From Symbiodinium sp. CCMP2592 (Eukaryota; Sar; Dinophyceae; Suessiales; Symbiodiniaceae): DNA of 64,000 bases. Location: contig CAJNDT010004913.1 in assembly GCA_905221615.1 (NCBI GenBank), forward strand, positions 372,001 to 436,000. Direction: 5' to 3'. The position numbers and the translations under genes were made by a program. Below are positions 1 to 64,000 of this stretch, in pieces (the stretch's first letter is position 1; each line of letters opens with the position of its first letter). Under the pieces are notes generated by a model. The model was not told the DNA's origin. It saw only the letters and a program-made list of their open reading frames with translations, and ran no database searches.

Positions 1-2030
1 GATATCTTGAATCGTTGCCCGAACCATGCCCTTTGAAAACCAGCATGGCAGATCACCTGATTCAACCATACCCTCAATCCCAAATCCTGAAACTAGACTC
101 TGTATGCTACTTAAGAGTCATCCGGACAAGGTTCTAACGAGGACGAAGCAAGGTTTATGGTTTTCACCAAGTAGCGTGGGGCCGTTCAGACTTCGGGGAG
201 TTTAGTGTCGGGTTGGATAAAGGATTAAGGGGACAAAGCCCTATTATGAATTTTAAAAAAAGCTTCTACACCTGTCAACTTTCCTGCTGAAGGCGCTCAG
301 CCAAATCTCGCCAGCATGATACAATCAATTCCTCTCAACTACTATTTGCTTAAGAACCCCCAAAAAATAAAACATATATTCCTTATGGGGGTAATATAGG
401 GATTATTATTTTCATTTTTTGGGGGCTTCTTAAGCAAATAGTAGTCAAGCCCAAGCAGCCTGCACTCTAGAACTCGAGATTCCTGACCGTGCATGGTTAC
501 GTCCCAGAGCCGAAAAGCGCGAAACCGATAGAGTAGAAGCTGACAAATCATGATGCCTGATTGCCGCGCCTCTTAAGATGATGATGCCTCTTGTTAGCAA
601 CACTGCTAGCCTCAATTGCTTAATCATTCTCCTTTTCGAAAAATGGCCGGGTAAGTATTATGGCAAGCTCAGCCGTGCTCGTCAAGCAGCATGTGGATGA
701 CAGAGTCAATAGTCCTGCCTCACACGACTCTGCAGTTGTAGTTGTTCAAGGCGTCAGGAAGGTGCCAGGGCTTTAAAGTTTCAGGATTCGGTGTTCAATA
801 TGTCGGATAGTAGGGCTTTCGCTTCCAGGATTTCGGGAACTCGAGGCCTCGAGTGTGCCAATGATCTCCGCGTGTGTGGTAGATCCAAAGACCGAGAAGG
901 CTGCAAAGACCGAGCGGTACTTCAGTATAAGTTGGAACAACCGGTATGCAGAGACACAAAAAGGTATATACCTAAACCACAACCAGAAGGTTGGGATGTC
1001 TCATAACCCCTTTCTAGACAAAGCAATGATCCCACCCAAAAGTTTATGCTTGGGTCTTTTTTTGGAACCCTGGTGACCGTGTAGAGATAGCCTCGATCGT
1101 GAAATATTGCACCCCTGGCCATCATCGTCATAAGCATATCACCACCATCATAGTCATCACCATCCACAGCGCCATCGCATGGTTGATTTCAAGGGATCCG
1201 ACCGAGCATCATCCCCTCATTCCTGCCGGGGCGTTGCATTTGGCAAGCCAGCTGGTGGAGCTAATGGATGACTTGTTGATGAGGGCTGTCGGACAACACC
1301 TTCCCCATCCGGGACATAGTAGGGCGGGTATCAGGGTCTGATACAGAGGATTACAAACTCTTTACGTGTCTGTGCTGCTCTATAAGAATCGAACCCAACC
1401 CTTAAGTCCGGGCGCAAGCCCTATCAGTCCAAAAGCTTTAAAGCCGCAAAGCCAACAGCCGAAGCGCTCAACCCCAGATCCTACCCTGAATCTTGCCTTT
1501 CGTGGACGGATGAATGAATACCCTAAACCCGAAACCCTCAACCCAGAACCCGCATACAACCCTTATGGATTCCCAATCGAACTTCAGCAGAATCCTTACA
1601 GAACTCCAAACCCTAAACCCCGCACCTGGATCCGTGAAGCCCTACAACCCTAGACCCTAAACCCCGGACCTGGATCCATGAAGAACGCATCACAGTCGAT
1701 CCAGAGGACCCAATCGTAGCGAGGGTTCTGCTGCTCAAGGACGTTCTTTACCTGAGGTTCGGTGCAAACGGTTTAAGGTTGGAGTTTAGGACTTGTAAGG
1801 GTTTAGGGTTTTCAATGCTCTTTACCGGAGCTCCAGTGTTAATGGTTCCAGGTCGGAGTTTTGATCTTGTAGGGATTGGGGTTTTCAACGCTCTTTACCT
1901 GAGGTTTAGTGTTAATGCTATAGACCCTTGACCAGATAGACCCTGGAGTTCAGCGTTCAGAGTCTACCTGAGCCCTAAATAACCTGCCTTTCTCCGGCTC
2001 CTTCTTTTCTGATGTCCTTCGATATGTGCG
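1..2030. other. Gene-free stretch with degenerate CCCTAAA-like tracts
   Basis: No reading frame here has convincing protein composition or splice-like borders. From about 1600 to 1920 there are scattered CCCTAAACCC and GGTTTAGGG-like words (for example around 1607-1672 and 1795-1815), which look like eroded telomere-type repeats. An imperfect inverted repeat lies near 342-445 (arms around 343-372 and 420-446, both containing TTAAG and the run of G/C-flanked A or T), so a decayed foldback element is possible there. Confidence 0.5.
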
Positions 2031-2082
2031 CTAAGTAGGCTTTCTCGGGCTCAGGTAGTGTACATAGGTTTTTTTACTGTTC

Positions 2083-2412
2083 TTGAGAAGTACTAGCCTA
2101 CAGCCTACCGACTGGAAAGCGGACAAACAAAGACGGAGTAGTAGTAGCAGTCGTGGTCGTCGTCGTCGTCGCAATAGGGAGCAAACAGAGCGAGTTTCTC
2201 CAACAACAGAAGCCGCAATCAGCCTAAACGGGAAGCAGTGGACGACTGTACTGGTATTCGCTGCAGCTGGAGCGGCCGCATTCACCTTCCAGAAGAACGG
2301 CTTGTGGACACCGTCGTTGATGTCCATCCTGGCAGTGCTGTCGCTGATAAGGCTTCGGAACCTCAAAAATGAAAACGTGAACCAAAGCCTTACGGCTGCA
2401 AGGAAGGACTGA
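2083..2412 (+). CDS. Doubtful 109-residue ORF with basic N-terminus and two hydrophobic stretches
   Basis: A single open frame. Its N-terminal third is rich in Ser and Arg (an Arg run near residues 25-33). It is followed by a hydrophobic segment around residues 53-69 and a second around 74-87, so it could be a small membrane protein. Nothing identifies a family, there are no splice-like flanks, and it sits alone in a repeat desert. The Ser/Arg part is encoded by a short GTAGTAG/CGTCGTCGTC microsatellite-like patch, which weakens the case. Treat it as unproven. Confidence 0.15.
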   Translation: MRSTSLQPTDWKADKQRRSSSSSRGRRRRRNREQTERVSPTTEAAISLNGKQWTTVLVFAAAGAAAFTFQKNGLWTPSLMSILAVLSLIRLRNLKNENVNQSLTAARKD

Positions 2413-3312
2413 AACGTTCAGGCTGTTAATCCCAAGCGTCTCGCAACAGAATGCGATTGGGGGTGTGATGCAAGGCGATGTTACTGCTAGTTGCGATGCC
2501 GGAGATCGACACAGCTGGCGTCCTCGGAACGGCTATACTGTACGAGGCAAGGTACCATTGCTATGTACAGCGGGTGACTTTGCGCAGATGAAGGAAGATG
2601 CCTGATGTAACGATCCGTGAACAAACAGTTTAGTGCCAAAGAACTCGGATTCGACTGCAGCCAGCTTGCTCTTTGGGTGCTGGAACCATACACTCCCGTC
2701 ACACGTAATCATCCCCGCACGTGTTTCCTGCTCCCATGTAAATCCAAACTAACCCGCCCCAAACGAACCACATATCAAAAATATCCAAGCTGACTACTAA
2801 TGAAAGCTTATGCCGAGCCCACAACTCCTGAACACCAGCAGCTTGGCGCAACATCTAGATCTGCCCGGTTAAAGAATAATGTGAGCTTCCTTAGACTCCT
2901 AATTAGTTGAATGCCCCCACCCATACGGGGAATCCGCGTAATTATGAAAGCCTTTTGAGGGAAAGAGCGCTTTTTTGACCAGGCCCAAATACACTAAAAC
3001 ATCAGAGAGAGCGAACAGATGCACACTTATGCCCTTGTGATTTAAATTCGTCTTCGTCGTGCAGAACATGAATGCCTTCCGGTACTTGGCATTTTACTTG
3101 ACACAAACATGCAAACCTGCCTGCATTCGTTCAAGTCTGCACATTCAGCTACCTGCTTTGTTGTCGAGTTTTGCTCTTGTCGAACTCCAGATACTCCAAA
3201 GCAGCAAGATACCTTGCCTGATCCAACGGGATGCTGCATGTAATCAAGGCATGAAATCCTCAAAGTAACGGCGCTGTGATTTCTCTAAGAACCCTGAATA
3301 CGAAAATCCCAA
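2413..3312. other. No recognisable gene or repeat
   Basis: Unremarkable sequence. Short open frames on both strands lack codon or family signal. No foldback arms or tandem units were noticed. Confidence 0.4.
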
Positions 3313-3402
3313 CACTAAGGCTCAAAAGAGCCGAAAAGCCGTTTATAGTAAGGTCTTTGAGCCCAACAGCCTTAGAATATGCGTCCTTAGAGCCTTGGGG
3401 CA
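3313..3402 (+). repeat. 90-bp dispersed duplicate, copy 1
   Basis: It shares most of its sequence with 3692-3782: AAGGCTCAAAAGAGCCG, then AGTA(A/C)GGTCTTTG(A/G)GCCCAA, then ATGCGT and AGAGCCTTGGGG. The first word folds on itself (GGCTC/GAGCC). Confidence 0.7.
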
Positions 3403-3577
3403 AGAACCCTCATAGAACAGATAAGGATTCTGGCTGAGGTCTGCACCCGGAAGCCAAGTTGGGCGCAATCTGCGCCGAGTTCGTGATTTGGAACAGGTCG
3501 TAGCCATGAAGTTGGGCGTAGATCCTCCGAGGGATATCTGAGAATGTTCGAACTTCCAGGGCTGGGACGTAAGGGCT

Positions 3578-3662
3578 TACCATTATGGAATAAGGTCCTA
3601 AAAAACCACCCCCATGATGGTTTTGGGGACCTAATTCCAGAATGGTAGTGTATATGGACCCT
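3578..3662 (+). repeat. Foldback element, family A (copy 1, left end truncated)
   Basis: An inverted repeat with the family A hallmark: ACCATTATGGAATAAGGTCC at the left and GGACCTAATTCCAGAATGGT at the right, followed by GTGTATATGGACCCT. The left outer arm (AGAGGGTCCATATAC) is missing. No coding capacity; MITE-like. Confidence 0.75.
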
Positions 3663-3691
3663 GTAAGTTCATAGGTTTTTGGAGTTTACCC

Positions 3692-3782
3692 GATAAGGCT
3701 CAAAAGAGCCGTGAAAAGCCTCATGTAGTACGGTCTTTGGGCCCAAAAGCCTTGAAACATGCGTGCTCAGAGCCTTGGGGTT
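3692..3782 (+). repeat. 90-bp dispersed duplicate, copy 2
   Basis: Second copy of the unit at 3313-3402, about 380 bp downstream, in the same orientation and with several substitutions. The conserved ends AAGGCTCAAAAGAGCCG and AGAGCCTTGGGG identify it. Confidence 0.7.
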
Positions 3783-3799
3783 AGTGTTTTCGGTTCAAA

Positions 3800-3900
3800 C
3801 TGCTGATGGACAAAATCCTGCATGACCCTAAGGACTCTAAACTATGGGAACTATGGTATATTCCCTATAATGGGTAATGCAGGATTTTGTCCATCAGCAG
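3800..3900 (+). repeat. Foldback element, family E (copy 1)
   Basis: A 101-bp element with perfect 23-bp terminal inverted repeats (3800-3822 and 3878-3900) that begin CTGCTGATGGACAAAATCC. The loop contains CCCTAAGGACTC and TATGGTATATTCCC. A second copy lies at 12683-12783 with only five differences over 101 bp. It is non-coding and MITE-like. Confidence 0.9.
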
Positions 3901-4047
3901 AATGGCCTCGGCTTTCAGAAGCCCGGCCTTGGTATGAAGAGTTTAGGAGCCTCGAGTGAGCTATGAGGCTATCATAGAAACCTGAGGGGGGAAGGGGGGA
4001 GGGGGGGTAGGGGACCATACTTTCTTGAAATAGGCCTTATAGAACCC

Positions 4048-4150
4048 AGAGGGTCCACATATACTGCCATTATGCAATTTAAGTCGCAAAAGACCTTTCC
4101 CATTGTGGTTTCTGGGGGCCTAACTCCATAGTAACAGTGTAAATGGACCA
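4048..4150 (+). repeat. Foldback element, family A (copy 2)
   Basis: Begins AGAGGGTCCACATATACTGC and continues CATTATGCAATTTAAG. The right half reads GGGGGCCTAACTCCATAGTAAC and ends near AAATGGACC. It is diverged but clearly the same family as 4399-4497 and 9498-9600. Confidence 0.75.
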
Positions 4151-4398
4151 AATGGGCCCTCTTGGTATGAGGCTACAGGATGTTGGAGGATCCTGCGTAT
4201 GCTTGCTTTGTGGTATCGCTTCCAGAACCTTTTTTGAATTTGTTTGGCATGATAGCGAGCAGAGCGGTTTCTTTGGGACTTCTGCTGTCTGGGGTTCGCT
4301 GCAGCGTTCATGATCTGCATCTTAATTCATGGTATGAATAGCTGCCACGAGCCCCAACACCTTGTATGCAGGCTTCGTGCTTCATGCTCTTCTGCCCA

Positions 4399-4497
4399 AG
4401 AGGGTCCACATACACTCCTATTATGCAAATAGGTGCCCAAAACCAAATGCGGATGGTCTTTTGGGAACTAATTCCATAATAGTATAATGGACCCTCT
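4399..4497 (+). repeat. Foldback element, family A (copy 3)
   Basis: Complete copy, from AGAGGGTCCACATACACTCC to ATAATGGACCCTCT, with the internal family words CCTATTATG and GGATGGTCTTTTGGGAAC. It lies 249 bp after copy 2. Confidence 0.85.
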
Positions 4498-4499
4498 GC

Positions 4500-5226
4500 G
4501 TGCCGTCAAAATGAAGACCCCGAAACTCTCGAAGCTCACACGAAGGAGCTCGTGGTTCTCTGTGCCGATGACCCGCACCGGCTCTTCCTGAACCAGCATG
4601 TCACGGGCTCCCTTGGTTTAGGGTTTGGGGTTTAGGCTCACCGATCGATTTGCGTAGCTGATCTTAAGATCTGGGCTGGAGGGTTTAGGAGATAGGACTG
4701 AAGGCTTAGGCTTCGGGGTTGGATGCTATGCATTTAGGTTGTGTGGTGGGAGCTGGGTCAGGGCCTTATTCGGGCCCCAAACTTCAAGAAGCCGCTTCCG
4801 AGCCCTTCAGAAGATTCGCTTGCCATAACTGCCTATAGGAATTCAACGTCGATCACCTACCCGTAACACCTAACTTATCATTCGATGGGTTCCCATCACA
4901 GCCATCCTCGAAGCGGACTTAGCCTTGTGCTCAAAGCGAACCCCAAGACCGCCTTGCTCCTGAAACCCAGTCCTTCAATGAGGAATACAAGCAGTAGCTT
5001 CTCTTGGGCTTAGCAACTGATCCCTCAACCTCAACAGTGAAAGTTAAGAGTTGAGATATGCGCCTTACCCCGGATCCTTCCCACACTGTATGAATCCCTC
5101 GGAACCCTGCTTGTCTCAACGCAACTGTCATCTGTGCCAAAAGCCAGAAACTCCTGAACCTGAAACTCCAGACTCCAAAGGCTGCCAACCTGAAACTCTA
5201 GACTCGCTACAGCCGTAAGAGCCTAG
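4500..5226. other. No gene; ordinary unique sequence
   Basis: Contains one short GGTTTAGGG patch (about 4616-4635). The longest open frames are short and lack family signal. Confidence 0.4.
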
Positions 5227-5445
5227 AGCCTAAGGGTCCATGTACCCATATAGTTAAGGGATCCTTTAAGGGTACCATAAGGGATCCTTTAAGGGATCCT
5301 TTAAGGGTACCATAAGGGATCCTTTAAGGGATCCTTTAAGGGTACCATAAGGAATCCTTTAAGGGATCCTGTAAGGGTACCTTAAGGGATCCTTTAAGGG
5401 ATCCTTTAAGGGTACCATAAGGGATCCTTTAAGGGATCTATAAGG
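5227..5445 (+). repeat. GGGATCCTTTAAGGG / GGGTACC minisatellite beside a truncated family B end
   Basis: It starts with the first 23 bases of a family B element (AAGGGTCCATGTACCCATAT). It then becomes a tandem array of GGGATCCTTTAA and GGGTACCATAA units in roughly 45-bp higher-order blocks (two BamHI-like words, then one KpnI-like word). The array ends just before the complete family B copy at 5467. Confidence 0.85.
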
Positions 5446-5466
5446 GTTCGATGAGGGTTTAGGGTA

Positions 5467-5567
5467 TAAGGGTCCATGTACCCATATAGAGATACATGGG
5501 CCCCAATGTACCTATATAGGGACTACATTAAGGCCAGTGTATATACTATATGAGTACATGGACCCTT
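5467..5567 (+). repeat. Foldback element, family B (copy 1)
   Basis: The terminal repeats are TAAGGGTCCATGTACCCATA at the left and GAGTACATGGACCCTT at the right. The internal order is AGATACATGGG, TACCTATATAGGGACTACAT, AGGCCAGTGTATATACTAT. Near-identical copies lie at 15664-15762 (inverted) and 22148-22249. Confidence 0.88.
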
Positions 5568-5808
5568 GGGGAAAGCCAACACTACCTACGGTCTCCATTG
5601 TAGGTCCCTCTGTTTGTTGCCTTATCGTGTTTCGTCGGGTCCTAACCATAAAACTGTTGTACCGAAAGAAAGGAACTGCATTGGAGGCTCAGCTCTAGGC
5701 AAACCCAAAAGTACCCAGAGCTTCCAAGAATTAAAGGATATACCTTAAATTATGGTAAGATCCCTAATGTTATATAAGGCATAGTCCTTAATCAAGGGAT
5801 ATCGAAGT
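5568..5808. other. No gene; spacer between repeats
   Basis: A 60-codon open frame exists but has no recognisable composition. Nothing else noticed. Confidence 0.35.
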
Positions 5809-5935
5809 CCCCTAAACCCTAAACCCTGTGGATCCCTTGTAGGAACCCTAAAAGGAACCCTTATAGATCCCTTTCAAGGGGACCCTAATAGATCCTTTTA
5901 AACCCCTACTAAACCCCTAACCCCCTAAACCCTTT
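5809..5935 (+). repeat. Degenerate CCCTAAA telomere-like tract
   Basis: CCCTAAACCCTAAACCCTG at 5810-5828, then spaced CCCTAA and ACCCCCTAAACCC words mixed with AACCCTTATAGATCCC units that resemble the next minisatellite. Confidence 0.7.
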
Positions 5936-6019
5936 TCTAATTACTAAGAGATCCCTAATATGATTTCAGGCATGTTATAATTATGTGGAGTCTCTCGGTC
6001 CCTCTAAACTTCCTGTAGA

Positions 6020-6190
6020 TCCCGTATAGGATCCCTTTAAAGGAACCCTTATAGATCCCTTTAAAGGAACCTTTATAGATCCTTTTAAAGGAACCCGTAT
6101 AGATCCCTTTAAGGGAACCCGTATAGATCCCTTTAAAGGAACCCTTATAGATCCCAAAAAAGGAACCCTTATAAATCCCTTTTTAAAAGA
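6020..6190 (+). repeat. 24-bp minisatellite (ATAGATCCCTTTAAAGGAACCC type)
   Basis: About seven copies of a unit containing GATCCCTTTAAAGGAACCC. The unit has an internal palindrome CCTTTAAAGG. The minus strand reads open through it as a repeating peptide, but only because 24 is a multiple of three. Confidence 0.85.
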
Positions 6191-6295
6191 ACCCAAGGGA
6201 TCCCTCGAAACTTCGACCTCTGCGTAGGCGCAGATGGACACGATAGCCACCCGCTCGCGAAGTCGGAACTGGGGTGCGGTCCTGAGCTTGGCTAT

Positions 6296-6512
6296 CGGGG
6301 TTTAGGGGTTTTGGGGGTTTAGGGTTTAGGGGTTTAGGGGTTTTTAGGGGTTTATAGTGACTTAAAAGGTTCCTTAAAGGGATCCATAAAGGGATCTATG
6401 GGGGTTTAGGGTTTAAAAGATCATGGGGTGAGGCTATCGGGGTTTAGGGGTTTTGGGGGGGTTTAGGGTTTAGGGGTTTAGGGGGTTTAGGGTTTAGGGG
6501 GTTTAGGGGTTG
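6296..6512 (-). repeat. TTTAGGG-type tract with TTTTAGGGG variants
   Basis: Runs of GGGTTTAGGGG, GGGTTTTGGGG and TTTAGGG. A segment of about 45 bp (GCTATCGGGGTTTAGGGGT) occurs twice, near 6290 and 6434. The G-rich strand is the plus strand, so the CCCTAAA orientation is minus. Confidence 0.8.
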
Positions 6513-7540
6513 TTCCAACTTTCTGGATAGCCGCAAAACGACTTACATAGTCATTCCTCCCTTGGACAGATCCTGCCTGCGCGAACGAAGACTCGCACGA
6601 AATACCGAGCCGGAGGTCCTACGACCAAGGCCCTAGCACCGTAACCGCCACGACCGGGGCCCAGTATTCCATCTGCCTGCGAAGGAAAGAAAGTTACTGA
6701 ATGCAAACGTTTACCGACTTGCTGGCCTTAGCCGGAACTCTATGACGAGTTCCATGCCATGGATGAATGGGTCCCCGGAGGTGGTAGGATAGTTGTTCAG
6801 GGCCTCAGGTCAGAAACATAAAAATCCATGATTGAGAACTGCACTTGTTCCGGCCGTCTCGTAGAGTTGGTAGATCTTGTCTCCTGGCAATGTGGTGGAT
6901 GACGTATTAAATTCATTACCGAACTGGCCTTCTCCCACATGCTGTAGCAGGGCCAGCTCGCGACGATGAACCTGCTCGCACAAGCTTATTCCGTCGTCGG
7001 CTTGTGTCGTTCCCCAGCCTCCTCCGCGCACTCCCTGGACCACCACGCCGGGCACCTGAGTAGCAGTTAAAGCCGGGATTCGAACGTGAAGCACGATCAG
7101 GACCGATGCAAAGACTTGAACCGAGGCTCGTCGGGAGTAGTGGTGGAAGGGAAGAAGTAGAGCGGATCTCGCGCGGAAAAAAAAGGAAAAAAGCGAGCTC
7201 ACAGCTAAGGCAAATACTCAGACCGCGGCCCGGGTAGCCTGCCATATCGACCTGAAGCGATCAAGCATGAAAAAAGACCGAGACAACCGACTTCCGAGGA
7301 CGAGACTAGGACAAAAAAGGATGCTAGTTCCGATGCAAAAACAAGCTGCAGCCGATCGCACATGTATGTAAAGACGTGACAGTCGCAGACTACAAGATCG
7401 AGCCCAAAATATCATAAAATCGGTTCCGTGGCGCTGAAAAGTGAGGACTCGACAATCGACTACCAGAAAACACCATCCTGTCTAGTCCAATCTTGTTTTT
7501 GCTTGCGATTCGAGCCGCACTTCTGGCTCAGATTTCGCTC
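6513..7540. other. No supported gene
   Basis: Open frames of up to 130 codons occur on the minus strand (6810-7245) but overlap each other in different frames with no domain signal and no splice-like edges. A GGGATTCGAAC word at 7072 resembles a tRNA T-arm but lacks a matching stem. Confidence 0.35.
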
Positions 7541-7885
7541 AGGCCCCGCTTGGGGCCTTCAATTTACTTAAACCTCGCCCGAGGCTCGCAACCTCTCAAC
7601 TTGCTTATCCCGCTTGGGGCTCAGCCTCTCAATTTACTTAAACCTCCCGCTTGGGGCTCCATCTCTCGATTTACTTAAACCGTTCGCTTGGGGCTCGGAC
7701 CTCTCAATTTACTTCGACCTCTCATTTTCCTTAAACCTCCCGATTGGAGCTCGAATGTCTCAACTTATTTCAACCTCCCGCTTGGGACTCAACCTCTCAA
7801 TTTACTTGAACCTCCCGCATGGGGCTCAATGTCTGAACGTATTTCAACCTCCCGCTTGGGACTCAACCTCTCAATTTCGATCTGG
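7541..7885 (+). repeat. 37-38-bp minisatellite, about nine copies
   Basis: The unit is close to CCGCTTGGGGCTCAACCTCT followed by CAATTTACTTAAACCTC. Copies start near 7548, 7579, 7609, 7647, 7685, 7740, 7778, 7815 and 7852. The copies at 7778 and 7852 are nearly identical while 7740 and 7815 pair with each other, which indicates a 74-bp dimer as the latest expansion unit. Confidence 0.85.
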
Positions 7886-8085
7886 AAAGACAAACTTCCA
7901 CTGGAATTGTATTCTAGGAAGAAGAGGGTTCCCAATCGCAATGTCATCGTACGTTCCAAATCTAGTCGAGAAGGAATCTTCACGCTTGTTGATGTAGTTT
8001 TCAATTCTCAGGCTTAAAGCCCGTGGATTATCATAACAACCGAATACAAAATAGAGGCGCGTACAAGCAAGCAAAAGCTTGTTAA

Positions 8086-8087
<2 letters not shown>

Positions 8088-8117
<30 letters not shown>

Positions 8118-8187
8118 CGCATATGTGCATATACACGTACATAGATATATAGTATATATGCGTACATATACCTTCTAGAGAAGAAGA

Positions 8188-8228
<41 letters not shown>

Positions 8229-8261
8229 TCCATATATATCTATATATATATATATATACAA
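8088..8261. repeat. Compound (TA)n microsatellite
   Basis: Two long TA runs (8091-8117 and 8189-8222) plus a shorter one (8239-8257), separated by TACATA/CATATA variants and a short unique piece (CCTTCTAGAGAAGAAGAG). Confidence 0.95.
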
Positions 8262-8496
8262 ATACAAGCAAGCGACAAAATTCAATGAATCCCTTCGTGC
8301 AAAGAAATATATTTCGCGTCGTAAAGAAATACTATGTTGCAAATGTAGCCGGTGAAGTCGTCAAACACTTGTTTCACGTAGTCCTATTCGGTCTCAATCG
8401 ACAAACTCGTGATTATTACTACATCCAGGCTCGCAGTGGCGGCACATAAAATGTACAAAAATCGCTAATTCCCGTAGCAAATATATGTACAAACTC

Positions 8497-8735
8497 GAGC
8501 GGTCGCAGCAATGCAGTGTTTATTCTCCTGCAATACTGAGATAGAAATCGGACCTTCTTTCATTCTGGAAGTTTGGAGCGGTCGTCGTAATTGCAGTTTA
8601 ATTATCTCTCTGCGAAGCTGGGGCGGCCACAGTAATTGCAGACTTTTTCTCTCGGCAGTGTTGGCGCGGTTGCAGTATTACTTTGGAGTTTTTCTCCGTG
8701 ATACCGGAGCGATCGTAATAGTTCTAGGTTCGCTT
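8497..8735 (+). repeat. Decayed tandem repeat around GAGCGGTCG...GTAATTGCAG
   Basis: Related words recur near 8497, 8576, 8621, 8669 and 8707: (G/A)GCG(G/A)(T/C)C(G/A), then (C/T)(A/C)GTAATTGCAG, separated by TTTTTCTC-like pyrimidine stretches. Spacing is about 38-79 bp. This explains the overlapping open frames in the area. Confidence 0.5.
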
Positions 8736-8739
8736 CTTT

Positions 8740-9490
8740 CTCCAGCTCGACAACAAAGCGAACAAGAACCCATCAGAGCTTGTCATCACGTCTGCCGTCC
8801 GGACAAAACCAAAATGTGTTCGCGTGATATTTTTTATCCATGCTTCACGTCGCAATGACGATAGCGTCACCTGCCACTTTTGCACTCCACCAATTATGTG
8901 GCCGACCTCCCCCCCCCCGCATTTTTTATCCTGTCCTGCCGAGCATTACCAAAACTTGCCAAACCTTCGCTGTGGCATCAACCAGCGACGCATAGTTGAA
9001 CCCGAAACTTGCCAAACTTTTGCACGGTATCAACCGCTGTGGCACGAACATCTGCACGGTGGGTTCTAACAGCCCGGATGATGATGCGTCATGCCTTCTT
9101 CAGTCACAGATCGCTTTAGACTGCGGCAGAAGAAGCTAAGGCAAGCACCCCTCTGAAGTTCCTCGCCGGTGCCGTTCAAGGAACGTCTGCAGGGTATGGA
9201 CCTGGAAGGAGATAACGTGGCTTCTCAACAAATTTTTTGGTATACTGCAACACGACGTGGGTTACAACAGCGCCGGCGCGCGACCCAACTTGAAATATCC
9301 GTTTTGCGAGGAGCTGTGGCTTGCCCGGGCATTTTCAAAGCACGGCGATGCAAGTGACACGAAAAACTCGTGGCCGTAGTTTGCCCACGTAACCGCACGG
9401 GCACGGCCCTCAGTTGCGGCCGGCGGTGGCCCCAGACATGGATCCATGCAACGGGTTTTGCACCGACAATTCGCTAGCCAGGGGTATGTA
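8740..9490. other. No gene; direct duplication of CCAAACTT words
   Basis: GAAACTTGCCAAAC and AAAACTTGCCAAAC recur at about 8951 and 9003, each near a GGTATCAACC/GGCATCAACC word, so a 50-bp segment appears duplicated. There is a C-run at 8911-8919. No coding signal. Confidence 0.4.
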
Positions 9491-9497
9491 CTTAGCA

Positions 9498-9600
9498 AGA
9501 GGGTGCATATACACTACTATTATGGAAATAGTTCCAAAAAGCGTAACGGGGATGGTCTTTTGGGACATAATTCCATGATGGTACTATCTATGGACCCTCT
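9498..9600 (+). repeat. Foldback element, family A (copy 4)
   Basis: Complete copy, from AGAGGGTGCATATACACTAC to TCTATGGACCCTCT, with GGGATGGTCTTTTGGGAC inside. Its right terminus coincides with the left arm of the inverted-repeat element at 9597-9954. Confidence 0.88.
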
Positions 9601-9954
9601 TAAGACTTATACATGAACTGCCATGATATCATATCCGCCGAGGCCAGAGGCCCAGGCGTCTTGATGGTTACCTCAGGTACCCTCCACCTAATCCTCCTCC
9701 CTGCAGTCCAAATGTTTGGAGACACCCGTTTTTTGAGTTCGTTTGCCACCCCCTTGTGCGGCTTCCCTTCATTTTACCTGATTTGTCGGCCTCCTGTCCC
9801 CCCCCCCTCGACCCCCCCCTCCACCCCCCCTTGCCCCCGTTGCACTTGGTATCAACAACCGTGTAAAGCCTGCCGCTACACAGCCGAGGCGGGCGGCGTA
9901 GCGTTAAAAAATGTTAATATGATATCATGGCAGTTCATGTATAAGTCTTAAGAG
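9597..9954 (+). repeat. 358-bp element with perfect 36-bp inverted repeats
   Basis: The left arm (9597-9632) starts CTCTTAAGACTTATACATGA. The right arm (9919-9954) is its exact reverse complement and ends GTATAAGTCTTAAGAG. The 286-bp interior contains C-rich runs (9797-9830) and no gene. The left arm overlaps the last four bases of family A copy 4, and the bases outside the right arm (GGTACATGG) also resemble a family A end. The two elements therefore look joined or nested. Confidence 0.9.
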
Positions 9955-9960
9955 GGTACA

Positions 9961-10682
9961 TGGAACGGGAGGGTTAAAGGACCGACTTGAAAAACAAAAC
10001 ACCAAAGTTATTACCCAAATCACAGGGCTTGGATACCATAAACACGTGAAAGCCTACTGTATGGGTACTTGGACCATCTGGGTTGCTACAGTTGATAGAC
10101 AAATCGTGCAGTACAGGTCATACCCAAACAATGCGCATGATGCTATCTTCCTTATGGCTGAGGATAATGCAGGCTGCTTTCCATGAGCCGTATACGCCTC
10201 GAAAGATCCACGCACCTGATTGTCCGCGCAAGTGACTTGAGATTTAGCATTCAGGGCAACGGCAATCGCTTGGTGAGTAGAAAGTCTGCCCTACTATGTC
10301 GCTCTCCTTGATGATGGCTTCGCTTCTTGCACAAGCTTTTCCGGTTCATTTCTGCTCGATCCAACATCGGGTACGGTGACTTTGTAACACGGCTGGACGC
10401 CCAGGAGCTTTCAGTCCTCTGTGTCTTCTACTACTCGTACAAGGTCAAAGAAAGCTCCTCACGAAGCGAAAGCTGAGCCCTCAGTTGTGAAATTCTGCCA
10501 GTTCTTGCTAGGCCACGTCTACCCTACAACTGCCCAGCGTAAATCGCCTCGTGTACAGCCCTTAACAACCTCAAGGAGCCCAAAAGAATAGTATCACGCA
10601 GCCCAGAAACATCAAGCACGTATATAAACTCCCTGAAGCAAAAGAACAATACTACAGACCAAGTCACTGTCCTATACAGTAA
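9961..10682. other. No supported gene
   Basis: No repeat family members or convincing coding frames were seen. Confidence 0.35.
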
Positions 10683-10883
10683 CCTTAAAGGTCCATGTGT
10701 CCGAATAGTATATACTATGGCCTGACAGGAGTCCGTATGTAGCCATCTTGTGGCCAAAGTATACATCTTAGTGGCTGGGTACCCTAGCCCAAGAAGGATC
10801 ACCTTTTGACGGATTATAAAGCCTAAAAGGTTACAGGCTACCTACTCAGCCCCTAAGACATATACTAGTTGGGCACATGGATC
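10683..10883 (+). repeat. Probable broken family B element
   Basis: The left end reads AAAGGTCCATGTGTCCGAATA and then GTATATACTATGGCC. The right end near 10860 reads TACTAGTTGGGCACATGGATC. These match the two family B termini but are about 160 bp apart, which suggests an insertion or heavy decay between them. Confidence 0.45.
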
Positions 10884-10979
10884 CTTAGGGAAACTGTGGG
10901 CCCACTCTGCAACCAAAGGCTCGGCGTGATGGACTCATCCTGAACGGGTGCCCAATGCTTCAGGGGTTTCCGGATTTAA

Positions 10980-11140
10980 GGATTCAGGGTTTAGGGGTTT
11001 AGATTTCGGGTTTAAGGTTTAGGGGTTTAGGGGTGTAGGATCTAAGGGTTTAGGTTTAGGGGCTGAGGGTTCAGGCTTCGGTTCAGGGTTTGGGGGCTTA
11101 AGGTGTAGGGTTTAAGGGTTTATAGGTTTAGGGAGCTGCT
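10980..11140 (-). repeat. TTTAGGG-type degenerate tract
   Basis: Repeated GGGTTTAGGGGTTTAG, GGTTTAAGGTTTAGGGG and GGGTTTATAGGTTTAGGG words on the plus strand. Confidence 0.7.
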
Positions 11141-12048
11141 ACATGAAGCAAAACAGGAAAAAACAGATCACGGCACTCCCTTCACTCGGGTTTACGGGGC
11201 TTTAGGCAGGGTTTTTGAATTCAGGGTCGGGATCTACCCTAAGCTACAGCTAGTTCAACGACTATTCCATGCCATGAATGAAGGTGTGCTCTTTTATTTT
11301 GGGGTGATATTGTTGATCTCTGGGAGTGGTTTGACGGACGGGCCCGTTTTGTTTCTGATAGGGTCGGAACAAGCTCCTATTTAGCCATATGCAGGGTTTC
11401 CATCGTCCAGCGGAAATCTGGTCTTTCGGATGACGGCTTCTTGTACGGTTGCCTTCACGGGTTTCGGGGAAGGTGAGGGCCCCAAGTGGCTCAACTAAAC
11501 TGCAAAAACGACTAAGCCCTGGCGGGGTCAAAATAATTAGACAAGGGTTTTGGAGCCCATCACGCAAAATATAAAATAAGGAACCACCAATTAGTATTGG
11601 TAAGTATCTGATTAAGCCCCCATAGGGCCGTCGGTATGGTGCTTTTTGGAACTGAACGAATAAGATTTGAACCCTTGGACCCTGACCGTTTGGGCTGGGG
11701 CACGAGCAGGCTGGGGAATAAGCGCCAGAAGCCGCAATCCCAAAAACCGATCGATTTCAAGCACCCCCTGGGCCTTCAAGCCGAAACACCCTGCTGCTGA
11801 TGGAACAACCCTGCATATTGCAGATCATGAAACGCACTTGAACTCCCTTGATTTAGGGCACTCAAGATGATTGCGGGATTTTGTCAATTCTTTACATGCC
11901 ATAGGCCTCCCCTCAGGATATCTGTGTAATGTATATGACTTCCAAGTCTTGATATCCCAGAAGCCTTTGGCCCACAATACTTCAACATCAAAACCCTATC
12001 TCCCGAACCCCCCAGCCAGGTTGATCCGCCTGAATATACAGACTCCAC
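11141..12048. other. No supported gene
   Basis: Open frames of up to about 100 codons on the minus strand (11262-11567) have no recognisable domain. No repeat was noticed. Confidence 0.35.
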
Positions 12049-12173
12049 GAGGGTCCATATACACTGCTATTTTGGAATTGAAAGGTGCCAAAAACATTAT
12101 GGGGATGGTTTTTTGGGACCTAATTCCATCATGGTAATATATATATATATATATATATATATATGGACCCTCT
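12049..12173 (+). repeat. Foldback element, family A (copy 5) with an internal (TA)n expansion
   Basis: Starts GAGGGTCCATATACACTGC and ends ATATGGACCCTCT, with GGGGATGGTTTTTTGGGACC inside. In the right arm the family word GTATATATGG has expanded to about 14 TA units (12137-12164), lengthening the element from about 100 to 125 bp. Confidence 0.88.
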
Positions 12174-12682
12174 GGGACTTGGACCAGTCTAAACACCATG
12201 GAATCCGAATACACGAAACACGCGGTCCTCGAGCCTCCGCACCACCTCCATCAGGTTGCGCCCGGCAAGGAGCATGTCCCAACCCTGCGAGGCTTGAGTG
12301 CTTGGGAATTTAGAGAGGGATGGTTTTTGGTTTCTCAAACCCTACACCCCTCAACCCTTTACCTACGATTTAACGACTTGAGGCATAGGAGCTGTGACAT
12401 GTGAAATCGCACAGCAGCTTCCGGGTTCTCTTACCAGGGTTTATCCGGTTTGGTATGGACAAATGCACGGTTTAGGGCTTGGGGTTTAGGGCTTGGTGTC
12501 GACAAATGCATGAAAAGGGGCATTAGGAATTTCAGTGTGCTTCAGAGGGATTTAGGAAGCTTCTTTACATGGTGTGGGAAGCTCCTTGGGCTAAAGTTCA
12601 GGGGCCAAGATCCTGGGGGAGTCGGGAAGCCATGTCGGATGGAAACTTCAAGCATCCGATAAAGGCCAGGACTAGTTACATA
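12174..12682. other. No supported gene
   Basis: Contains a GGTTTAGGGCTTGGGG pair near 12470-12495 and no coding signal. Confidence 0.35.
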
Positions 12683-12783
12683 CTGTTGATGGATAAAATC
12701 CTGCATGACCCTAAGGACTCTTAACTATGGGAACTATGGTATATTCCTTATAATGGGTAATGCAGGATTTTGTCCATCAACAG
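12683..12783 (+). repeat. Foldback element, family E (copy 2)
   Basis: 101 bp, beginning CTGTTGATGGATAAAATCC and ending TTTTGTCCATCAACAG. It differs from copy 1 (3800-3900) at five positions. Two of these are a matched C-to-T and G-to-A change in opposite arms, so the pairing is kept. Confidence 0.9.
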
Positions 12784-13079
12784 TAGGTCCCCGAAACCAA
12801 AGGTGTTGGGGGCGCTGCAATCCGTGTGCATGACGCGCCCTCTCTGCCGAAGCTGCACCAAGCATACAATACTACAAACATGAACCTTTATACGAACAGC
12901 TATACAAACCATAAAGCCTTAACTGAGTCACTGAGCTCGACAACCCCAAATTAAAATTGCCAGACACAGCCCCTAAAGACTTCGAAGTATCCTCTGAAGA
13001 TAGACTTCAGGCTTTAGGGGCTTTTGGGTTCAGGGTTCAGCTATCGCATCCCGGAGCCCGAAAGCTTGAACCCGAAAAC
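12784..13079. other. No gene noticed
   Basis: Unique sequence between a foldback element and a telomere-like array. Confidence 0.35.
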
Positions 13080-13316
13080 CCGAAAACCCTAAAACCCTAA
13101 ACCCTAAACCCTAAACCCTAAACCCTAAAACCCTAAACCTTAAACCCTAAAACCCTAAACCCTAAAACCCTAAACCCTAAACCCTAAACCCTAAACCCTA
13201 AATTCCCTAAACCCTAAACCCTAAACCTTAAACCCTAAACCCTAAAGCCCTAAAGCCCTAAACCCTAAAGCCCTAAAACCCTAAACCTTAAACTCTAAAA
13301 CCCTAAACTCTCTGAA
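13080..13316 (+). repeat. Main CCCTAAA array (interstitial telomere-like)
   Basis: About 30 units of CCCTAAA mixed with CCCTAAAA, CCTTAAA and CCCTAAAG variants, the longest such tract in the window. It lies well inside the sequence, so it is interstitial and not a chromosome end. The plant/algal-type heptamer is the telomere repeat used by many algae, including dinoflagellates. Confidence 0.93.
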
Positions 13317-13446
13317 GCCCCCAGGCTGCCTGGACCGGCCAAGGAGTGCACTCCTTGGTGCAGTGTGTAGGGGTAGAGTTCCTTTAACGGGCTACTATCA
13401 GGGTACTATAAGGGTTCCTTCAAAGGGCTCTATAAGGGTTCATATT

Positions 13447-13515
13447 GGGAGTTTCCGAAAACAGGGGCCCTAATATAGTACCCTAAATATTCTTAGATTC
13501 CCTCTCCGAGGTTTA
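13447..13515 (+). repeat. Single-ended relic of foldback family H
   Basis: GGGAGTTTCCGAAAACAGGGG followed by CCCTAATATAG. It matches the left arm of the family H copies at 19976 and 21124; the right arm is not recognisable. Confidence 0.5.
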
Positions 13516-13708
13516 AGCTGCTAAAGGCGATTGGATATTCGGGTTTCATGGGCTTCAAGTCTTGAACTAAGTGGGCTTGGTATAACAGGGCTTGATATGG
13601 CTTAACGGTCGTGTCTGACGATAGTGTACTAGGTTTGATGATGTTGGATAGGGCTCAAAAAAAAAAGATTAGTGGATTCAGGTTTTCCTAATCTTGCAGG
13701 ACTTTATT

Positions 13709-13820
13709 ACTTAAAGAATCATGGGACTTAGTAAGTAGGGATAATTTTAGGGTAACCATACTTCTAAACCCAATCAGGGTACTTATAACCTTACTTACTA
13801 AGTCCCATGATCCTCCAAGT
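13709..13820 (+). repeat. Foldback element, family G (ACTT..AGGATCATGGG; copy 1)
   Basis: Left arm ACTTAAAGAATCATGGGACT, then TAGTAAGTAGGG. Right arm CCTTACTTACTAAGTCCC, then ATGATCCTCCAAGT. The interior includes GGGTAACCATACTTC and GGGTACTTATAACC. A second copy lies at 63473-63594. Its ends match those of family F (16922-17033), so F and G form one superfamily. Confidence 0.9.
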
Positions 13821-14088
13821 AGTGTGAGGACATGAAGGCTCCCGCTTTGGTTGAAAGACTCCTGGCACGATCACGATCATCACTTCGTTGCTGAGTTCCT
13901 AAGCCCCCAAAACGTGTACACTCTCAGTTATATAGTGGGTAATACTATGCCTAAAAGCGGAAAGTGTATCCACCCAGCTACCAAGATCATCATCATCATC
14001 TACCTGTCTTCCTGGGCAATCTCGTTGTCATCATCATTCCCTTGAACCCTAAATCCCATGAGCACTAACTCTACTATCATGACTACCC
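13821..14088. other. No gene noticed
   Basis: A 64-codon open frame covers most of this interval but has no family signal. A short (ATC)n patch lies at 13987-14001. Confidence 0.35.
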
Positions 14089-14170
14089 TAAGGCCCCAAA
14101 GTAGTTCCTTTTTGCGGTTCATATTTAGAATCCTATTCGGTAATCCCAAAAAGGAGCTACTTTGGGGCCT
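14089..14170 (+). repeat. Foldback element, family D (copy 1)
   Basis: Arms: TAAGGCCCCAAAGTAGTTCC and AGGAGCTACTTTGGGGCCT. The interior CGGTTCATATTTAGAATCC is the reverse complement of the interior of copy 2 (19636-19717), so the copies lie in opposite orientation. Confidence 0.85.
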
Positions 14171-14613
<443 letters not shown>

Positions 14614-14651
14614 GCAAACAGCACGACGGGCGTAGGTAGGTAAGTATGCGC

Positions 14652-14745
14652 AAATACATACATACATACATACATACATGCATACATATACATACATGCA
14701 TACATACATATATATATATATATATACATATTAGGTGTGTGTATG

Positions 14746-14780
<35 letters not shown>

Positions 14781-14910
14781 TGTTCATATTTATAATCATT
14801 GATATTCATATTTATATCTATATATGTGTGTGTGGATGTTCGTTGATTTGCGTTTTTGCTGACTGTCACACACACACATATATATATATATATATGTATG
14901 TATTCTATAT
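14652..14910. repeat. Compound (CATA)n / (TA)n / (TG)n microsatellite
   Basis: CATA tetramers at 14656-14710, TA runs at 14709-14724 and 14750-14776, GT and CA runs near 14825 and 14867, and a final TA run at 14878-14894. Confidence 0.93.
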
Positions 14911-14949
14911 AATATAAACGTATATATCGTACAAATATGTTTTGTATAA

Positions 14950-15345
14950 TGCAAGCATACACAAAGAATATGCATCCTGTTACTGCGTACTGATTCTTGC
15001 ATGTGACTCAGCAACGGGAGGCTTTGGCCATGGCAATGGGTTCTGCAGAAACGGCACCTTCCTCATCCAACGGGTGCATGCAATGCGAATCCTACTGGTA
15101 CTAATTAATTGGGACCTTAGGCCACACATTCGGTGTCCGAACGTGTGCCGTGCTTGCATCCCCTCAAAGAGAAGTGTCTCATCACGGCCCCTGGCAACTG
15201 CGACCTCCCCGACACCGAAGCCTAGGCCTGTTCAACCCTCAGTGATAGCGATCCGCAGAAAGCCAGGGCCCCGACTAAAGCCCGTCGCATGCGACCTCTT
15301 CTGGCTCATAACGGCTTAGGGCTTCGTAGTGTCTAAGGAAGGTTT
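14950..15345. other. No supported gene
   Basis: A 125-codon plus-strand open frame (14942-15319) has no recognisable domain and begins in microsatellite flank. It is probably spurious. Confidence 0.3.
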
Positions 15346-15437
15346 ACCCTAAGGGTCCAAGTAGTCCTTATTTATGGTTTTTGATACCTAAAAAGGCCCT
15401 ATAGTACTAAAATAGGGAGTACTTGGACCCTCTGGGT
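15346..15437 (+). repeat. Foldback element, family C-like
   Basis: CCCTAAGGGTCCAAGTAGTCC at the left and GGGAGTACTTGGACCCTCTGG at the right, with TTTATGG and CCTAAAAAGGCCC inside. The outer arms resemble family C, but the interior differs, so it may be a separate subfamily. Confidence 0.7.
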
Positions 15438-15663
15438 TAGGGTTTAGATCGAAGGCTTCGGCACTAGCAAGCTTCCGCATTCAGGTGAGGTGCTGTAAAG
15501 GCCTTCTAAGCTTGAACTGGACATGAGCTTTTGTATGATCACCTGTCATCCTTTTAAGCCGGATGAGCAAGAGGCCTGTTGGCTTAATGACTGGACTTCC
15601 GTGGCCTGTGTTGAACTCAAACCCGGGGGAAAGGGGCGGGGAAGCCTCTGGCTCTGCCCCTCC

Positions 15664-15762
15664 TGGTCCATGTACTCATATAGTATATACATTGGCCTTA
15701 ATGTAGTCCCTATATAGGTACTTTGGGGCCCATGTATCTCTATATGGGTACATGGACCCTTA
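15664..15762 (-). repeat. Foldback element, family B (copy 2, inverted)
   Basis: Same interior as copy 1 but reverse-complemented: TATATACATTGGCCTTAATG, AGTCCCTATATAGGTAC, CCCATGTATCTCTATATGGG. It ends ACATGGACCCTTA. Confidence 0.88.
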
Positions 15763-15831
15763 GGCTGCGGAACCTAATCAGCAAGCATTGGCAGGTGCAT
15801 TGAGCTCGATGTCAATTCTACGACTTCCACT

Positions 15832-15970
15832 TTAAAGCCCTAAACCCTAAACCCTACAGCCTAAACCCTAAACTCTAAACCCTACAACCCTAAAACCCTA
15901 AAGCCCTAGACCCAAAACCCAAGACCCTAAACCCTAAAACCCTAAACCCTAAAACCCTAAACCCTAAGCC
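15832..15970 (+). repeat. CCCTAAA tract
   Basis: About 16 CCCTAAA-like units with CCCTACA and CCCAAAA variants. Confidence 0.88.
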
Positions 15971-16083
15971 GCCTCCTGATGACTTCTTTGGGGGCTTCAG
16001 GTTCAAGGCTCAAGGCCCAACCCCCCCAAGCCCGTAACCGGCGTACGCCCTAGGCTCTCAACCCTTCGGATGCTGCATATAGG

Positions 16084-16175
16084 GGGGTACCTTATTTTGG
16101 GGTCCTTATAGTAAGGGTCCTACTTTTTAGGATAATACCTAGAGACTCATGCCCTACCCCTTTTTCAGGAAACCT
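16084..16175 (+). repeat. Foldback family H relic
   Basis: GGGGTACCTTATTTTGGGG, then TCCTTATAGTAAGGGTCCTA. It shares the family H core TTTGGGGGTCCTTATA. The right arm (CCTTTTTCAGGAAACC) is imperfect. Confidence 0.6.
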
Positions 16176-16527
16176 AATTTTCTGGTTAGGATCTGCTAGC
16201 TTACAAAGTAGGCGCCCTAAAACAGGGGAAGGGTATGAGCCTCTAGGTAGTTGGCGGATCCTGACAAACCCTGAAAGACAACATTCAAGATTAAAAAGGC
16301 CCCGAGAAAAATCACCAGCATGACAGTTTTCTCAGGACGTCGTTTTACAAAGGGCCACCATATGATACCCCTAGAAGCCCTTAGAAGGAAAGCTGACAGG
16401 AACCTATAATTCAACGACAACATGAAAAGGAACCTCTAAGCTCTAAAACAGGCTCCACCAAGTGCCTTGAAAGGCGAAGCTTTGCGCCAAGGAAAAATAC
16501 CTTCGTTTGTGCAGTTGTTGCCGGGTT
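16176..16527. other. No gene noticed
   Basis: A 68-codon minus-strand frame (16217-16423) shows no family signal. Confidence 0.3.
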
Positions 16528-16640
16528 TTGGGTTTAAGGTTTAGGGTTCGGGGTTCAGGATTTGAAGTTTAGGGTTTAGGGGCTCAGAATTAGGGTTTAG
16601 GGTGTAGGGCTTCGGGTTTGGAGGTTGGGGTTTGGGTGTT
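16528..16640 (-). repeat. TTTAGGG-type degenerate tract
   Basis: GGTTTAAGGTTTAGGGTTCG, GTTTAGGGTTTAGGGGCTC and TTAGGGTTTAGGGTGTAGGG words on the plus strand. Confidence 0.75.
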
Positions 16641-16921
16641 GCTGCAAAAGGAGTCAGTTTTAATTGGAAACCCACCGAAACACCTTCGCGTCTGGAGTCT
16701 TGGGTTTCCTGTGTCGCACTGTCGCGGAGGGGAGGGGGGAGGTGGCGGAGCAGCACAACGCGTCAACTTGGAGTTGAGGGTTTAGGGCTTGGAATCGAGG
16801 GCTAGCACCCACAAATCCCATCAGCACCCACATGCTTCTTGGGGACTATGGAGCTCAGCGTTCGGACAATCCGGTGACAAAGCCAATGTCAAACTTTCTG
16901 ATGCCCTGCAGCCCCGAAGTT

Positions 16922-17033
16922 ACTTGGAGGTTCATGGGTAGTTATAAGTAGGGTTGTACGTGTCCTAATGTAGGTTATAACTATATTTATGCTACTTATA
17001 ACCCCACTTATAACTACCCATGAACCTCCAAGT
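16922..17033 (+). repeat. Foldback element, family F (ACTTGGAGGTTCATGGG; copy 1)
   Basis: 112 bp with near-perfect arms: ACTTGGAGGTTCATGGGTAG and TATAAGT at the left, ACTTATAACTACCCATGAAC and CTCCAAGT at the right. The interior contains TAGGTTATAACTATATTTATG. Confidence 0.92.
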
Positions 17034-17500
17034 ATGTACCCTAAACGAGAACCCTGTTCGCACAGCCCCAAGATGTCCCAAGCAAACCATTAAGCCTAAA
17101 CCCGAAGCCACTCTGAAGCCGCGGGACGTTGCAGCCACGGCCAGCGGGCATTCGAAAGCAAACCAAAAGCGCCTCACAGCCAAAGCATGACGGTCGGTTA
17201 GGGTAGTTTCGGGTTTGTTGTAGAATAGACTTTCGGATTTCTTGAACACTGGGTTGAGTGTTTGGAGGTGCTTTCGCACCTGCCAGCAGTATGTCTCTCT
17301 GTTAGAAAGAAGTCAAGCCTGAACACAAACCATTTGAAGCATGCCCGTCATAGAGGAACAACAACATTTTTCCGGCGCTGGTTTGAAAAGAACAGCCAAT
17401 GACTGGGCTGCTTGGAGGCGCAGGAAAATGCGATTCCTGCTGATGATGTAAGGAATCAAGGGTTCGAGTCTCGCGAGGTCCAAGTTTTCTCTGCGTTGCC
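17034..17500. other. No supported gene
   Basis: Minus-strand open frame 16992-17279 overlaps the foldback element and is not convincing. GGTTCGAGTC near 17460 resembles a tRNA T-arm but without a cloverleaf. Confidence 0.3.
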
Positions 17501-17589
17501 CACTACTATTATGGAGTTAGTCCCAAAAACCATAATGGGGATGGTCTTTTGGGACCTAGTTCCATAATGGTAGTATATATGCAGCCTCT
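17501..17589 (+). repeat. Foldback element, family A (copy 6, left end truncated)
   Basis: Starts at CACTACTATTATGGAGTTAG, with GGGGATGGTCTTTTGGGACC inside, and ends TATATATGCAGCCTCTGG. The right terminus carries GCAGCC in place of GGACC. Confidence 0.85.
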
Positions 17590-18468
17590 GGTTCCTAGTT
17601 GGATTCTTCAAACGCAGAGATTGTCTGTACAGGATTGCGTCTCGTCGGCTCTGAATCCAAGACCCATCGCTCCCACGCAAGGTGCCCATCGTCAAACCCA
17701 GAACCCATGATATAGGGGCTTTCATAAGTAGAATAGGGTTTGGGGCCCATTACACTACTACAAGTGCAATAACGAACCCCCAAGATAGCATTGGACATGC
17801 GAAAGGCTTGAATGCCGAAAGCATCGGCCATTCACATTGCTAACCCCAGCCTTGTCACGGCCTCCAGCATCGACAGGACTGCCTCGAAACACAAACAAGC
17901 GGGCAGGGCTTCTGCAATCCGTCAATAAGATCCATGAAAGGGCAGCATCAGGTGTGTATTGCTGGAAGCAGCATGCCTGCATGCAACAAGGCCGATAGAG
18001 TTTCTGATGAAGTTTTGCATGCCGTCCATGTCATGGCGTTGTAATTCCTGCAGCCCTGCATTCCAAATCCAGCCTTGTTAAACCATTCAAAGCCCTAAAC
18101 CCTTCCCATGCAAACCGCTGTGGTTATCTGTAATTAGTTGCCTCTTGGCTGAGCAAATCTACTGTTAGGGTTTCTCCATGTTTTTGGCTTGCAAGTTTAG
18201 GATTTACAGTTCGAAGTTCAAGAGTTTACCGCAAACCCCTGACGCGGGCTTAATGTCCTCCAGTTGTTTGCTGTTTGGCTCCCATAGCCAGCAGCATCCA
18301 CACTTTCCAATATCCGCAAGCGCCCCATACACTCAAAAAACCTTACTACTACAAGCCCTATAGTAGAAGCCAGAAAGTTGGAACATCAATATCCTCATGC
18401 CCTTGAGGTCAAGTAATTAAACGGGATCCTAACACTAATCCTCCAAAAGCCATGTTCCAACTATAAAG
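17590..18468. other. No supported gene
   Basis: Short open frames only. No repeat recognised. Confidence 0.3.
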
Positions 18469-18547
18469 CCCAAAAGGTCCAAGTACCATTGTAGTAGGTA
18501 TTTGGGTCCCCAAAGTACATGCTGTACCATTACTTGGACCCTTTGGG
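18469..18547 (+). repeat. Foldback element, family C (copy 1)
   Basis: CCCAAAAGGTCCAAGTACCA, TTGTAGTAGGTATTTGGGTC, CCCAAAGTACATGCTGTACC, ATTACTTGGACCCTTTGGG. It is about 79 bp and pairs with copy 2 at 20086-20164. Confidence 0.87.
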
Positions 18548-19003
18548 AAGTGTTTGGCAGGCAACCCTGTGCTTCGGTTTTGAAGGTCTTCCCGCCTGCT
18601 GCGATCCCCGCGCATCGCCTGCAAAGACCAGAGACCTCCAGGAAGCCGTCGGGCGTTCAGGGCCTATAGGGGCCAGGCCTTGACAATTAGAGAATCCTAC
18701 TCTTTTGGGGTTATAGGGCCAGGGTTTCTTAATCAGGCTCCTAGATTAGGATTTTTCAGCCTTTTCGGTCGTGCCAGGCCAGATATCGGATTCCAGGTCC
18801 GGCCGGAGCTACTGGCCGAGACCTTACGTATGAGGGTGTCGGCGCTCCATAATACTTTTATTGTTACTCATTGCTATCCATCTTCTTCTCATTATTCTTG
18901 TTATGCCTTTATATGATTACTTCCATGCCAGTATCATTAGCCAAAACAAAGTGGACTCACAAGCTGCGATCGATGTCGTCCGCACGGGCTTAACACCAGC
19001 CCC
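18548..19003. other. No supported gene
   Basis: Nothing recognised. A 78-codon plus-strand frame (18680-18916) has no family signal. Confidence 0.3.
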
Positions 19004-19147
19004 ACTTTGAGGTTCATGGGGCCTAAAATCCACCCTACTTGCAGGCTCATGGGCAGTTTTGACCAGGGCCATTCCCCGAATATGGGTTATAGCTATAGCT
19101 ATCCTACTTACAATCTCCCACTTATAACTACCCATGAACCTCCAAGT
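19004..19147 (+). repeat. Foldback element, family F (copy 2, diverged)
   Basis: Left arm ACTTTGAGGTTCATGGGG. Right arm CCCACTTATAACTACCCATG, then AACCTCCAAGT. The interior is 30 bp longer than in copy 1 and shares GGGTTATAGCTATAGCTATC-like words. Confidence 0.8.
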
Positions 19148-19635
19148 GGCAGCTGTTGCTTTTTCAGCCTTGCTCACCACCTGCTTTCCCTTCGAAACGA
19201 AGTCCCATAATCCTGAGCAAAGCGAAGCCTATAAAGTCCCATCAAACCTATAAGCTCCATATGCCCGATAAACGCCTGCACTCTCATAAACCCGGAAGCC
19301 TTAACCCAAGAAAGGCGAACGTCTGAAGCCTAAAGTGGTCATTCGGCTGATGCGCACCTGGCATGGTACAGCTGCTCGTGGTAGAGCGTCCAATCGAAAC
19401 CATAATCCTTGCACAGACTCTATGGTTTGGGCGGGGCTTCTTTTCAAAGTGTTGAGCTGAGGGCTTACAGCCCTTTCTTTTCTTCCGACATAACCTTCTT
19501 TTGCGGCATGTCCGCATGAAAACATACATAGATTACAGGCTTTCCGAGGAACTCTACAAACTAGCTTCAGGCAGTTGAAGGCAAACCTTTGTAAGGCCCA
19601 ATGAAGGCCCTAAGGCTCGCCAAGTTCAGGCCCAA
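19148..19635. other. No supported gene
   Basis: Minus-strand overlapping frames (19284-19529) are in two competing frames and not convincing. AAGGCCCAATGAAGGCCCTA and a related word at about 19780 form a short direct repeat. Confidence 0.3.
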
Positions 19636-19717
19636 GAGGCCCCAAAGTAGTTCCTTTTTGGGATTACCTAACAGGATTCGAAATATGAACCCCAAAAAAG
19701 AACTACTTTAGGGCCCT
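19636..19717 (-). repeat. Foldback element, family D (copy 2)
   Basis: Arms AGGCCCCAAAGTAGTTCC and GAACTACTTTAGGGCCCT. The interior GGATTACCTAACAGGATTCG, then AAATATGAACC is inverted relative to copy 1. Confidence 0.85.
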
Positions 19718-19900
19718 AGGGTAAACCCTGAATAAGCCCTCCAAATTCTGCATTTGCGGAGCCTGAGGCAGTTTAAGGTAAACCTTTGTAAGGCCCGATG
19801 GCCCTAAGGCTCGACAAGTGCAGGCCGAGCTTCCGAGGGGCACTCCTCGGATATTTCAATCAGCGAGTAGTCGCACCTGGGCTCGGGATTGAAAACGGTT

Positions 19901-19970
19901 TCGGTTTAGGGTTTCGGGTTTAGGGTTTCGGGTTTATAGGTTATAGGGTTTAGGGTTTAGGGACGCTTAT
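19901..19970 (-). repeat. TTTAGGG / TTTCGGG tract
   Basis: GGTTTAGGGTTTCGGGTTTA repeated, then TATAGGGTTTAGGGTTTAGG on the plus strand. Confidence 0.8.
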
Positions 19971-19975
19971 ACCAT

Positions 19976-20071
19976 GGGAGTTTCCCTTTTTTAGGGGTGC
20001 TTTACTTTTGGGGGTCCTTATAATTCTATTCAGGAAACTATATTAGGGTCCCCTATTTTCGGAAACTGCTA
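19976..20071 (+). repeat. Foldback element, family H (copy 2)
   Basis: GGGAGTTTCCCTTTTTTAGGG at the left and GGGTCCCCTATTTTCGGAAAC at the right, with the shared core TTTTGGGGGTCCTTATAAT. Confidence 0.8.
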
Positions 20072-20085
20072 CATAGGTTGTATAA

Positions 20086-20164
20086 ACCAAAGGGTCCAAG
20101 TACCATTATCGTAGATATGTGGGTCCCCAAAGTATATACTATACCATGACTTGAACCCTTTGGG
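20086..20164 (+). repeat. Foldback element, family C (copy 2)
   Basis: ACCAAAGGGTCCAAGTACCA, then GTGGGTCCCCAAAGTATATA, then CTTGAACCCTTTGGGT. It is collinear with 18469-18547. Confidence 0.87.
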
Positions 20165-20999
20165 TAAGTGCTTACGGTTGTATTGGCGTGGGGGTTTGGA
20201 GCTTAGGGCCTTGTAGGGTTGAAGTTTCGTTGGCGTTTAGGGTTGTATGCGGCTCAGGGTTGTTTGAAGGGGCTCAGGGGTTTCACTGAATTAAGGGTTT
20301 CATGGGGTCAAAGATTTTAAAGGTTCGCGGGTGATTTTAGGGTGGTTTCAGGTGATTTTGGGTGATTTAAGAATTTTAGCTGATTCTTAGGGGTTATAAT
20401 GCCCCCCAAAAAAACTTTCGAAGTACCCCTAAGTTCAGGGTTTATGGTTTGCCATGCCACGGACATCAGGCCCGGGGCGCCACCGTGCACCATGATGCAC
20501 GCCGCATTCCCGAAGGCCGTCAATCGCCACAAAACGCAGTACAAGCACGCCCCCGAGCCATAAAGTCCCTAAGCACTCATATAGTCATACTTGGTACAAG
20601 GTATCTGTACTTTTGGGGCCGGAATATCTACGGAATCGGTTCTTAGACGTTTTGCGGGAGGGCCGAGACGACTATGGACCTTCCGAGTGGCTGAGGCGCT
20701 GCCGCAGCGACGGCCAGAAGAGCGAAGCGGGAAATGGCCATGGGCTCAAAGCCAGCGTCGCTCGAGAAAATTAAAGTTTCGGGCTAGCGCTTTTTGGGGA
20801 TCCACTGTTAAAGTTCATCGTCCAAAATAATGTCGGCTGATGCTCGGATGTTTAGGGTGTTGTCATCTTGAGGCCTTGGGTGTTGTGGACTTTCGAGGTG
20901 ATGGGGTTTCCGATGGCATCGGGGTTTCGAACAGTTTGGGGCTGCAGGGCTTACGGCTGAAGGTTTTCGGGTGTGACTCAGAGTTCAGGGCTTGCGAGA
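20165..20999. other. No supported gene
   Basis: Contains a short GGTGATTTTGGGTGATTT tandem near 20330-20375 and no convincing coding frame. Confidence 0.3.
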
Positions 21000-21060
21000 C
21001 CCTAAACCCTGAACCCAAACCCTAAACCTTAAACCCTAAACCCTAAGACCCTAAACCCAA
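21000..21060 (+). repeat. Short CCCTAAA tract
   Basis: CCCTAAACCCTGAACCCAAA, CCCTAAACCTTAAACCCTAA, ACCCTAAGACCCTAAACCC. Confidence 0.85.
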
Positions 21061-21123
21061 ACCCGTTGCTGTTTGACGTCTGAGGCGATGACAAAGTGAA
21101 TCGGAGGACAGGATTCGGTATGT

Positions 21124-21227
21124 GGGAGTTTCCGAAAATTCGGGGTACCTTAGTTTCGGGGGTCCTTATAATAAGAATCCTACTTTTAAAGGTACTATGT
21201 TGAGGTCCCCTATTTTCGGAAACCCCA
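21124..21227 (+). repeat. Foldback element, family H (copy 1)
   Basis: GGGAGTTTCCGAAAATTCGG at the left, AGGTCCCCTATTTTCGGAAA and CCCC at the right. The core is TTTCGGGGGTCCTTATAATA. Confidence 0.87.
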
Positions 21228-22147
21228 TGTGAGCTAGCCGAAATCAGGGCATGGTGCAGTGCGCACACTGTGCTAGTACTTGCTCGGGCTTATCACAACC
21301 CATAAATCCTTGCGGTAACCCGTATGTTTTGTACAATCACTGAGGCCCTAAGCACGAGAGACGAACTTGGTGGCTGCGCATATGTTGAATCCGCTCCTCA
21401 AGCAATAGTCGCCATTACGGGTTTCGGGTTTACGGGTTTCGAAGATTAGAAGGTTTACTGCAGGCTCCACCGCCCTGAAGCTAACCCCTCCGACCGATCA
21501 ACCATACAATCCAAACTGCTAAAAATGCAGTTATCCTAAGACTCCAAGTGTACAAATAGTACCTACGTTGGGGTCTAAAGTCTATGAGCAGTACCTACTT
21601 TCGGCTATTCGGAATCCTAGGGTTAATATACAGCCCCTCTAACAGCATACCTGGGCCCGAAACTTCATTGCGACTAGTGAACCCAGACGCGAAACTTCGA
21701 AACAACGCAACGCATGCACAAAGATACGAATAACGTTCTGCCTACATGGTGAGTTGTTACTCCTCCCACTAACCGCACAACTTTATACCTCGGCGGAGCT
21801 ACCATTAAGGATCCGTAACGGCGGCAACGACGTGCGGGATACCTAGTTATTATAGACTATATAGGATGCCCAGTAACCCGGGAATAAGAAGGGCTCCCTT
21901 TTTGGTATTGGGTGACTTTATAAAGGAACCTGGAACTACAAAAAACTGGGCATCCTAGCCCCTAATTCTCGGAAACCCTAAACCCTTTATAGAACCCTTA
22001 TAGACCCCTTTAAGGAACCCTTATAAATCCCTTTAAAGGTACCCCTAATAAGGGTATCCTAGGAAAGAGGCTTCCCAACGAGCAAGGACTCCTGATGCAG
22101 ACTAGGTGGGGCTTTTAAAGCCTTTGAAAAATATTAGTAAATAACCC
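21228..22147. other. No supported gene
   Basis: A weak foldback-like pair may lie near 21537-21600 (TCCAAGTGTACAAATAGTAC and GAGCAGTACCTACTT). CTTTATAGAACCCTTATAGA words near 21985-22030 resemble the minisatellite at 6020. No coding signal. Confidence 0.35.
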
Positions 22148-22249
22148 TAAGGGTCCATGTACCCATATAGAGATACATGGGCCTCAAAGTACCTATATAG
22201 GGACTACATTTAGGCCAATGTATATACTATAAGAGTACATGGACCCTTA
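22148..22249 (+). repeat. Foldback element, family B (copy 3)
   Basis: TAAGGGTCCATGTACCCATA at the left and AGAGTACATGGACCCTTA at the right. It is nearly identical to copy 1 across its whole length. Confidence 0.9.
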
Positions 22250-22365
22250 GGGTAAGATCCTCTTAAGCCCAATAAGGGAAAATATAAAATGTCCCAAAGC
22301 CCTACCTAGCAGAGACCCAGATGCTAAAAAAATAAGTCCTGGAGTCCTAGACTTGGGCTAGGGGG

Positions 22366-22555
22366 GTGTACGTGTTGGGGGGGGGGACCCCCTAGTATAC
22401 ATTTCCGGGCCCTCACTGCGTAGCCCGACCCCCCCAACATTATACATTTCTAGCTCTCTTGCTGGTATGTCCAGGATCTGCCCGTGTATCGCCAACCCCC
22501 CCACAGAATACATTACGGACCCCCCCACATAATACATTTCCAGCTCCTGTACACG
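22366..22555 (+). repeat. C-tract repeat: CCCCCCCAC(A/AT)ATACATTTCCAGCTC
   Basis: The word C7-ACA(T/G)AATACATT(T/A)C, or close variants, occurs around 22432, 22496 and 22518, and an inverted or related G-run form at 22366-22388. Some copies continue into CAGCTC or TAGCTC. A related inverted pair lies at 62360-62515. Confidence 0.7.
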
Positions 22556-22604
22556 GTGACATGCGAGTGACATCTGACATGCGAGTGCGATCAGAATGCG
22601 TGAT

Positions 22605-22605
22605 G

Positions 22606-22651
<46 letters not shown>

Positions 22652-22690
22652 GGCTACTGCTGCTGCTGCAGCTGCTGCTGCTACTGTTGC

Positions 22691-22737
<47 letters not shown>

Positions 22738-22795
22738 ACTGCTGCTGCTACTACTGTTGCTCTGCTGCTGCTGCTGCTGCGGCTGCTGCTGCTGC

Positions 22796-22843
<48 letters not shown>

Positions 22844-22870
22844 AATGCTGCACTGCTAATGCTGCACTGA
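22605..22870. repeat. (CTG)n array with shared interruptions
   Basis: Pure CTG blocks at about 22607-22650, 22692-22736, 22764-22780 and 22797-22842 are separated by CGGCTACTG, CTACTGTTGCTCTG and CACTGCTGCTAC words. The word CTACTGTTGCTCTGCTGCTG occurs twice, so the array grew by duplication. Poly-Leu, poly-Ala and poly-Gln frames across it are not evidence of genes. Confidence 0.95.
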
Positions 22871-23027
22871 TGCCGCTGCTGCTGCTTCCGTTGCTCGGGT
22901 TTCAGGGTTTGGGCTTGACGTGTACTGGCAGCAACACAAAAGGCAGATCGAGACATCCCTCGCCGACGTTTTCGCTCACCCCTCGAGCTTCCAGTCAGCT
23001 GCTGCCCGCCCCACGGGCGGCAGATAA

Positions 23028-24027
23028 TTAACGTGCAAGGGCCACGATGGGGCAACTCTGGAGCGGCGCCGGCATTGCCTGCGACATCTCGCGGAAGAAC
23101 TGCGGGATCTTGCTTTGCTTTCCCGGCAACGGCACCAGATTCTGGAACCGATGAAAAACGAAGCACTGGAAGCTCAAAGGAGTGCTGTCCTTCGCGCACG
23201 AAGGAGAACAAGCAGTATACTGTCGCTCCATGAAAGGCGCCACCACCTGCTTCAAAGCCTCCCATTCCCACTTCTCTGGCAGTTCCAACGGCCTCCCCGT
23301 GGCATGAAAATGCCACAGGCGCAGCTCCTCAGAGTATGCCATGATGTTCTTCCGCCCCAATGCATTCTGCGGGAAATGCTCCGCCGACCAGTATGCCACA
23401 TCCTTCTTCTTCGTTTCCAGAGGCGGCACCTTCGAACGCAGCTCGCATACTGCTTTCACCGCGTCGGCCTCCACAGCCACGCGAAGCCTGATCAGGCGCG
23501 CAGGACTGCCGAACGTAGCAGAAACCAAGCTCTCTACTGCATCCCCTGTCTACACAGCATGCTAGAACCCCAGATCGTGCAGCGGCAGCCTCAATCTGCT
23601 CTCCTCGAAACTCGCCCTGTCGGGGTTGATCTCGCCGAGGACGGTGCCCTGGCTGGAAATCGGGTCCAGGATGAGTATCGGATTGCAGCAGCTGGCCTCG
23701 AAGATGGTCCGGGTTCCATCTTTGGGCTGCTCGTCGGCCGGTGTCAAAAGGCAGCAGTGCAGCTTGCTGCAGTACTCGCACTCGAGAGGATCAGCCACAA
23801 TCTTGCACACGGTGGAGGATTTCTTGGCATTCCGCTTTCGGAAAAGCGCTCCTCGAAAGACAGAAAGCACCACGGCAAGCTTGGGTCTGTCGCCGGCGTT
23901 AACACGAATGGCTAAGAGCTGATAAGCCCTCTTTTCACCGGCACCGGTCACAGGACGAAATGACGTCGCCTCCATAATGGGCGCATCGGCGCTGTTGCCG
24001 GCGACGACCCTAGGCAGGGAGGACGGC
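23028..24027 (-). CDS. Last exon block of the decayed gene, with two in-frame TAG codons
   Basis: Begins after CCTGCCTAG at about 24010 with VVAGNSADAPIMEATSFRP. It includes a Cys-rich stretch (CEYCSKLHCC) and reaches RLPLHDLG. TAG (23562-23564) and TAG (23550-23552) follow, and the same frame continues TGDAVESLVSATFGSPARL to a final stop at 23028. Removing 24 nt starting GG and ending AG would restore the frame, but an intron that short is unlikely. Mutation is the simpler reading. Confidence 0.5.
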
Positions 24028-24123
24028 GTGAGCCCCAACCCTTGGTTCCCGTCTTAGTGTACTTGTATGCAGACCCAACCCCACCCGGAAATGCAATTCG
24101 GGCTGAGGTTGGGTCCTCAGTCT
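24021..24123 (-). repeat. Intron-resident repeat, copy 1 (CGTGAGCCCC / GGTTGGGTC)
   Basis: On the plus strand: GGACGGCGTGAGCCCCAACC, then TATGCAGACCCAACCCCACC, CGGAAATGCA, and finally GCTGAGGTTGGGTCC. The GACCCAACC/GGTTGGGTC pair can fold. It lies wholly within the last intron of the decayed gene, next to the acceptor. Confidence 0.75.
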
Positions 24124-24169
24124 AATTAAACCAATCCCGAAGTCGGGTCCGGAATCTATTTACACCAAT

Positions 24170-25468
24170 TCAGCCGTGGCGCTTGACGCATCGCTTCTGG
24201 AAGCTGCTCCAGAGAGCAGCTCGCGAATGGCGGCTCGCACAGGAGACATACGCACGTTGGCACTGGGCAAGATGATGTTCCATCTTCTGCTGCTCATTGA
24301 GCTCCCGCGGGCCGTAGATTTGCGCAGCGCTCAAGCAGCCTTCCGCGGCTCGGGCATGGTTCACGAACTCAGTGACCGGAGGGAGAAGCAACTCCAGTCG
24401 CCGCAACATGTCCTGGTCCGTCTCATCCGGCCGGATGTCGACCTGGCCGAGCCCAGCAGCAGCGAGGATGCCCTCCAAGGTCTTGGGCGACGGCCGACTT
24501 TTTTTCGTGCAAGGGTCCGCAACTACATCCGGAGCCTCAGCAACGACCGGGGAGTCCGTCGCTTGGGGAACTTCCTCACCGTCCATGAAATCCTGGATTT
24601 CTCGCTGCAGTCTTTTCTGTGTTTCCAGGTTGGAAAACACAGCCGATGCATCCTCGGACCCAGCCTCATCCGATGCAGCCTGGTCCTCAGCCTCGTTGGC
24701 CTCCACGTCGCTGAGCACCTCCTCATCGCTGTCATTGTCGTCTGTTGACAGAACCAGAGACTGAGGCCAGAGGAGTCGCTCCCCATCTGCTTTGTACCAG
24801 TCCCTGATTTGCTCAGCGATCTGAAATTTGGATGCACCTGTGTGGATGCAGCTCAAGAACCTGCATGTGACATCAAAGGTCTCCTGGGCTATGTGGGAGA
24901 CCGAAGCATCTGCAAGCCCGGACCATGTCCTGCAGTTTTTCACGTGGCAAGCCGCGCGACTCTGCTTTGCGTGCACATGCTGTGTCGACAGCACAGCATC
25001 TTTCACAGTCGGCGTCCCACGCCAACAGGCCTTTATCTGGCCGAAGTGGCATTCGGCCGCCCGCTCAGTGCTTCGTTCTGGAGACCATTCCAGATTGGCC
25101 GGCCAATCCAGAACTCGCTGCACCGCATGTCCAGCTAGAGTCAAGGAGTGGCGAAGCGTCAACAAATGCATGAGGTGACGCTCGAAGAACTTGCCGGCAG
25201 ATCCTCTCGAGACGGAACACAGATGCAGGAGGATATAGTAGGAGGTGAGGGAATTGCGAAGCACCTCTTCCGGAGTAAAGAAATGGCCGCACGTCCACGA
25301 CCCGATCAGCAGCGTGCAGACGAGCTGATATAGAGCCAGTCCCACGCTGTCCCAGGTTTTGGCCAAGCTGCCGCTCATGAGCCAGACCGCATCCTTGGTT
25401 CTCATGGAATCCACGCCCAAGAAACTGGTCATGGGGCAGCCGTGGCTCACGACGCTGGTGACGTCCAC
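24170..25468 (-). CDS. Exon block 5 of the decayed gene (candidate catalytic Glu, acidic tail)
   Basis: 433 codons in frame with the preceding block across the TAA. It begins KVDVTSVVSHGCPMTSFLGV and contains ERAAECHFGQIKACWRG, whose Glu is the best candidate for the third catalytic residue. It then runs into an acidic Ser/Asp/Glu segment (DDNDSDEEVLSDVEANEAED) typical of a linker. It ends near VKRHG just before the repeat-bearing intron at 24021-24165. Confidence 0.6.
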   Translation of the reverse strand: MDVTSVVSHGCPMTSFLGVDSMRTKDAVWLMSGSLAKTWDSVGLALYQLVCTLLIGSWTCGHFFTPEEVLRNSLTSYYILLHLCSVSRGSAGKFFERHLMHLLTLRHSLTLAGHAVQRVLDWPANLEWSPERSTERAAECHFGQIKACWRGTPTVKDAVLSTQHVHAKQSRAACHVKNCRTWSGLADASVSHIAQETFDVTCRFLSCIHTGASKFQIAEQIRDWYKADGERLLWPQSLVLSTDDNDSDEEVLSDVEANEAEDQAASDEAGSEDASAVFSNLETQKRLQREIQDFMDGEEVPQATDSPVVAEAPDVVADPCTKKSRPSPKTLEGILAAAGLGQVDIRPDETDQDMLRRLELLLPPVTEFVNHARAAEGCLSAAQIYGPRELNEQQKMEHHLAQCQRAYVSCASRHSRAALWSSFQKRCVKRHG

Positions 25469-25477
25469 CTTGTTTGC

Positions 25478-26154
25478 TTAGAACGAAGTAAGCCGGTTTC
25501 GTAAGACAACAGAAGCGAGCCCCATGGCGCACAATTGGACCTCTAGGCTAGCTTGCGACTCAGCTGCGAAAGCATTGCCAATCATGGCTTTGCGGACACC
25601 GGAACGGAGATTGCGCGAGAGGGCTTTTTGAAGGTGCTCTGGATCCAGGCCACCGAAGATCTGGTGATGCCGGTCAAACCAGATTGTGCTGAAGGCCCAT
25701 AACGGAATAGGTGGCCTCCTGCCAGCCACACCTGTCAAGGGGACGGCGTGAGCCCCCCATGCCCGGACTCGACCCCTACGTGAACCACCCGCAGACCCAT
25801 CCTTCGATCAAAACGCATTTCCGCCCTAGGTTAGGTCTCCAATGTGTTCCAGCCATTTCCAGGCCCTAATGCAAGAAGGCGAGGGACGTGCAATCCAAAT
25901 AAAATCAGGCTACAAAGCAGAAGACACCATCAGGCGGCCAAGCCACATCTCGCCCAGAAGTCTGGGGGGTCGGGCATCGGGAACCCCAGGAATGCCAGAT
26001 TCAAGCTGTAGTGCGAGCCGTGCCCGTCGTAGCCGCAGGAGACCGGCGGCACACCGTTCGCCGCAACACACTCCAGCAGCACTTTGCTCGTCTCCTCGGC
26101 AATCTGTCTGCCGTTTATGTGTCCGGGCTTCCTCGGCTGGAAGGAGACCTGCAT
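25478..26154 (-). CDS. Exon blocks 3-4 of the decayed gene (second acidic motif), split by a repeat-bearing intron
   Basis: Block 3 reads VSFQPRKPGHINGRQIAEE and CGYDGHGSHYSLNLAFLG, with the second candidate acid in YDGHGSH. It ends near 25960. After an intron that contains the CGTGAGCCCC repeat (25738-25838), block 4 reads RRPPIPLWAFSTIWFDRHHQ and LRNRLTSF before an in-frame TAA at 25478-25480. The frame resumes immediately after the stop, so this looks like a nonsense mutation and not an exon end. Confidence 0.55.
25738..25838 (-). repeat. Intron-resident repeat, copy 2
   Basis: Same layout as copy 1: GGACGGCGTGAGCCCCCCAT, CCGCAGACCCATCC, CGCATTTCCG and TAGGTTAGGTCTCC. It has the same orientation and the same position relative to the acceptor of another intron of the same gene. 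Confidence 0.75.
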
Positions 26155-26612
26155 GGGGCAGGGCAATGGCAGAGCCAGGCGGCCAAAACAGGTGGAGCAA
26201 ACCTGAACCTATCGGCCCCTGCCTGCCACACCTGACTGTCGGTGTCTCCACGCTTTACCATGTAGACAAGCGCCAGCTGAGCTCTCTCGTCGGCCGGCAG
26301 GTTGGTTTCATTCCCCGGCAGGATTGCTCGATCTCCACATCCGCCAACGATCACAGGCTGCGGCCCCCAGCCGTACAGCAAACGGTAGCTTGCCGCGAAA
26401 GCAGAATCATCCCAGAGCAAGACATAATTCCGTTTGCTCTTGCACCTCAAGTAATCCAGAGACAGGGCGATGTTACAATGTTCACTCGCAGCTGTTCCTG
26501 GGATGCCATGAAGCTCCTGGGCAGGCGGCTGTCCTGGAGATCCAATGCCCCCCGACCCTTATTGGCATTGATGCCGAACTCTCGCATGAGGGAGCTCTGC
26601 GACAGACCTTAC
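26115..26612 (-). CDS. Exon block 2 of the decayed gene (first acidic motif; carries a frameshift)
   Basis: Reads MREFGINANKGRGALDLQ and on to LRVN, where an extra 8 nt (AACATTGT beside AACATCGC) moves the reading frame. It then continues IALSLDYLRCKSKRNYVLLW and DDSAFAASYRLLYG. DD in LLWDDSAF is the first candidate catalytic acid. The exon ends RGDTDSQ at an AG|GTGTGG donor (about 26234). The acceptor is CCATGCAG|GTCTCC near 26154, and the joined frame continues VSFQPRKPGHINGRQ without a break. Confidence 0.6.
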
Positions 26613-26677
26613 ACACGCCGTGTATGCAATGCGCTGGGAACAAAATCAACAGACCTGCTTGGGTCTGGGGACATCCA

Positions 26678-28200
26678 CTACTCAGATACAGCTTGCGTCA
26701 AGCATCGGGCTGCCAGGGTGAATCCGATCTCGCTGACCAAGGTGTCGTCTATTCCCTCCATTCTCGACGCCCGGACGCGGCTGAGACCACGATTCTTCCT
26801 TAGCTTCATGCTCCGTCTACGGGCCGCAAGACGTTTTGCAACAGGCTCCCACAGCATGCTGCCAGGGCGCTTGTCGCACATGGAAACCATAAACAGGACC
26901 AAAGCCTGCAGAAGGTCGTGGCCTTGCAACGCCCCCTCGGCAATGAGGGTTGCTGCCTTCACCTCTGCGGGCCGGCTTTGACTGGAGGCTAATCCAGCAG
27001 CTAGCCGCTCCACCAACTGTCGATGCTCCGGTGCCTGCTGAATCTCTCCTAGATGATAAGAGAGCCAATCGAGGCGCGACTGGATGAACTGATGAAGAGC
27101 CTGGTCCAGCCTGATGCTCGCAAACGTGCTGCGAACCCGAGAAAGCATCTCTGCATAGTTCAGGTTGGCGACCCTGTCCAAGTCGGCCTGCAGATGCAGA
27201 TGCTGGATGTAGTCTGCCGACCGCATTTCCTCGAGGTGGTCCTGGACGTCCTGGCTCTGCCTCCCGAGCAGCAAATGCAGCAGCTGCACCTGGTCGATTT
27301 TGTATGCCCAGCCACAAATGTGGCGCATGACCTTTGTCGACTGTGCCTGACGCTCACAGTCGCGGCAGCTGCTGCGTCCGAAGGGGCACAGGAATGGCGT
27401 TTGTGCTCGCAAGCAGGTCTGGGCCCGCAGGATCAGGTGTCCCGTGTCGGGCTCCCGGAAGAGACTGCAAGGCCGAGGTTTCGTTGTGTCGATGCATCCG
27501 GCCGCCAACCAACGTCTGCAAGAGCCGAGTGCCGCGGCTAGGAGCATGGTGCCATCGGCCAGGTCCAAGTCCAGCCCCTGGCATGCCTCCGTGCCTGAGG
27601 TCGCCGCAGCGGAAACTTCGGGCACAGCTGTCTCTGTCAAGCTGTCGGAAGTCGAGCCCGGAGAGTCCGGTAAACGACTTGGAGCTTTCTTCGTCTGCTG
27701 TGCCTTCCAGGCTGAAAGCAAGGCTTGGTGCTGCTTCCCTTGTTCGTGTTGCCGCATCCAGTAGTCCGTGCTGTCCCGCTGCGCATTGACAACACTGAGG
27801 CACAGGCTGCACCTGAACAGCAGCCCATTGTGCAGCCCGGGCACAGGCAATTGCTGGAAAACTCCCTTCCTGCAGTCCCGCTCCAACCACTCCCACAGGC
27901 TGAAGCGCGGCTCTGTGTCCTTGTCCTTTGTTCTTGGACCTCCCAACGGTGGCAACACAACGCCTGTGTCGGGCGTCGCCCGTTTCTTCCTGGGTCGAGG
28001 CTGGATGTCCTCGCCGGCTGCTCTGCAAATGTCATGGCCTTCCACCAGAGCCTGGCAAGCTCGGCAGTCCTGGCATTCCTGGACAGGCTCCCAGCCAGCA
28101 ATCCAAGCCGCGAACTCTTTCCAATGCCCTTTACCAGGAGCCTTTCCCAGTTTGTAGTGCTTGGACTGGAATGTCCTGCTACCGTGAGGCTCCGATAGTG
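26678..28200 (-). CDS. Exon block 1 of the decayed transposase-like gene (zinc-finger region)
   Basis: An open block of about 500 codons; it reads open upstream of the first ATG at 28045 through FQSKHYKLGKAPGKGHW. Near the start, CQDCRACQALVEGHD looks metal-binding, and FRCSLCLSVV...YWMRQHEQGKQHQ fits a C2H2/BED-like finger, a usual DNA-binding module at transposase N-termini. The rest is mostly helical with many Leu/Gln. It ends at RCLTQAV where GTATCTGAG begins a probable GT-AG intron of about 70-90 nt. Confidence 0.6.
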
Positions 28201-28209
28201 TACTTTGCG

Positions 28210-29209
28210 CAACGCCGGAGCAGCGTACATCATTATGATGTATTTTGTTTCCACTGATGTTTTATAGTTCCAACATCTCCAACACGGAGATTTGACTATA
28301 TCTATGCGTTTGAGTCGGGACGAAAAAACAGAAAGAACCCCATAAAACCCCACTTTCGGCTCAAACTTGTCATTATAACCAGCGCCTCGAGAGAGAAAAA
28401 AAGAAGAAGACTATATATGTATATATATATATATATATATATACACATGCATACATACAGCATAGATATATATATATATATATATATGTAGATATTATAC
28501 ACATGCACACTCTCGTACACACTCTCAGTTTTCGCTCGCTTGAACTTGCAAGCCTCCCAACATCACAGCCCTCATGTCCTTTTTGCAAGATTTCAGACGA
28601 TCGAGTCGAAGCACTGCTGGCGGCTCTGCTGTCCGAGAGCAGAAATCTTCCATGGCAGGTTCGAGAGCATGCTGCGACAGACCTTCTCGAAGCGACAATT
28701 CTCATGTTGTAGCGCTTGCATCTTGAGGGATGCGACGGAGCGAACAATAGAGTTTTATTGAAGCAGAGCTCTGAATGCATGCCATGAGCTCCCTTTCGCG
28801 GAAGAAGCATGGATCAGCAGTCAGCAGTTCGAGGCGGGCTCCCGCGGTCTCGCTAGAACATTTGCCTGCAGACTTGGTGAACCGGCAGGCCCATGATGAT
28901 TTGATGCACGTGCAGCTGTTCATGAACATCGCTTGGGAGGCTCACGGAACTGCACAGTTGCACGAAGGGTGTTTGCGTGCATGAGAGAAGCGTCAAGATC
29001 TGCAGTGCCCCATGCCGCAGACGGCACGGCCCGAAGAGTGAAAGACGGACATGGCACGCAGGCTCACTCCAGGGTCAGGCAGGCTCATGGCACTCGCGAG
29101 GGTCAGCTTCACAAAGCTCTCTCGGGGCGTTAGGCTGCACTGCATGGGCAATCATAGGTACAGCACAGCACTAGCTCCAAGTGCAGGGTCTGTACATGCT
29201 GCTGCGGCC
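28210..29209. promoter_or_regulatory. Divergent intergenic interval with (TA)n tracts
   Basis: Lies between the minus-strand relic and the first plus-strand gene, so any promoters for both would be here. It contains TA runs at 28414-28441 and 28465-28488. No TATA-type box is expected in dinoflagellates and none was identified. Several short plus-strand frames (28933-29174) have no family signal. Confidence 0.3.
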
Positions 29210-32200
29210 ATGGCACTCGTCCCAGCTGACGCCGTGGGCGACGCCGCGGGCGACGCCGCGGGCGACGCCGCGGCACCGCCTGAATGGCGGTCGGTCCGCG
29301 ACTTCGCTGCAATGATTTGTGGAGCATGCACCTCTTCTGTGCACCGATCTTTGCATGGGCTTCATGCGTGGTAGTTATAGTCATGCGACGTGCAGGCGCT
29401 GGCAAAGTAAAGTGGACCTACGAGAAGGTGCAGGGCATTGCAGCGGCCATGGAGCAGCACCTGCCTGTGGCAGTCAAGGACTTGATAGAAGGCCCCAATT
29501 GGAGGGGCGGTGCCATCGTCCGACTGGAGTCGGACACTGCGCGACCGACAGCGCGTGAGGTGTCCCGCCACTACTTCCTCCTGAAGCCTTGGGTTCAAGC
29601 CCTCCCAACCCCGGTGCCGAGCGCTTATATGGTTACCGACACCCTGCTTCTGCTGAACGAGTTGCTCGGGAAGAAGCTCTTCCCCGTCCAGCCGAATGAG
29701 TCGTTGATCAACAAGGCGGCCGCGGAGGCCGTGAAGATCAAGAAGCTCCTTCAATCTTTGAGGTACCTTTTTCGATCGAGCGGCTCAATTGCAGATCGGT
29801 TCCATTTGGCAATTAGCAAAAGCACCGGATCCCAGGTAAGAACAGCCGCTTCACGAGAATCGCGGATTTGAAGCACGACCTTCGCCCGAAGGATCCGAAG
29901 TCGCCTGTTGTCCTTTGAGAGGGTTTGGCATGCATTGCTTTCTAGTTTGCCCTGCTTTTCGCTTGGAGGAGAGGACACCTGCGAAGACGGAGACGGAGAA
30001 GAAGGAAGCGGAGAAGGCGATCGAGGACGACTACCTCGCCTCGATTGCCACGGAGGCCGCTCCGATTGAGGATGGTGCTGTTGCTGGGCTTCGCTAGTGT
30101 AATGTTGCACGATCTGAGGATGAGCCCCTGCTTTCGCAAGCGTCGACACGACAGCTGGGAGATCGGTCGGAAGACGATGAGGACAGGTTGGAAATACGTT
30201 CATTTTTTCTCCCATCATGCAACCCTATGACTTGCAGGATTTCTCCGACCGGGACTCCATGTCGCTGCTCGCGGAGCTTAGCTCCGAGGAGGAGTGGAGC
30301 GACAACGATATGGACATGAAGCTCGATGAACTTGCGTGCGGGCTGCTCTTTCCGCTCGAGTGCCTCGATCCAGAGGCAACGGTGTCGTATTGTGGGGCGT
30401 CGGACATACCGACGCCGCCATCTTCGCCGAAGAGCGAGGACGAGGACGAGGCATTGTGATAGTGCATGTTGGAGTGAGCGAGTGTGCATTGCATGCATGA
30501 GGATGACACGAAGATGATTGCCAGTGGCAAGAGGCTGCCAAAGGACTGCGTCTATAAGATTGCAACCTGACATGTGTTCGTGGGATGTGCATGCATTATA
30601 GGATCCGACGGGATCCTGGTTGTGTCGGCCCCGTCCAAAAGTGGATCTAGATGAACCTATCTTCGAACCGTGGCCGGTGGTTATCGATGATGATGATGAC
30701 GATGTCAAGGATTGAACGTGCAGCGACATGTCTTGTGATGCTTGGATTTTAATTATGGCACCTGTCTCTTAAAGGAGCCGGAGCCTCCAAGCGTGCCGAC
30801 ATCATCTGCGGAGCAGGACGTTAATGTGTGCATGTTGCAGTCATGATCAACAAGTGTTTGCATGTTCCAGGATGAAGAAACCGACCTCGAAAAGGCCGAG
30901 AAGATCATGGATGCCGTGAGCTCGAGCTCCGAGAAGCCCGAGGATTTCGTGATGATCATGATTCATTCAAACAATTACTTTGTAGTCCCGTCATGTTGCA
31001 GGAGTCAAAGTGTGACCGGACGATGGGCAAGAGGAACAAGAAGCTTTCCCGAAAGAAGGCCAGATTGATTTAGAGGTTCCATAGTTGTTTCATTGCATCT
31101 TGTTGCGGGTGTACAAGGGCCAGCCGAAGATGATCGGCCCATCCGTGGCAGAGGACGCAGTAACTATGGTTCACGCAGAAGAGTTGCTTCTCGTTACGTG
31201 TTTTGGCAGGACAGCGACATCGACGTGCCGAAGGGCCCGGATTCGGCATCGGAGAAGGACGAGTGTAAGGTTGAGACGAAGAGTTATTCATAGTTGTGGG
31301 TTTTTGCAGGATGCGCAAAGCGACTCCGACATCCACAGCGATGTTGAGGGCCCCGGGACATCGTCCAAGGAGGAGGAGTGTAAAGTTCATGCACACGCAA
31401 GATTTTTTGTGGGTGCCTTGAATACTTTCGCAGGATCCGGGAAGCGACAGCAACGTGGAGTCGAAGAAGCTGGGCCGCCGCGGCCCACGTCTGAAGGACG
31501 AGTATTGAGTAAATCTCATTGGGAAAAGCTGTGTGCTATTGCGTGTTTGGCAGGATTTCGCAACTGACACCGACTGGGCCCGGGCATTTGTGGAGTCACA
31601 GAACTCACGATCGGAGAAGGACGGGTGTGGTTTATAATCTACATATAGAGTTGTTTGTATGTACGTGTTTGTCAGGATGGACCAAGCGACAGCGACATGG
31701 AGCCGAAGGGGCCGCTGGGTTCGGCATCCGAGAAGGACGGATATGAATCAGCTAGTATTATTTCTAATTGTGTGTTCTGGCAGGAAGGACGAAGCGCCAG
31801 CGATATCGAGCCGAAGGGGCCACTGGACTCGGCATCGGAGGAGGACGGATATGAATCAGCTAGTGTTACTTCTATTTGTGTGTTCTTGCAGGATGGACCA
31901 AGCGCCAGCGACATCGAGCAGAAGGGGCCACTGGACTCGGCATCGGAGAAGGACGGTTATGATACAGCTATATAGTATTATTTCTATTTTGTGTATTCTT
32001 GCAGGATGGACGAAGCAGCAGCGACATCGAGCAGAAGGGGCCACTGGACTCGGCATCGGAGAAGGACGGTTATGATACAGCTATATAGTATTGTTTCTAT
32101 TTTGTGTATTCTTGCAGGATGGACGAAGCAACAGCGACATCGAGCCGAACGGGCCACTGGAGACGGCATCGAAGAAGGACGGATATGATTCAGCTATATA

Positions 32201-33453
32201 GTGTTATTTCTAATGTTCTTGTAGGATGGACGAAGCAAAAGCAACATCGAGCCGAAGAAGAAGTGCCCACGGCGGGAGAAGGACGGATGTGAATCAGCTC
32301 TATAGTGGTATTTCTAGTCGTATGTTTTTTGCAGGATGGACCAAGCAAGAGCGACATCGAGCAGAAGAAGAAGGGCCCACGACGGGAGAAGGACGGATGT
32401 GAATCAGCTCTATAGTGGTATTTCTAGTTGTATGTTTTTTGCAGGATGGACCAGGCAAGAGCGACATCGAGCAGAAGAAGAAGGGCCCACTGGACTCGCC
32501 ATCGGACCAGGATTCGTATGCTTTTTCCATGTTGCTAACCTATAAACTCCATCCCGTCCCGCCAGGATCTGCCAAGCGACTTCGACAGCCCCACGAATCC
32601 CGAGTGGCTCCCCGAGACTATGATGGACGCAGAGGCAGCTAATCTATCAGTGTCGTTGAGGTTTTGGAACATGTCCTTCAATTGATTTGATCGAAGGGCA
32701 GCGAGGATGATCCCATGGCAGTGCCGTTCATGTCCAGCAGCGATGAGGAGTCTCAGGGCAGTTGCATAAAAGATAGTATTGAGAAACCCGTTGCATGGAT
32801 TCCTACTACATTAGTCTATTCATTCGCGACTGGGGCAGGACCCTGCCCGGAACAACAAGAAGCGGCCAAACCTCATGATGGTGAAGGCGGAGGAGCACAG
32901 CGAGGACGACGAGGCATGCAGCACGCCCACGTCGATTGCGGAGCTCATGGGATTGAACAAAGATATGATGCATGCTGATGTCGAGCCAGTTGGAGAGCAG
33001 GGATATCGAAGCACGCAGGCCCGCAAGGCGGCCGCGAAGGCCGAGGCCGCGAAGCCCGTGAAGGCCAAGGCGAAGGTGCTCAGAAAGAAGGGCAGCTTCA
33101 GACGCGTGCTCAAGCGTCGCAAGAAGAAAGCCGCCAAGAAGGCGGCCGAGGAGCCCACGGACCGTACCGATGTCATGTTTCAGAAGTACAACCTCAAGGA
33201 CCTGGCCGTGCCCAAAGACGCCTTCCCACAGGGACCAACGAAGGGACTCCACTCCTACACGATCCGCAGCCCGAGCCAGAAGTGTGCAATAGAGGTCCTT
33301 TGCAGGAATAAAGCCTTCTATGCCAAAAAGATCCACCCGGACCTGGCAGCTGACGCGGGCCACAAAGTGGGGCAAGTGGGCTGGAAGACGGTAGGGAGTG
33401 TAGCGGCTGCTTGGAAAGTGGCAAAGGACAGAGTGGGATGGGATTTGCCGTGA
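29210..33453 (+). CDS. Gene A: acidic protein of about 25 tiny phase-0 exons with a basic C-terminal domain
   Basis: ATG at 29210 in good context (GCGGCCATGGCA) opens with Gly-Asp-Ala-Ala repeats. Next comes a helical exon (about 29400-29762: KWTYEKVQGIAAAMEQHL ... IKKLLQSLR, donor GTACC). Small phase-0 exons then run at 29969-30070, 30155-30181 (27 nt), 30238-30450, 30602-30709, 30775-30816, 30871-30942, 31002-31058 and 31118-31153, followed by the repeated array (31210-32634). The last exon, 32839-33453, carries Lys/Arg-rich stretches and a domain containing SYTIRSPSQKCAIEVL and VGWKTVGSVAAAW before the stop. Nearly every border is AG|GA, AG|GC or AG|GT to AG|G. An acidic disordered middle and a basic tail suggest a nuclear nucleic-acid- or histone-binding protein, but no function is proven. 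Its first and second junctions are not certain. Confidence 0.7.
31210..32634 (+). repeat. Tandem exon+intron array inside gene A (13 exon units, mostly GA-AG introns)
   Basis: Exons at 31210-31257, 31310-31375, 31434-31496, 31554-31619, 31676-31735, 31784-31843, 31892-31951, 32005-32064, 32118-32177, 32225-32281, 32335-32391, 32445-32510 and 32566-32634. Each begins GA(T/A/C) after AG, has a length divisible by three, and encodes variants of DGPS(D/A)SDIEPKGPLDSASEK. Introns are 47-58 nt, almost all begin GA (AG|GACGG, AG|GAGTG), and they share TATGAATCAGCTATATAGT- and TTTTGCAG-like words. From 31892 to 32117 two units of exactly 113 nt are almost identical. The array is direct evidence of growth by duplication of exon plus intron. 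Confidence 0.88.
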
Positions 33454-33487
33454 CCACTACAACCTACAACAATCCTAACTACCAATA

Positions 33488-33783
<296 letters not shown>

Positions 33784-33789
33784 CACTAC

Positions 33790-35145
33790 TGTAAGATATG
33801 CTGTTCGTACTACAGTGCGATGAAAACGAGATCACCGAAACCCCATCCTTCCGGCTGTCGCTGCCTCGCTGCTATATGCACCGGCCAATCGTGTTGCGAC
33901 TTGAGAACGAAGCATGCATTTAAGATGTTCGCCTTATGGTATGTGATAAGTTGTTGCTGGGGTGCTTGGCGGTGCTTTGGCAGAGTAGATTTTGGGAGGC
34001 TCCGGTCTGCAGTGCTGCATGGCTGTGATAATACGTACGAATATGTACGCAGCTAAAACATGCAATCAGCTGGTGTCACAGCTGGCCATAAGTTGTGAGC
34101 TGTTGCCGCGTATGTGCTGTGGTGGAGCAGAGTTTGGGCTCTCGGGCTGTGCCAATTTTGCCCGACGGCCCTCTACGGAATGCAGTGCTGCAGGTGCGAA
34201 CCTACACAGACAACAAAATCAGCTAGGGTCACTGCTGGCTCGTAAGATGTCTTGCTGATGTGCCTGCTGTGCTGGGTATGAAGAAGTTTCGCAGTTTCTT
34301 GCTACGTGCAAGTGGAGGCCCGGAGGCCCTCGTGAGCGGTGCGAGCCAAGAAATTATGTACATTTCGCCATCGCAGGAATAGCAGTATTGTAGTTGTAAA
34401 TCAAGAGCTAGCGCTGTCTGTCTTCCAGCATGATTGTGTTATTGGCCGAAGGCTCGGCCCACAACGAGGGGTGGCTTCGATTGCGAAACCGCAAAACCGC
34501 AAAAAGAGCTGGTGTGCTCAAAGCTCACGGTCTGTTGTGCGTCGCATGGCTATATGAGTTGCAAGACTAGCATGAAGTTCTGTTTGATCCCGGATGCATG
34601 CCTGCAGGCCTGGCCGCAGTGGATATATGTGGACCTCGAAGATTCTGTGGAAGGACCGATCATGGAGGGCTTAGCATGAGTGATTGAGTGCATGATGCAA
34701 GCAGAGCAATTCAAGTCTGCCTTGTGCGAGGGCGTATGTGTGCATGTGCGTTGACCCATGAATGTGTGAGCCGTACAAGGCTCATGTGTATACGGAATGT
34801 CATACATGTGCTGAACCCGTGCAACCATGCATGGAAGTGGTTGTGTGCATACAGACTCATACAAACAACTTTGTACAAGATACACATGTACCATGCAAAC
34901 ACTGACGTGCTTTGGCTGTTCACCTTTGCGATGAAGCATCGTCGTAGCAAGAATGTGAAGACTTTGCGGCGGGATCGTGCCGTGCGGAAGAATCCGCGCC
35001 TTATGCAGCAATCGTGGGTGCTGCACGGTTTGGCAAAGATGGGTGCTGTGCCATTGGAGCTTTTCCTGCATTTCAATGAGTGCATCATGTTGTGCCCACT
35101 ATAACCCTCAACTCCAGTGTCGTGACTGCAGAGGTTGTATTTAAA
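33790..35145. other. Interval before the methyltransferase-like gene; possible unresolved 5' exons
   Basis: Open frames of up to 138 codons on the plus strand (34688-35104) and 215 on the minus (34711-35358) lack clear family signal. The minus frame overlaps the exons called at 35150-35495 and is therefore judged a shadow. Plus-strand segments such as 34559-34678 (CLQAWPQWIYVDLEDSVEGP) have plausible protein composition, so upstream exons of the next gene may be here. Confidence 0.3.
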
Positions 35146-35149
35146 CTGG

Positions 35150-36387
35150 TGGCTATGATGACACAAATCCAAAGCCTGCCCTGGGATGTTGCCCTGCACC
35201 ACTTCGAAACGTTTGCTGGAAGCAGAGCAGTTACACGAGCCGAGCAGCGAGCTGCTTGCTTGCAGAATAGTTAAGTCATGCTTGCCCCCACCCACAACCT
35301 CCCAAAAGCCCCTCCTTGTAAATGTTTCTCCCAGGCTGGCCGATATGCGATCCCACATGACATCGTCTACAACGAGCGCACGATGAATATCCTCAGCTCC
35401 CTGGGCTATTGCAATGCATTGTTTGAGTGCCTTCGACTGGTGCCTGGTAGTGGAAAACTCACGGCCCCTGTGTGCTCATCATGGATATTTCTGTAGGGCA
35501 CCAAGTTGCTATGGAATGCATATGATGTGCTTCCCTTACAGCTGACATGTGTGCTGTGCTGATAAGAAATCTTGAGGTCTCAATCCAAAACAATGCGACG
35601 GGCTGGCGATGTACTGGGAGACGAGTCTGTGCAGTCTGTGAAGGATGCAAACTGCATGCTGTGGCGAGTTGTTGTCCTCCTCCTAATCTGTTCGGCTAAG
35701 GGGGTGTTCTGGATATTGGAACAACCAGAGCGGTCATTGATGGAATCCCATCCTGCCATTCAGCTGCTCTTTGGCTGTGTGAAATGCTATCGAGTATCTA
35801 TTCAGATGGAAGATTTCGGCGCGAAATCCAAAAAACCAACATGGTTGTATAGTAGTGCCTTGTCCGCACGTACAGAGTCATGCTTGCAAGTGGTTCCATG
35901 TCGGAGTAGCCATGCATCCCTTGATGTTTGCTGAGATCGGAAGATACTGGAGAAGCTTCCACGATTCAAGCCACCGGTGGAAGACCTTCCCACCGAGGAG
36001 CAGAAGAAGGGATGGGAAATGTCAGTGCATTACACCGACGAGACCGGATGCAAGCGTGTGAATGGCGGCCGAAACCTGAAGGGCTCACAAGCCTATCCGA
36101 GACAGTGGGGCCCTCAATAATTGCAATTGCATTACAACCGCGGTTCGTGCGGCCCTGACAATTAACCCCGAAACCGCGATGAGTGTTGTTTCCCAGTAAG
36201 GTTTGGCATTGCTTTGTCATCCTTGCGGACGGAGTACGATGCTGAGATCAAGCAGCAGGCTTGGGCAGATCTCGCTGAGGCTCTGAAGCAGCCTTTGCGG
36301 CTTCCTGCAGAGTGTAAGATCTCTAAGAGATGGGAGCGGAAAGCCGGTTTCAAGAAGGTGTTTGCATTCTTGCGACAGCAGCAGTAG
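35150..36387 (+). CDS. Methyltransferase-like gene, plus-strand copy
   Basis: At least five exons. Exon 1 (to about 35268) carries HHFETFAGSRAVTRAEQRA, which fits the AdoMet-binding motif I pattern. Exon 2 (35334-35491) carries AGRYAIPHDIVYNERTMNIL and ends TAPVCSSWIFL. A GT-AG intron joins it in frame to exon 3 (35574 on), with FWILEQPERSLMESHP. Exon 4 (about 35940-36105) has VNGGRNLKGSQAYPRQ. The last exon (36199-36387) ends KVFAFLRQQQ and TAG. The set FAG, then CSS, then EQP recalls the motif I, PC and ENV motifs of cytosine-C5 methyltransferases, but the motifs are diverged and activity cannot be claimed. A second copy is on the minus strand at 56036-57310. Confidence 0.5.
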
Positions 36388-36389
36388 CT

Positions 36390-37043
36390 GCTATGTGTGC
36401 AGCATGCATATAATTGAGTGCAGGCATCATGTGCAGGGGAATGGGGCCGAAAAAGGATTCCACAGGTTGCCGGTGAGCATGCATGTTGATTTGCAATACC
36501 AGCTCTATATGGATCAATATGCGATCATGGATGCTGGCTTGCAACGCAGGATCATGCCGCCGTTCATATTGAAGCCGGGCGGTCTGGTATTGGCCAAATG
36601 CCGTGCTCCAGTCGAAGAAGGCCATGCATGGGTGCCATGCATGTGTGTGTGTGTCAAACAAGAGAGTCAGTGCTGCTTTTCTGCTCGGTTTGTGAACCGG
36701 TGCCTGGGGGAGCAGAGGGGAGAGAAGAGGTGAGGGCAGAACGCAAAGGGAGAAGGGAGATGGGAATGAAGACCGAACCGGAGAGCGCGAAGGGAAAGAG
36801 AGCGGAGAGTGGAGAGTTCGCAGCGGACCAAAACCACCGAACAAAAAAAACAAAAAACCGAACGAAACGAAAACGACGCAAAACCACCCCAGCCGCTGGT
36901 GTGATTTGGCGTGGACGCTGGTGCGATTTGGCGTGGAACGTCGTGATTTGTATTTCGACCCCAAATCTCAACCAATGCCCCCCCAGAACAGCCAGAACTC
37001 GAGACGAAAGAGCGCAACTTCGGCACTTGATGGAAGATGACAG
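36390..37043. other. No supported gene; purine-rich stretch
   Basis: 36700-36890 is GA-rich on the plus strand, which opens long basic/acidic frames on both strands. No splice-consistent coding was seen. GCATGCATGGGTGCCATGC near 36623 is a local palindrome. Confidence 0.35.
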
Positions 37044-37515
37044 CCGTGATTTGTAGCAGCCGCTGCCGTGATTTGCAAAAGATATGAACCGCATGCTGTG
37101 ATATTGTAGCAGCCGCTTCCGTGATTCGTGATTTGTAGAAGCCGCTGCCGTGATTTGTGGAAGCCGCTGCCGTGATTTGAAAAAAGCCGCTGCCGTGATT
37201 TGTAAAAGCCGCTGCCGTGATTTGCCGCTGCCGTGATTTGAAAAAGCCGCTGCCGTGATTTGCAAAAGCCGCTGCCGTGATTTGCAAAAGCCGCCGCCGT
37301 GATTTGTAAAAGCCGCTGTCGTGATTTGTAAAAGTCGCCGCCGTGATTTGTAAAAGCCGCTGTCGTGATTTGTAAAAGTCGCTGCCGTGATTTGTAAAAG
37401 CCGCTGTCGTGATTTGTAAAAGCCGCCGCCGTGAGTTGTAAAAGCCGCTGCCGTGATTTGTAAAAGCCGCCGCCGTGATTGTAGAAGCCGCCGCCGCCGT
37501 GATTTGCAGCAGCTG
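37044..37515 (+). repeat. 22-bp minisatellite, about 21 copies
   Basis: The unit is GTGATTTGTAAAAGCCGCTG plus CC or TC. Early copies (37044-37230) are more varied (GTAGCAGCC, GAAAAAAGCC); later copies are regular. As 22 is not a multiple of three, the repeating peptides seen on the minus strand in several frames are artefacts. Confidence 0.95.
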
Positions 37516-37660
37516 CTGCTGTGATATGATACATCATGGATATATTATATCGTATGCAACATACACATCTATAGTTTATAGGATTCCTATATATATTCTG
37601 CATTTGGTGCCACAGGTGCATGCAGTAATATGCACACATATGTACATGCATGTGCATGCA

Positions 37661-37714
<54 letters not shown>

Positions 37715-38130
37715 CCTATACCTGCACACATAATGTATATATAGTGTATGTATATGTATATAACATGCATGCATGTTGTCTTGTCTGTCTCTCTGCATGC
37801 AGTCTCTCTCTGTCTTTGTACATATAAGCCAAGCCAACCCCCCAGCCCATGCGCCCAGCCCATCCATGGGCAAGTCCGTCTGTCCATATATGTCATTCTG
37901 TCTTATAACGTATACAGCCCACCCAAGCCAGCCCCAGCCCGCCCAGGCTATATGGAGAGTCTGTCTGTCTGTCTGTCTATCTGTCTGTGTCCTCGTCTCT
38001 CTCAGACACCTTGAGATGCAAAGCAAGGTTCCATGAAGTGAGAGCACATGAAGCTTCGATGCATTCACCTTGTGCTGCATGGGGCGCTTGCTTTCAAGCT
38101 TTTGGTGGCTCCTGTTTTGTGAAGTTAATC
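37516..38130. other. Microsatellite-rich spacer
   Basis: (TA)n at 37663-37694, (CA)n at 37695-37709 and (TGTC)n at 37961-37988. No gene recognised. Confidence 0.6.
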
Positions 38131-38141
38131 TTTGAGCTGCC

Positions 38142-40835
38142 ATGGCAGCCGGCGATCCTGTGACTCATAGGGTTTCAACGAAACGCCAGCAGTCACGAGA
38201 CGACAGCGAAAGCCGGCCGAAGAAGAAGGCAAGGCCGTCGAAGCTTGAAGTGTCCCGGCACGAAAGACTCATGGTCTCCTTGCAGAAGTGTGCTACTAAG
38301 AGTAGCCTCGCAGCCCCTCCTGTTGCGATTAAGAAGGGCCGAAAAGAACAGCAAGAAACCGAAGTCGCAAAGGAAAAGAAGGAAAGCAAGGAGAAGAAGG
38401 AAGTCAAAGAGAAGAAGGAAAGCAAAGAGAAGAAGGAAAGCAAAGAGCAGAAGGAAAGCAAAGAGCAAGTCAAAGAGAAGAAGGAAAGCAAAGAGCAGAA
38501 GGAAAGCAAAGAGCAGAAGGAAAGCAAAGAGAAGAAGGGAAGCAAAGAGAAGAAGGAAAGCAAAGAGCAGAAGGAAAGCAAGGAGAAGGAGGAAAACAAA
38601 GAGAAGAAGGGAAGCAAAGAGAAGAAGGAAAGCAAAGAGCAGAAGGAAAGCAAGGAGAAGGAGGAAAGCAAAGAGAAGAAGGACAGCAAAGAGCAGAAGG
38701 TCAGCCAGGAGCAGGGAGGAAACAAGGAGAAGAAGGGAAGCAAAGAGCAGAAGGAAAGCGCAGAGCAGAGGGACCACAAGAACAAGAAGGACAGCAAAAG
38801 GGGAGTGCAGGAGGCAAGCAAGGAGCAGAAGGAAAGCAAGGAGAAGAAGGCAAGCAAAGAGAAGAAGGAAGACCAGACGGCCAAGAAGCGGAAGAAGGAA
38901 GGCACAAGCAAGCAGGACGTGTCTGAGGAGCAGGACCGTGGACCGTGCACATTGCAATGGTGTCTTATAGTTTATGTAGATATGCAGTTTGTGCGTGGTG
39001 CATGAGTATAGGACGATGAAACGGCGGAAGCCTTCGATGAGGTGGCATTCCTGGAGGCGGAGCTTGCAGCTCGGGAGCTAGCGGAAGCCCGAGAGGACTC
39101 GGAGGTTTCAGATGGCGAGGCACCCGAAGCTTCGGAAGAAGCCAAGGACGATGAAGAGGAGGACGAGCCAGAGCAGGAGGAGACCAGTGCTCCAAGGACC
39201 CCAGGTGCCGGCGCTTTGGACAGTGACGAGGAGCTGCCTCAGTCGCAAGATTGTGTCTTGGACGAAGAGGACATGCAGTCCGACTCGTCAAGCGACCAGT
39301 CGGAGGAGAACGTGGACGGCGACTCCTTGAGTGACGCTGAGGACACAAAGGCGTTGAGTACGGCCGTGGCGACTGAGCCCGTTCGGAACAGCTCCCTAGA
39401 TTGCATATATACATGCAAGCTTGCTGTTTCAGTTGCCGTGCGATATTGCGAGTGCATTTAAGGTGCCACACACAGGAAGGAATGGGCGGTTTTTGATCGT
39501 GCCGTTAAGAACCGCCAGAAGTTCCCCGTCGCTCTGAGCAACTATGCGAGCAAGTCCAAGACGGATTTGTTTGCTGCATGGCTCGATTGCAATGGCAATT
39601 GGGACGAGCTATTTGGCTGCATGAGTTGTCTTTGGGTTTGCAGTTTGCTTGCGTGAGTTTGCGGTTGTATGGAGCAAGACATGTTTCGAAGGGTGCTGCA
39701 ATGCTGTCAGGGTGAAGTTGGTTATGGAACGCAAGCATGAAAAGAAGAGCCTAAATCGCCAGGATGTTCTTGCTATTCAGGGAAAGGACTTGAAGACAAA
39801 GTACGCAGACGAGGCAGAAGACTTATCCGTTTCCGGTTGCACAGTTCAGGCTGAACACATTTGCCAGGCAATGTACAAGCAAGTGATTGCAGCAAGAAAA
39901 GCCGAAGGCCGCTGGTACAAAGACAAGGACTTCCCCGACAACGAAGATGTGACTAGGTTTCATCCATGGGAGTTCTGAGCCGTGTTGTGCTGTTGTTCTT
40001 GCTGTGCATGTTATCATATATGCATTTGCTGAGGAAGCATGGTATTACATGCCGAAGGGCCACCTGCTGCGGCTTGACAATGCCACGAGCGAAGAACAAA
40101 AGTTGTCTGTCGAACAAGGTATGGATGAGGACTTGGCGAAGGTACTGGAGGAGAACAACCTGCTTCAGGCAGGCACCTTGCCTGCGGTACACGCAGCCAC
40201 TGAGGCTGGCGAGAAGGCGCTTCTGGCCTTCTTCGATGAGGGTGCTGCTGTGGCAAAGCGAACACCGAAACCCAGGAAGGACAAGGAGTCAACGGAGGAT
40301 GCCAAGGAGATGGAACCGAAGACCGTGCGCCAGTTGCTTGAATGCTTTTGTTGAGTTACTTCAATGGTGTCTGCGCTGCTGCTTGTGCGTGGGTATTTAT
40401 GCTAAGGCTGGTGGCAGAAGCGAAGCCGGAGATCCTGAAGGATGCTTCGAAAGCTCGGGAAACCTCCCTCACCCTGAACAACCTCAACTACGGTGAAAAG
40501 TTGGCCGAACAGCTGCTGAATTACTCCAGGCAGATGGAGCTGACCTACAAGAGGCTAGCTGAGCTGGAGGCAAAGGAGAGCACCGAGGATGCCGAGTTGA
40601 ACAAGTTTCTGAAGTATGTGGCCAAGAAGAAGCCATGGTTCCAGCAAGCCCAGGCTCACTGATCTTGCGTTGCTGCGGTGTGCGAGTTTTGTTGGATCTG
40701 TGTGCGGAACACATGCTTGCTAAGGCAGCAGCAAACGGCCTGCAGTCTGGATTGAAAGCAAAGAAGAAGAAGGCAGGAGCCAAAGCAAGCGCCAAAGGTG
40801 CTGCTGCGAAGCCTGCCGCAAAAGCGGCTGCTTGA
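38142..40835 (+). CDS. Lys/Glu-repeat protein with dinoflagellate C-terminal domain and Lys/Ala tail
   Basis: ATG at 38142 follows GCTGCC. Exon 1 (38142-38933, 264 codons) has a nuclear-type basic start (RPKKKARPSKLE), then about 500 nt of KESKEKKESKEQ repeats. Exon 2 (39012-39341, 110 codons) is strongly acidic (DDEEEDEPEQEE). Further exons give KEWAVFDRAVKNRQKFPVAL, NYASKSKTDLFAAWLDCNGN, DVLAIQGKDLKTKYADEAED, KAEGRWYKDKDFPDNED and WYYMPKGHLLRLDNATSEEQ, then helices (LNNLNYGEKLAEQLLNYSRQ). The tail is KAKKKKAGAKASAKGAA to TGA at 40833. Junctions AG|GA at 38934 and 39342 and AG|GC near 40656 fit the GA/GC usage of gene A; the junction at about 39476 does not keep phase and is unresolved. Likely a nuclear, nucleic-acid- or chromatin-binding protein. 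The middle domain is shared with gene X (52046-54840). Confidence 0.65.
38385..38920 (+). repeat. 15-nt purine repeat encoding KESKE units
   Basis: The unit AAGGAAAGCAAAGAG recurs more than 25 times with AAGAAG/CAGAAG variation. It is in frame throughout and almost free of pyrimidines on the plus strand except the C of AGC and CAG. Long Leu/Ser/Phe frames on the opposite strand are shadows. Confidence 0.95.
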
Positions 40836-41345
40836 TGATGATGTAGGTTTGGGATGCACCGCACATGACGTTTATCTTGGGACGATTGCATTCTGACGTG
40901 GGGTAGACTTGCCAGTAGGCGAGCCCTCGCTGGGACGTGCATGCGCACTTGACAGTTTGATAGTGTTCATTTGGGAGTCTTCCTGTTGAATGCAGAAATA
41001 TGTAAGCTGCATGAATTTGCAAAGTTAGGGTGCATGTAAGATGCTCCTGAGACAAGTGTGCTATGCATGTCACCGAATGCCTTGCGAAAGCTCCTTTTGG
41101 GAACATGCGCAGCTGCCACGATGGCAAAAGCCGACGAGATCCGCAGTTCGTTCTGCTGAAAGAGTATGATTCATGTCATGCTGGTTGCTTGCAAACACGG
41201 TCTCTTGTGTTTGTGTGTTGAATTCCGAAGTTAGATTCTGCTTCTTGGCAGGCCGTGCTGATGATGATCGATCCAAGCCCAGGCTTTGCCGTTTGAATCG
41301 TCATGTGCTTTGGTCAGTTCATGTTGCTGTACTGCCATGATGCAG
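40836..41345. other. Spacer between the Lys/Glu gene and the transposase-like gene
   Basis: No repeat or coding frame of note. It would contain the 3' UTR of the first and the 5' region of the next gene. A CAG|GCC acceptor-like site at 41343-41346 suggests that an upstream exon of the next gene may exist here. Confidence 0.3.
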
Positions 41346-43955
41346 GCCTACATCCTTTCGTCGGAGAATGAACTATGAATCTATGCCACATTCTCATGCA
41401 GCAGAAGAGCTTCTGGATATGATTGGGAGTGGCAAGGCCCATGTGGCACATGCTCAAAATTTGGCGCAGGCTATGATTCGGGATGGGATTCCAAAGGAAG
41501 CTGTCTCTGCTTTTGCGAGCCTGGGATCATTTGGGCAGCATCCTTCGAATGCTGAGCGTGACCTACATAGATGGCTGAAAGGTATCTTTGGAATGTGCTT
41601 GGAACCATACTATATAGACTTGCTACTTGAAACGGAGGATGTTGATGAGGACGCCGGGAAACCTTTGACGGCAACCAAAAGGATTCCTGTTCTCCTACCA
41701 CACGAGATCTTCGCTGAGCTTCATTCTTCAAGTGCGTATCAGGTTCCGACCGGACACAAAACACCGAGGGAGCACAAGACTAACCTTTTGCGACAATCTT
41801 TTCTCGTTTGTTTTCACGCATGTCTCTTTCCGTGCGAGTGGTTCTAAGGTTTGTTGGTGCATCTTGTTACATAATATGACTCTTTGTTCCCTGTCAGTTT
41901 GGTACGAGCATGCTGGGGCACCAGACACCGAATGCGATCAAAGAATTTTGGGAACATTTGCAACGGTTTGCGCCGATGGATATCAAGGGTCATCCGGCTT
42001 TGGAGAGCTGTGATCTCTCCGAGCTTGTGCCGCTCCTTGTTCACTTTGATGGTGCAGAAATGTACAGGAATGCTGAGTACAACATATGGTCTTTTTCCAG
42101 TGTATTTTCTTCTATGCTGGATGTGGATTGCATCCAAACTCAATTCTTGTGTTGTATCCTTCCTCATATTGCGATGGAAACCAAGGAGGCCTGTGGGGGA
42201 TTCCATTTGAACTTCGTATAATGTGTCATAGAAGTAGAAAGTAGAATACATTCTTCTTATAAGTGACTTAAGCCATTTCCCAGGTGAAGGACCACGTGCA
42301 CACTGAAATCGCGAAGCTCATGAGCTGGTCTTTCAAAATCCTTCAAGAGGGTCGCTTTCCAGATCGTGGGTATTATGGGGAAGAGCTTCTTGAAAAATCG
42401 AGTCGGGGAAAGAGCCGCGGGCTGCCCCTGGCCGGCGGATGGAAGATTCTTGAGCTGCAGCTATGTAAGATTTTGGGTAGCCGGTCTGAGTTGCAGGTCT
42501 GTGCTGTCCGTTGTGAAGTGCATGTAATTCTGCAGGGCGTGCTTCTATGGATTTCGCGGGGACCAGAAAGCGAGACGGGAGTGTCATTTCTTTACACGGC
42601 ACTACAACTGCAATCTGCTTTGCGACCAATGCGTTGCCATCAAACCATCAAAGAATATGGTCCGTGGGATGAACTACAAGAACTTTTCTGCGAATGCTCC
42701 TTTTCTTCTCACGACTATCAGTCACGAAACGTATTTGAACACAACTTCAGCGAGTGACCTGTCGCCTTGGACGGCGATGCCAGGCTGGAGACTTGAGAAT
42801 ACGTTTTTCGATTGGATGCATGTAGTCCTGCTTGGAGTGGGAAGAGATGCTGTTGCTGCCGCCATCAAACTGATGGTCATGCGGGGACTGATTGGCTGGG
42901 ATACAAAGCGAGCAGATCTGAAGATGTTGACACTTTGGATCAAGAAAGAATACAAGAGCCGGACTGGGTACCTGGGCTTTTTGAAGAACGCTTTTTGGTT
43001 TTCTTCTAGTAGTTGGCTTTTAGCTGTGTTCGTTGGTGCATGTATCATGATTTTCACCCTGAAGGAAATCCTTCTCTGTGATATCTTTGACCCCTGCAAA
43101 TGCTGGCCTGGATCCTTGGACCGAATACCCGGAGCTCGGGACAATTTTCAAGGCTGCGCAAGTCAAGATCCTGATCTGGGGAATATCGAGAAAACTCCAG
43201 GAGGTGGTCAAGCGCGTTCAGGAGTTCCATGTTCCAAAAAATTCCGCATTCCCCATGCTGTTCTAAATTTAACTTTTTCTTTTGCATGCATCCATCTATC
43301 TCTCAGTGCCTCTCTCCCTTTCTCTCAATCTCTCTTCAACTCTCTCCCTCTCTCTCTCTCTCTCCCTCTCTCCCTCTCTCCCTCTCTTGCTCTCTCGCTC
43401 TCTCGCTCGCTCGCTCTGTTGCTGTTCTCTGTGCCGCAGGATGAGGATTTGGTGAGAATGGCTCTGGCAATGCGAGGGCTCAGTGAAGCTCAGAGTTTGC
43501 TGGACAACGGCGGCTTGAAGTTCACTGGAAGCGAAGCACGAAAGTTCGATGAAATGGTGCACTTGCATTTACGAACGTGGCAAAGGCTGGCTGTGAAATT
43601 CGAGGACCTCCTCATCCCTTTGTGCAACATCCGGCCCAAACACCACTATCTACAGCATCTTGCTCGGTATGTGCTGCGGACCCGAATAAATATTCGGATA
43701 CACCAAAACTTCGATTCTGAATCCTACATGGGGAAAATCAAACGAATCGCCTGCAAATGCCATTCGACTTCGATGTTGCTGCGAGTCCAGCAGCGCTACA
43801 TCCTGTACTTGGCGTTGCTCTGGGATCGAGCAAAACGAGCATCAGTTGGTGGGGATGTCAGGGCAAAATCTTTGGAAGATATCTTGCTCTTGGAGGAACG
43901 AAAACCTTTCAGTAGCAGTGCTGAGATTGCGAAGCGACGATGCTTGCGAGGCTGA
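41346..43955 (+). CDS. Putative DDE transposase, CMC/Plavaka-like, plus-strand copy
   Basis: Exons: about 41346-41742 (ATG at 41368; IPVLLPHEIFAELHSSSAYQ), 41898-42185 (VPLLVHFDGAEMYRNAEYN; donor AAG|GAGG), 42284-42464 (ends GLPLAGGWK), 42536-about 42982 (CFYGFRGDQKARRECHFF, LLCDQCVA, LENTFFDWMHVVLLGVGRD), about 43108-43200 (PWTEYPELGTIFKAAQVKI) and 43441-43955 (RPKHHYLQHLARYVL, FDSESYMGKIKRIACKCH). HFDG, then RGD with a following CDQC, D-x-MH, and a late Glu are the motif order seen in CACTA/Plavaka-type RNase-H-fold transposases, so HFDG, RGD or DWMH and SESYMGKIK supply candidate catalytic acids. No stop interrupts it. It would move DNA in the nucleus; its inverted repeats were not found. 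A diverged copy is at 49567-51087. Confidence 0.6.
43296..43436 (+). repeat. Pyrimidine (CT/CTCC) tract inside a transposase intron
   Basis: TCTC/CTCC-rich run in the last intron, directly before the acceptor TGTGCCGCAG at 43431-43440. It could serve as an extended polypyrimidine tract. Confidence 0.85.
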
Positions 43956-44277
43956 ACGGTGCGATGGTCGCAAACAAACGGCTCCTGGCCAACTGATGGG
44001 GATCGTATTCCTGGGCTTTCGAATGTGGGTGCATGTTATGTTTCGAAAGTTCATCTGATATTCATCTTTCTTCGAAGTTCAGAGGCCTTTGCGGTTTTCT
44101 GGCCGACGTGGTTTTTTTAGTCATGAGCATTCAACCATGCAGGTCATATTCAGGATCCTCTCGCCCCACACAACCCGACTTCTTAAATTAACGATCGCCG
44201 ACAATCTGCGGTAAACAGTAGAATAAGTACGCAACGAAATCAGGGAACCATCATGTCTCGCAACGAGTCTTATGCAG

Positions 44278-44315
<38 letters not shown>

Positions 44316-44512
44316 GTGTCTGTGTGTGTGTGTGTGTGCTAGACATGCTCGTCCCGCATGCAAAAAACATGTCACACATCACATGAAGACCCAGACAGCT
44401 ATATAGCAACCTAGAAACCAGCCGCCGTATGTTGCAAACCAGTCGAAAGAATTTAAGTAAGTTACTGATACACATAGATGTGCAGATGATATGTATACAT
44501 ATATATATACAT
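43956..44512. other. 3' flank of the transposase-like gene; (GT)n microsatellite
   Basis: (GT)n at 44279-44310 and 44321-44338. No coding frame recognised and no clear terminal inverted repeat of the upstream element noticed. Confidence 0.5.
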
Positions 44513-44943
44513 ACCCCATATGACCCTTAATGCTTTTGGCTCAAATGTTGTTGGTGCAACTTTGCGCCAACAACATTTTCAAGTGCTGGCTCCTATATAT
44601 CTATCGCAAGCAAAGTAAACGCCATGAGCGCAAGTAAACGCCATCAGCGCAAGCGTTTTTTGCATCAGCGGACGCAGCCACTGTTTGGAAAACACTTTGC
44701 ATGCATTATAATGTATTATGGCATTTGCTGTTGTTGCATGGTCGCGGCAAGTAAACGCCATCAGCGCAAGTAAACGCCATCAGCGAAAGTAAACGCCATC
44801 AGCGCAAGTAAACGCCATCAGCGCAAGCGTTTTTTGCATCAGCGGACGCAGTCACTATACACATACCCCATATGACCCTTAATGTCTTTGGCTCAAATGT
44901 TGTTGGTGCAACTTTGCGCCAACAACATTTTCAAGTGCTGGCT

Positions 44944-44978
<35 letters not shown>

Positions 44979-45205
44979 CAAGCAAAGTAAACGCCATCAG
45001 CGGAAGTAAACGCCATCAGCGCAAGCGTTTTTTGCATCAGCGGACGCAGTCACTGGTTTTGAAAACACTTTGCATGCCTTATAATGTATTATAGCATTTG
45101 CTGTTGTTGCATGGTCGCGGCAAGTAAACGCCATCAGCGGAAGTAAACGCCATCCTGCATGGACAAACGCCATCAGCGCAAGTTGCCATGAAACGCCATC
45201 AGCGT
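44513..45205 (+). repeat. 350-bp tandem duplication built on a 19-bp minisatellite
   Basis: ACCCCATATGACCCTTAATG begins at about 44513 and again at 44867. Both copies continue TTTGGCTCAAATGTTGTTGG, GCGCCAACAACATTTTCAAG, (TA)n, then several AAGTAAACGCCATCAGCGC units, GCGTTTTTTGCATCAGCGG, ACACTTTGCATGC and CATTTGCTGTTGTTGCATGG. The second copy has a longer TA run (44946-44976). ATGTTGTTGGTGCAACTTTG with GCGCCAACAACAT forms a hairpin in each. Confidence 0.92.
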
Positions 45206-45224
45206 AATTACATTGGCATGCATA

Positions 45225-45310
45225 CCATGCGTATACGCTGCGTATGCAGCGTATATACGCTGCGTATAACCAGCGTATACGCAGCGTATAACCAGCGTAT
45301 GGCATACGCC
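45225..45310. repeat. Cluster of TATACGC / GCGTATA palindromes
   Basis: GTATACGCTGCGTATGCAGC, then GTATATACGCTGCGTATAAC, CAGCGTATACGCAGCGTATA and ACCAGCGTATGG. Nested palindromes on GCGTATA could extrude cruciforms. It abuts the 19-bp minisatellite. Confidence 0.8.
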
Positions 45311-45740
45311 GACGCTGGAATTACGCCAATGCAATTTGTATACGCTAGTGTGCAAAACACACCTTCGGATCCTTACGGTATGCTCCACGCCGGCCTCCTG
45401 GACAGGTGGATGCTACACACACGTCCTTCAACGCAAGACGCACAGACTGCTTTCGACGCGACACCACAGACCGGACAACTTGGGCCCTGAAGCTCAAACC
45501 CTCAATCCAAGTTTAGCTGAAACGGAACCCCTATACCCCTTGCAGGATCCCTTCTAGGAGCCCTATAAAGAAGTCCTTTAAAGGAGATAGCGTTTAGGGG
45601 TGGAGGGTTTAACGGCTTTAAGGTTCGGGCTTAAGGTTCAGGGGCTTCACACACGCTGCTCTCGGAGGCGCGGTCTGTCCTAACGACCAAGCCCGAAAAC
45701 CTAAGCGTTTGATCCCCAAACCCTCAACCAAAATGACACC
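45311..45740. other. No supported gene
   Basis: Short plus-strand frames only. A few CCCTATA and TTTAGGGG words near 45560-45650. Confidence 0.35.
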
Positions 45741-45849
45741 TTGAACCCGACGACTGGCGTGAGCCTGTGGGGAGTGCAAGTTATGAGCGAAAGGTTTCTA
45801 CAGATTCAACCACTTACGCAAGTTTCGCCGCTGATATCTTCAGACTGCG

Positions 45850-47136
45850 TGAGCCCCCGTGGCTCTCAGTTCTCGGGGTCAGACTGGGGGGCTGGAGGGT
45901 GTGCGTCGTCGTCCTCCTCCTCCTGCTCCGCAGAGGGCTGGCCCCGCAGGTGGCGCGCGCTGCGCCCAAACACGTAGTCAACCACCGGAAAGACTCGCAA
46001 CAGAAAAACTGGAACACATCTAGATTGCGGGTCTCCTGGTAAAACTTGTTGAGCAGGGCCCTTTCCTCAGCATCGTCGCTGGCACGGATGCGCCGATTGA
46101 GCTCGTTTCTCAGATCCTTCGCTGCGCGCTGCAGATGCACGTTGAAGGCGTCTGCAGCAGACTGCGCGGTGGAAGTCGCAGCGAACGTGGCCGGGAGACC
46201 GTGCCAGAGGTTCAGGAACTTGCGGGCACCAGGCCCTGTCTCAGCGTAGCTCTCGTCGTGAGGGCCGCACTTCTGGGCGAAAGCATGTAGCAGCCGCCAG
46301 TGGTGCTTCGCAACGAAGGGGCCTGCCCCCCGGAGGCTCTTCAGCTGCTTCAGAACGTCACGCTTGCGGAGGAAGCGATTTTCAGAGTCCCTAACTGCCA
46401 CCTTGTGAGGATTGAGAGACAGGTGGAATACTTCACGAAGAGTCTGCGGCTGAAGATAGTCCTGTCGCCGCATGCCAGCTACGAGGTTGCGGAAGGTGGA
46501 CTGCAGGCGGAAAGAGGGGGAGTACAGGTCCTTAGGGTCCTCAACCAAGTCATATGCCCACGTGACAATCTCCAGCATACTGCTGCCCTGGATCCGGCCG
46601 CCTGCATCTACAATTCTGCGAGCCAGTTCCTTCCCGCTCTAGCGAGACAAGAAGTATGCATGAAGACTCCGGTTCTTCTTGGTAGACTTCCCCATGATGG
46701 CCCGGTGCAGTCGGGTCGTCTCGTCCGTGGGCTCCCAGCCTATCTGGCAGTCCCGGACGATGTCTCCTACATGCAGCACTGAGCGGCGACGGGCTGCTGC
46801 CGAGCCGACACCAAAGGAAAGCTCCACCTTCTTTTGTGCCAGCCTCTGCACAAAAGGGCGTGTCAGACCGACGCCGTCATGGCGATCGGCTGCACGGCGC
46901 ACCAGCATGATGTCCAGCATGGTGGGGAGCAGCTTAGTTCTGTCGACCACCGTCCATCCCTCCAGGTCTGGACACTCGCAGACTTCCATTGTCACTTCGC
47001 CCGGGCGACTACCGTGTACATTATTGCTCAACCAGGGTGCACAGTGAAACGGTTCCTGTTTGCAAAACTGCTTACCATGTACAGTACTGCTCAAACAAGG
47101 TGGACACTGTAACGGTTCCTCTTTACCGAACGGCTT
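45850..47136 (-). pseudogene. Unknown minus-strand gene interrupted by an in-frame TAG
   Basis: Two open blocks in the same frame: 47136 to 46642 and 46638 to about 45875, separated only by TAG at 46639-46641. The flanking codons read LHAYFLSR, stop, SGKELARRIVDAGG, so the frame is continuous. Upstream are two 21-residue Cys-containing repeats (KEEPLQCPPCLSSTVHG and KQEPFHCAPWLSNNVHG). The remainder is mostly helical and charged (SMLEIVTWAYDLVEDPKDLY, LNRRIRASDDAEERALLNKF, FQFFCCESFRW). I do not recognise a family. The stop may be a mutation or belong to an unrecognised intron. Introns at both ends appear to contain CGTGAGCCCC-type repeats, as in the gene at 23-28 kb. The 3' end is uncertain; the frame stays open to 45814 but composition changes near 45875. 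Confidence 0.5.
47011..47136 (-). repeat. 63-bp in-frame tandem duplication in coding sequence
   Basis: Unit 1 (47011-47073) and unit 2 (47074-47136) share TGTACA..A.TGCTCAA, CGGTTCCT and CTTAC words at a fixed 63-bp offset with about 70-75 percent identity by eye. 63 is divisible by three and both units are open on the minus strand, giving a duplicated 21-residue Cys motif. Confidence 0.8.
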
Positions 47137-47146
47137 AACTCCACAA

Positions 47147-47252
47147 TGTCTTCAACCAGCTACGAGTCACGAATACCAAGGGCCCAACCTGGGCCCAAAC
47201 TGCGTTTCCGGACAGGGTTGGGTCTGTAGAAACCCGAGTACTGCGTGAGCCC
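47147..47252 (+). repeat. CGTGAGCCCC repeat, copy 3
   Basis: GGGCCCAACCTGGGCCC, AACTGCGTTTCCGGACAGGG, TTGGGTCTGTAG, then ACTGCGTGAGCCCCTGCC. It has the same parts as copies 1 and 2, but the palindromic part precedes the GTGAGCCCC word. It lies directly upstream of the minus-strand gene, possibly in its first intron. Confidence 0.65.
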
Positions 47253-48293
47253 CTGCCCGCCTGTGTCAAACCATAGCCATAGATCATGGCACGCACGGAG
47301 CCCTCGGCACACCAAGGTCATATAGGTTTGGGAGTTCCGATAAATTCCAGGGTTTAGGGTTCACGGCAACAGGTGTGACTGCCTCAGATTGAAGGTTTGG
47401 GGCTGTAAGCTTTTTGGGCGTGTGGCTTGATGTGTGTTTAGTACAGAAGCTTGCACCGGAAATGAGCAGCCGCCGTTGGACAAGCCCAGAAACAAAGCTC
47501 AAACTCGTCTCCCAAGCATGGCCTTCCAGGCAAAGTAAAGAACTGTCGTAGAAGAACCCCCTGAAACCCAGCGCGAGGAAAACATGACATGCTCGACTAC
47601 TTGAAGGCCTTCAATCCCAGTCACAAAAAAAAACCGTGACGGCAAGAACTGTGACAGGTTGCAGGGATGCCATCTCGGACAGTGACCACAGCCCTCGTTT
47701 GGGGCTTAGGGTTTGAGCTCCCGGGTCAACGGCTGCCCTCGTCGGACGGCGTGAGCCCCTGGCCTTCGCCGCCTGAGGCTGCGCCGTGAGCCTGGTTGGG
47801 TCACCAGGTGCCCGTTTCTACTGTGATCGCGACTCGCGCACATGATTACGACATCGCTCACCACTTCTGATTCTGCTGCACCAACCCTGCCTGGAAATGC
47901 CTTTTGTGTCCAGGTTGGGTCGTGGGTACTTGCAGCACCCACGCAATGCCAACCGCGGAAGAATAGAAACCTAAAGCCTCGGGACCGTCAACCTTCAACC
48001 CACACAGGCATATTATAAGCATTGAACCACAGGCCTGAATCGTGATGAAGGTTGTCAGGGCCAGCAGCACAAACAACAAGGCGTGCGAATCGAGTTCGTC
48101 AGAGCCTCTTGCATGCCGCACAACCACCGACTACTCCAACCTACAGCCTGAACATGTCAGCCCGCACCGAGCCGGCAGACCCGTGTAGGCTTAGGGGTCA
48201 CAGGTTTAGGGTTCATTGGAGGGGGGAAAAGGCGGCGGGGAGAGCATTGGAATCGTAGCGCCCGCCAGCTTGTCTATGTTTATCGCTTGGAAA

Positions 48294-48296
<3 letters not shown>
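47253..48296. other. No other supported gene around repeat copy 4
   Basis: Short minus-strand frames (47284-47502, 47706-48127) have no family signal but could include upstream exons of the gene at 45.8-47.1 kb. An isolated GGTTTAGGG word lies at 47352. Confidence 0.3.
47743..47935 (-). repeat. CGTGAGCCCC repeat, copy 4 (longer)
   Basis: GGACGGCGTGAGCCCCTGGC at 47745, a second GCGCCGTGAGCC at 47781, then ACCAACCCTGCCTGGAAATG and TCCAGGTTGGGTCG near 47878-47921. Same layout as copies 1 and 2 but with about 90 bp of extra sequence in the middle. Confidence 0.65.

Positions 48297-48362
<66 letters not shown>
48297..48362. repeat. (TA)n / (CA)n microsatellite
   Basis: TA runs at 48297-48330 and 48341-48361 around a short CACACACA. 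Confidence 0.95.
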
Positions 48363-48363
<1 letters not shown>

Positions 48364-49566
48364 CCCACTACCTCCAAACCACGGGTTTAACGGGTGCGTT
48401 CAAGTAACATACGTCAAAGACTTAACCCACGCAGAAAACTGGCTTATAAGGGATAGCAGGTCGAATACAGAATTATCGAATCAATCAGTGCACTTCTACA
48501 TGCTTGCATCCTCCCTGCGTTATGCATAATGCAAGAACCTCGCCCTCGAAAACGAATCCATAATTCCCCTTAAATAGCTCCAGCAGTGCGACGGCAGCAG
48601 CAAGCCACAGCCGTCTACAACATCATCGCCGAGAAGTGCGCTGGGCAGTGTTTTCACTTTCGATGTCGGGCACTTCTGTTGAGTGCTTCAATCCGGGATT
48701 TCCGTAGCAGCGATTTCAGCCGCCACCTTCCGAATTTAATTACGGAGGCTTCGAACTTTTTCTTGTCGCACGTCTGTGCGACGCCTCGGTTGTTCCAGGG
48801 TTTGTGCTAAGGTTTACTCTGGCACTGGAATGATTGCATTGCACATCACAGAAAATCTTTGTAAGTCCAGCCGCATTTAAGCCATTGCATTGCATGTTCT
48901 TCTCGAAACGTATGATGATGCCGAATATTGAACCCTCGGCAAGTCGGCAGGGCAATTACAGCAGCATCGCACAATTGTGGTCGAATGCTTATGAGCCTCC
49001 TTGTTTGCCAAAGCTCGGCGACGTCTGCAGTCATGAAGTTGGTGCGCAAAAGCCTAGAGTAGGACATCCGAAGTCCATGTTGGAAAGTAATGCAAAAATC
49101 TGTTTCGGATCAGCTTAGTGCAGACGAGAATCGTGCACTTTCGGTCGCACATGCCAATGAAGCTTCTCCATCCTTCGGAAGAATATTAGATTGCGAGCAC
49201 GAGCCGGTCAGTACATGGGGTAACGAGAAAGTTCAACGGCAGTCCTCATACTCATTTTGCACAACAGCACGTGGCAACGAAGATATCGCATGCCACATCT
49301 GTAGATGGTATTTGCAGCTGCCTCCGTCCTCATTTCGCCCACAAATCTATTGCACCCCCAACCCTACATTCCCCTAACCTCCACGCTAGGAATAAATTAA
49401 AGCCGTTAAAGCCTGGCCACAGGTACATCGGATTCGCCTCCACTTCGTGGAACCATTCGCAGAGCGACTTCCTTGGTGAGCATGGTTTATGGGATGTAAT
49501 TAATAATACAGTTCACCTCTATCGTATTAGTGGGAAATAACGGGTGTCATGACCGATAACTTTCAA
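48363..49566. other. No supported gene; possible lost 3' part of the minus-strand transposase-like gene
   Basis: Short frames on both strands without family signal. I looked for a counterpart of the plus-strand C-terminal motif (SESYMGKIKRI) and did not see one. Confidence 0.35.
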
Positions 49567-51087
49567 TCAAGTTGGTCCAAGAAGCATAGCAAGGCAGATT
49601 ACCGGAAAACGCGTATCGGCATGAGGGGTATCATCAGGCCAGGGTTGCCCTTCTTCGTCATGTTTTTTGCGTAGCCATTGTCCAACATCACGAGAAGGCA
49701 TTGTGCTGTGCTTTGCAGCAAGTTCACAACAGTTGCCAAGCCACATAGTTATTATTCGACCATTGTAGCCTTTATGGGCCATATGCGCACCGTGCTTCTC
49801 AGGTTTCCAAACCTGGCATCAGTGTTTCAACAAAACGGATGCACTTAGATACTGCTGTATGGTGCCATGCCACCCTGCAACAAGCCCGTCATGGATGCGA
49901 CCCAAGGAACAAAGTTGGGAACAAACTTTTGTTGCGAACACTTGAGCCCCCGTTCTCGTTGGAAGGTCTTGAAGTCCCGGAAGGCCACCACAAGTAACTG
50001 GTGAAGAGAGTTCATCTCCGGACTCGGGTCTCCGAAGTAGCCACTCTCAATCAGGTACATCCTAAGCTCCAACATCCTAATATCATTGCTTCAGTAACCC
50101 AAAAACGGAGTAACCCCCAAGTCAAAGAATCACTAAGTTGTTGCGGCACGTGAGAATTCAGAATACTCAAATGCCCGGGATCAAAGTTGAGCCTGTAGCG
50201 TCCTGGGCCAAACCCAGGTTTATATTGTGAAGACTGCAATGGCATAGCATCGTGAAGTGGAACGACCGTAAGCCCAACAACGGACCTTTGTTGTTTGACT
50301 CTGTAAATAATCTTTGCGGGTTCAATCCTACTTGCAACAGAAGACTCGGTAGTTGCTGCTAAGTCACAGACATGATTATCCTGCGTACCCTCAACGACAA
50401 ACTGATTATGGGAAATCTCTGTTGCCTGCCAAGATGGATTGTCGCTGACATCGGTCATCGAGTGCGCCGCATTGGTGTGATTCTCAGCATCGCACCGCCA
50501 GCAGATAAATCGAGTTTTGTAGTATCTGTTCAACCGCCATGTTTGCCAATGATACTCCCAATCACCCTTGATTTGGGTGACACAAAACTTCCGATTCAGC
50601 TGTGCCCCTTCCCACGTAAAACCATCAAAGGCTTTGTTGAGGGATTTCACAACAGCCAGGTACAGCGGGTTGTGACTCTTCCATCCCAAGCTACGGTCGC
50701 CATTCAAATTCCACAGCAGGAAATGACTCATCCGGGTTGACTCCACAATACCAAACTCAAGAAGCAGCCCGTCACTTTGGATTGATCGAACCCCGTGCCA
50801 TATCTTGCCGTGTCCCCATAGAGTGTAAGCGGAATATGGGACCCGTCCAGATTCTCGTCTGAGGCCCAGGGCATGAACTCTTTGCAATGTTTCCAATATT
50901 GTGCTAAAGTAGAAGGCGGTATATTGATGCCCACGACGTCAAACAAATAGGCCAATATGCGGTCCGGAAGTAGCACTGGCACTTTGACAGTAACCTCCTC
51001 CAAAGAGTCCTCTTTCTTCTTCAGTGTAGTCTCCATGTATACCGGTTCCTGTTCAGCAAATGAACGACTAGAACACAGACCTAACAT
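49567..51087 (-). pseudogene. Putative CMC/Plavaka-like transposase, minus-strand copy, probably broken
   Basis: Minus-strand blocks align with the gene at 41.3-44.0 kb in the same order. KVPVLLPDRILAYLFDV and IPLTLYGDTARYG match IPVLLPHEIFAEL and LVHFDG. TQIKGDWEYHWQTWRLNRYY with FICWRCDAEN matches YGFRGDQKARRE with LCDQC. LIESGYFGDPSPEMNSLH and HKGYNGRIITMWLGN match the WIKKEYK and KAAQVKILIWG regions. Near 50745 the frame changes within a few bases (LVLW in one frame, ESTRMSHFLLW in the next) with no room for an intron, so a frameshift is likely. No counterpart of the late Glu motif (SESYMGKIK) was found downstream, so the 3' end seems lost. The weak D-x-H stretch (LNFDPGHLSIL, near 50160) may be the D-x-MH equivalent. 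Confidence 0.55.
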
Positions 51088-52045
51088 ATAATATAGTGTT
51101 CAAGAATATCTAAGATTTATACCCGTTCAGCCCTAAGACTAAACTTAGAACCGATGCTCAAGCTGCTAATATAACGTAGAACTTACTGTTGGGTATCCCC
51201 CACCACGGGCAACTTCACGGTCCGCTCAAAGTCTCGAGAGTTGTTGCGGCCACTGAAGGATCCGAGCTTGCGAAGCTATCGTGGCACCAGACCAGAAGCG
51301 TCCTGGGCTGACTATGTGGGATTCGGGTTTGCAGGATTCTACAAGAGCATAGCAGTAGACTGTTCATGTGTGCCGTGGCACACGCAATGAAGACTTGGCG
51401 CTTCTCATCTCTCGATCGATTGAGCTTTCCTTGGGATGGCATCAGGGTTTAGGGTTTAGGGTTTATTGGGGGTTTCAGACTTCCGAACTGATAAGTTTCA
51501 GCGACGGCAGAGGCCACATTATCGATCATATCATCTAGCAGCTCAGAGTTCGTCGGGGCTGCTCCGGAAGGAGTACCTGCGGGGGAACCGTGCGAGGCTT
51601 CAGGCTACGAACACTTCGCTGCACAAGTCCCATCAGCCAACGGGTGAAGTAACAGTTGCACTTGTTTCCAGGCCCGCCGTGTACAGTCTGCACATCTAAT
51701 GCATGCATGATGCTAAGGAACTCCCCTTCCTAGTCCATGCGAGCAAAGCACAAACTCTTCTAAACGGCAGGGTTCGCATGCGAGCTCGCTGCTCACCTTT
51801 CACCTTAAGGCCTTCATTGGGTCAAGCCAATGAAAGATTCATCGATTTAGAAATCTGCCGAGTCTCGGCCCTGAGCACATCTTGCCTCCCACGCGGAGTC
51901 TCGCTTATGCCCCAACAAGATGCCTAGATGGACATTAGGGGACCCTAAGATAAAATTATTTATAAATTTGAGGTAGGGTTGCACTTTCGTTAAGGACTTA
52001 TGTAATGATGAGGCATGTAGCGGCACCGTGTTCCGGATGCACTCC
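51088..52045. other. Spacer between minus-strand genes
   Basis: GGGTTTAGGGTTTAGGGTTTA at 51446-51466 is a three-unit telomere-like word. Otherwise no supported feature. Confidence 0.4.
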
Positions 52046-54840
<2,795 letters not shown>

Positions 54841-56035
54841 CTTAGCGCTTGAAGTGGTGTGCATGCACAAATCACAGCCCACACAGCCCCAAATACAAGA
54901 TTGCATACTTACACAGGATCCAGCCCGGTGGTGGAGGAACCGGGGGAGAACGCTGCACAGTCTTCCTTCACACCCTTGGCGGCTCTGGCCGCCCTGTCGC
55001 GGGCCTTTTTCAACACTTTTTCCACATCACAACTGACTGCCATGAGCCTGAACCCACACTACAGTGCGAGCACGATCGCTCCAAGAGCTCGGCTTGATCC
55101 TGATGGGTGCAGCATGCGCACACATGATGCCCCACGCGCGCTTCACACTTGCGTTCCGGCACCTAGAGACACACGCAATTCATAGTGATTTTTCAAGGCA
55201 TATAGTATCACAGTTATTCGGGTGGGTTTCACAGTTATTCGGGTGTGTTTCACGCTATTTTCACGGTAGTTTCACGCTAGTGTTTTTTCACGCTGTCTTG
55301 AGGTTTTGCTGTTGAGTTTTGAAGGACAATGAAAGTAGCTAGCTGGTTTTCTCTCCGCGCGATCGCCCCTTTGCCGCGAAGGTTCTTAGATCTGCGATAT
55401 TCAGTATGTACAGAAGAGCCTTTTCACAGCCACTCTCCTGAATCTCTCTCAGTGTGTGCTTGCCTTATTACATGTCCCAAATGAGAGCTGTCTGCTGCAC
55501 TGGAGGAAGCCTTCAGGGAAACTGAAATACCGGCCGATATCGGCCAGTAGCAATCTCTTCAGAGAGAAAATCAGCTACAGGGCCTAGGTTGGCGTGTTTC
55601 CAGCCATACGGTGGCATCAAAGGCGACTTCCTTTCGCCGGCCTAGCGAAAGCGAGTCAACGGAAGACAATCCCCCAACACTTGAATAATGGAAGAATATC
55701 TAAGACCGGGCCTCTGCCAAGTCCGCAACGGCCGGTCGCAGAAAGCATTTTCGGTTGACCTGGGGGGATAAACTGTCACACGGGATTGCAGGATAAGGGC
55801 TCTAAGCAATTGGGGGACGGGCAACGAAGTCCACGTGATGATCGGCTATAGCACGACCAAAGTCAGCAGGGTAGGTCTGGGTCTGCTTGAGTTTGGGCCC
55901 TCCTGTCCTCAGAAGAAGGAAGACATAAACAGGTATTGCACCAGACGATACTATTCTGCAAACACGAGAGAAGACAGACACACTCTGATTAGGATTCGGG
56001 CACTAGTTCCCGGCGACCTCCTTTGTCAAACCTCC
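54841..56035. other. Spacer between gene X and the methyltransferase-like copy
   Basis: TCACAGTTATTCGGGTG(G/T)GTT occurs twice near 55207-55250, a short tandem repeat. No convincing coding frame. Confidence 0.4.
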
Positions 56036-57310
56036 GCTTGACAACCCCCTTGGAGCAAAGGCCAAGCTCCGCCTTCCTGGCCCGCGTGAGCTTCTTGTAC
56101 ATCTTGGGCAGCCAAGGCCTGCAGCTGCAATATGTTGGTAACCAAGAATTGGAAACGTTCAGGAGCTACCAAGGTTCTTGCGGGGTTCCCACCAGAATCG
56201 TCGGCTTCATAGTAGAGTGCCCGTAGACTCCCATGCAACTTGGCAAGGCATGGGACAAGTGCCAGCATAATGTAGCAAATTCGCGGCAACATATTTCAGA
56301 GGTGCATGCTGCAATAAGGCTGGGACAACCTGACGAGTAAAATGGGGATGTAATGCTTCAGCATCTCGCGGATGTACAGGAAATACGGGAGGTTCGTGAG
56401 TAGCGAAGAGGAGGGTTGTTCGATGTACCAATGCACCGACCGCATCGATGCTAAGACGCACAACAGGAGAGCGCGAGTCGCTAACCTGGGCAGAGATAGT
56501 CGAGGTTTTGACATTCGCGGCTGTCTGGTGGTTTGGGGTGACATCTATGGGCTCAAAGCTTGAAGTGCACACTTGCGCACCATGTAATATAATGTTATTA
56601 TTAATCATATATTAAGATTAGTTCAATCTATTGGGTTGGGGCTCAATAGTGACACAAGATCTTAGTAATAGCTGATATAGCACGTATTGTGGAATTAGCT
56701 GGAACCTGAAGTTCGAGAGGATAGCACATTTGGGGGGTTGATAATGTATTTTTGCATACAAGCTGATTTCCAAGCATCGGTTGGAATTTGATAGGGATTG
56801 ATTGGTTACCGAGATGCGACACCGAAATTCTAATGCTACCGAAGGACACATTTGCCTCCTTCACGTATTTGTACTTGACGGTACCGAAGATCCGGCGTAC
56901 CGATCTTCCCGACGTCTTACGGTTCGTCCAGACGAAGCTTGAGCAGGGAAGCCCTGCTGCTAGAAGACCTTTTGGGGCCAACCTCAGCACTTTCGCCATC
57001 GCCCGTAGCAGTCCCAACCTTAGAATCAGACAAAGCTACATTTGCTTCATTACTAGGGAGCCTGTGTAACTAGGGACCTTGCACCGTCAGGAGGTTGTCG
57101 TCCTCTCTCGATCCCATATCGAAAAAGTCCCTAGGCAATGCACATCAGCGGACAGTACTGTCGAAGAAATATCAGAGTAAGACCGGGGCGATTTATATCC
57201 CAAGTTGCCTTAGGAATACGGACACACACGGATGACCCCTTACTTGTTTCATCTGAGATCCAAGCTAAACCCTGCTTCCACAGATCGCCGGCCGCCGAAA
57301 AGATCCAGAC
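56036..57310 (-). CDS. Methyltransferase-like gene, minus-strand copy
   Basis: Exons in transcription order match the gene at 35.1-36.4 kb. LDLFGGRRSVEAGFSLDLR (57252-57310) resembles AdoMet motif I. RAMAKVLRLAPKGLLAAGLP and CSSFVWTNRKTSGRS (about 57005-56860) carry the PCSS motif. LATRALLLCVLASMRSVHWY and IEQPSSSLLTNLPYF (about 56495-56345) carry the EQPS motif and start at a CTGCCCAG|G acceptor. RPWLPKMYKKLTRARKAELG and LCSKGVVKRRFDKGG (to about 56036) form the end. The PCSS/EQPS pair is better preserved here than in the plus-strand copy. The 5' exon is the least certain, since it is short and ends at a stop without an obvious donor. Function as a methyltransferase is a hypothesis from motif order only. 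Confidence 0.5.
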
Positions 57311-57850
57311 AAATCAAGTCCTAAGCAACCCAGCACATTTCGCTACCAACATTCCAAGTCCCGCGAGACCGGGCACTAGGGGGAGCACACGGCAGTCGTT
57401 CGGTTGTTCTGCATTTTGCGCGATATAGTCGGCAAGGTGTAGCCTGCAGCCAGGGCATTACGGGTAGAGGGTGTGGATTTCAGGAAGCATTTGCTCTTGA
57501 TTTGATGCATTCGAGCAGCAGGACACTCGGGAAGCCCATGTAAAGCAAGGCCAACCAAGTGTCACGTGTTATCGCGACTTCGCTCAGCATCCAAAACATA
57601 TTGGCTGGATCCACGAAAACCCAGCACTGACAAACCCTGTGGAGCCACGAAACCTAGCCACCAGGCATCTCAGCACTGTAATGAACAGAAGCATGCAATG
57701 CCAAGCTCGAGATTCACACCTGTTGCGCAAGCATCAGAGCACTTTTGCTAGGTCCATGAAGCAGCTTCTCAGGCAGTGCAAGGTATCGTATCGGTGATAG
57801 CAGCCATGTCGTAGAACTACTCCCAGTCAGCAGCAAGACAGGCAGCACTC
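57311..57850. other. Spacer between two minus-strand genes
   Basis: No repeat and no clearly coding frame. A small minus-strand frame (57376-57558) may contain an exon but cannot be joined with confidence. Confidence 0.3.
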
Positions 57851-59397
57851 CACCTAGGCAGCTTCCAAAGCGACATGAAAAGCCAGACTCGACTCCTCAA
57901 CCTCAAAAAAATTTGTGAGAACCTCTGGGCGGGAGGCGCGGTCTCGAGATCTTCGAAGTTCTGCCAGCCCAGGCTGAAGCCATTCTTTGCATTGACCTCG
58001 ATGAAGGGATATTGGAGTTTTAAAGTTTGGGCTGAAGGTTTGTAGGTCGGGAGCTTCAAAGTCCGTGTTGAAGTTCTCGTTCATTGTTGCCGTTCGCTGC
58101 GGGGTAGCCTTGTTCACGTAGAAGTGTCCATTGTAAGGCCCGAACCTGAGCGAGGGTTCTGTCATTTGGGAGTTTGCTCTGTTTTCTTCGAGATGGCTTT
58201 TCATAGTAAGGCTTCGGCACGATTCCGATTGGAGATGGTTTGCCATCGGATCGAAGTGTCCAGGACCTAGCAATTTAGATACCTAAACAAATAAATTGTT
58301 TCGAAAGATAACATTCGTTGATGACAAGCTCGGGTTGCCACCCCTTCGGCCCGTCAATAACGTCCTCACTCAGCACCATACGTGGGTCCTTTCTGGCCAG
58401 AGCTCGAAGGCTTGGAACCCACCTTTGCTTGACCTGCGACGGGGCAACAACATCTTTACAGATCAACAACCCTAATGGCAAAGGCATCTACTGTGCATAT
58501 ATATAGTACGTATGCTTGGGAACCTTGGCTCGCGGGTCTTTGGCTGCTGGTTTCTTTTTGGGCGCGTCGTTTGACTCTTCCTGCCCTTCCTCTTCATTCT
58601 CCTCCTGCCCTTCATCTTCATTCGCCTCCTGTCCTTCCTCTTCATTCTCCTCCTGCCCTTCATCTTCATTCTCCTCCTGGCCTTCCTCTTCATTTTCCTC
58701 CTGGCCTTCCTTTCCTTTGGTATCCTCCTCTTCAGGATCCTTCTTTGGGGCTTTCTTCTCCCGGGCACCCTTGGGCTGCTTGGAAGCTGGGCGTTTCATC
58801 GGAGGGGGGTCCCGTGACTGTGTCCGCCCCCGGCCTCGGCCTCTGCCTGATCTCCCTCGCCCTCGCCCCCTGCCTCTGTTCCCCCGGCCGCGTGCAGCCG
58901 AGTCCTCTGACTGCGGATCATCGTCATCCACGGCCTCTCCCTTCGCTCTCTCGCGAAGGGCTCTGCGCGCTTTCTGCTGGGCCTAGCCGGAAAGCTAAGA
59001 ATCACAAGTTGGAGGATTCGTGCAAAGCTAGCACGAGAGTACTGACACAGCCTGCACAGCCAAGTTCGGATCATCCCCTTTGTGCTCCTTTAAAAGTTTC
59101 TGGGCTTTCAAGATCGATTTCTTCGGCAATGAAGGCACCGATGCAGTCTTTGCCTTTTCATCCTGTATGCATATGCATGCTAAAATTGCAGAACAGGCAG
59201 TTTCATCAATTGAAATCAGCAAGTGTATTACACGAAGACTTAGCTGGAGATCAGTCCTTGAAAGTGCCACTTTTTTTTGCAGCTTCATCGTTGGATTCAA
59301 TATCTTCTCCAGGAACACAGTCATCAACTTCACGAGGGCACTCCTCCTCCCCACCCTCTCCTTCTTGAGCCTGGTCGCAGGCGTCTGCGTCCGTCGC
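57851..59397 (-). CDS. Gene Y: acidic, RG- and Glu-rich protein with conserved Trp/Pro-rich region
   Basis: Minus-strand exons with exact codon phase: 59397-59257 (47 codons, ATDADACDQAQEGEGGEEEC, donor AAG|GACTG), 59162-59052 (37 codons, DEKAKTASVPSLPKKSILKA, donor CAG|GCTGT), 58982-58524 (153 codons, AQQKARRALRERAKGEAVDD, an RGRGRGR stretch, then EEGQEENEDEGQ repeats, donor AAG|GTTCC) and 58433-about 58312 (VKQRWVPSLRALARKDPRMV, EDVIDGPKGWQPELVINE). Then about 58268-58063 (LGPGHFDPMANHLQSESCRS, FGPYNGHFYVNKATPQRT) and a last block near 58000-57851 (NAKNGFSLGWQNFEDLETAP). GA, GC and GT donors occur in one gene. RGG-like repeats suggest RNA or DNA binding. The family is recognised only as a dinoflagellate multicopy type. 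Start and stop are not fixed. Confidence 0.6.
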
Positions 59398-59400
59398 CTG

Positions 59401-59402
59401 CT

Positions 59403-59454
<52 letters not shown>
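59401..59454 (-). repeat. (CTG)18 on the coding strand at an acceptor of gene Y
   Basis: The CAG run on the plus strand is CTG on the minus strand and ends ...CTGCTGCAG|CAG just before the first recognised exon of gene Y. It can supply both polypyrimidine-like sequence and the AG acceptor. The frames it opens (poly-Cys, poly-Ala, poly-Gln) are probably not translated. Confidence 0.85.
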
Positions 59455-59456
<2 letters not shown>

Positions 59457-60259
59457 AACACTCCCAGGGTTTACACTAACTATCTCGGTTTCAAACTTCA
59501 CCCAATCAAATTATTCCCAAATTTCCAAGTCCGGAAACCCTAAGGCCCTAAGAGCTGAGTTGGATATATTTCAATGGTTGCTATCTTCTCTCATTTCTAA
59601 GTCAGCAAAACTTCACAACCCAAATTCCCGAAACCCGCAACCCTGAACCTAAGATTCTTTCTTGGTCCTACCCCCCCGACTTAGCAGCCAGCAGACGAAA
59701 TGGTGGTAGTAGCGGGGGTAGGAGTACAGGTAGGAGAAGAAGGGTTCGTAGTATTAAGACGGATAGGAATATAATAGAAAAATCATGACCCAAATCATTG
59801 TTGAAGGCATAACAACCGAAGTCATTCGAAACCGTAATCCAAAACCCTAATACCTCAACCCTAATAATGCCTAACCCACTTGATCCAGAATGACACAACC
59901 AAGCTCTAAGTTATGGGCCTTAAACCGCACAGCCCTAAGCCCGTGCTTGGGGTTTGAGTGTTCAGGGCCTGAAAACTTATTGGGGTCTTTAGGGTTTCCG
60001 AATTTACTTAGCGAGTTTGGGCAGGTTTTGGCGGTCTTCGGGACTCGACTTCGGGGTCTTTAGGGTCGTGGTTGAAAGTGTTCGGTCTCAGATCGGGTTT
60101 GGGCGGGAGGCTTTGCAGGTTCGGATCAACTAGACTTAACGTACCGGCTTTAGCTGTCATCTTGTAGCACACAAAAGCTCTCTGTCGGCACATGATGCTC
60201 CAAAACCTAAGCCTTAAGTTCATAGAGCTTGAAACTACTACCCTTATGACTTCGATTTC
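59455..60259. other. Gene-poor spacer with CCCTAA words
   Basis: CCCTAA and TTTAGGG words are scattered (59538, 59850, 59865, 59990). No convincing exon. Confidence 0.35.
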
Positions 60260-61600
60260 TTATGTTCTTAGTAATTTAATTAAGGGACAGGGACGACTGG
60301 AAACATAATTAACAGGATCTGTGTAGGTTCCAACAGGTGGGGCCCAAACTGTATTTTCCAAGAAGCCAAATAGCAAATCCAGCACCCTAAACCGTTTCGT
60401 TTCAGCCAGAAGAAAATCGAACTGATCCCCCGGCGACCTCCATGTCTGCATCTGCGCTCTTCTGTTTCGTGAGCTCCTGCGGAATGATTTTGGTTGACAT
60501 GCTGCTAGCATAACTTCGAGGGAGTCCTCTTTCTTCGCTTGGATAACTTGCTTCAGCTTGGCGAACTTGTCATGGTTGGGGCCTTTCCTGGTCGGCAGAA
60601 GTAGAACATCTATCATATCTGGATATTTCATGCAGAGAGTCGCCTGGTGTTCCGGTTGCGCCAAGAACGGTCGCAGGCCCAGGAGGCAAAGGACCGAAGA
60701 ACTCCAGCTTCTTCCTCAGCCCATTCCTGGGATTGCACGTTTGACAAAAGGCCTTATGATTTGTTTCAAAAAGGATTCTCAGGTTGCGACTTCCAACTCA
60801 TCTTTCGGCAATGGTGTGTCATGGAGGCGGAAGTGAGAACTGCTCCAGGCTATCGCAGCCTTTCAAGGAAACTCACAGAATGAAAAACATATGTGGCAAG
60901 GTTCACAGGCCTCCGTTTCCTTCTTGGTTGGCAACTCGCCAGCGAACGTCGCACAATAATTCAAGATGATGGGATAATTGTGGTCGCTGCAAACCTGGAC
61001 CGGAAGTCAAGAAAACCGAGGAACCTCGAGATCATCTGAATCAATACTGGGTGTAGCCTGCGCTTCGGAGATCGCCTTCTGTTCCACATCGAGGAATCGG
61101 AAGCGGAATTTCGCCTGCGGAAACCATAACGTTGCTAGTGGCTCGAAAGGTTAGCTTCAGAGTCTCCCTGCCTCAGGATCTTCCTTTTTGGAAACCTTTG
61201 TCAACCTTCGCTTCAGCGCTTCAATCCGTTTGTTCACGTAACCCGGCATCAGGAGGTCTTTCAGAAATTCCTGTCTCAATTGATCAGTTTGTGGCATCCA
61301 GCCGCAGAGCTCAAAAATGCAAGAACCGACAAGGTATCCCCGTGTCCTGCAATAGTGCGACTCGTGCCGGATTTGGTTTGCTGTCGGGCATGGCTCATGA
61401 GGAAAAAAACTGCTATATGATGCTTCGGACCTAGCCGGTCCTAGTACCTTGATGGCCAGCAGGTCGCACAACGATTTGAATCTGAAGCTTTCACAGCTGA
61501 TGATTGCAAGCCCTCCCATGCGAAGTGGTGGACGGAAGCACCTCTGTCCAGTTCACCGATTTCCTCCAGACCTGGGGAAAGTGGACAGGAATATTTGCGG
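60260..61600 (-). CDS. Gene Z: fragmentary minus-strand gene, charged protein
   Basis: Clear exons are TDQLRQEFLKDLLMPGYVNK and RIEALKRRLTKVSKKEDPE (about 61290-61172, donor GAG|GCAGG), AKFRFRFLDVEQKAISEAQA and TPSIDSDDLE (about 61113-61024, donor GAG|GTTCC) and VCSDHNYPIILNYCATFAGE (about 60987-60900, acceptor GTCCAG). Each is in phase 0 with the next. Lower down, 60664-60420 (LLLPTRKGPNHDKFAKLKQV, QAKKEDSLEVMLAACQPKSF) looks coding but competes with another frame. I do not recognise a function. Its position, upstream of the Y, methyltransferase-like, X and transposase-like series, and its exon style suggest it belongs to the same array. Both ends are uncertain. Confidence 0.4.
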
Positions 61601-62349
61601 GAACTGGTTTGAAGAAATTCGCTGAACACACACAAATCAAGGTTTCAGCTTCAAGCGAGCTGAGAAGGCTTTCCGAAGGTAGGTATGAGGCATCGCAGAG
61701 ACCTCACACCAGCACCACAGATCTTCAACCGAGCGTTGTTTGATCACCTCTCTGAGAAGCGTACCCACGCGAGCAGCAGGAGCGGTGAAAGAGGCATGAT
61801 GTCACAAGTTGATTACGACATGACTTCGTTTGGCGCACAAAGAGCTGCTGTGTCCTTTCATCAATCTCCTATATCTTTATGTTGGAACTACATGTGTTCA
61901 TTGTGCGAACTGCCTGGATTGCGAATCTGGCCGAAATCTCAAGCATCTCAGAGGCCACGCAATAAACTGCCGAATCTGCAACCCACCAGTTAAACGGGTG
62001 CGCGGAAGAGGAGGGTATATATATATGTATCAAAAAATAAACACATGGGTAGTATACACGTTTCAATTCTCTCTATTTCTGTCCCCCCTTGCGTTTAGTA
62101 ACCTCACCCACACCCCGCAAGCCTGCGAATGACTCTGCCACCGACGCCAGACCAGAGCTCGCCGGCTGCATCATGGCCGAGATGTCTATGTGTGTGCACA
62201 GTGTCGTCCGGGTTTGTATTGATTCGGACTGGATTTTGTGCATGCCAAAACATCGTCTGCCGCCGGCACCTGAAAAACGCATTCCGAGCCTGACAAACTT
62301 TGCGGGGCGCGATGCAGAAACCTGCATGAAAAGTTGCTTAACTTTTGCT
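61601..62349. other. No supported gene
   Basis: Short overlapping frames on both strands, none with family signal. Confidence 0.3.
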
Positions 62350-62515
62350 GGGCCGACCAGGGAAATGTATATTGTGGGGGGGTCTTGAGGCGACCCGGAA
62401 AACCTCCCCAGATTTGGACGTTCGACACTCCCCAGCCAAGCAAATGTATACAAGGGGGGGGGGGGCGGCCCTCTGGAAACAGCCGAACCCCCCCCACAAA
62501 ATACATTAACAAGGG
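62350..62515. repeat. Inverted C-tract/G-tract pair with AATACATT ends
   Basis: AAATGTATATTGTGGGGGGG at 62363-62382 and CCCCCCCCACAAAATACATT at 62489-62508 form inverted arms, with a further AAATGTATACAAGGGGGGGG at 62442. The CCCCCCCACA(A/T)AATACATT word also builds the repeat at 22366-22555. Confidence 0.7.
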
Positions 62516-63472
62516 TCCCCCTAGGACTTGGGTGGCTGTCAAAATTCTGGTCCCTTTTCTGGGGTACCACAAATAATGGGTGCCGTACGTTACTAGGGTC
62601 CCAAAAAGGGACAACCGCCCACTTGATAAAAAGCCTAAAAGGATCGAAACCGAAGCCCTGTGAAAACCTCTGACGACGTTTGAGAAGCTAAAGATTTGAG
62701 TACCCAGCGGGAAGCCAGCACAGTGCCCCCTAACTCAATACGTGATACCCTCAAACAAGTTTCGGAGGGCCGTCTATGCTCGTCAACTAAGGAATGAACT
62801 TGAACTCATGCAGAACAAGGTCCTACTGCTGCTCATTGAAGGGCTATTCCACAACACTAAGCCTTTAAACCTCCAGCACCTTCTCTCCCGATTTAAGGTA
62901 AGGGCTAGGAGGCCTCTGCAAGCGGCACCGCGAAACGCGGCCTTCTAGAGACTTGTCAACGAAGGGGCTCATCGGGTTTGGGGGAGTTCAGGGGTCTGTG
63001 TAGTTTGGAGCTTTCGGGGTCTTGAGGTTTTCGGTTTCAGGGTTTTGTTGCTGAGCTTCAGTGTTCAGGGTTTAGGCTAGTGCAAGGGGATTAAATGCTC
63101 TACAGACTATGGCTTTAATTTGTCCGATGCTCTTGATAGGAGAGTAGGTCGTACATTTAGGGTTTATGGCTTTTCGGCCGCACAAGAAGGTACAACCACG
63201 CCAAAAACATAAGTGACTGTCGGTGAGGATTTTGGGTCTGAACCAGCTAACCAACCACCCACGCACCCACCCACCCACCCACCTACATACCTGCATACAT
63301 ACTGACATACACATACACGCGGCAAACCAACACATCTGCATTATCGTTCTAGTGTTTACATGACATGACGCTACATTGCATTACAGTACCGAGGACGATG
63401 GCACTTTGTCGGTGAGTTCCGTTGGGCTTTCTGCTTCAGCCATAAATACCAGCTCGGCCTCACAGAAAAAGC
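62516..63472. other. No supported gene; a few TTTAGGG-like words and an ACCC tandem
   Basis: GGGTTTAGG at 63068 and GGGTTTATGG at 63159. (CCCA)n at 63257-63282. Nothing convincingly coding. Confidence 0.4.
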
Positions 63473-63594
63473 ACTTAAAGGATCATGGGACTTAGCAACT
63501 AGGGCTATTCTCAAGGTAATTGTACTTACAACTACTTATAACCCCACTTGGGGTACCTATAACCTTACGTACTAAGTCCCATGATCCTCCAAGC
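63473..63594 (+). repeat. Foldback element, family G (copy 2)
   Basis: ACTTAAAGGATCATGGGACT at the left, TACTAAGTCCCATGATCC and TCCAAGC at the right. The interior TACTTATAACCCCACTTGGG is shared with family F elements. It lies 50 kb from copy 1. Confidence 0.9.
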
Positions 63595-64000
63595 ACGAGT
63601 CCACTGGCCGGACAGGAAGGTTTCAAGAAATTCGTAGCATCGGGGTCGGAATCATTGGAAATGTATTCCCTCAGGGTCCCGAGCCTGTTTATACTACGAA
63701 GTAACCCAAGTCCTACCTCAATTATGCTATATAGAATACAAGTAGATGCAAGCCCCGCTTGTGACCCTATTGAGGCCCGTTGCAGTGGGAGCCTCTGACC
63801 GCCAAGGTTCAACTCAACCTAACTGTCATATGTGCCTGTGTTGAGGTTGAGCGTTATGCTAAGACTCTACTCTCAAATTGTACACGTGTAGTGGATTACG
63901 GCACGGTGACTGGGTTTAGCGTTGAGAGTTTTGAGCTTGAAGCAGGAGCATTCCGGATGGGGAGTCTTGCATTCCCTCAGGAAGCACCCTCCTAAACCCT
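63595..64000. other. Window end; nothing recognised
   Basis: Short plus- and minus-strand frames overlap without family signal. The window ends CTCCTAAACCCT, possibly the start of another CCCTAAA tract. Confidence 0.35.

Follow-up and report, generated by a model that had tools for sequence, protein, structure and literature searches.

The window, a 64,000-nucleotide stretch of Symbiodinium sp. CCMP2592 (C4877:372001-436000 from a 1.1-Gb assembly; the strain is given as S. tridacnidorum in PMC8045281), contains, with high confidence, two large DNA transposons that belong to different families, inserted separately, and converge on one another, each coupling a transposase to a methyltransferase-like gene. 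Direct support for both families comes from their ends, from target duplications and empty sites, and from copies elsewhere; for family 1 it also comes from a conserved set and order of genes, purifying selection on four of its five genes, and predicted folds. A transposase and a DNA-methyltransferase-like gene in one element is an unusual combination. A sequence-only reading of this DNA had proposed two old copies of one composite unit; it was right in kind, in that both arrays are gene-rich DNA transposons, and wrong in detail, in that there are two families, inserted separately.

Ends, copies and empty sites

The limits of the two elements and of the spacer between them are as follows.

28180..28181, no strand: left target-site duplication of transposon 1, TA; the size of 2 bp follows from empty sites for the copy on C5140
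28182..45378, plus: transposon 1 (plus array), 17,197 bp (17.2 kb); limits of identity common to the C11, C510 and C5140 copies
28182..28195, plus: left terminal inverted repeat, CCGTGAGGCTCCGA, an inverted match to the right end
44613..45154, plus: subterminal direct repeats, 10 copies of AAGTAAACGCC (19-bp unit), at the right end only
45365..45378, minus: right terminal inverted repeat, CCGTAAGGATCCGA, matching the left end at 12 of 14 positions
45379..45380, no strand: right target-site duplication of transposon 1, TA, matching the left side
45381..48359, no strand: spacer belonging to neither transposon; copy identity stops at 45380-45383 and 48351
48360..48363, no strand: low-side target duplication of transposon 2, TATA, in a TA microsatellite and weak alone
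48364..62015, minus: transposon 2 (minus array), 13,652 bp (13.65 kb), with ends CCCTCCTCTTCC... and ...GGAGGTAGTGGG
62016..62019, no strand: high-side target duplication of transposon 2, TATA, weak alone

The ends of transposon 1 coincide with the limits of identity to copies on other contigs. A six-frame genome search with its transposase-like product D found near-identical copies elsewhere (77 of 1072 candidates were scored, so that locus counts are lower bounds). When three of these, on C11, C510 and C5140, were aligned to the window, long segments were 98.3-99.6% identical; in all three, identity began at 28180/28181 and stopped at 45380-45383, and the flanks of the four copies were unlike one another. 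The dinucleotides on the two sides of each copy matched, being TA in the window, C11 and C5140 and CA in C510. The elements on C36 and C5297 also had a TA duplication, the right end of C36 being more diverged when read by eye, and the copy on C1997 had CA at its right end, the one end read. For a copy on C1807 (~95% identical), neither end was found at up to one mismatch. The near-identical copies elsewhere suggest, as judged from sequence, recent movement of transposon 1.

Empty sites were found for both families. We joined the flanks of the C5140 copy with a single TA and found 298 of 298 bases matched with no net gap in all 40 places scored (out of 242 candidates; the best match was 99%), which indicates empty sites and a duplication of 2 bp. 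Rejoining the target in the window gave a 511-aa open frame on the minus strand, which is uninformative because 500 aa are open without the join. For transposon 2, C3868:245306-258919 (13,614 bp) has both limits in unrelated flank; the two elements, compared at their ends, were 98% identical over the last 0.93 kb and 91% over the first 0.15 kb. C2214 has the 5' end in common with transposon 2, and copies of the transposase-like product were found on C3868 (98%) and C5257 (94%), with a partial one on C917. The C3868 insertion has TTTA on either side, giving a duplication size of 4 bp. Of 45 non-self matches to its flanks joined with a single TTTA, 44 ran across the junction, all of them in a common short repeat around it and some gapless (C4929, 113/113), with 40 of 3155 candidates scored. 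A long DNA search with the minus side was dominated by a common repeat, and the window itself was absent from its matches (37 of 3842 candidates scored). An inverted-end search around the minus array, made from sequence alone, returned mostly TA-microsatellite pairs, and its best pairs were at the true ends. Ends and target duplications, which the sequence-only reading had suggested looking for, exist, with limits other than those proposed, namely 28182-45378 and 48364-62015. In transposon 2 the transposase frame is disrupted near 50.73-50.75 kb when compared with C3868, so the copy in the window may be defective.

Genes of the two transposons

Transposon 1 has five gene regions, with the methyltransferase-like gene third and the transposase last; in P0003, a gene model from Symbiodinium microadriaticum, KE and D are fused. 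The plus strand, assigned earlier to the genes at 29.2-44 kb, was borne out for the conserved genes there.

29386..29763, plus: conserved exon of gene A; 85% aa identity to the C5297 element; no known domain
31673..32477, plus: 113-bp tandem array in the gene B region, resembling repeated units of mini-exon plus intron (putatively spliced)
32884..33444, plus: conserved exon of gene B, a basic protein; 55% (C36) and 44% (C5297) aa identity; no known domain
35155..36384, plus: FAG/CSS/EQP gene, C5-cytosine DNA methyltransferase-like by profile matches and the predicted fold of a family member; exon parts 35155-35247, 35335-35490, 35596-35853, 35938-36105, 36202-36384
38136..40656, plus: Lys/Glu-rich gene (KE), with a repeat-rich ORF at 38136-39002 and conserved exon parts 39480-39608, 39712-39825, 39883-39951, 40037-40324, 40414-40656
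41368..43952, plus: transposase gene D, from profile matches, the fold of family member P0002, and catalytic residues; exon parts 41368-41742, 41907-42107, 42117-42188, 42284-42388, 42540-42959, 43440-43952
49570..51099, minus: transposase-like gene of transposon 2 (profile matches; copies on other contigs)
53108..54590, minus: Lys/Glu-rich region of transposon 2, whose likeness to KE may be one of composition only
55805..57035, minus: methyltransferase-like gene of transposon 2, with PCSSF and EQP motifs

Four of the five genes of transposon 1 are under purifying selection. In codon comparisons with C36 and C5297, respectively, dN/dS was 0.11 and 0.19 for the methyltransferase-like gene, 0.16 and 0.15 for KE, and 0.16 and 0.19 for D; it was 0.28 for gene A against C5297. 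Synonymous sites were saturated for gene B, and for gene A against C36 (41% aa identity, with a stop inside the aligned stretch). The low ratios for D, the methyltransferase-like gene, KE and A indicate that at least four genes were jointly kept by selection while the subfamilies diverged.

The transposase of family 1 is, on its predicted fold and conserved residues, of the RAG1/Transib/CACTA kind (CMCT clade). The predicted fold of P0002 matches the RAG1/Transib catalytic core, with 6b40 (BbRAGL) among the structural matches (for this fold and that of the methyltransferase-like family, further families beyond those listed may also match). In an 11-row alignment, the acidic triad D-D-E was present at D180 (9/9 rows with a residue), D289 (8/8) and E515 (9/10), and between the second D and the E lay a C(2)C (C309 and C312, 7/7 each) and an H(3-4)H (H490, 10/10; H494, 9/9). 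These features and the 2-bp duplication are all those of the CMCT clade, in which target duplications are 2-5 bp, a range that also takes in the 4 bp of family 2. CMCT termini are mostly CA..TG, whereas those here are CCGT..ACGG (family 1) and CCCT..GGG (family 2); since CA..TG is absent, yet not obligatory in the clade, we file the element as CMCT-like, lineage unplaced. It differs from CMCT systems in having about five genes, a dinoflagellate host, a methyltransferase-like gene, and no Pfam match. Among 11 D family members, no Pfam match was above cut-off, and the few sub-threshold matches included no transposase. The earlier label of CMC/Plavaka-like is supported for the plus array as far as CMC-type is concerned, and strict Plavaka is not supported: Plavaka termini are TGT..ACA with 2-bp duplications or CATCA..TGATG with 2-3-bp duplications, and family 1 fits neither. 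Transib/RAG and ProtoRAG elements, by contrast with the 2 bp and 4 bp here, make 5-bp target duplications, although family 1 is predicted to have the same catalytic-core fold as Transib/RAG. ProtoRAG and RAG1-RAG2 transposons likewise combine a transposase of RAG1-core fold with partner genes; their partner is RAG2-like, whereas here it is methyltransferase-like. Two database relatives of D are named nipblb, a name that is probably wrong.

Other identities were sought. No reverse transcriptase domain was found in the nine products scanned; with this, the inverted ends, and the short target duplications, we rejected a retrotransposon and retrotransposon cargo. KDZ (PF18758) had no match in the window, though the genome has at least 25, and no Rfam RNA family matched the window at gathering scores.

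The FAG/CSS/EQP protein is predicted to be a very divergent protein of C5-MTase-like fold with putative activity. The predicted fold of a family member is the C5-MTase fold, and all 50 structural matches listed were C5 methyltransferases. A putative catalytic Cys (motif IV) was present in 34/34 alignment rows and a Glu (motif VI) in 33/35, both equated with the catalytic residues by motif order rather than residue-level superposition. The protein could instead be a structural or regulatory derivative that does not methylate, or could act on RNA, and we regard this as a serious alternative, if a somewhat improbable one. Motifs I and VIII are unlike the classic ones, and the C5-methylase Pfam family (PF00145) matched none of the 36 family members at E 0.1; a sequence-profile search of the family against the PDB also gave no relevant match (best E 0.15). 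Against a loss of activity stand the near-invariant Cys, Glu, Lys and Gly of the family, the strong purifying selection, and the unanimity of the structural matches listed. Surveys of methyltransferases based on PF00145 would miss this family.

The methyltransferase-like gene and the transposase gene travel together in the genome, and the order of the two proposed for the window recurs. A methyltransferase-like gene lay upstream in the same orientation, no more than 20 kb away, at 28 of the 36 D loci (including 11 of the 16 more diverged ones, at 7.9-10.6 kb), and no locus showed a reversed order or opposite strands. The eight without it were C1092, C4198, C2280, C5169, C1398, C1849, C1923 and C4552; on the upstream side, C1092 and C4552 are only 0.9 and 10.1 kb from the contig edge. 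Conversely, downstream of 35 of 63 methyltransferase-like loci lay none of the D genes from the six-frame search. Most of these are more diverged, and their partners, if any, may lie beyond the reach of the D search. These counts are not independent events, because some loci are probably haplotype duplicates.

The architecture of transposon 1 is old, as judged from sequence divergence. Its 19-base left end occurred 18 times exactly and 21 times at up to two mismatches (11 for the reversed pattern, a control). Fourteen of the 18 exact left ends had a D gene within 20 kb on the same strand, 13 at 12.7-13.2 kb (chance expectation 0.003, from 20 close D loci). The set includes two subfamilies with D exons only ~61-72% identical to those of the window, which nonetheless have an identical left end and the same order of genes, and transposon 1 is collinear with the elements on C36 and C5297. 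The age suggested by the sequence-only reading applies to the architecture, while the plus-array copies are young (~99% identical).

DNA transposons capture host genes, and the genes of the arrays might be non-autonomous passengers, host genes recently captured and carried along by the transposase. We consider this highly improbable: the gene set and order are alike in three subfamilies, the methyltransferase/transposase pair occurs in more, and the genes are under purifying selection where this is measurable.

Relation between the two arrays

The plus and minus arrays are related but distinct element families ~3 kb apart. Searched with profiles of relatives of the plus-array genes, the minus array gave collinear matches. 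The FAG/CSS/EQP profile matched at 56646-57035 (E 1.3e-11), 56299-56544 (1.5e-8) and 55805-56002 (3.1e-5), and the transposase profile at 50054-50938 (E 8.1e-7), with weak matches at 50731-51099 (0.01) and 50170-50358 (0.03). Based on these profile matches, transposon 2 appears to carry distant homologues of the methyltransferase-like and transposase genes of transposon 1. Profiles of A, B and KE, from 3-4 sequences each, gave no credible match to the minus array (A none to E 10; best B 6.3, KE 8.3), so the likeness of the charged and Lys/Glu-rich genes may be one of composition only. Both arrays do converge on the centre, and the shared collinear order stands for the FAG/CSS/EQP and transposase-like genes; the shared types proposed for the charged and Lys/Glu-rich genes were not confirmed. 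When stop-to-stop fragments of at least 40 aa from the window were compared by blastp, there was no plus-versus-minus match at 1e-4.

Gene arrays in dinoflagellates are unidirectional and very long (PMC11071213), and the two arrays could be ordinary host genes at a convergent boundary, the repeats being segmental or haplotype duplicates. The introns and the many near-identical contigs in the assembly would fit this. We find it scarcely credible, since identity ends at exact inverted ends, flanks are unrelated, target duplications are present, and the empty sites lie in multicopy repeats; exact ends and empty sites contradict it for both intervals. Least credible of all is the original proposal of a single composite element in two diverged copies, read as the outcome of an old inverted duplication, which would account for the methyltransferase-like/transposase order common to both arrays and is contradicted by termini and target duplications (2 bp versus 4 bp) that differ, by separate empty sites and near-identical full-length copies for each array, and by the other genes, for which the profiles found no homology.

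Known systems and possible function

Mobile elements with cytosine-modification enzymes are known. SymbioLINE-Dnmt and SymbioDIRS-Dnmt3 are Symbiodinium retrotransposons that carry a DNMT, as the elements here do, but their DNMT genes are mostly intronless and detected by PF00145 (PMC5890265); here, unlike there, the elements are DNA transposons and the DNMT-like protein escapes PF00145. Certain DNA transposons of fungi, including some in the CMCT clade, carry a TET/JBP dioxygenase and likewise combine a cytosine-modification enzyme with a transposase; that enzyme is an oxidase aiding removal of methylation, whereas the one here is methylase-like (PMC12730594). In the open-licence PMC literature, a dinoflagellate DNA transposon with a methyltransferase or a RAG1-like transposase appears undescribed, and one may be in print elsewhere.

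We propose that the transposase would bind the element ends and excise the element. Insertion would follow at TA or CA in family 1, where a RAG1-type enzyme would act by cut-and-paste, and at a 4-bp site in family 2. Accessory DNA binding, perhaps to the right-end repeats, could be the role of the Lys/Glu-rich and basic proteins. The methyltransferase-like protein would methylate element DNA, so that a new insertion acquires the heavily CG-methylated state of the host; alternatively, methylation might tune transposase binding. The self-methylation role is tentative, close to an even call. Most CGs in Symbiodinium DNA are methylated, and the DNMTs of its retrotransposons are capable of de novo CG methylation (PMC5890265), so a methylase-bearing DNA transposon would be a parallel solution, and the fungal TET/JBP transposons (PMC12730594) the opposite one.

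A broader view, slightly more apt to be wrong than right, is that dinoflagellates harbour an ancient and diverse superfamily of DNA transposons that combine a RAG1-fold transposase with several accessory genes and a C5 DNA methyltransferase of a class not yet described; such elements would be self-methylating, still moving, and a source of many "unknown" intron-bearing dinoflagellate genes. If our interpretation of two methyltransferase-bearing transposons is right, there is a DNA-transposon route beside the known DNMT-carrying mobile elements of Symbiodinium, and a lineage of RAG1/Transib-type transposases distant from animals, whose gene set is unusually large. The fixed ends, target duplications and empty sites would then make transposition and self-methylation directly testable.

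Internal structure of transposon 1 and its copies

Transposon 1, the DNA transposon that carries the plus-strand array of the window, contains about seven tandem units of 113 bp in the region of its gene B (31673-32477). Each unit looks like a coding exon of approximately 60 bp plus an intron (CAG/GATGGAC...), that is, the region has the appearance of an array of repeated mini-exons.

Copies of the element on other contigs of the same genome carry rearrangements in the region of D, its transposase gene. The copy on C510 has an inversion of 438 bp relative to the window, in the counterpart of 42072-42509. In the copy at C4939:99346-117137 and in that on C4198, the second D exon is separated from the later ones by about 15.5 kb, and the presence of this gap in both copies indicates a large insertion inside the element that is common to the two contigs.

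Two database relatives of the D transposase, P0001 and P0003, are named 'nipblb' in Symbiodinium records, and this name is probably a misannotation. In P0003, from S. microadriaticum, D is fused with the Lys/Glu-rich gene (KE) into one gene model.

Sequences flanking and separating the transposons

Open reading frames on the minus strand of the spacer between transposon 1 and the minus-array transposon (transposon 2), at 45814-47151, had Pfam matches below the cut-off to zf-C6H2 (E = 0.00088) and, with E = 0.0038, to HMUDK_hel, the helical domain of 5-hmdU DNA kinase. To the left of transposon 1, positions 22600-28260 are GC-rich with long overlapping open reading frames on both strands; scanning these frames against Pfam gave no match above the cut-off. 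Within its first 22 kb the window has several telomere-like tandem runs of AAACCCT at a contig-internal position, among them those at 13084-13308 and 15833-15967.

Repeats and other elements in the genome

On contig C3868, transposon 2 inserted into a short repeat, about 110 bp long, that is very common in the genome (approximately positions 123-235 of the joined-flank query). A first look genome-wide gave 3155 candidates, and in several places the search matched both strands.

KDZ transposases are present in the same genome (25 among the matches listed), several with open frames of more than 1500 amino acids. Genome-wide, 35 of the 63 methyltransferase-like loci had no link to a D gene from the D-locus search. 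Eight of these unlinked loci, on C484, C856, C1897, C5329, C4889, C3979, C1223, and C4050, share one identical score and may represent another multicopy element.
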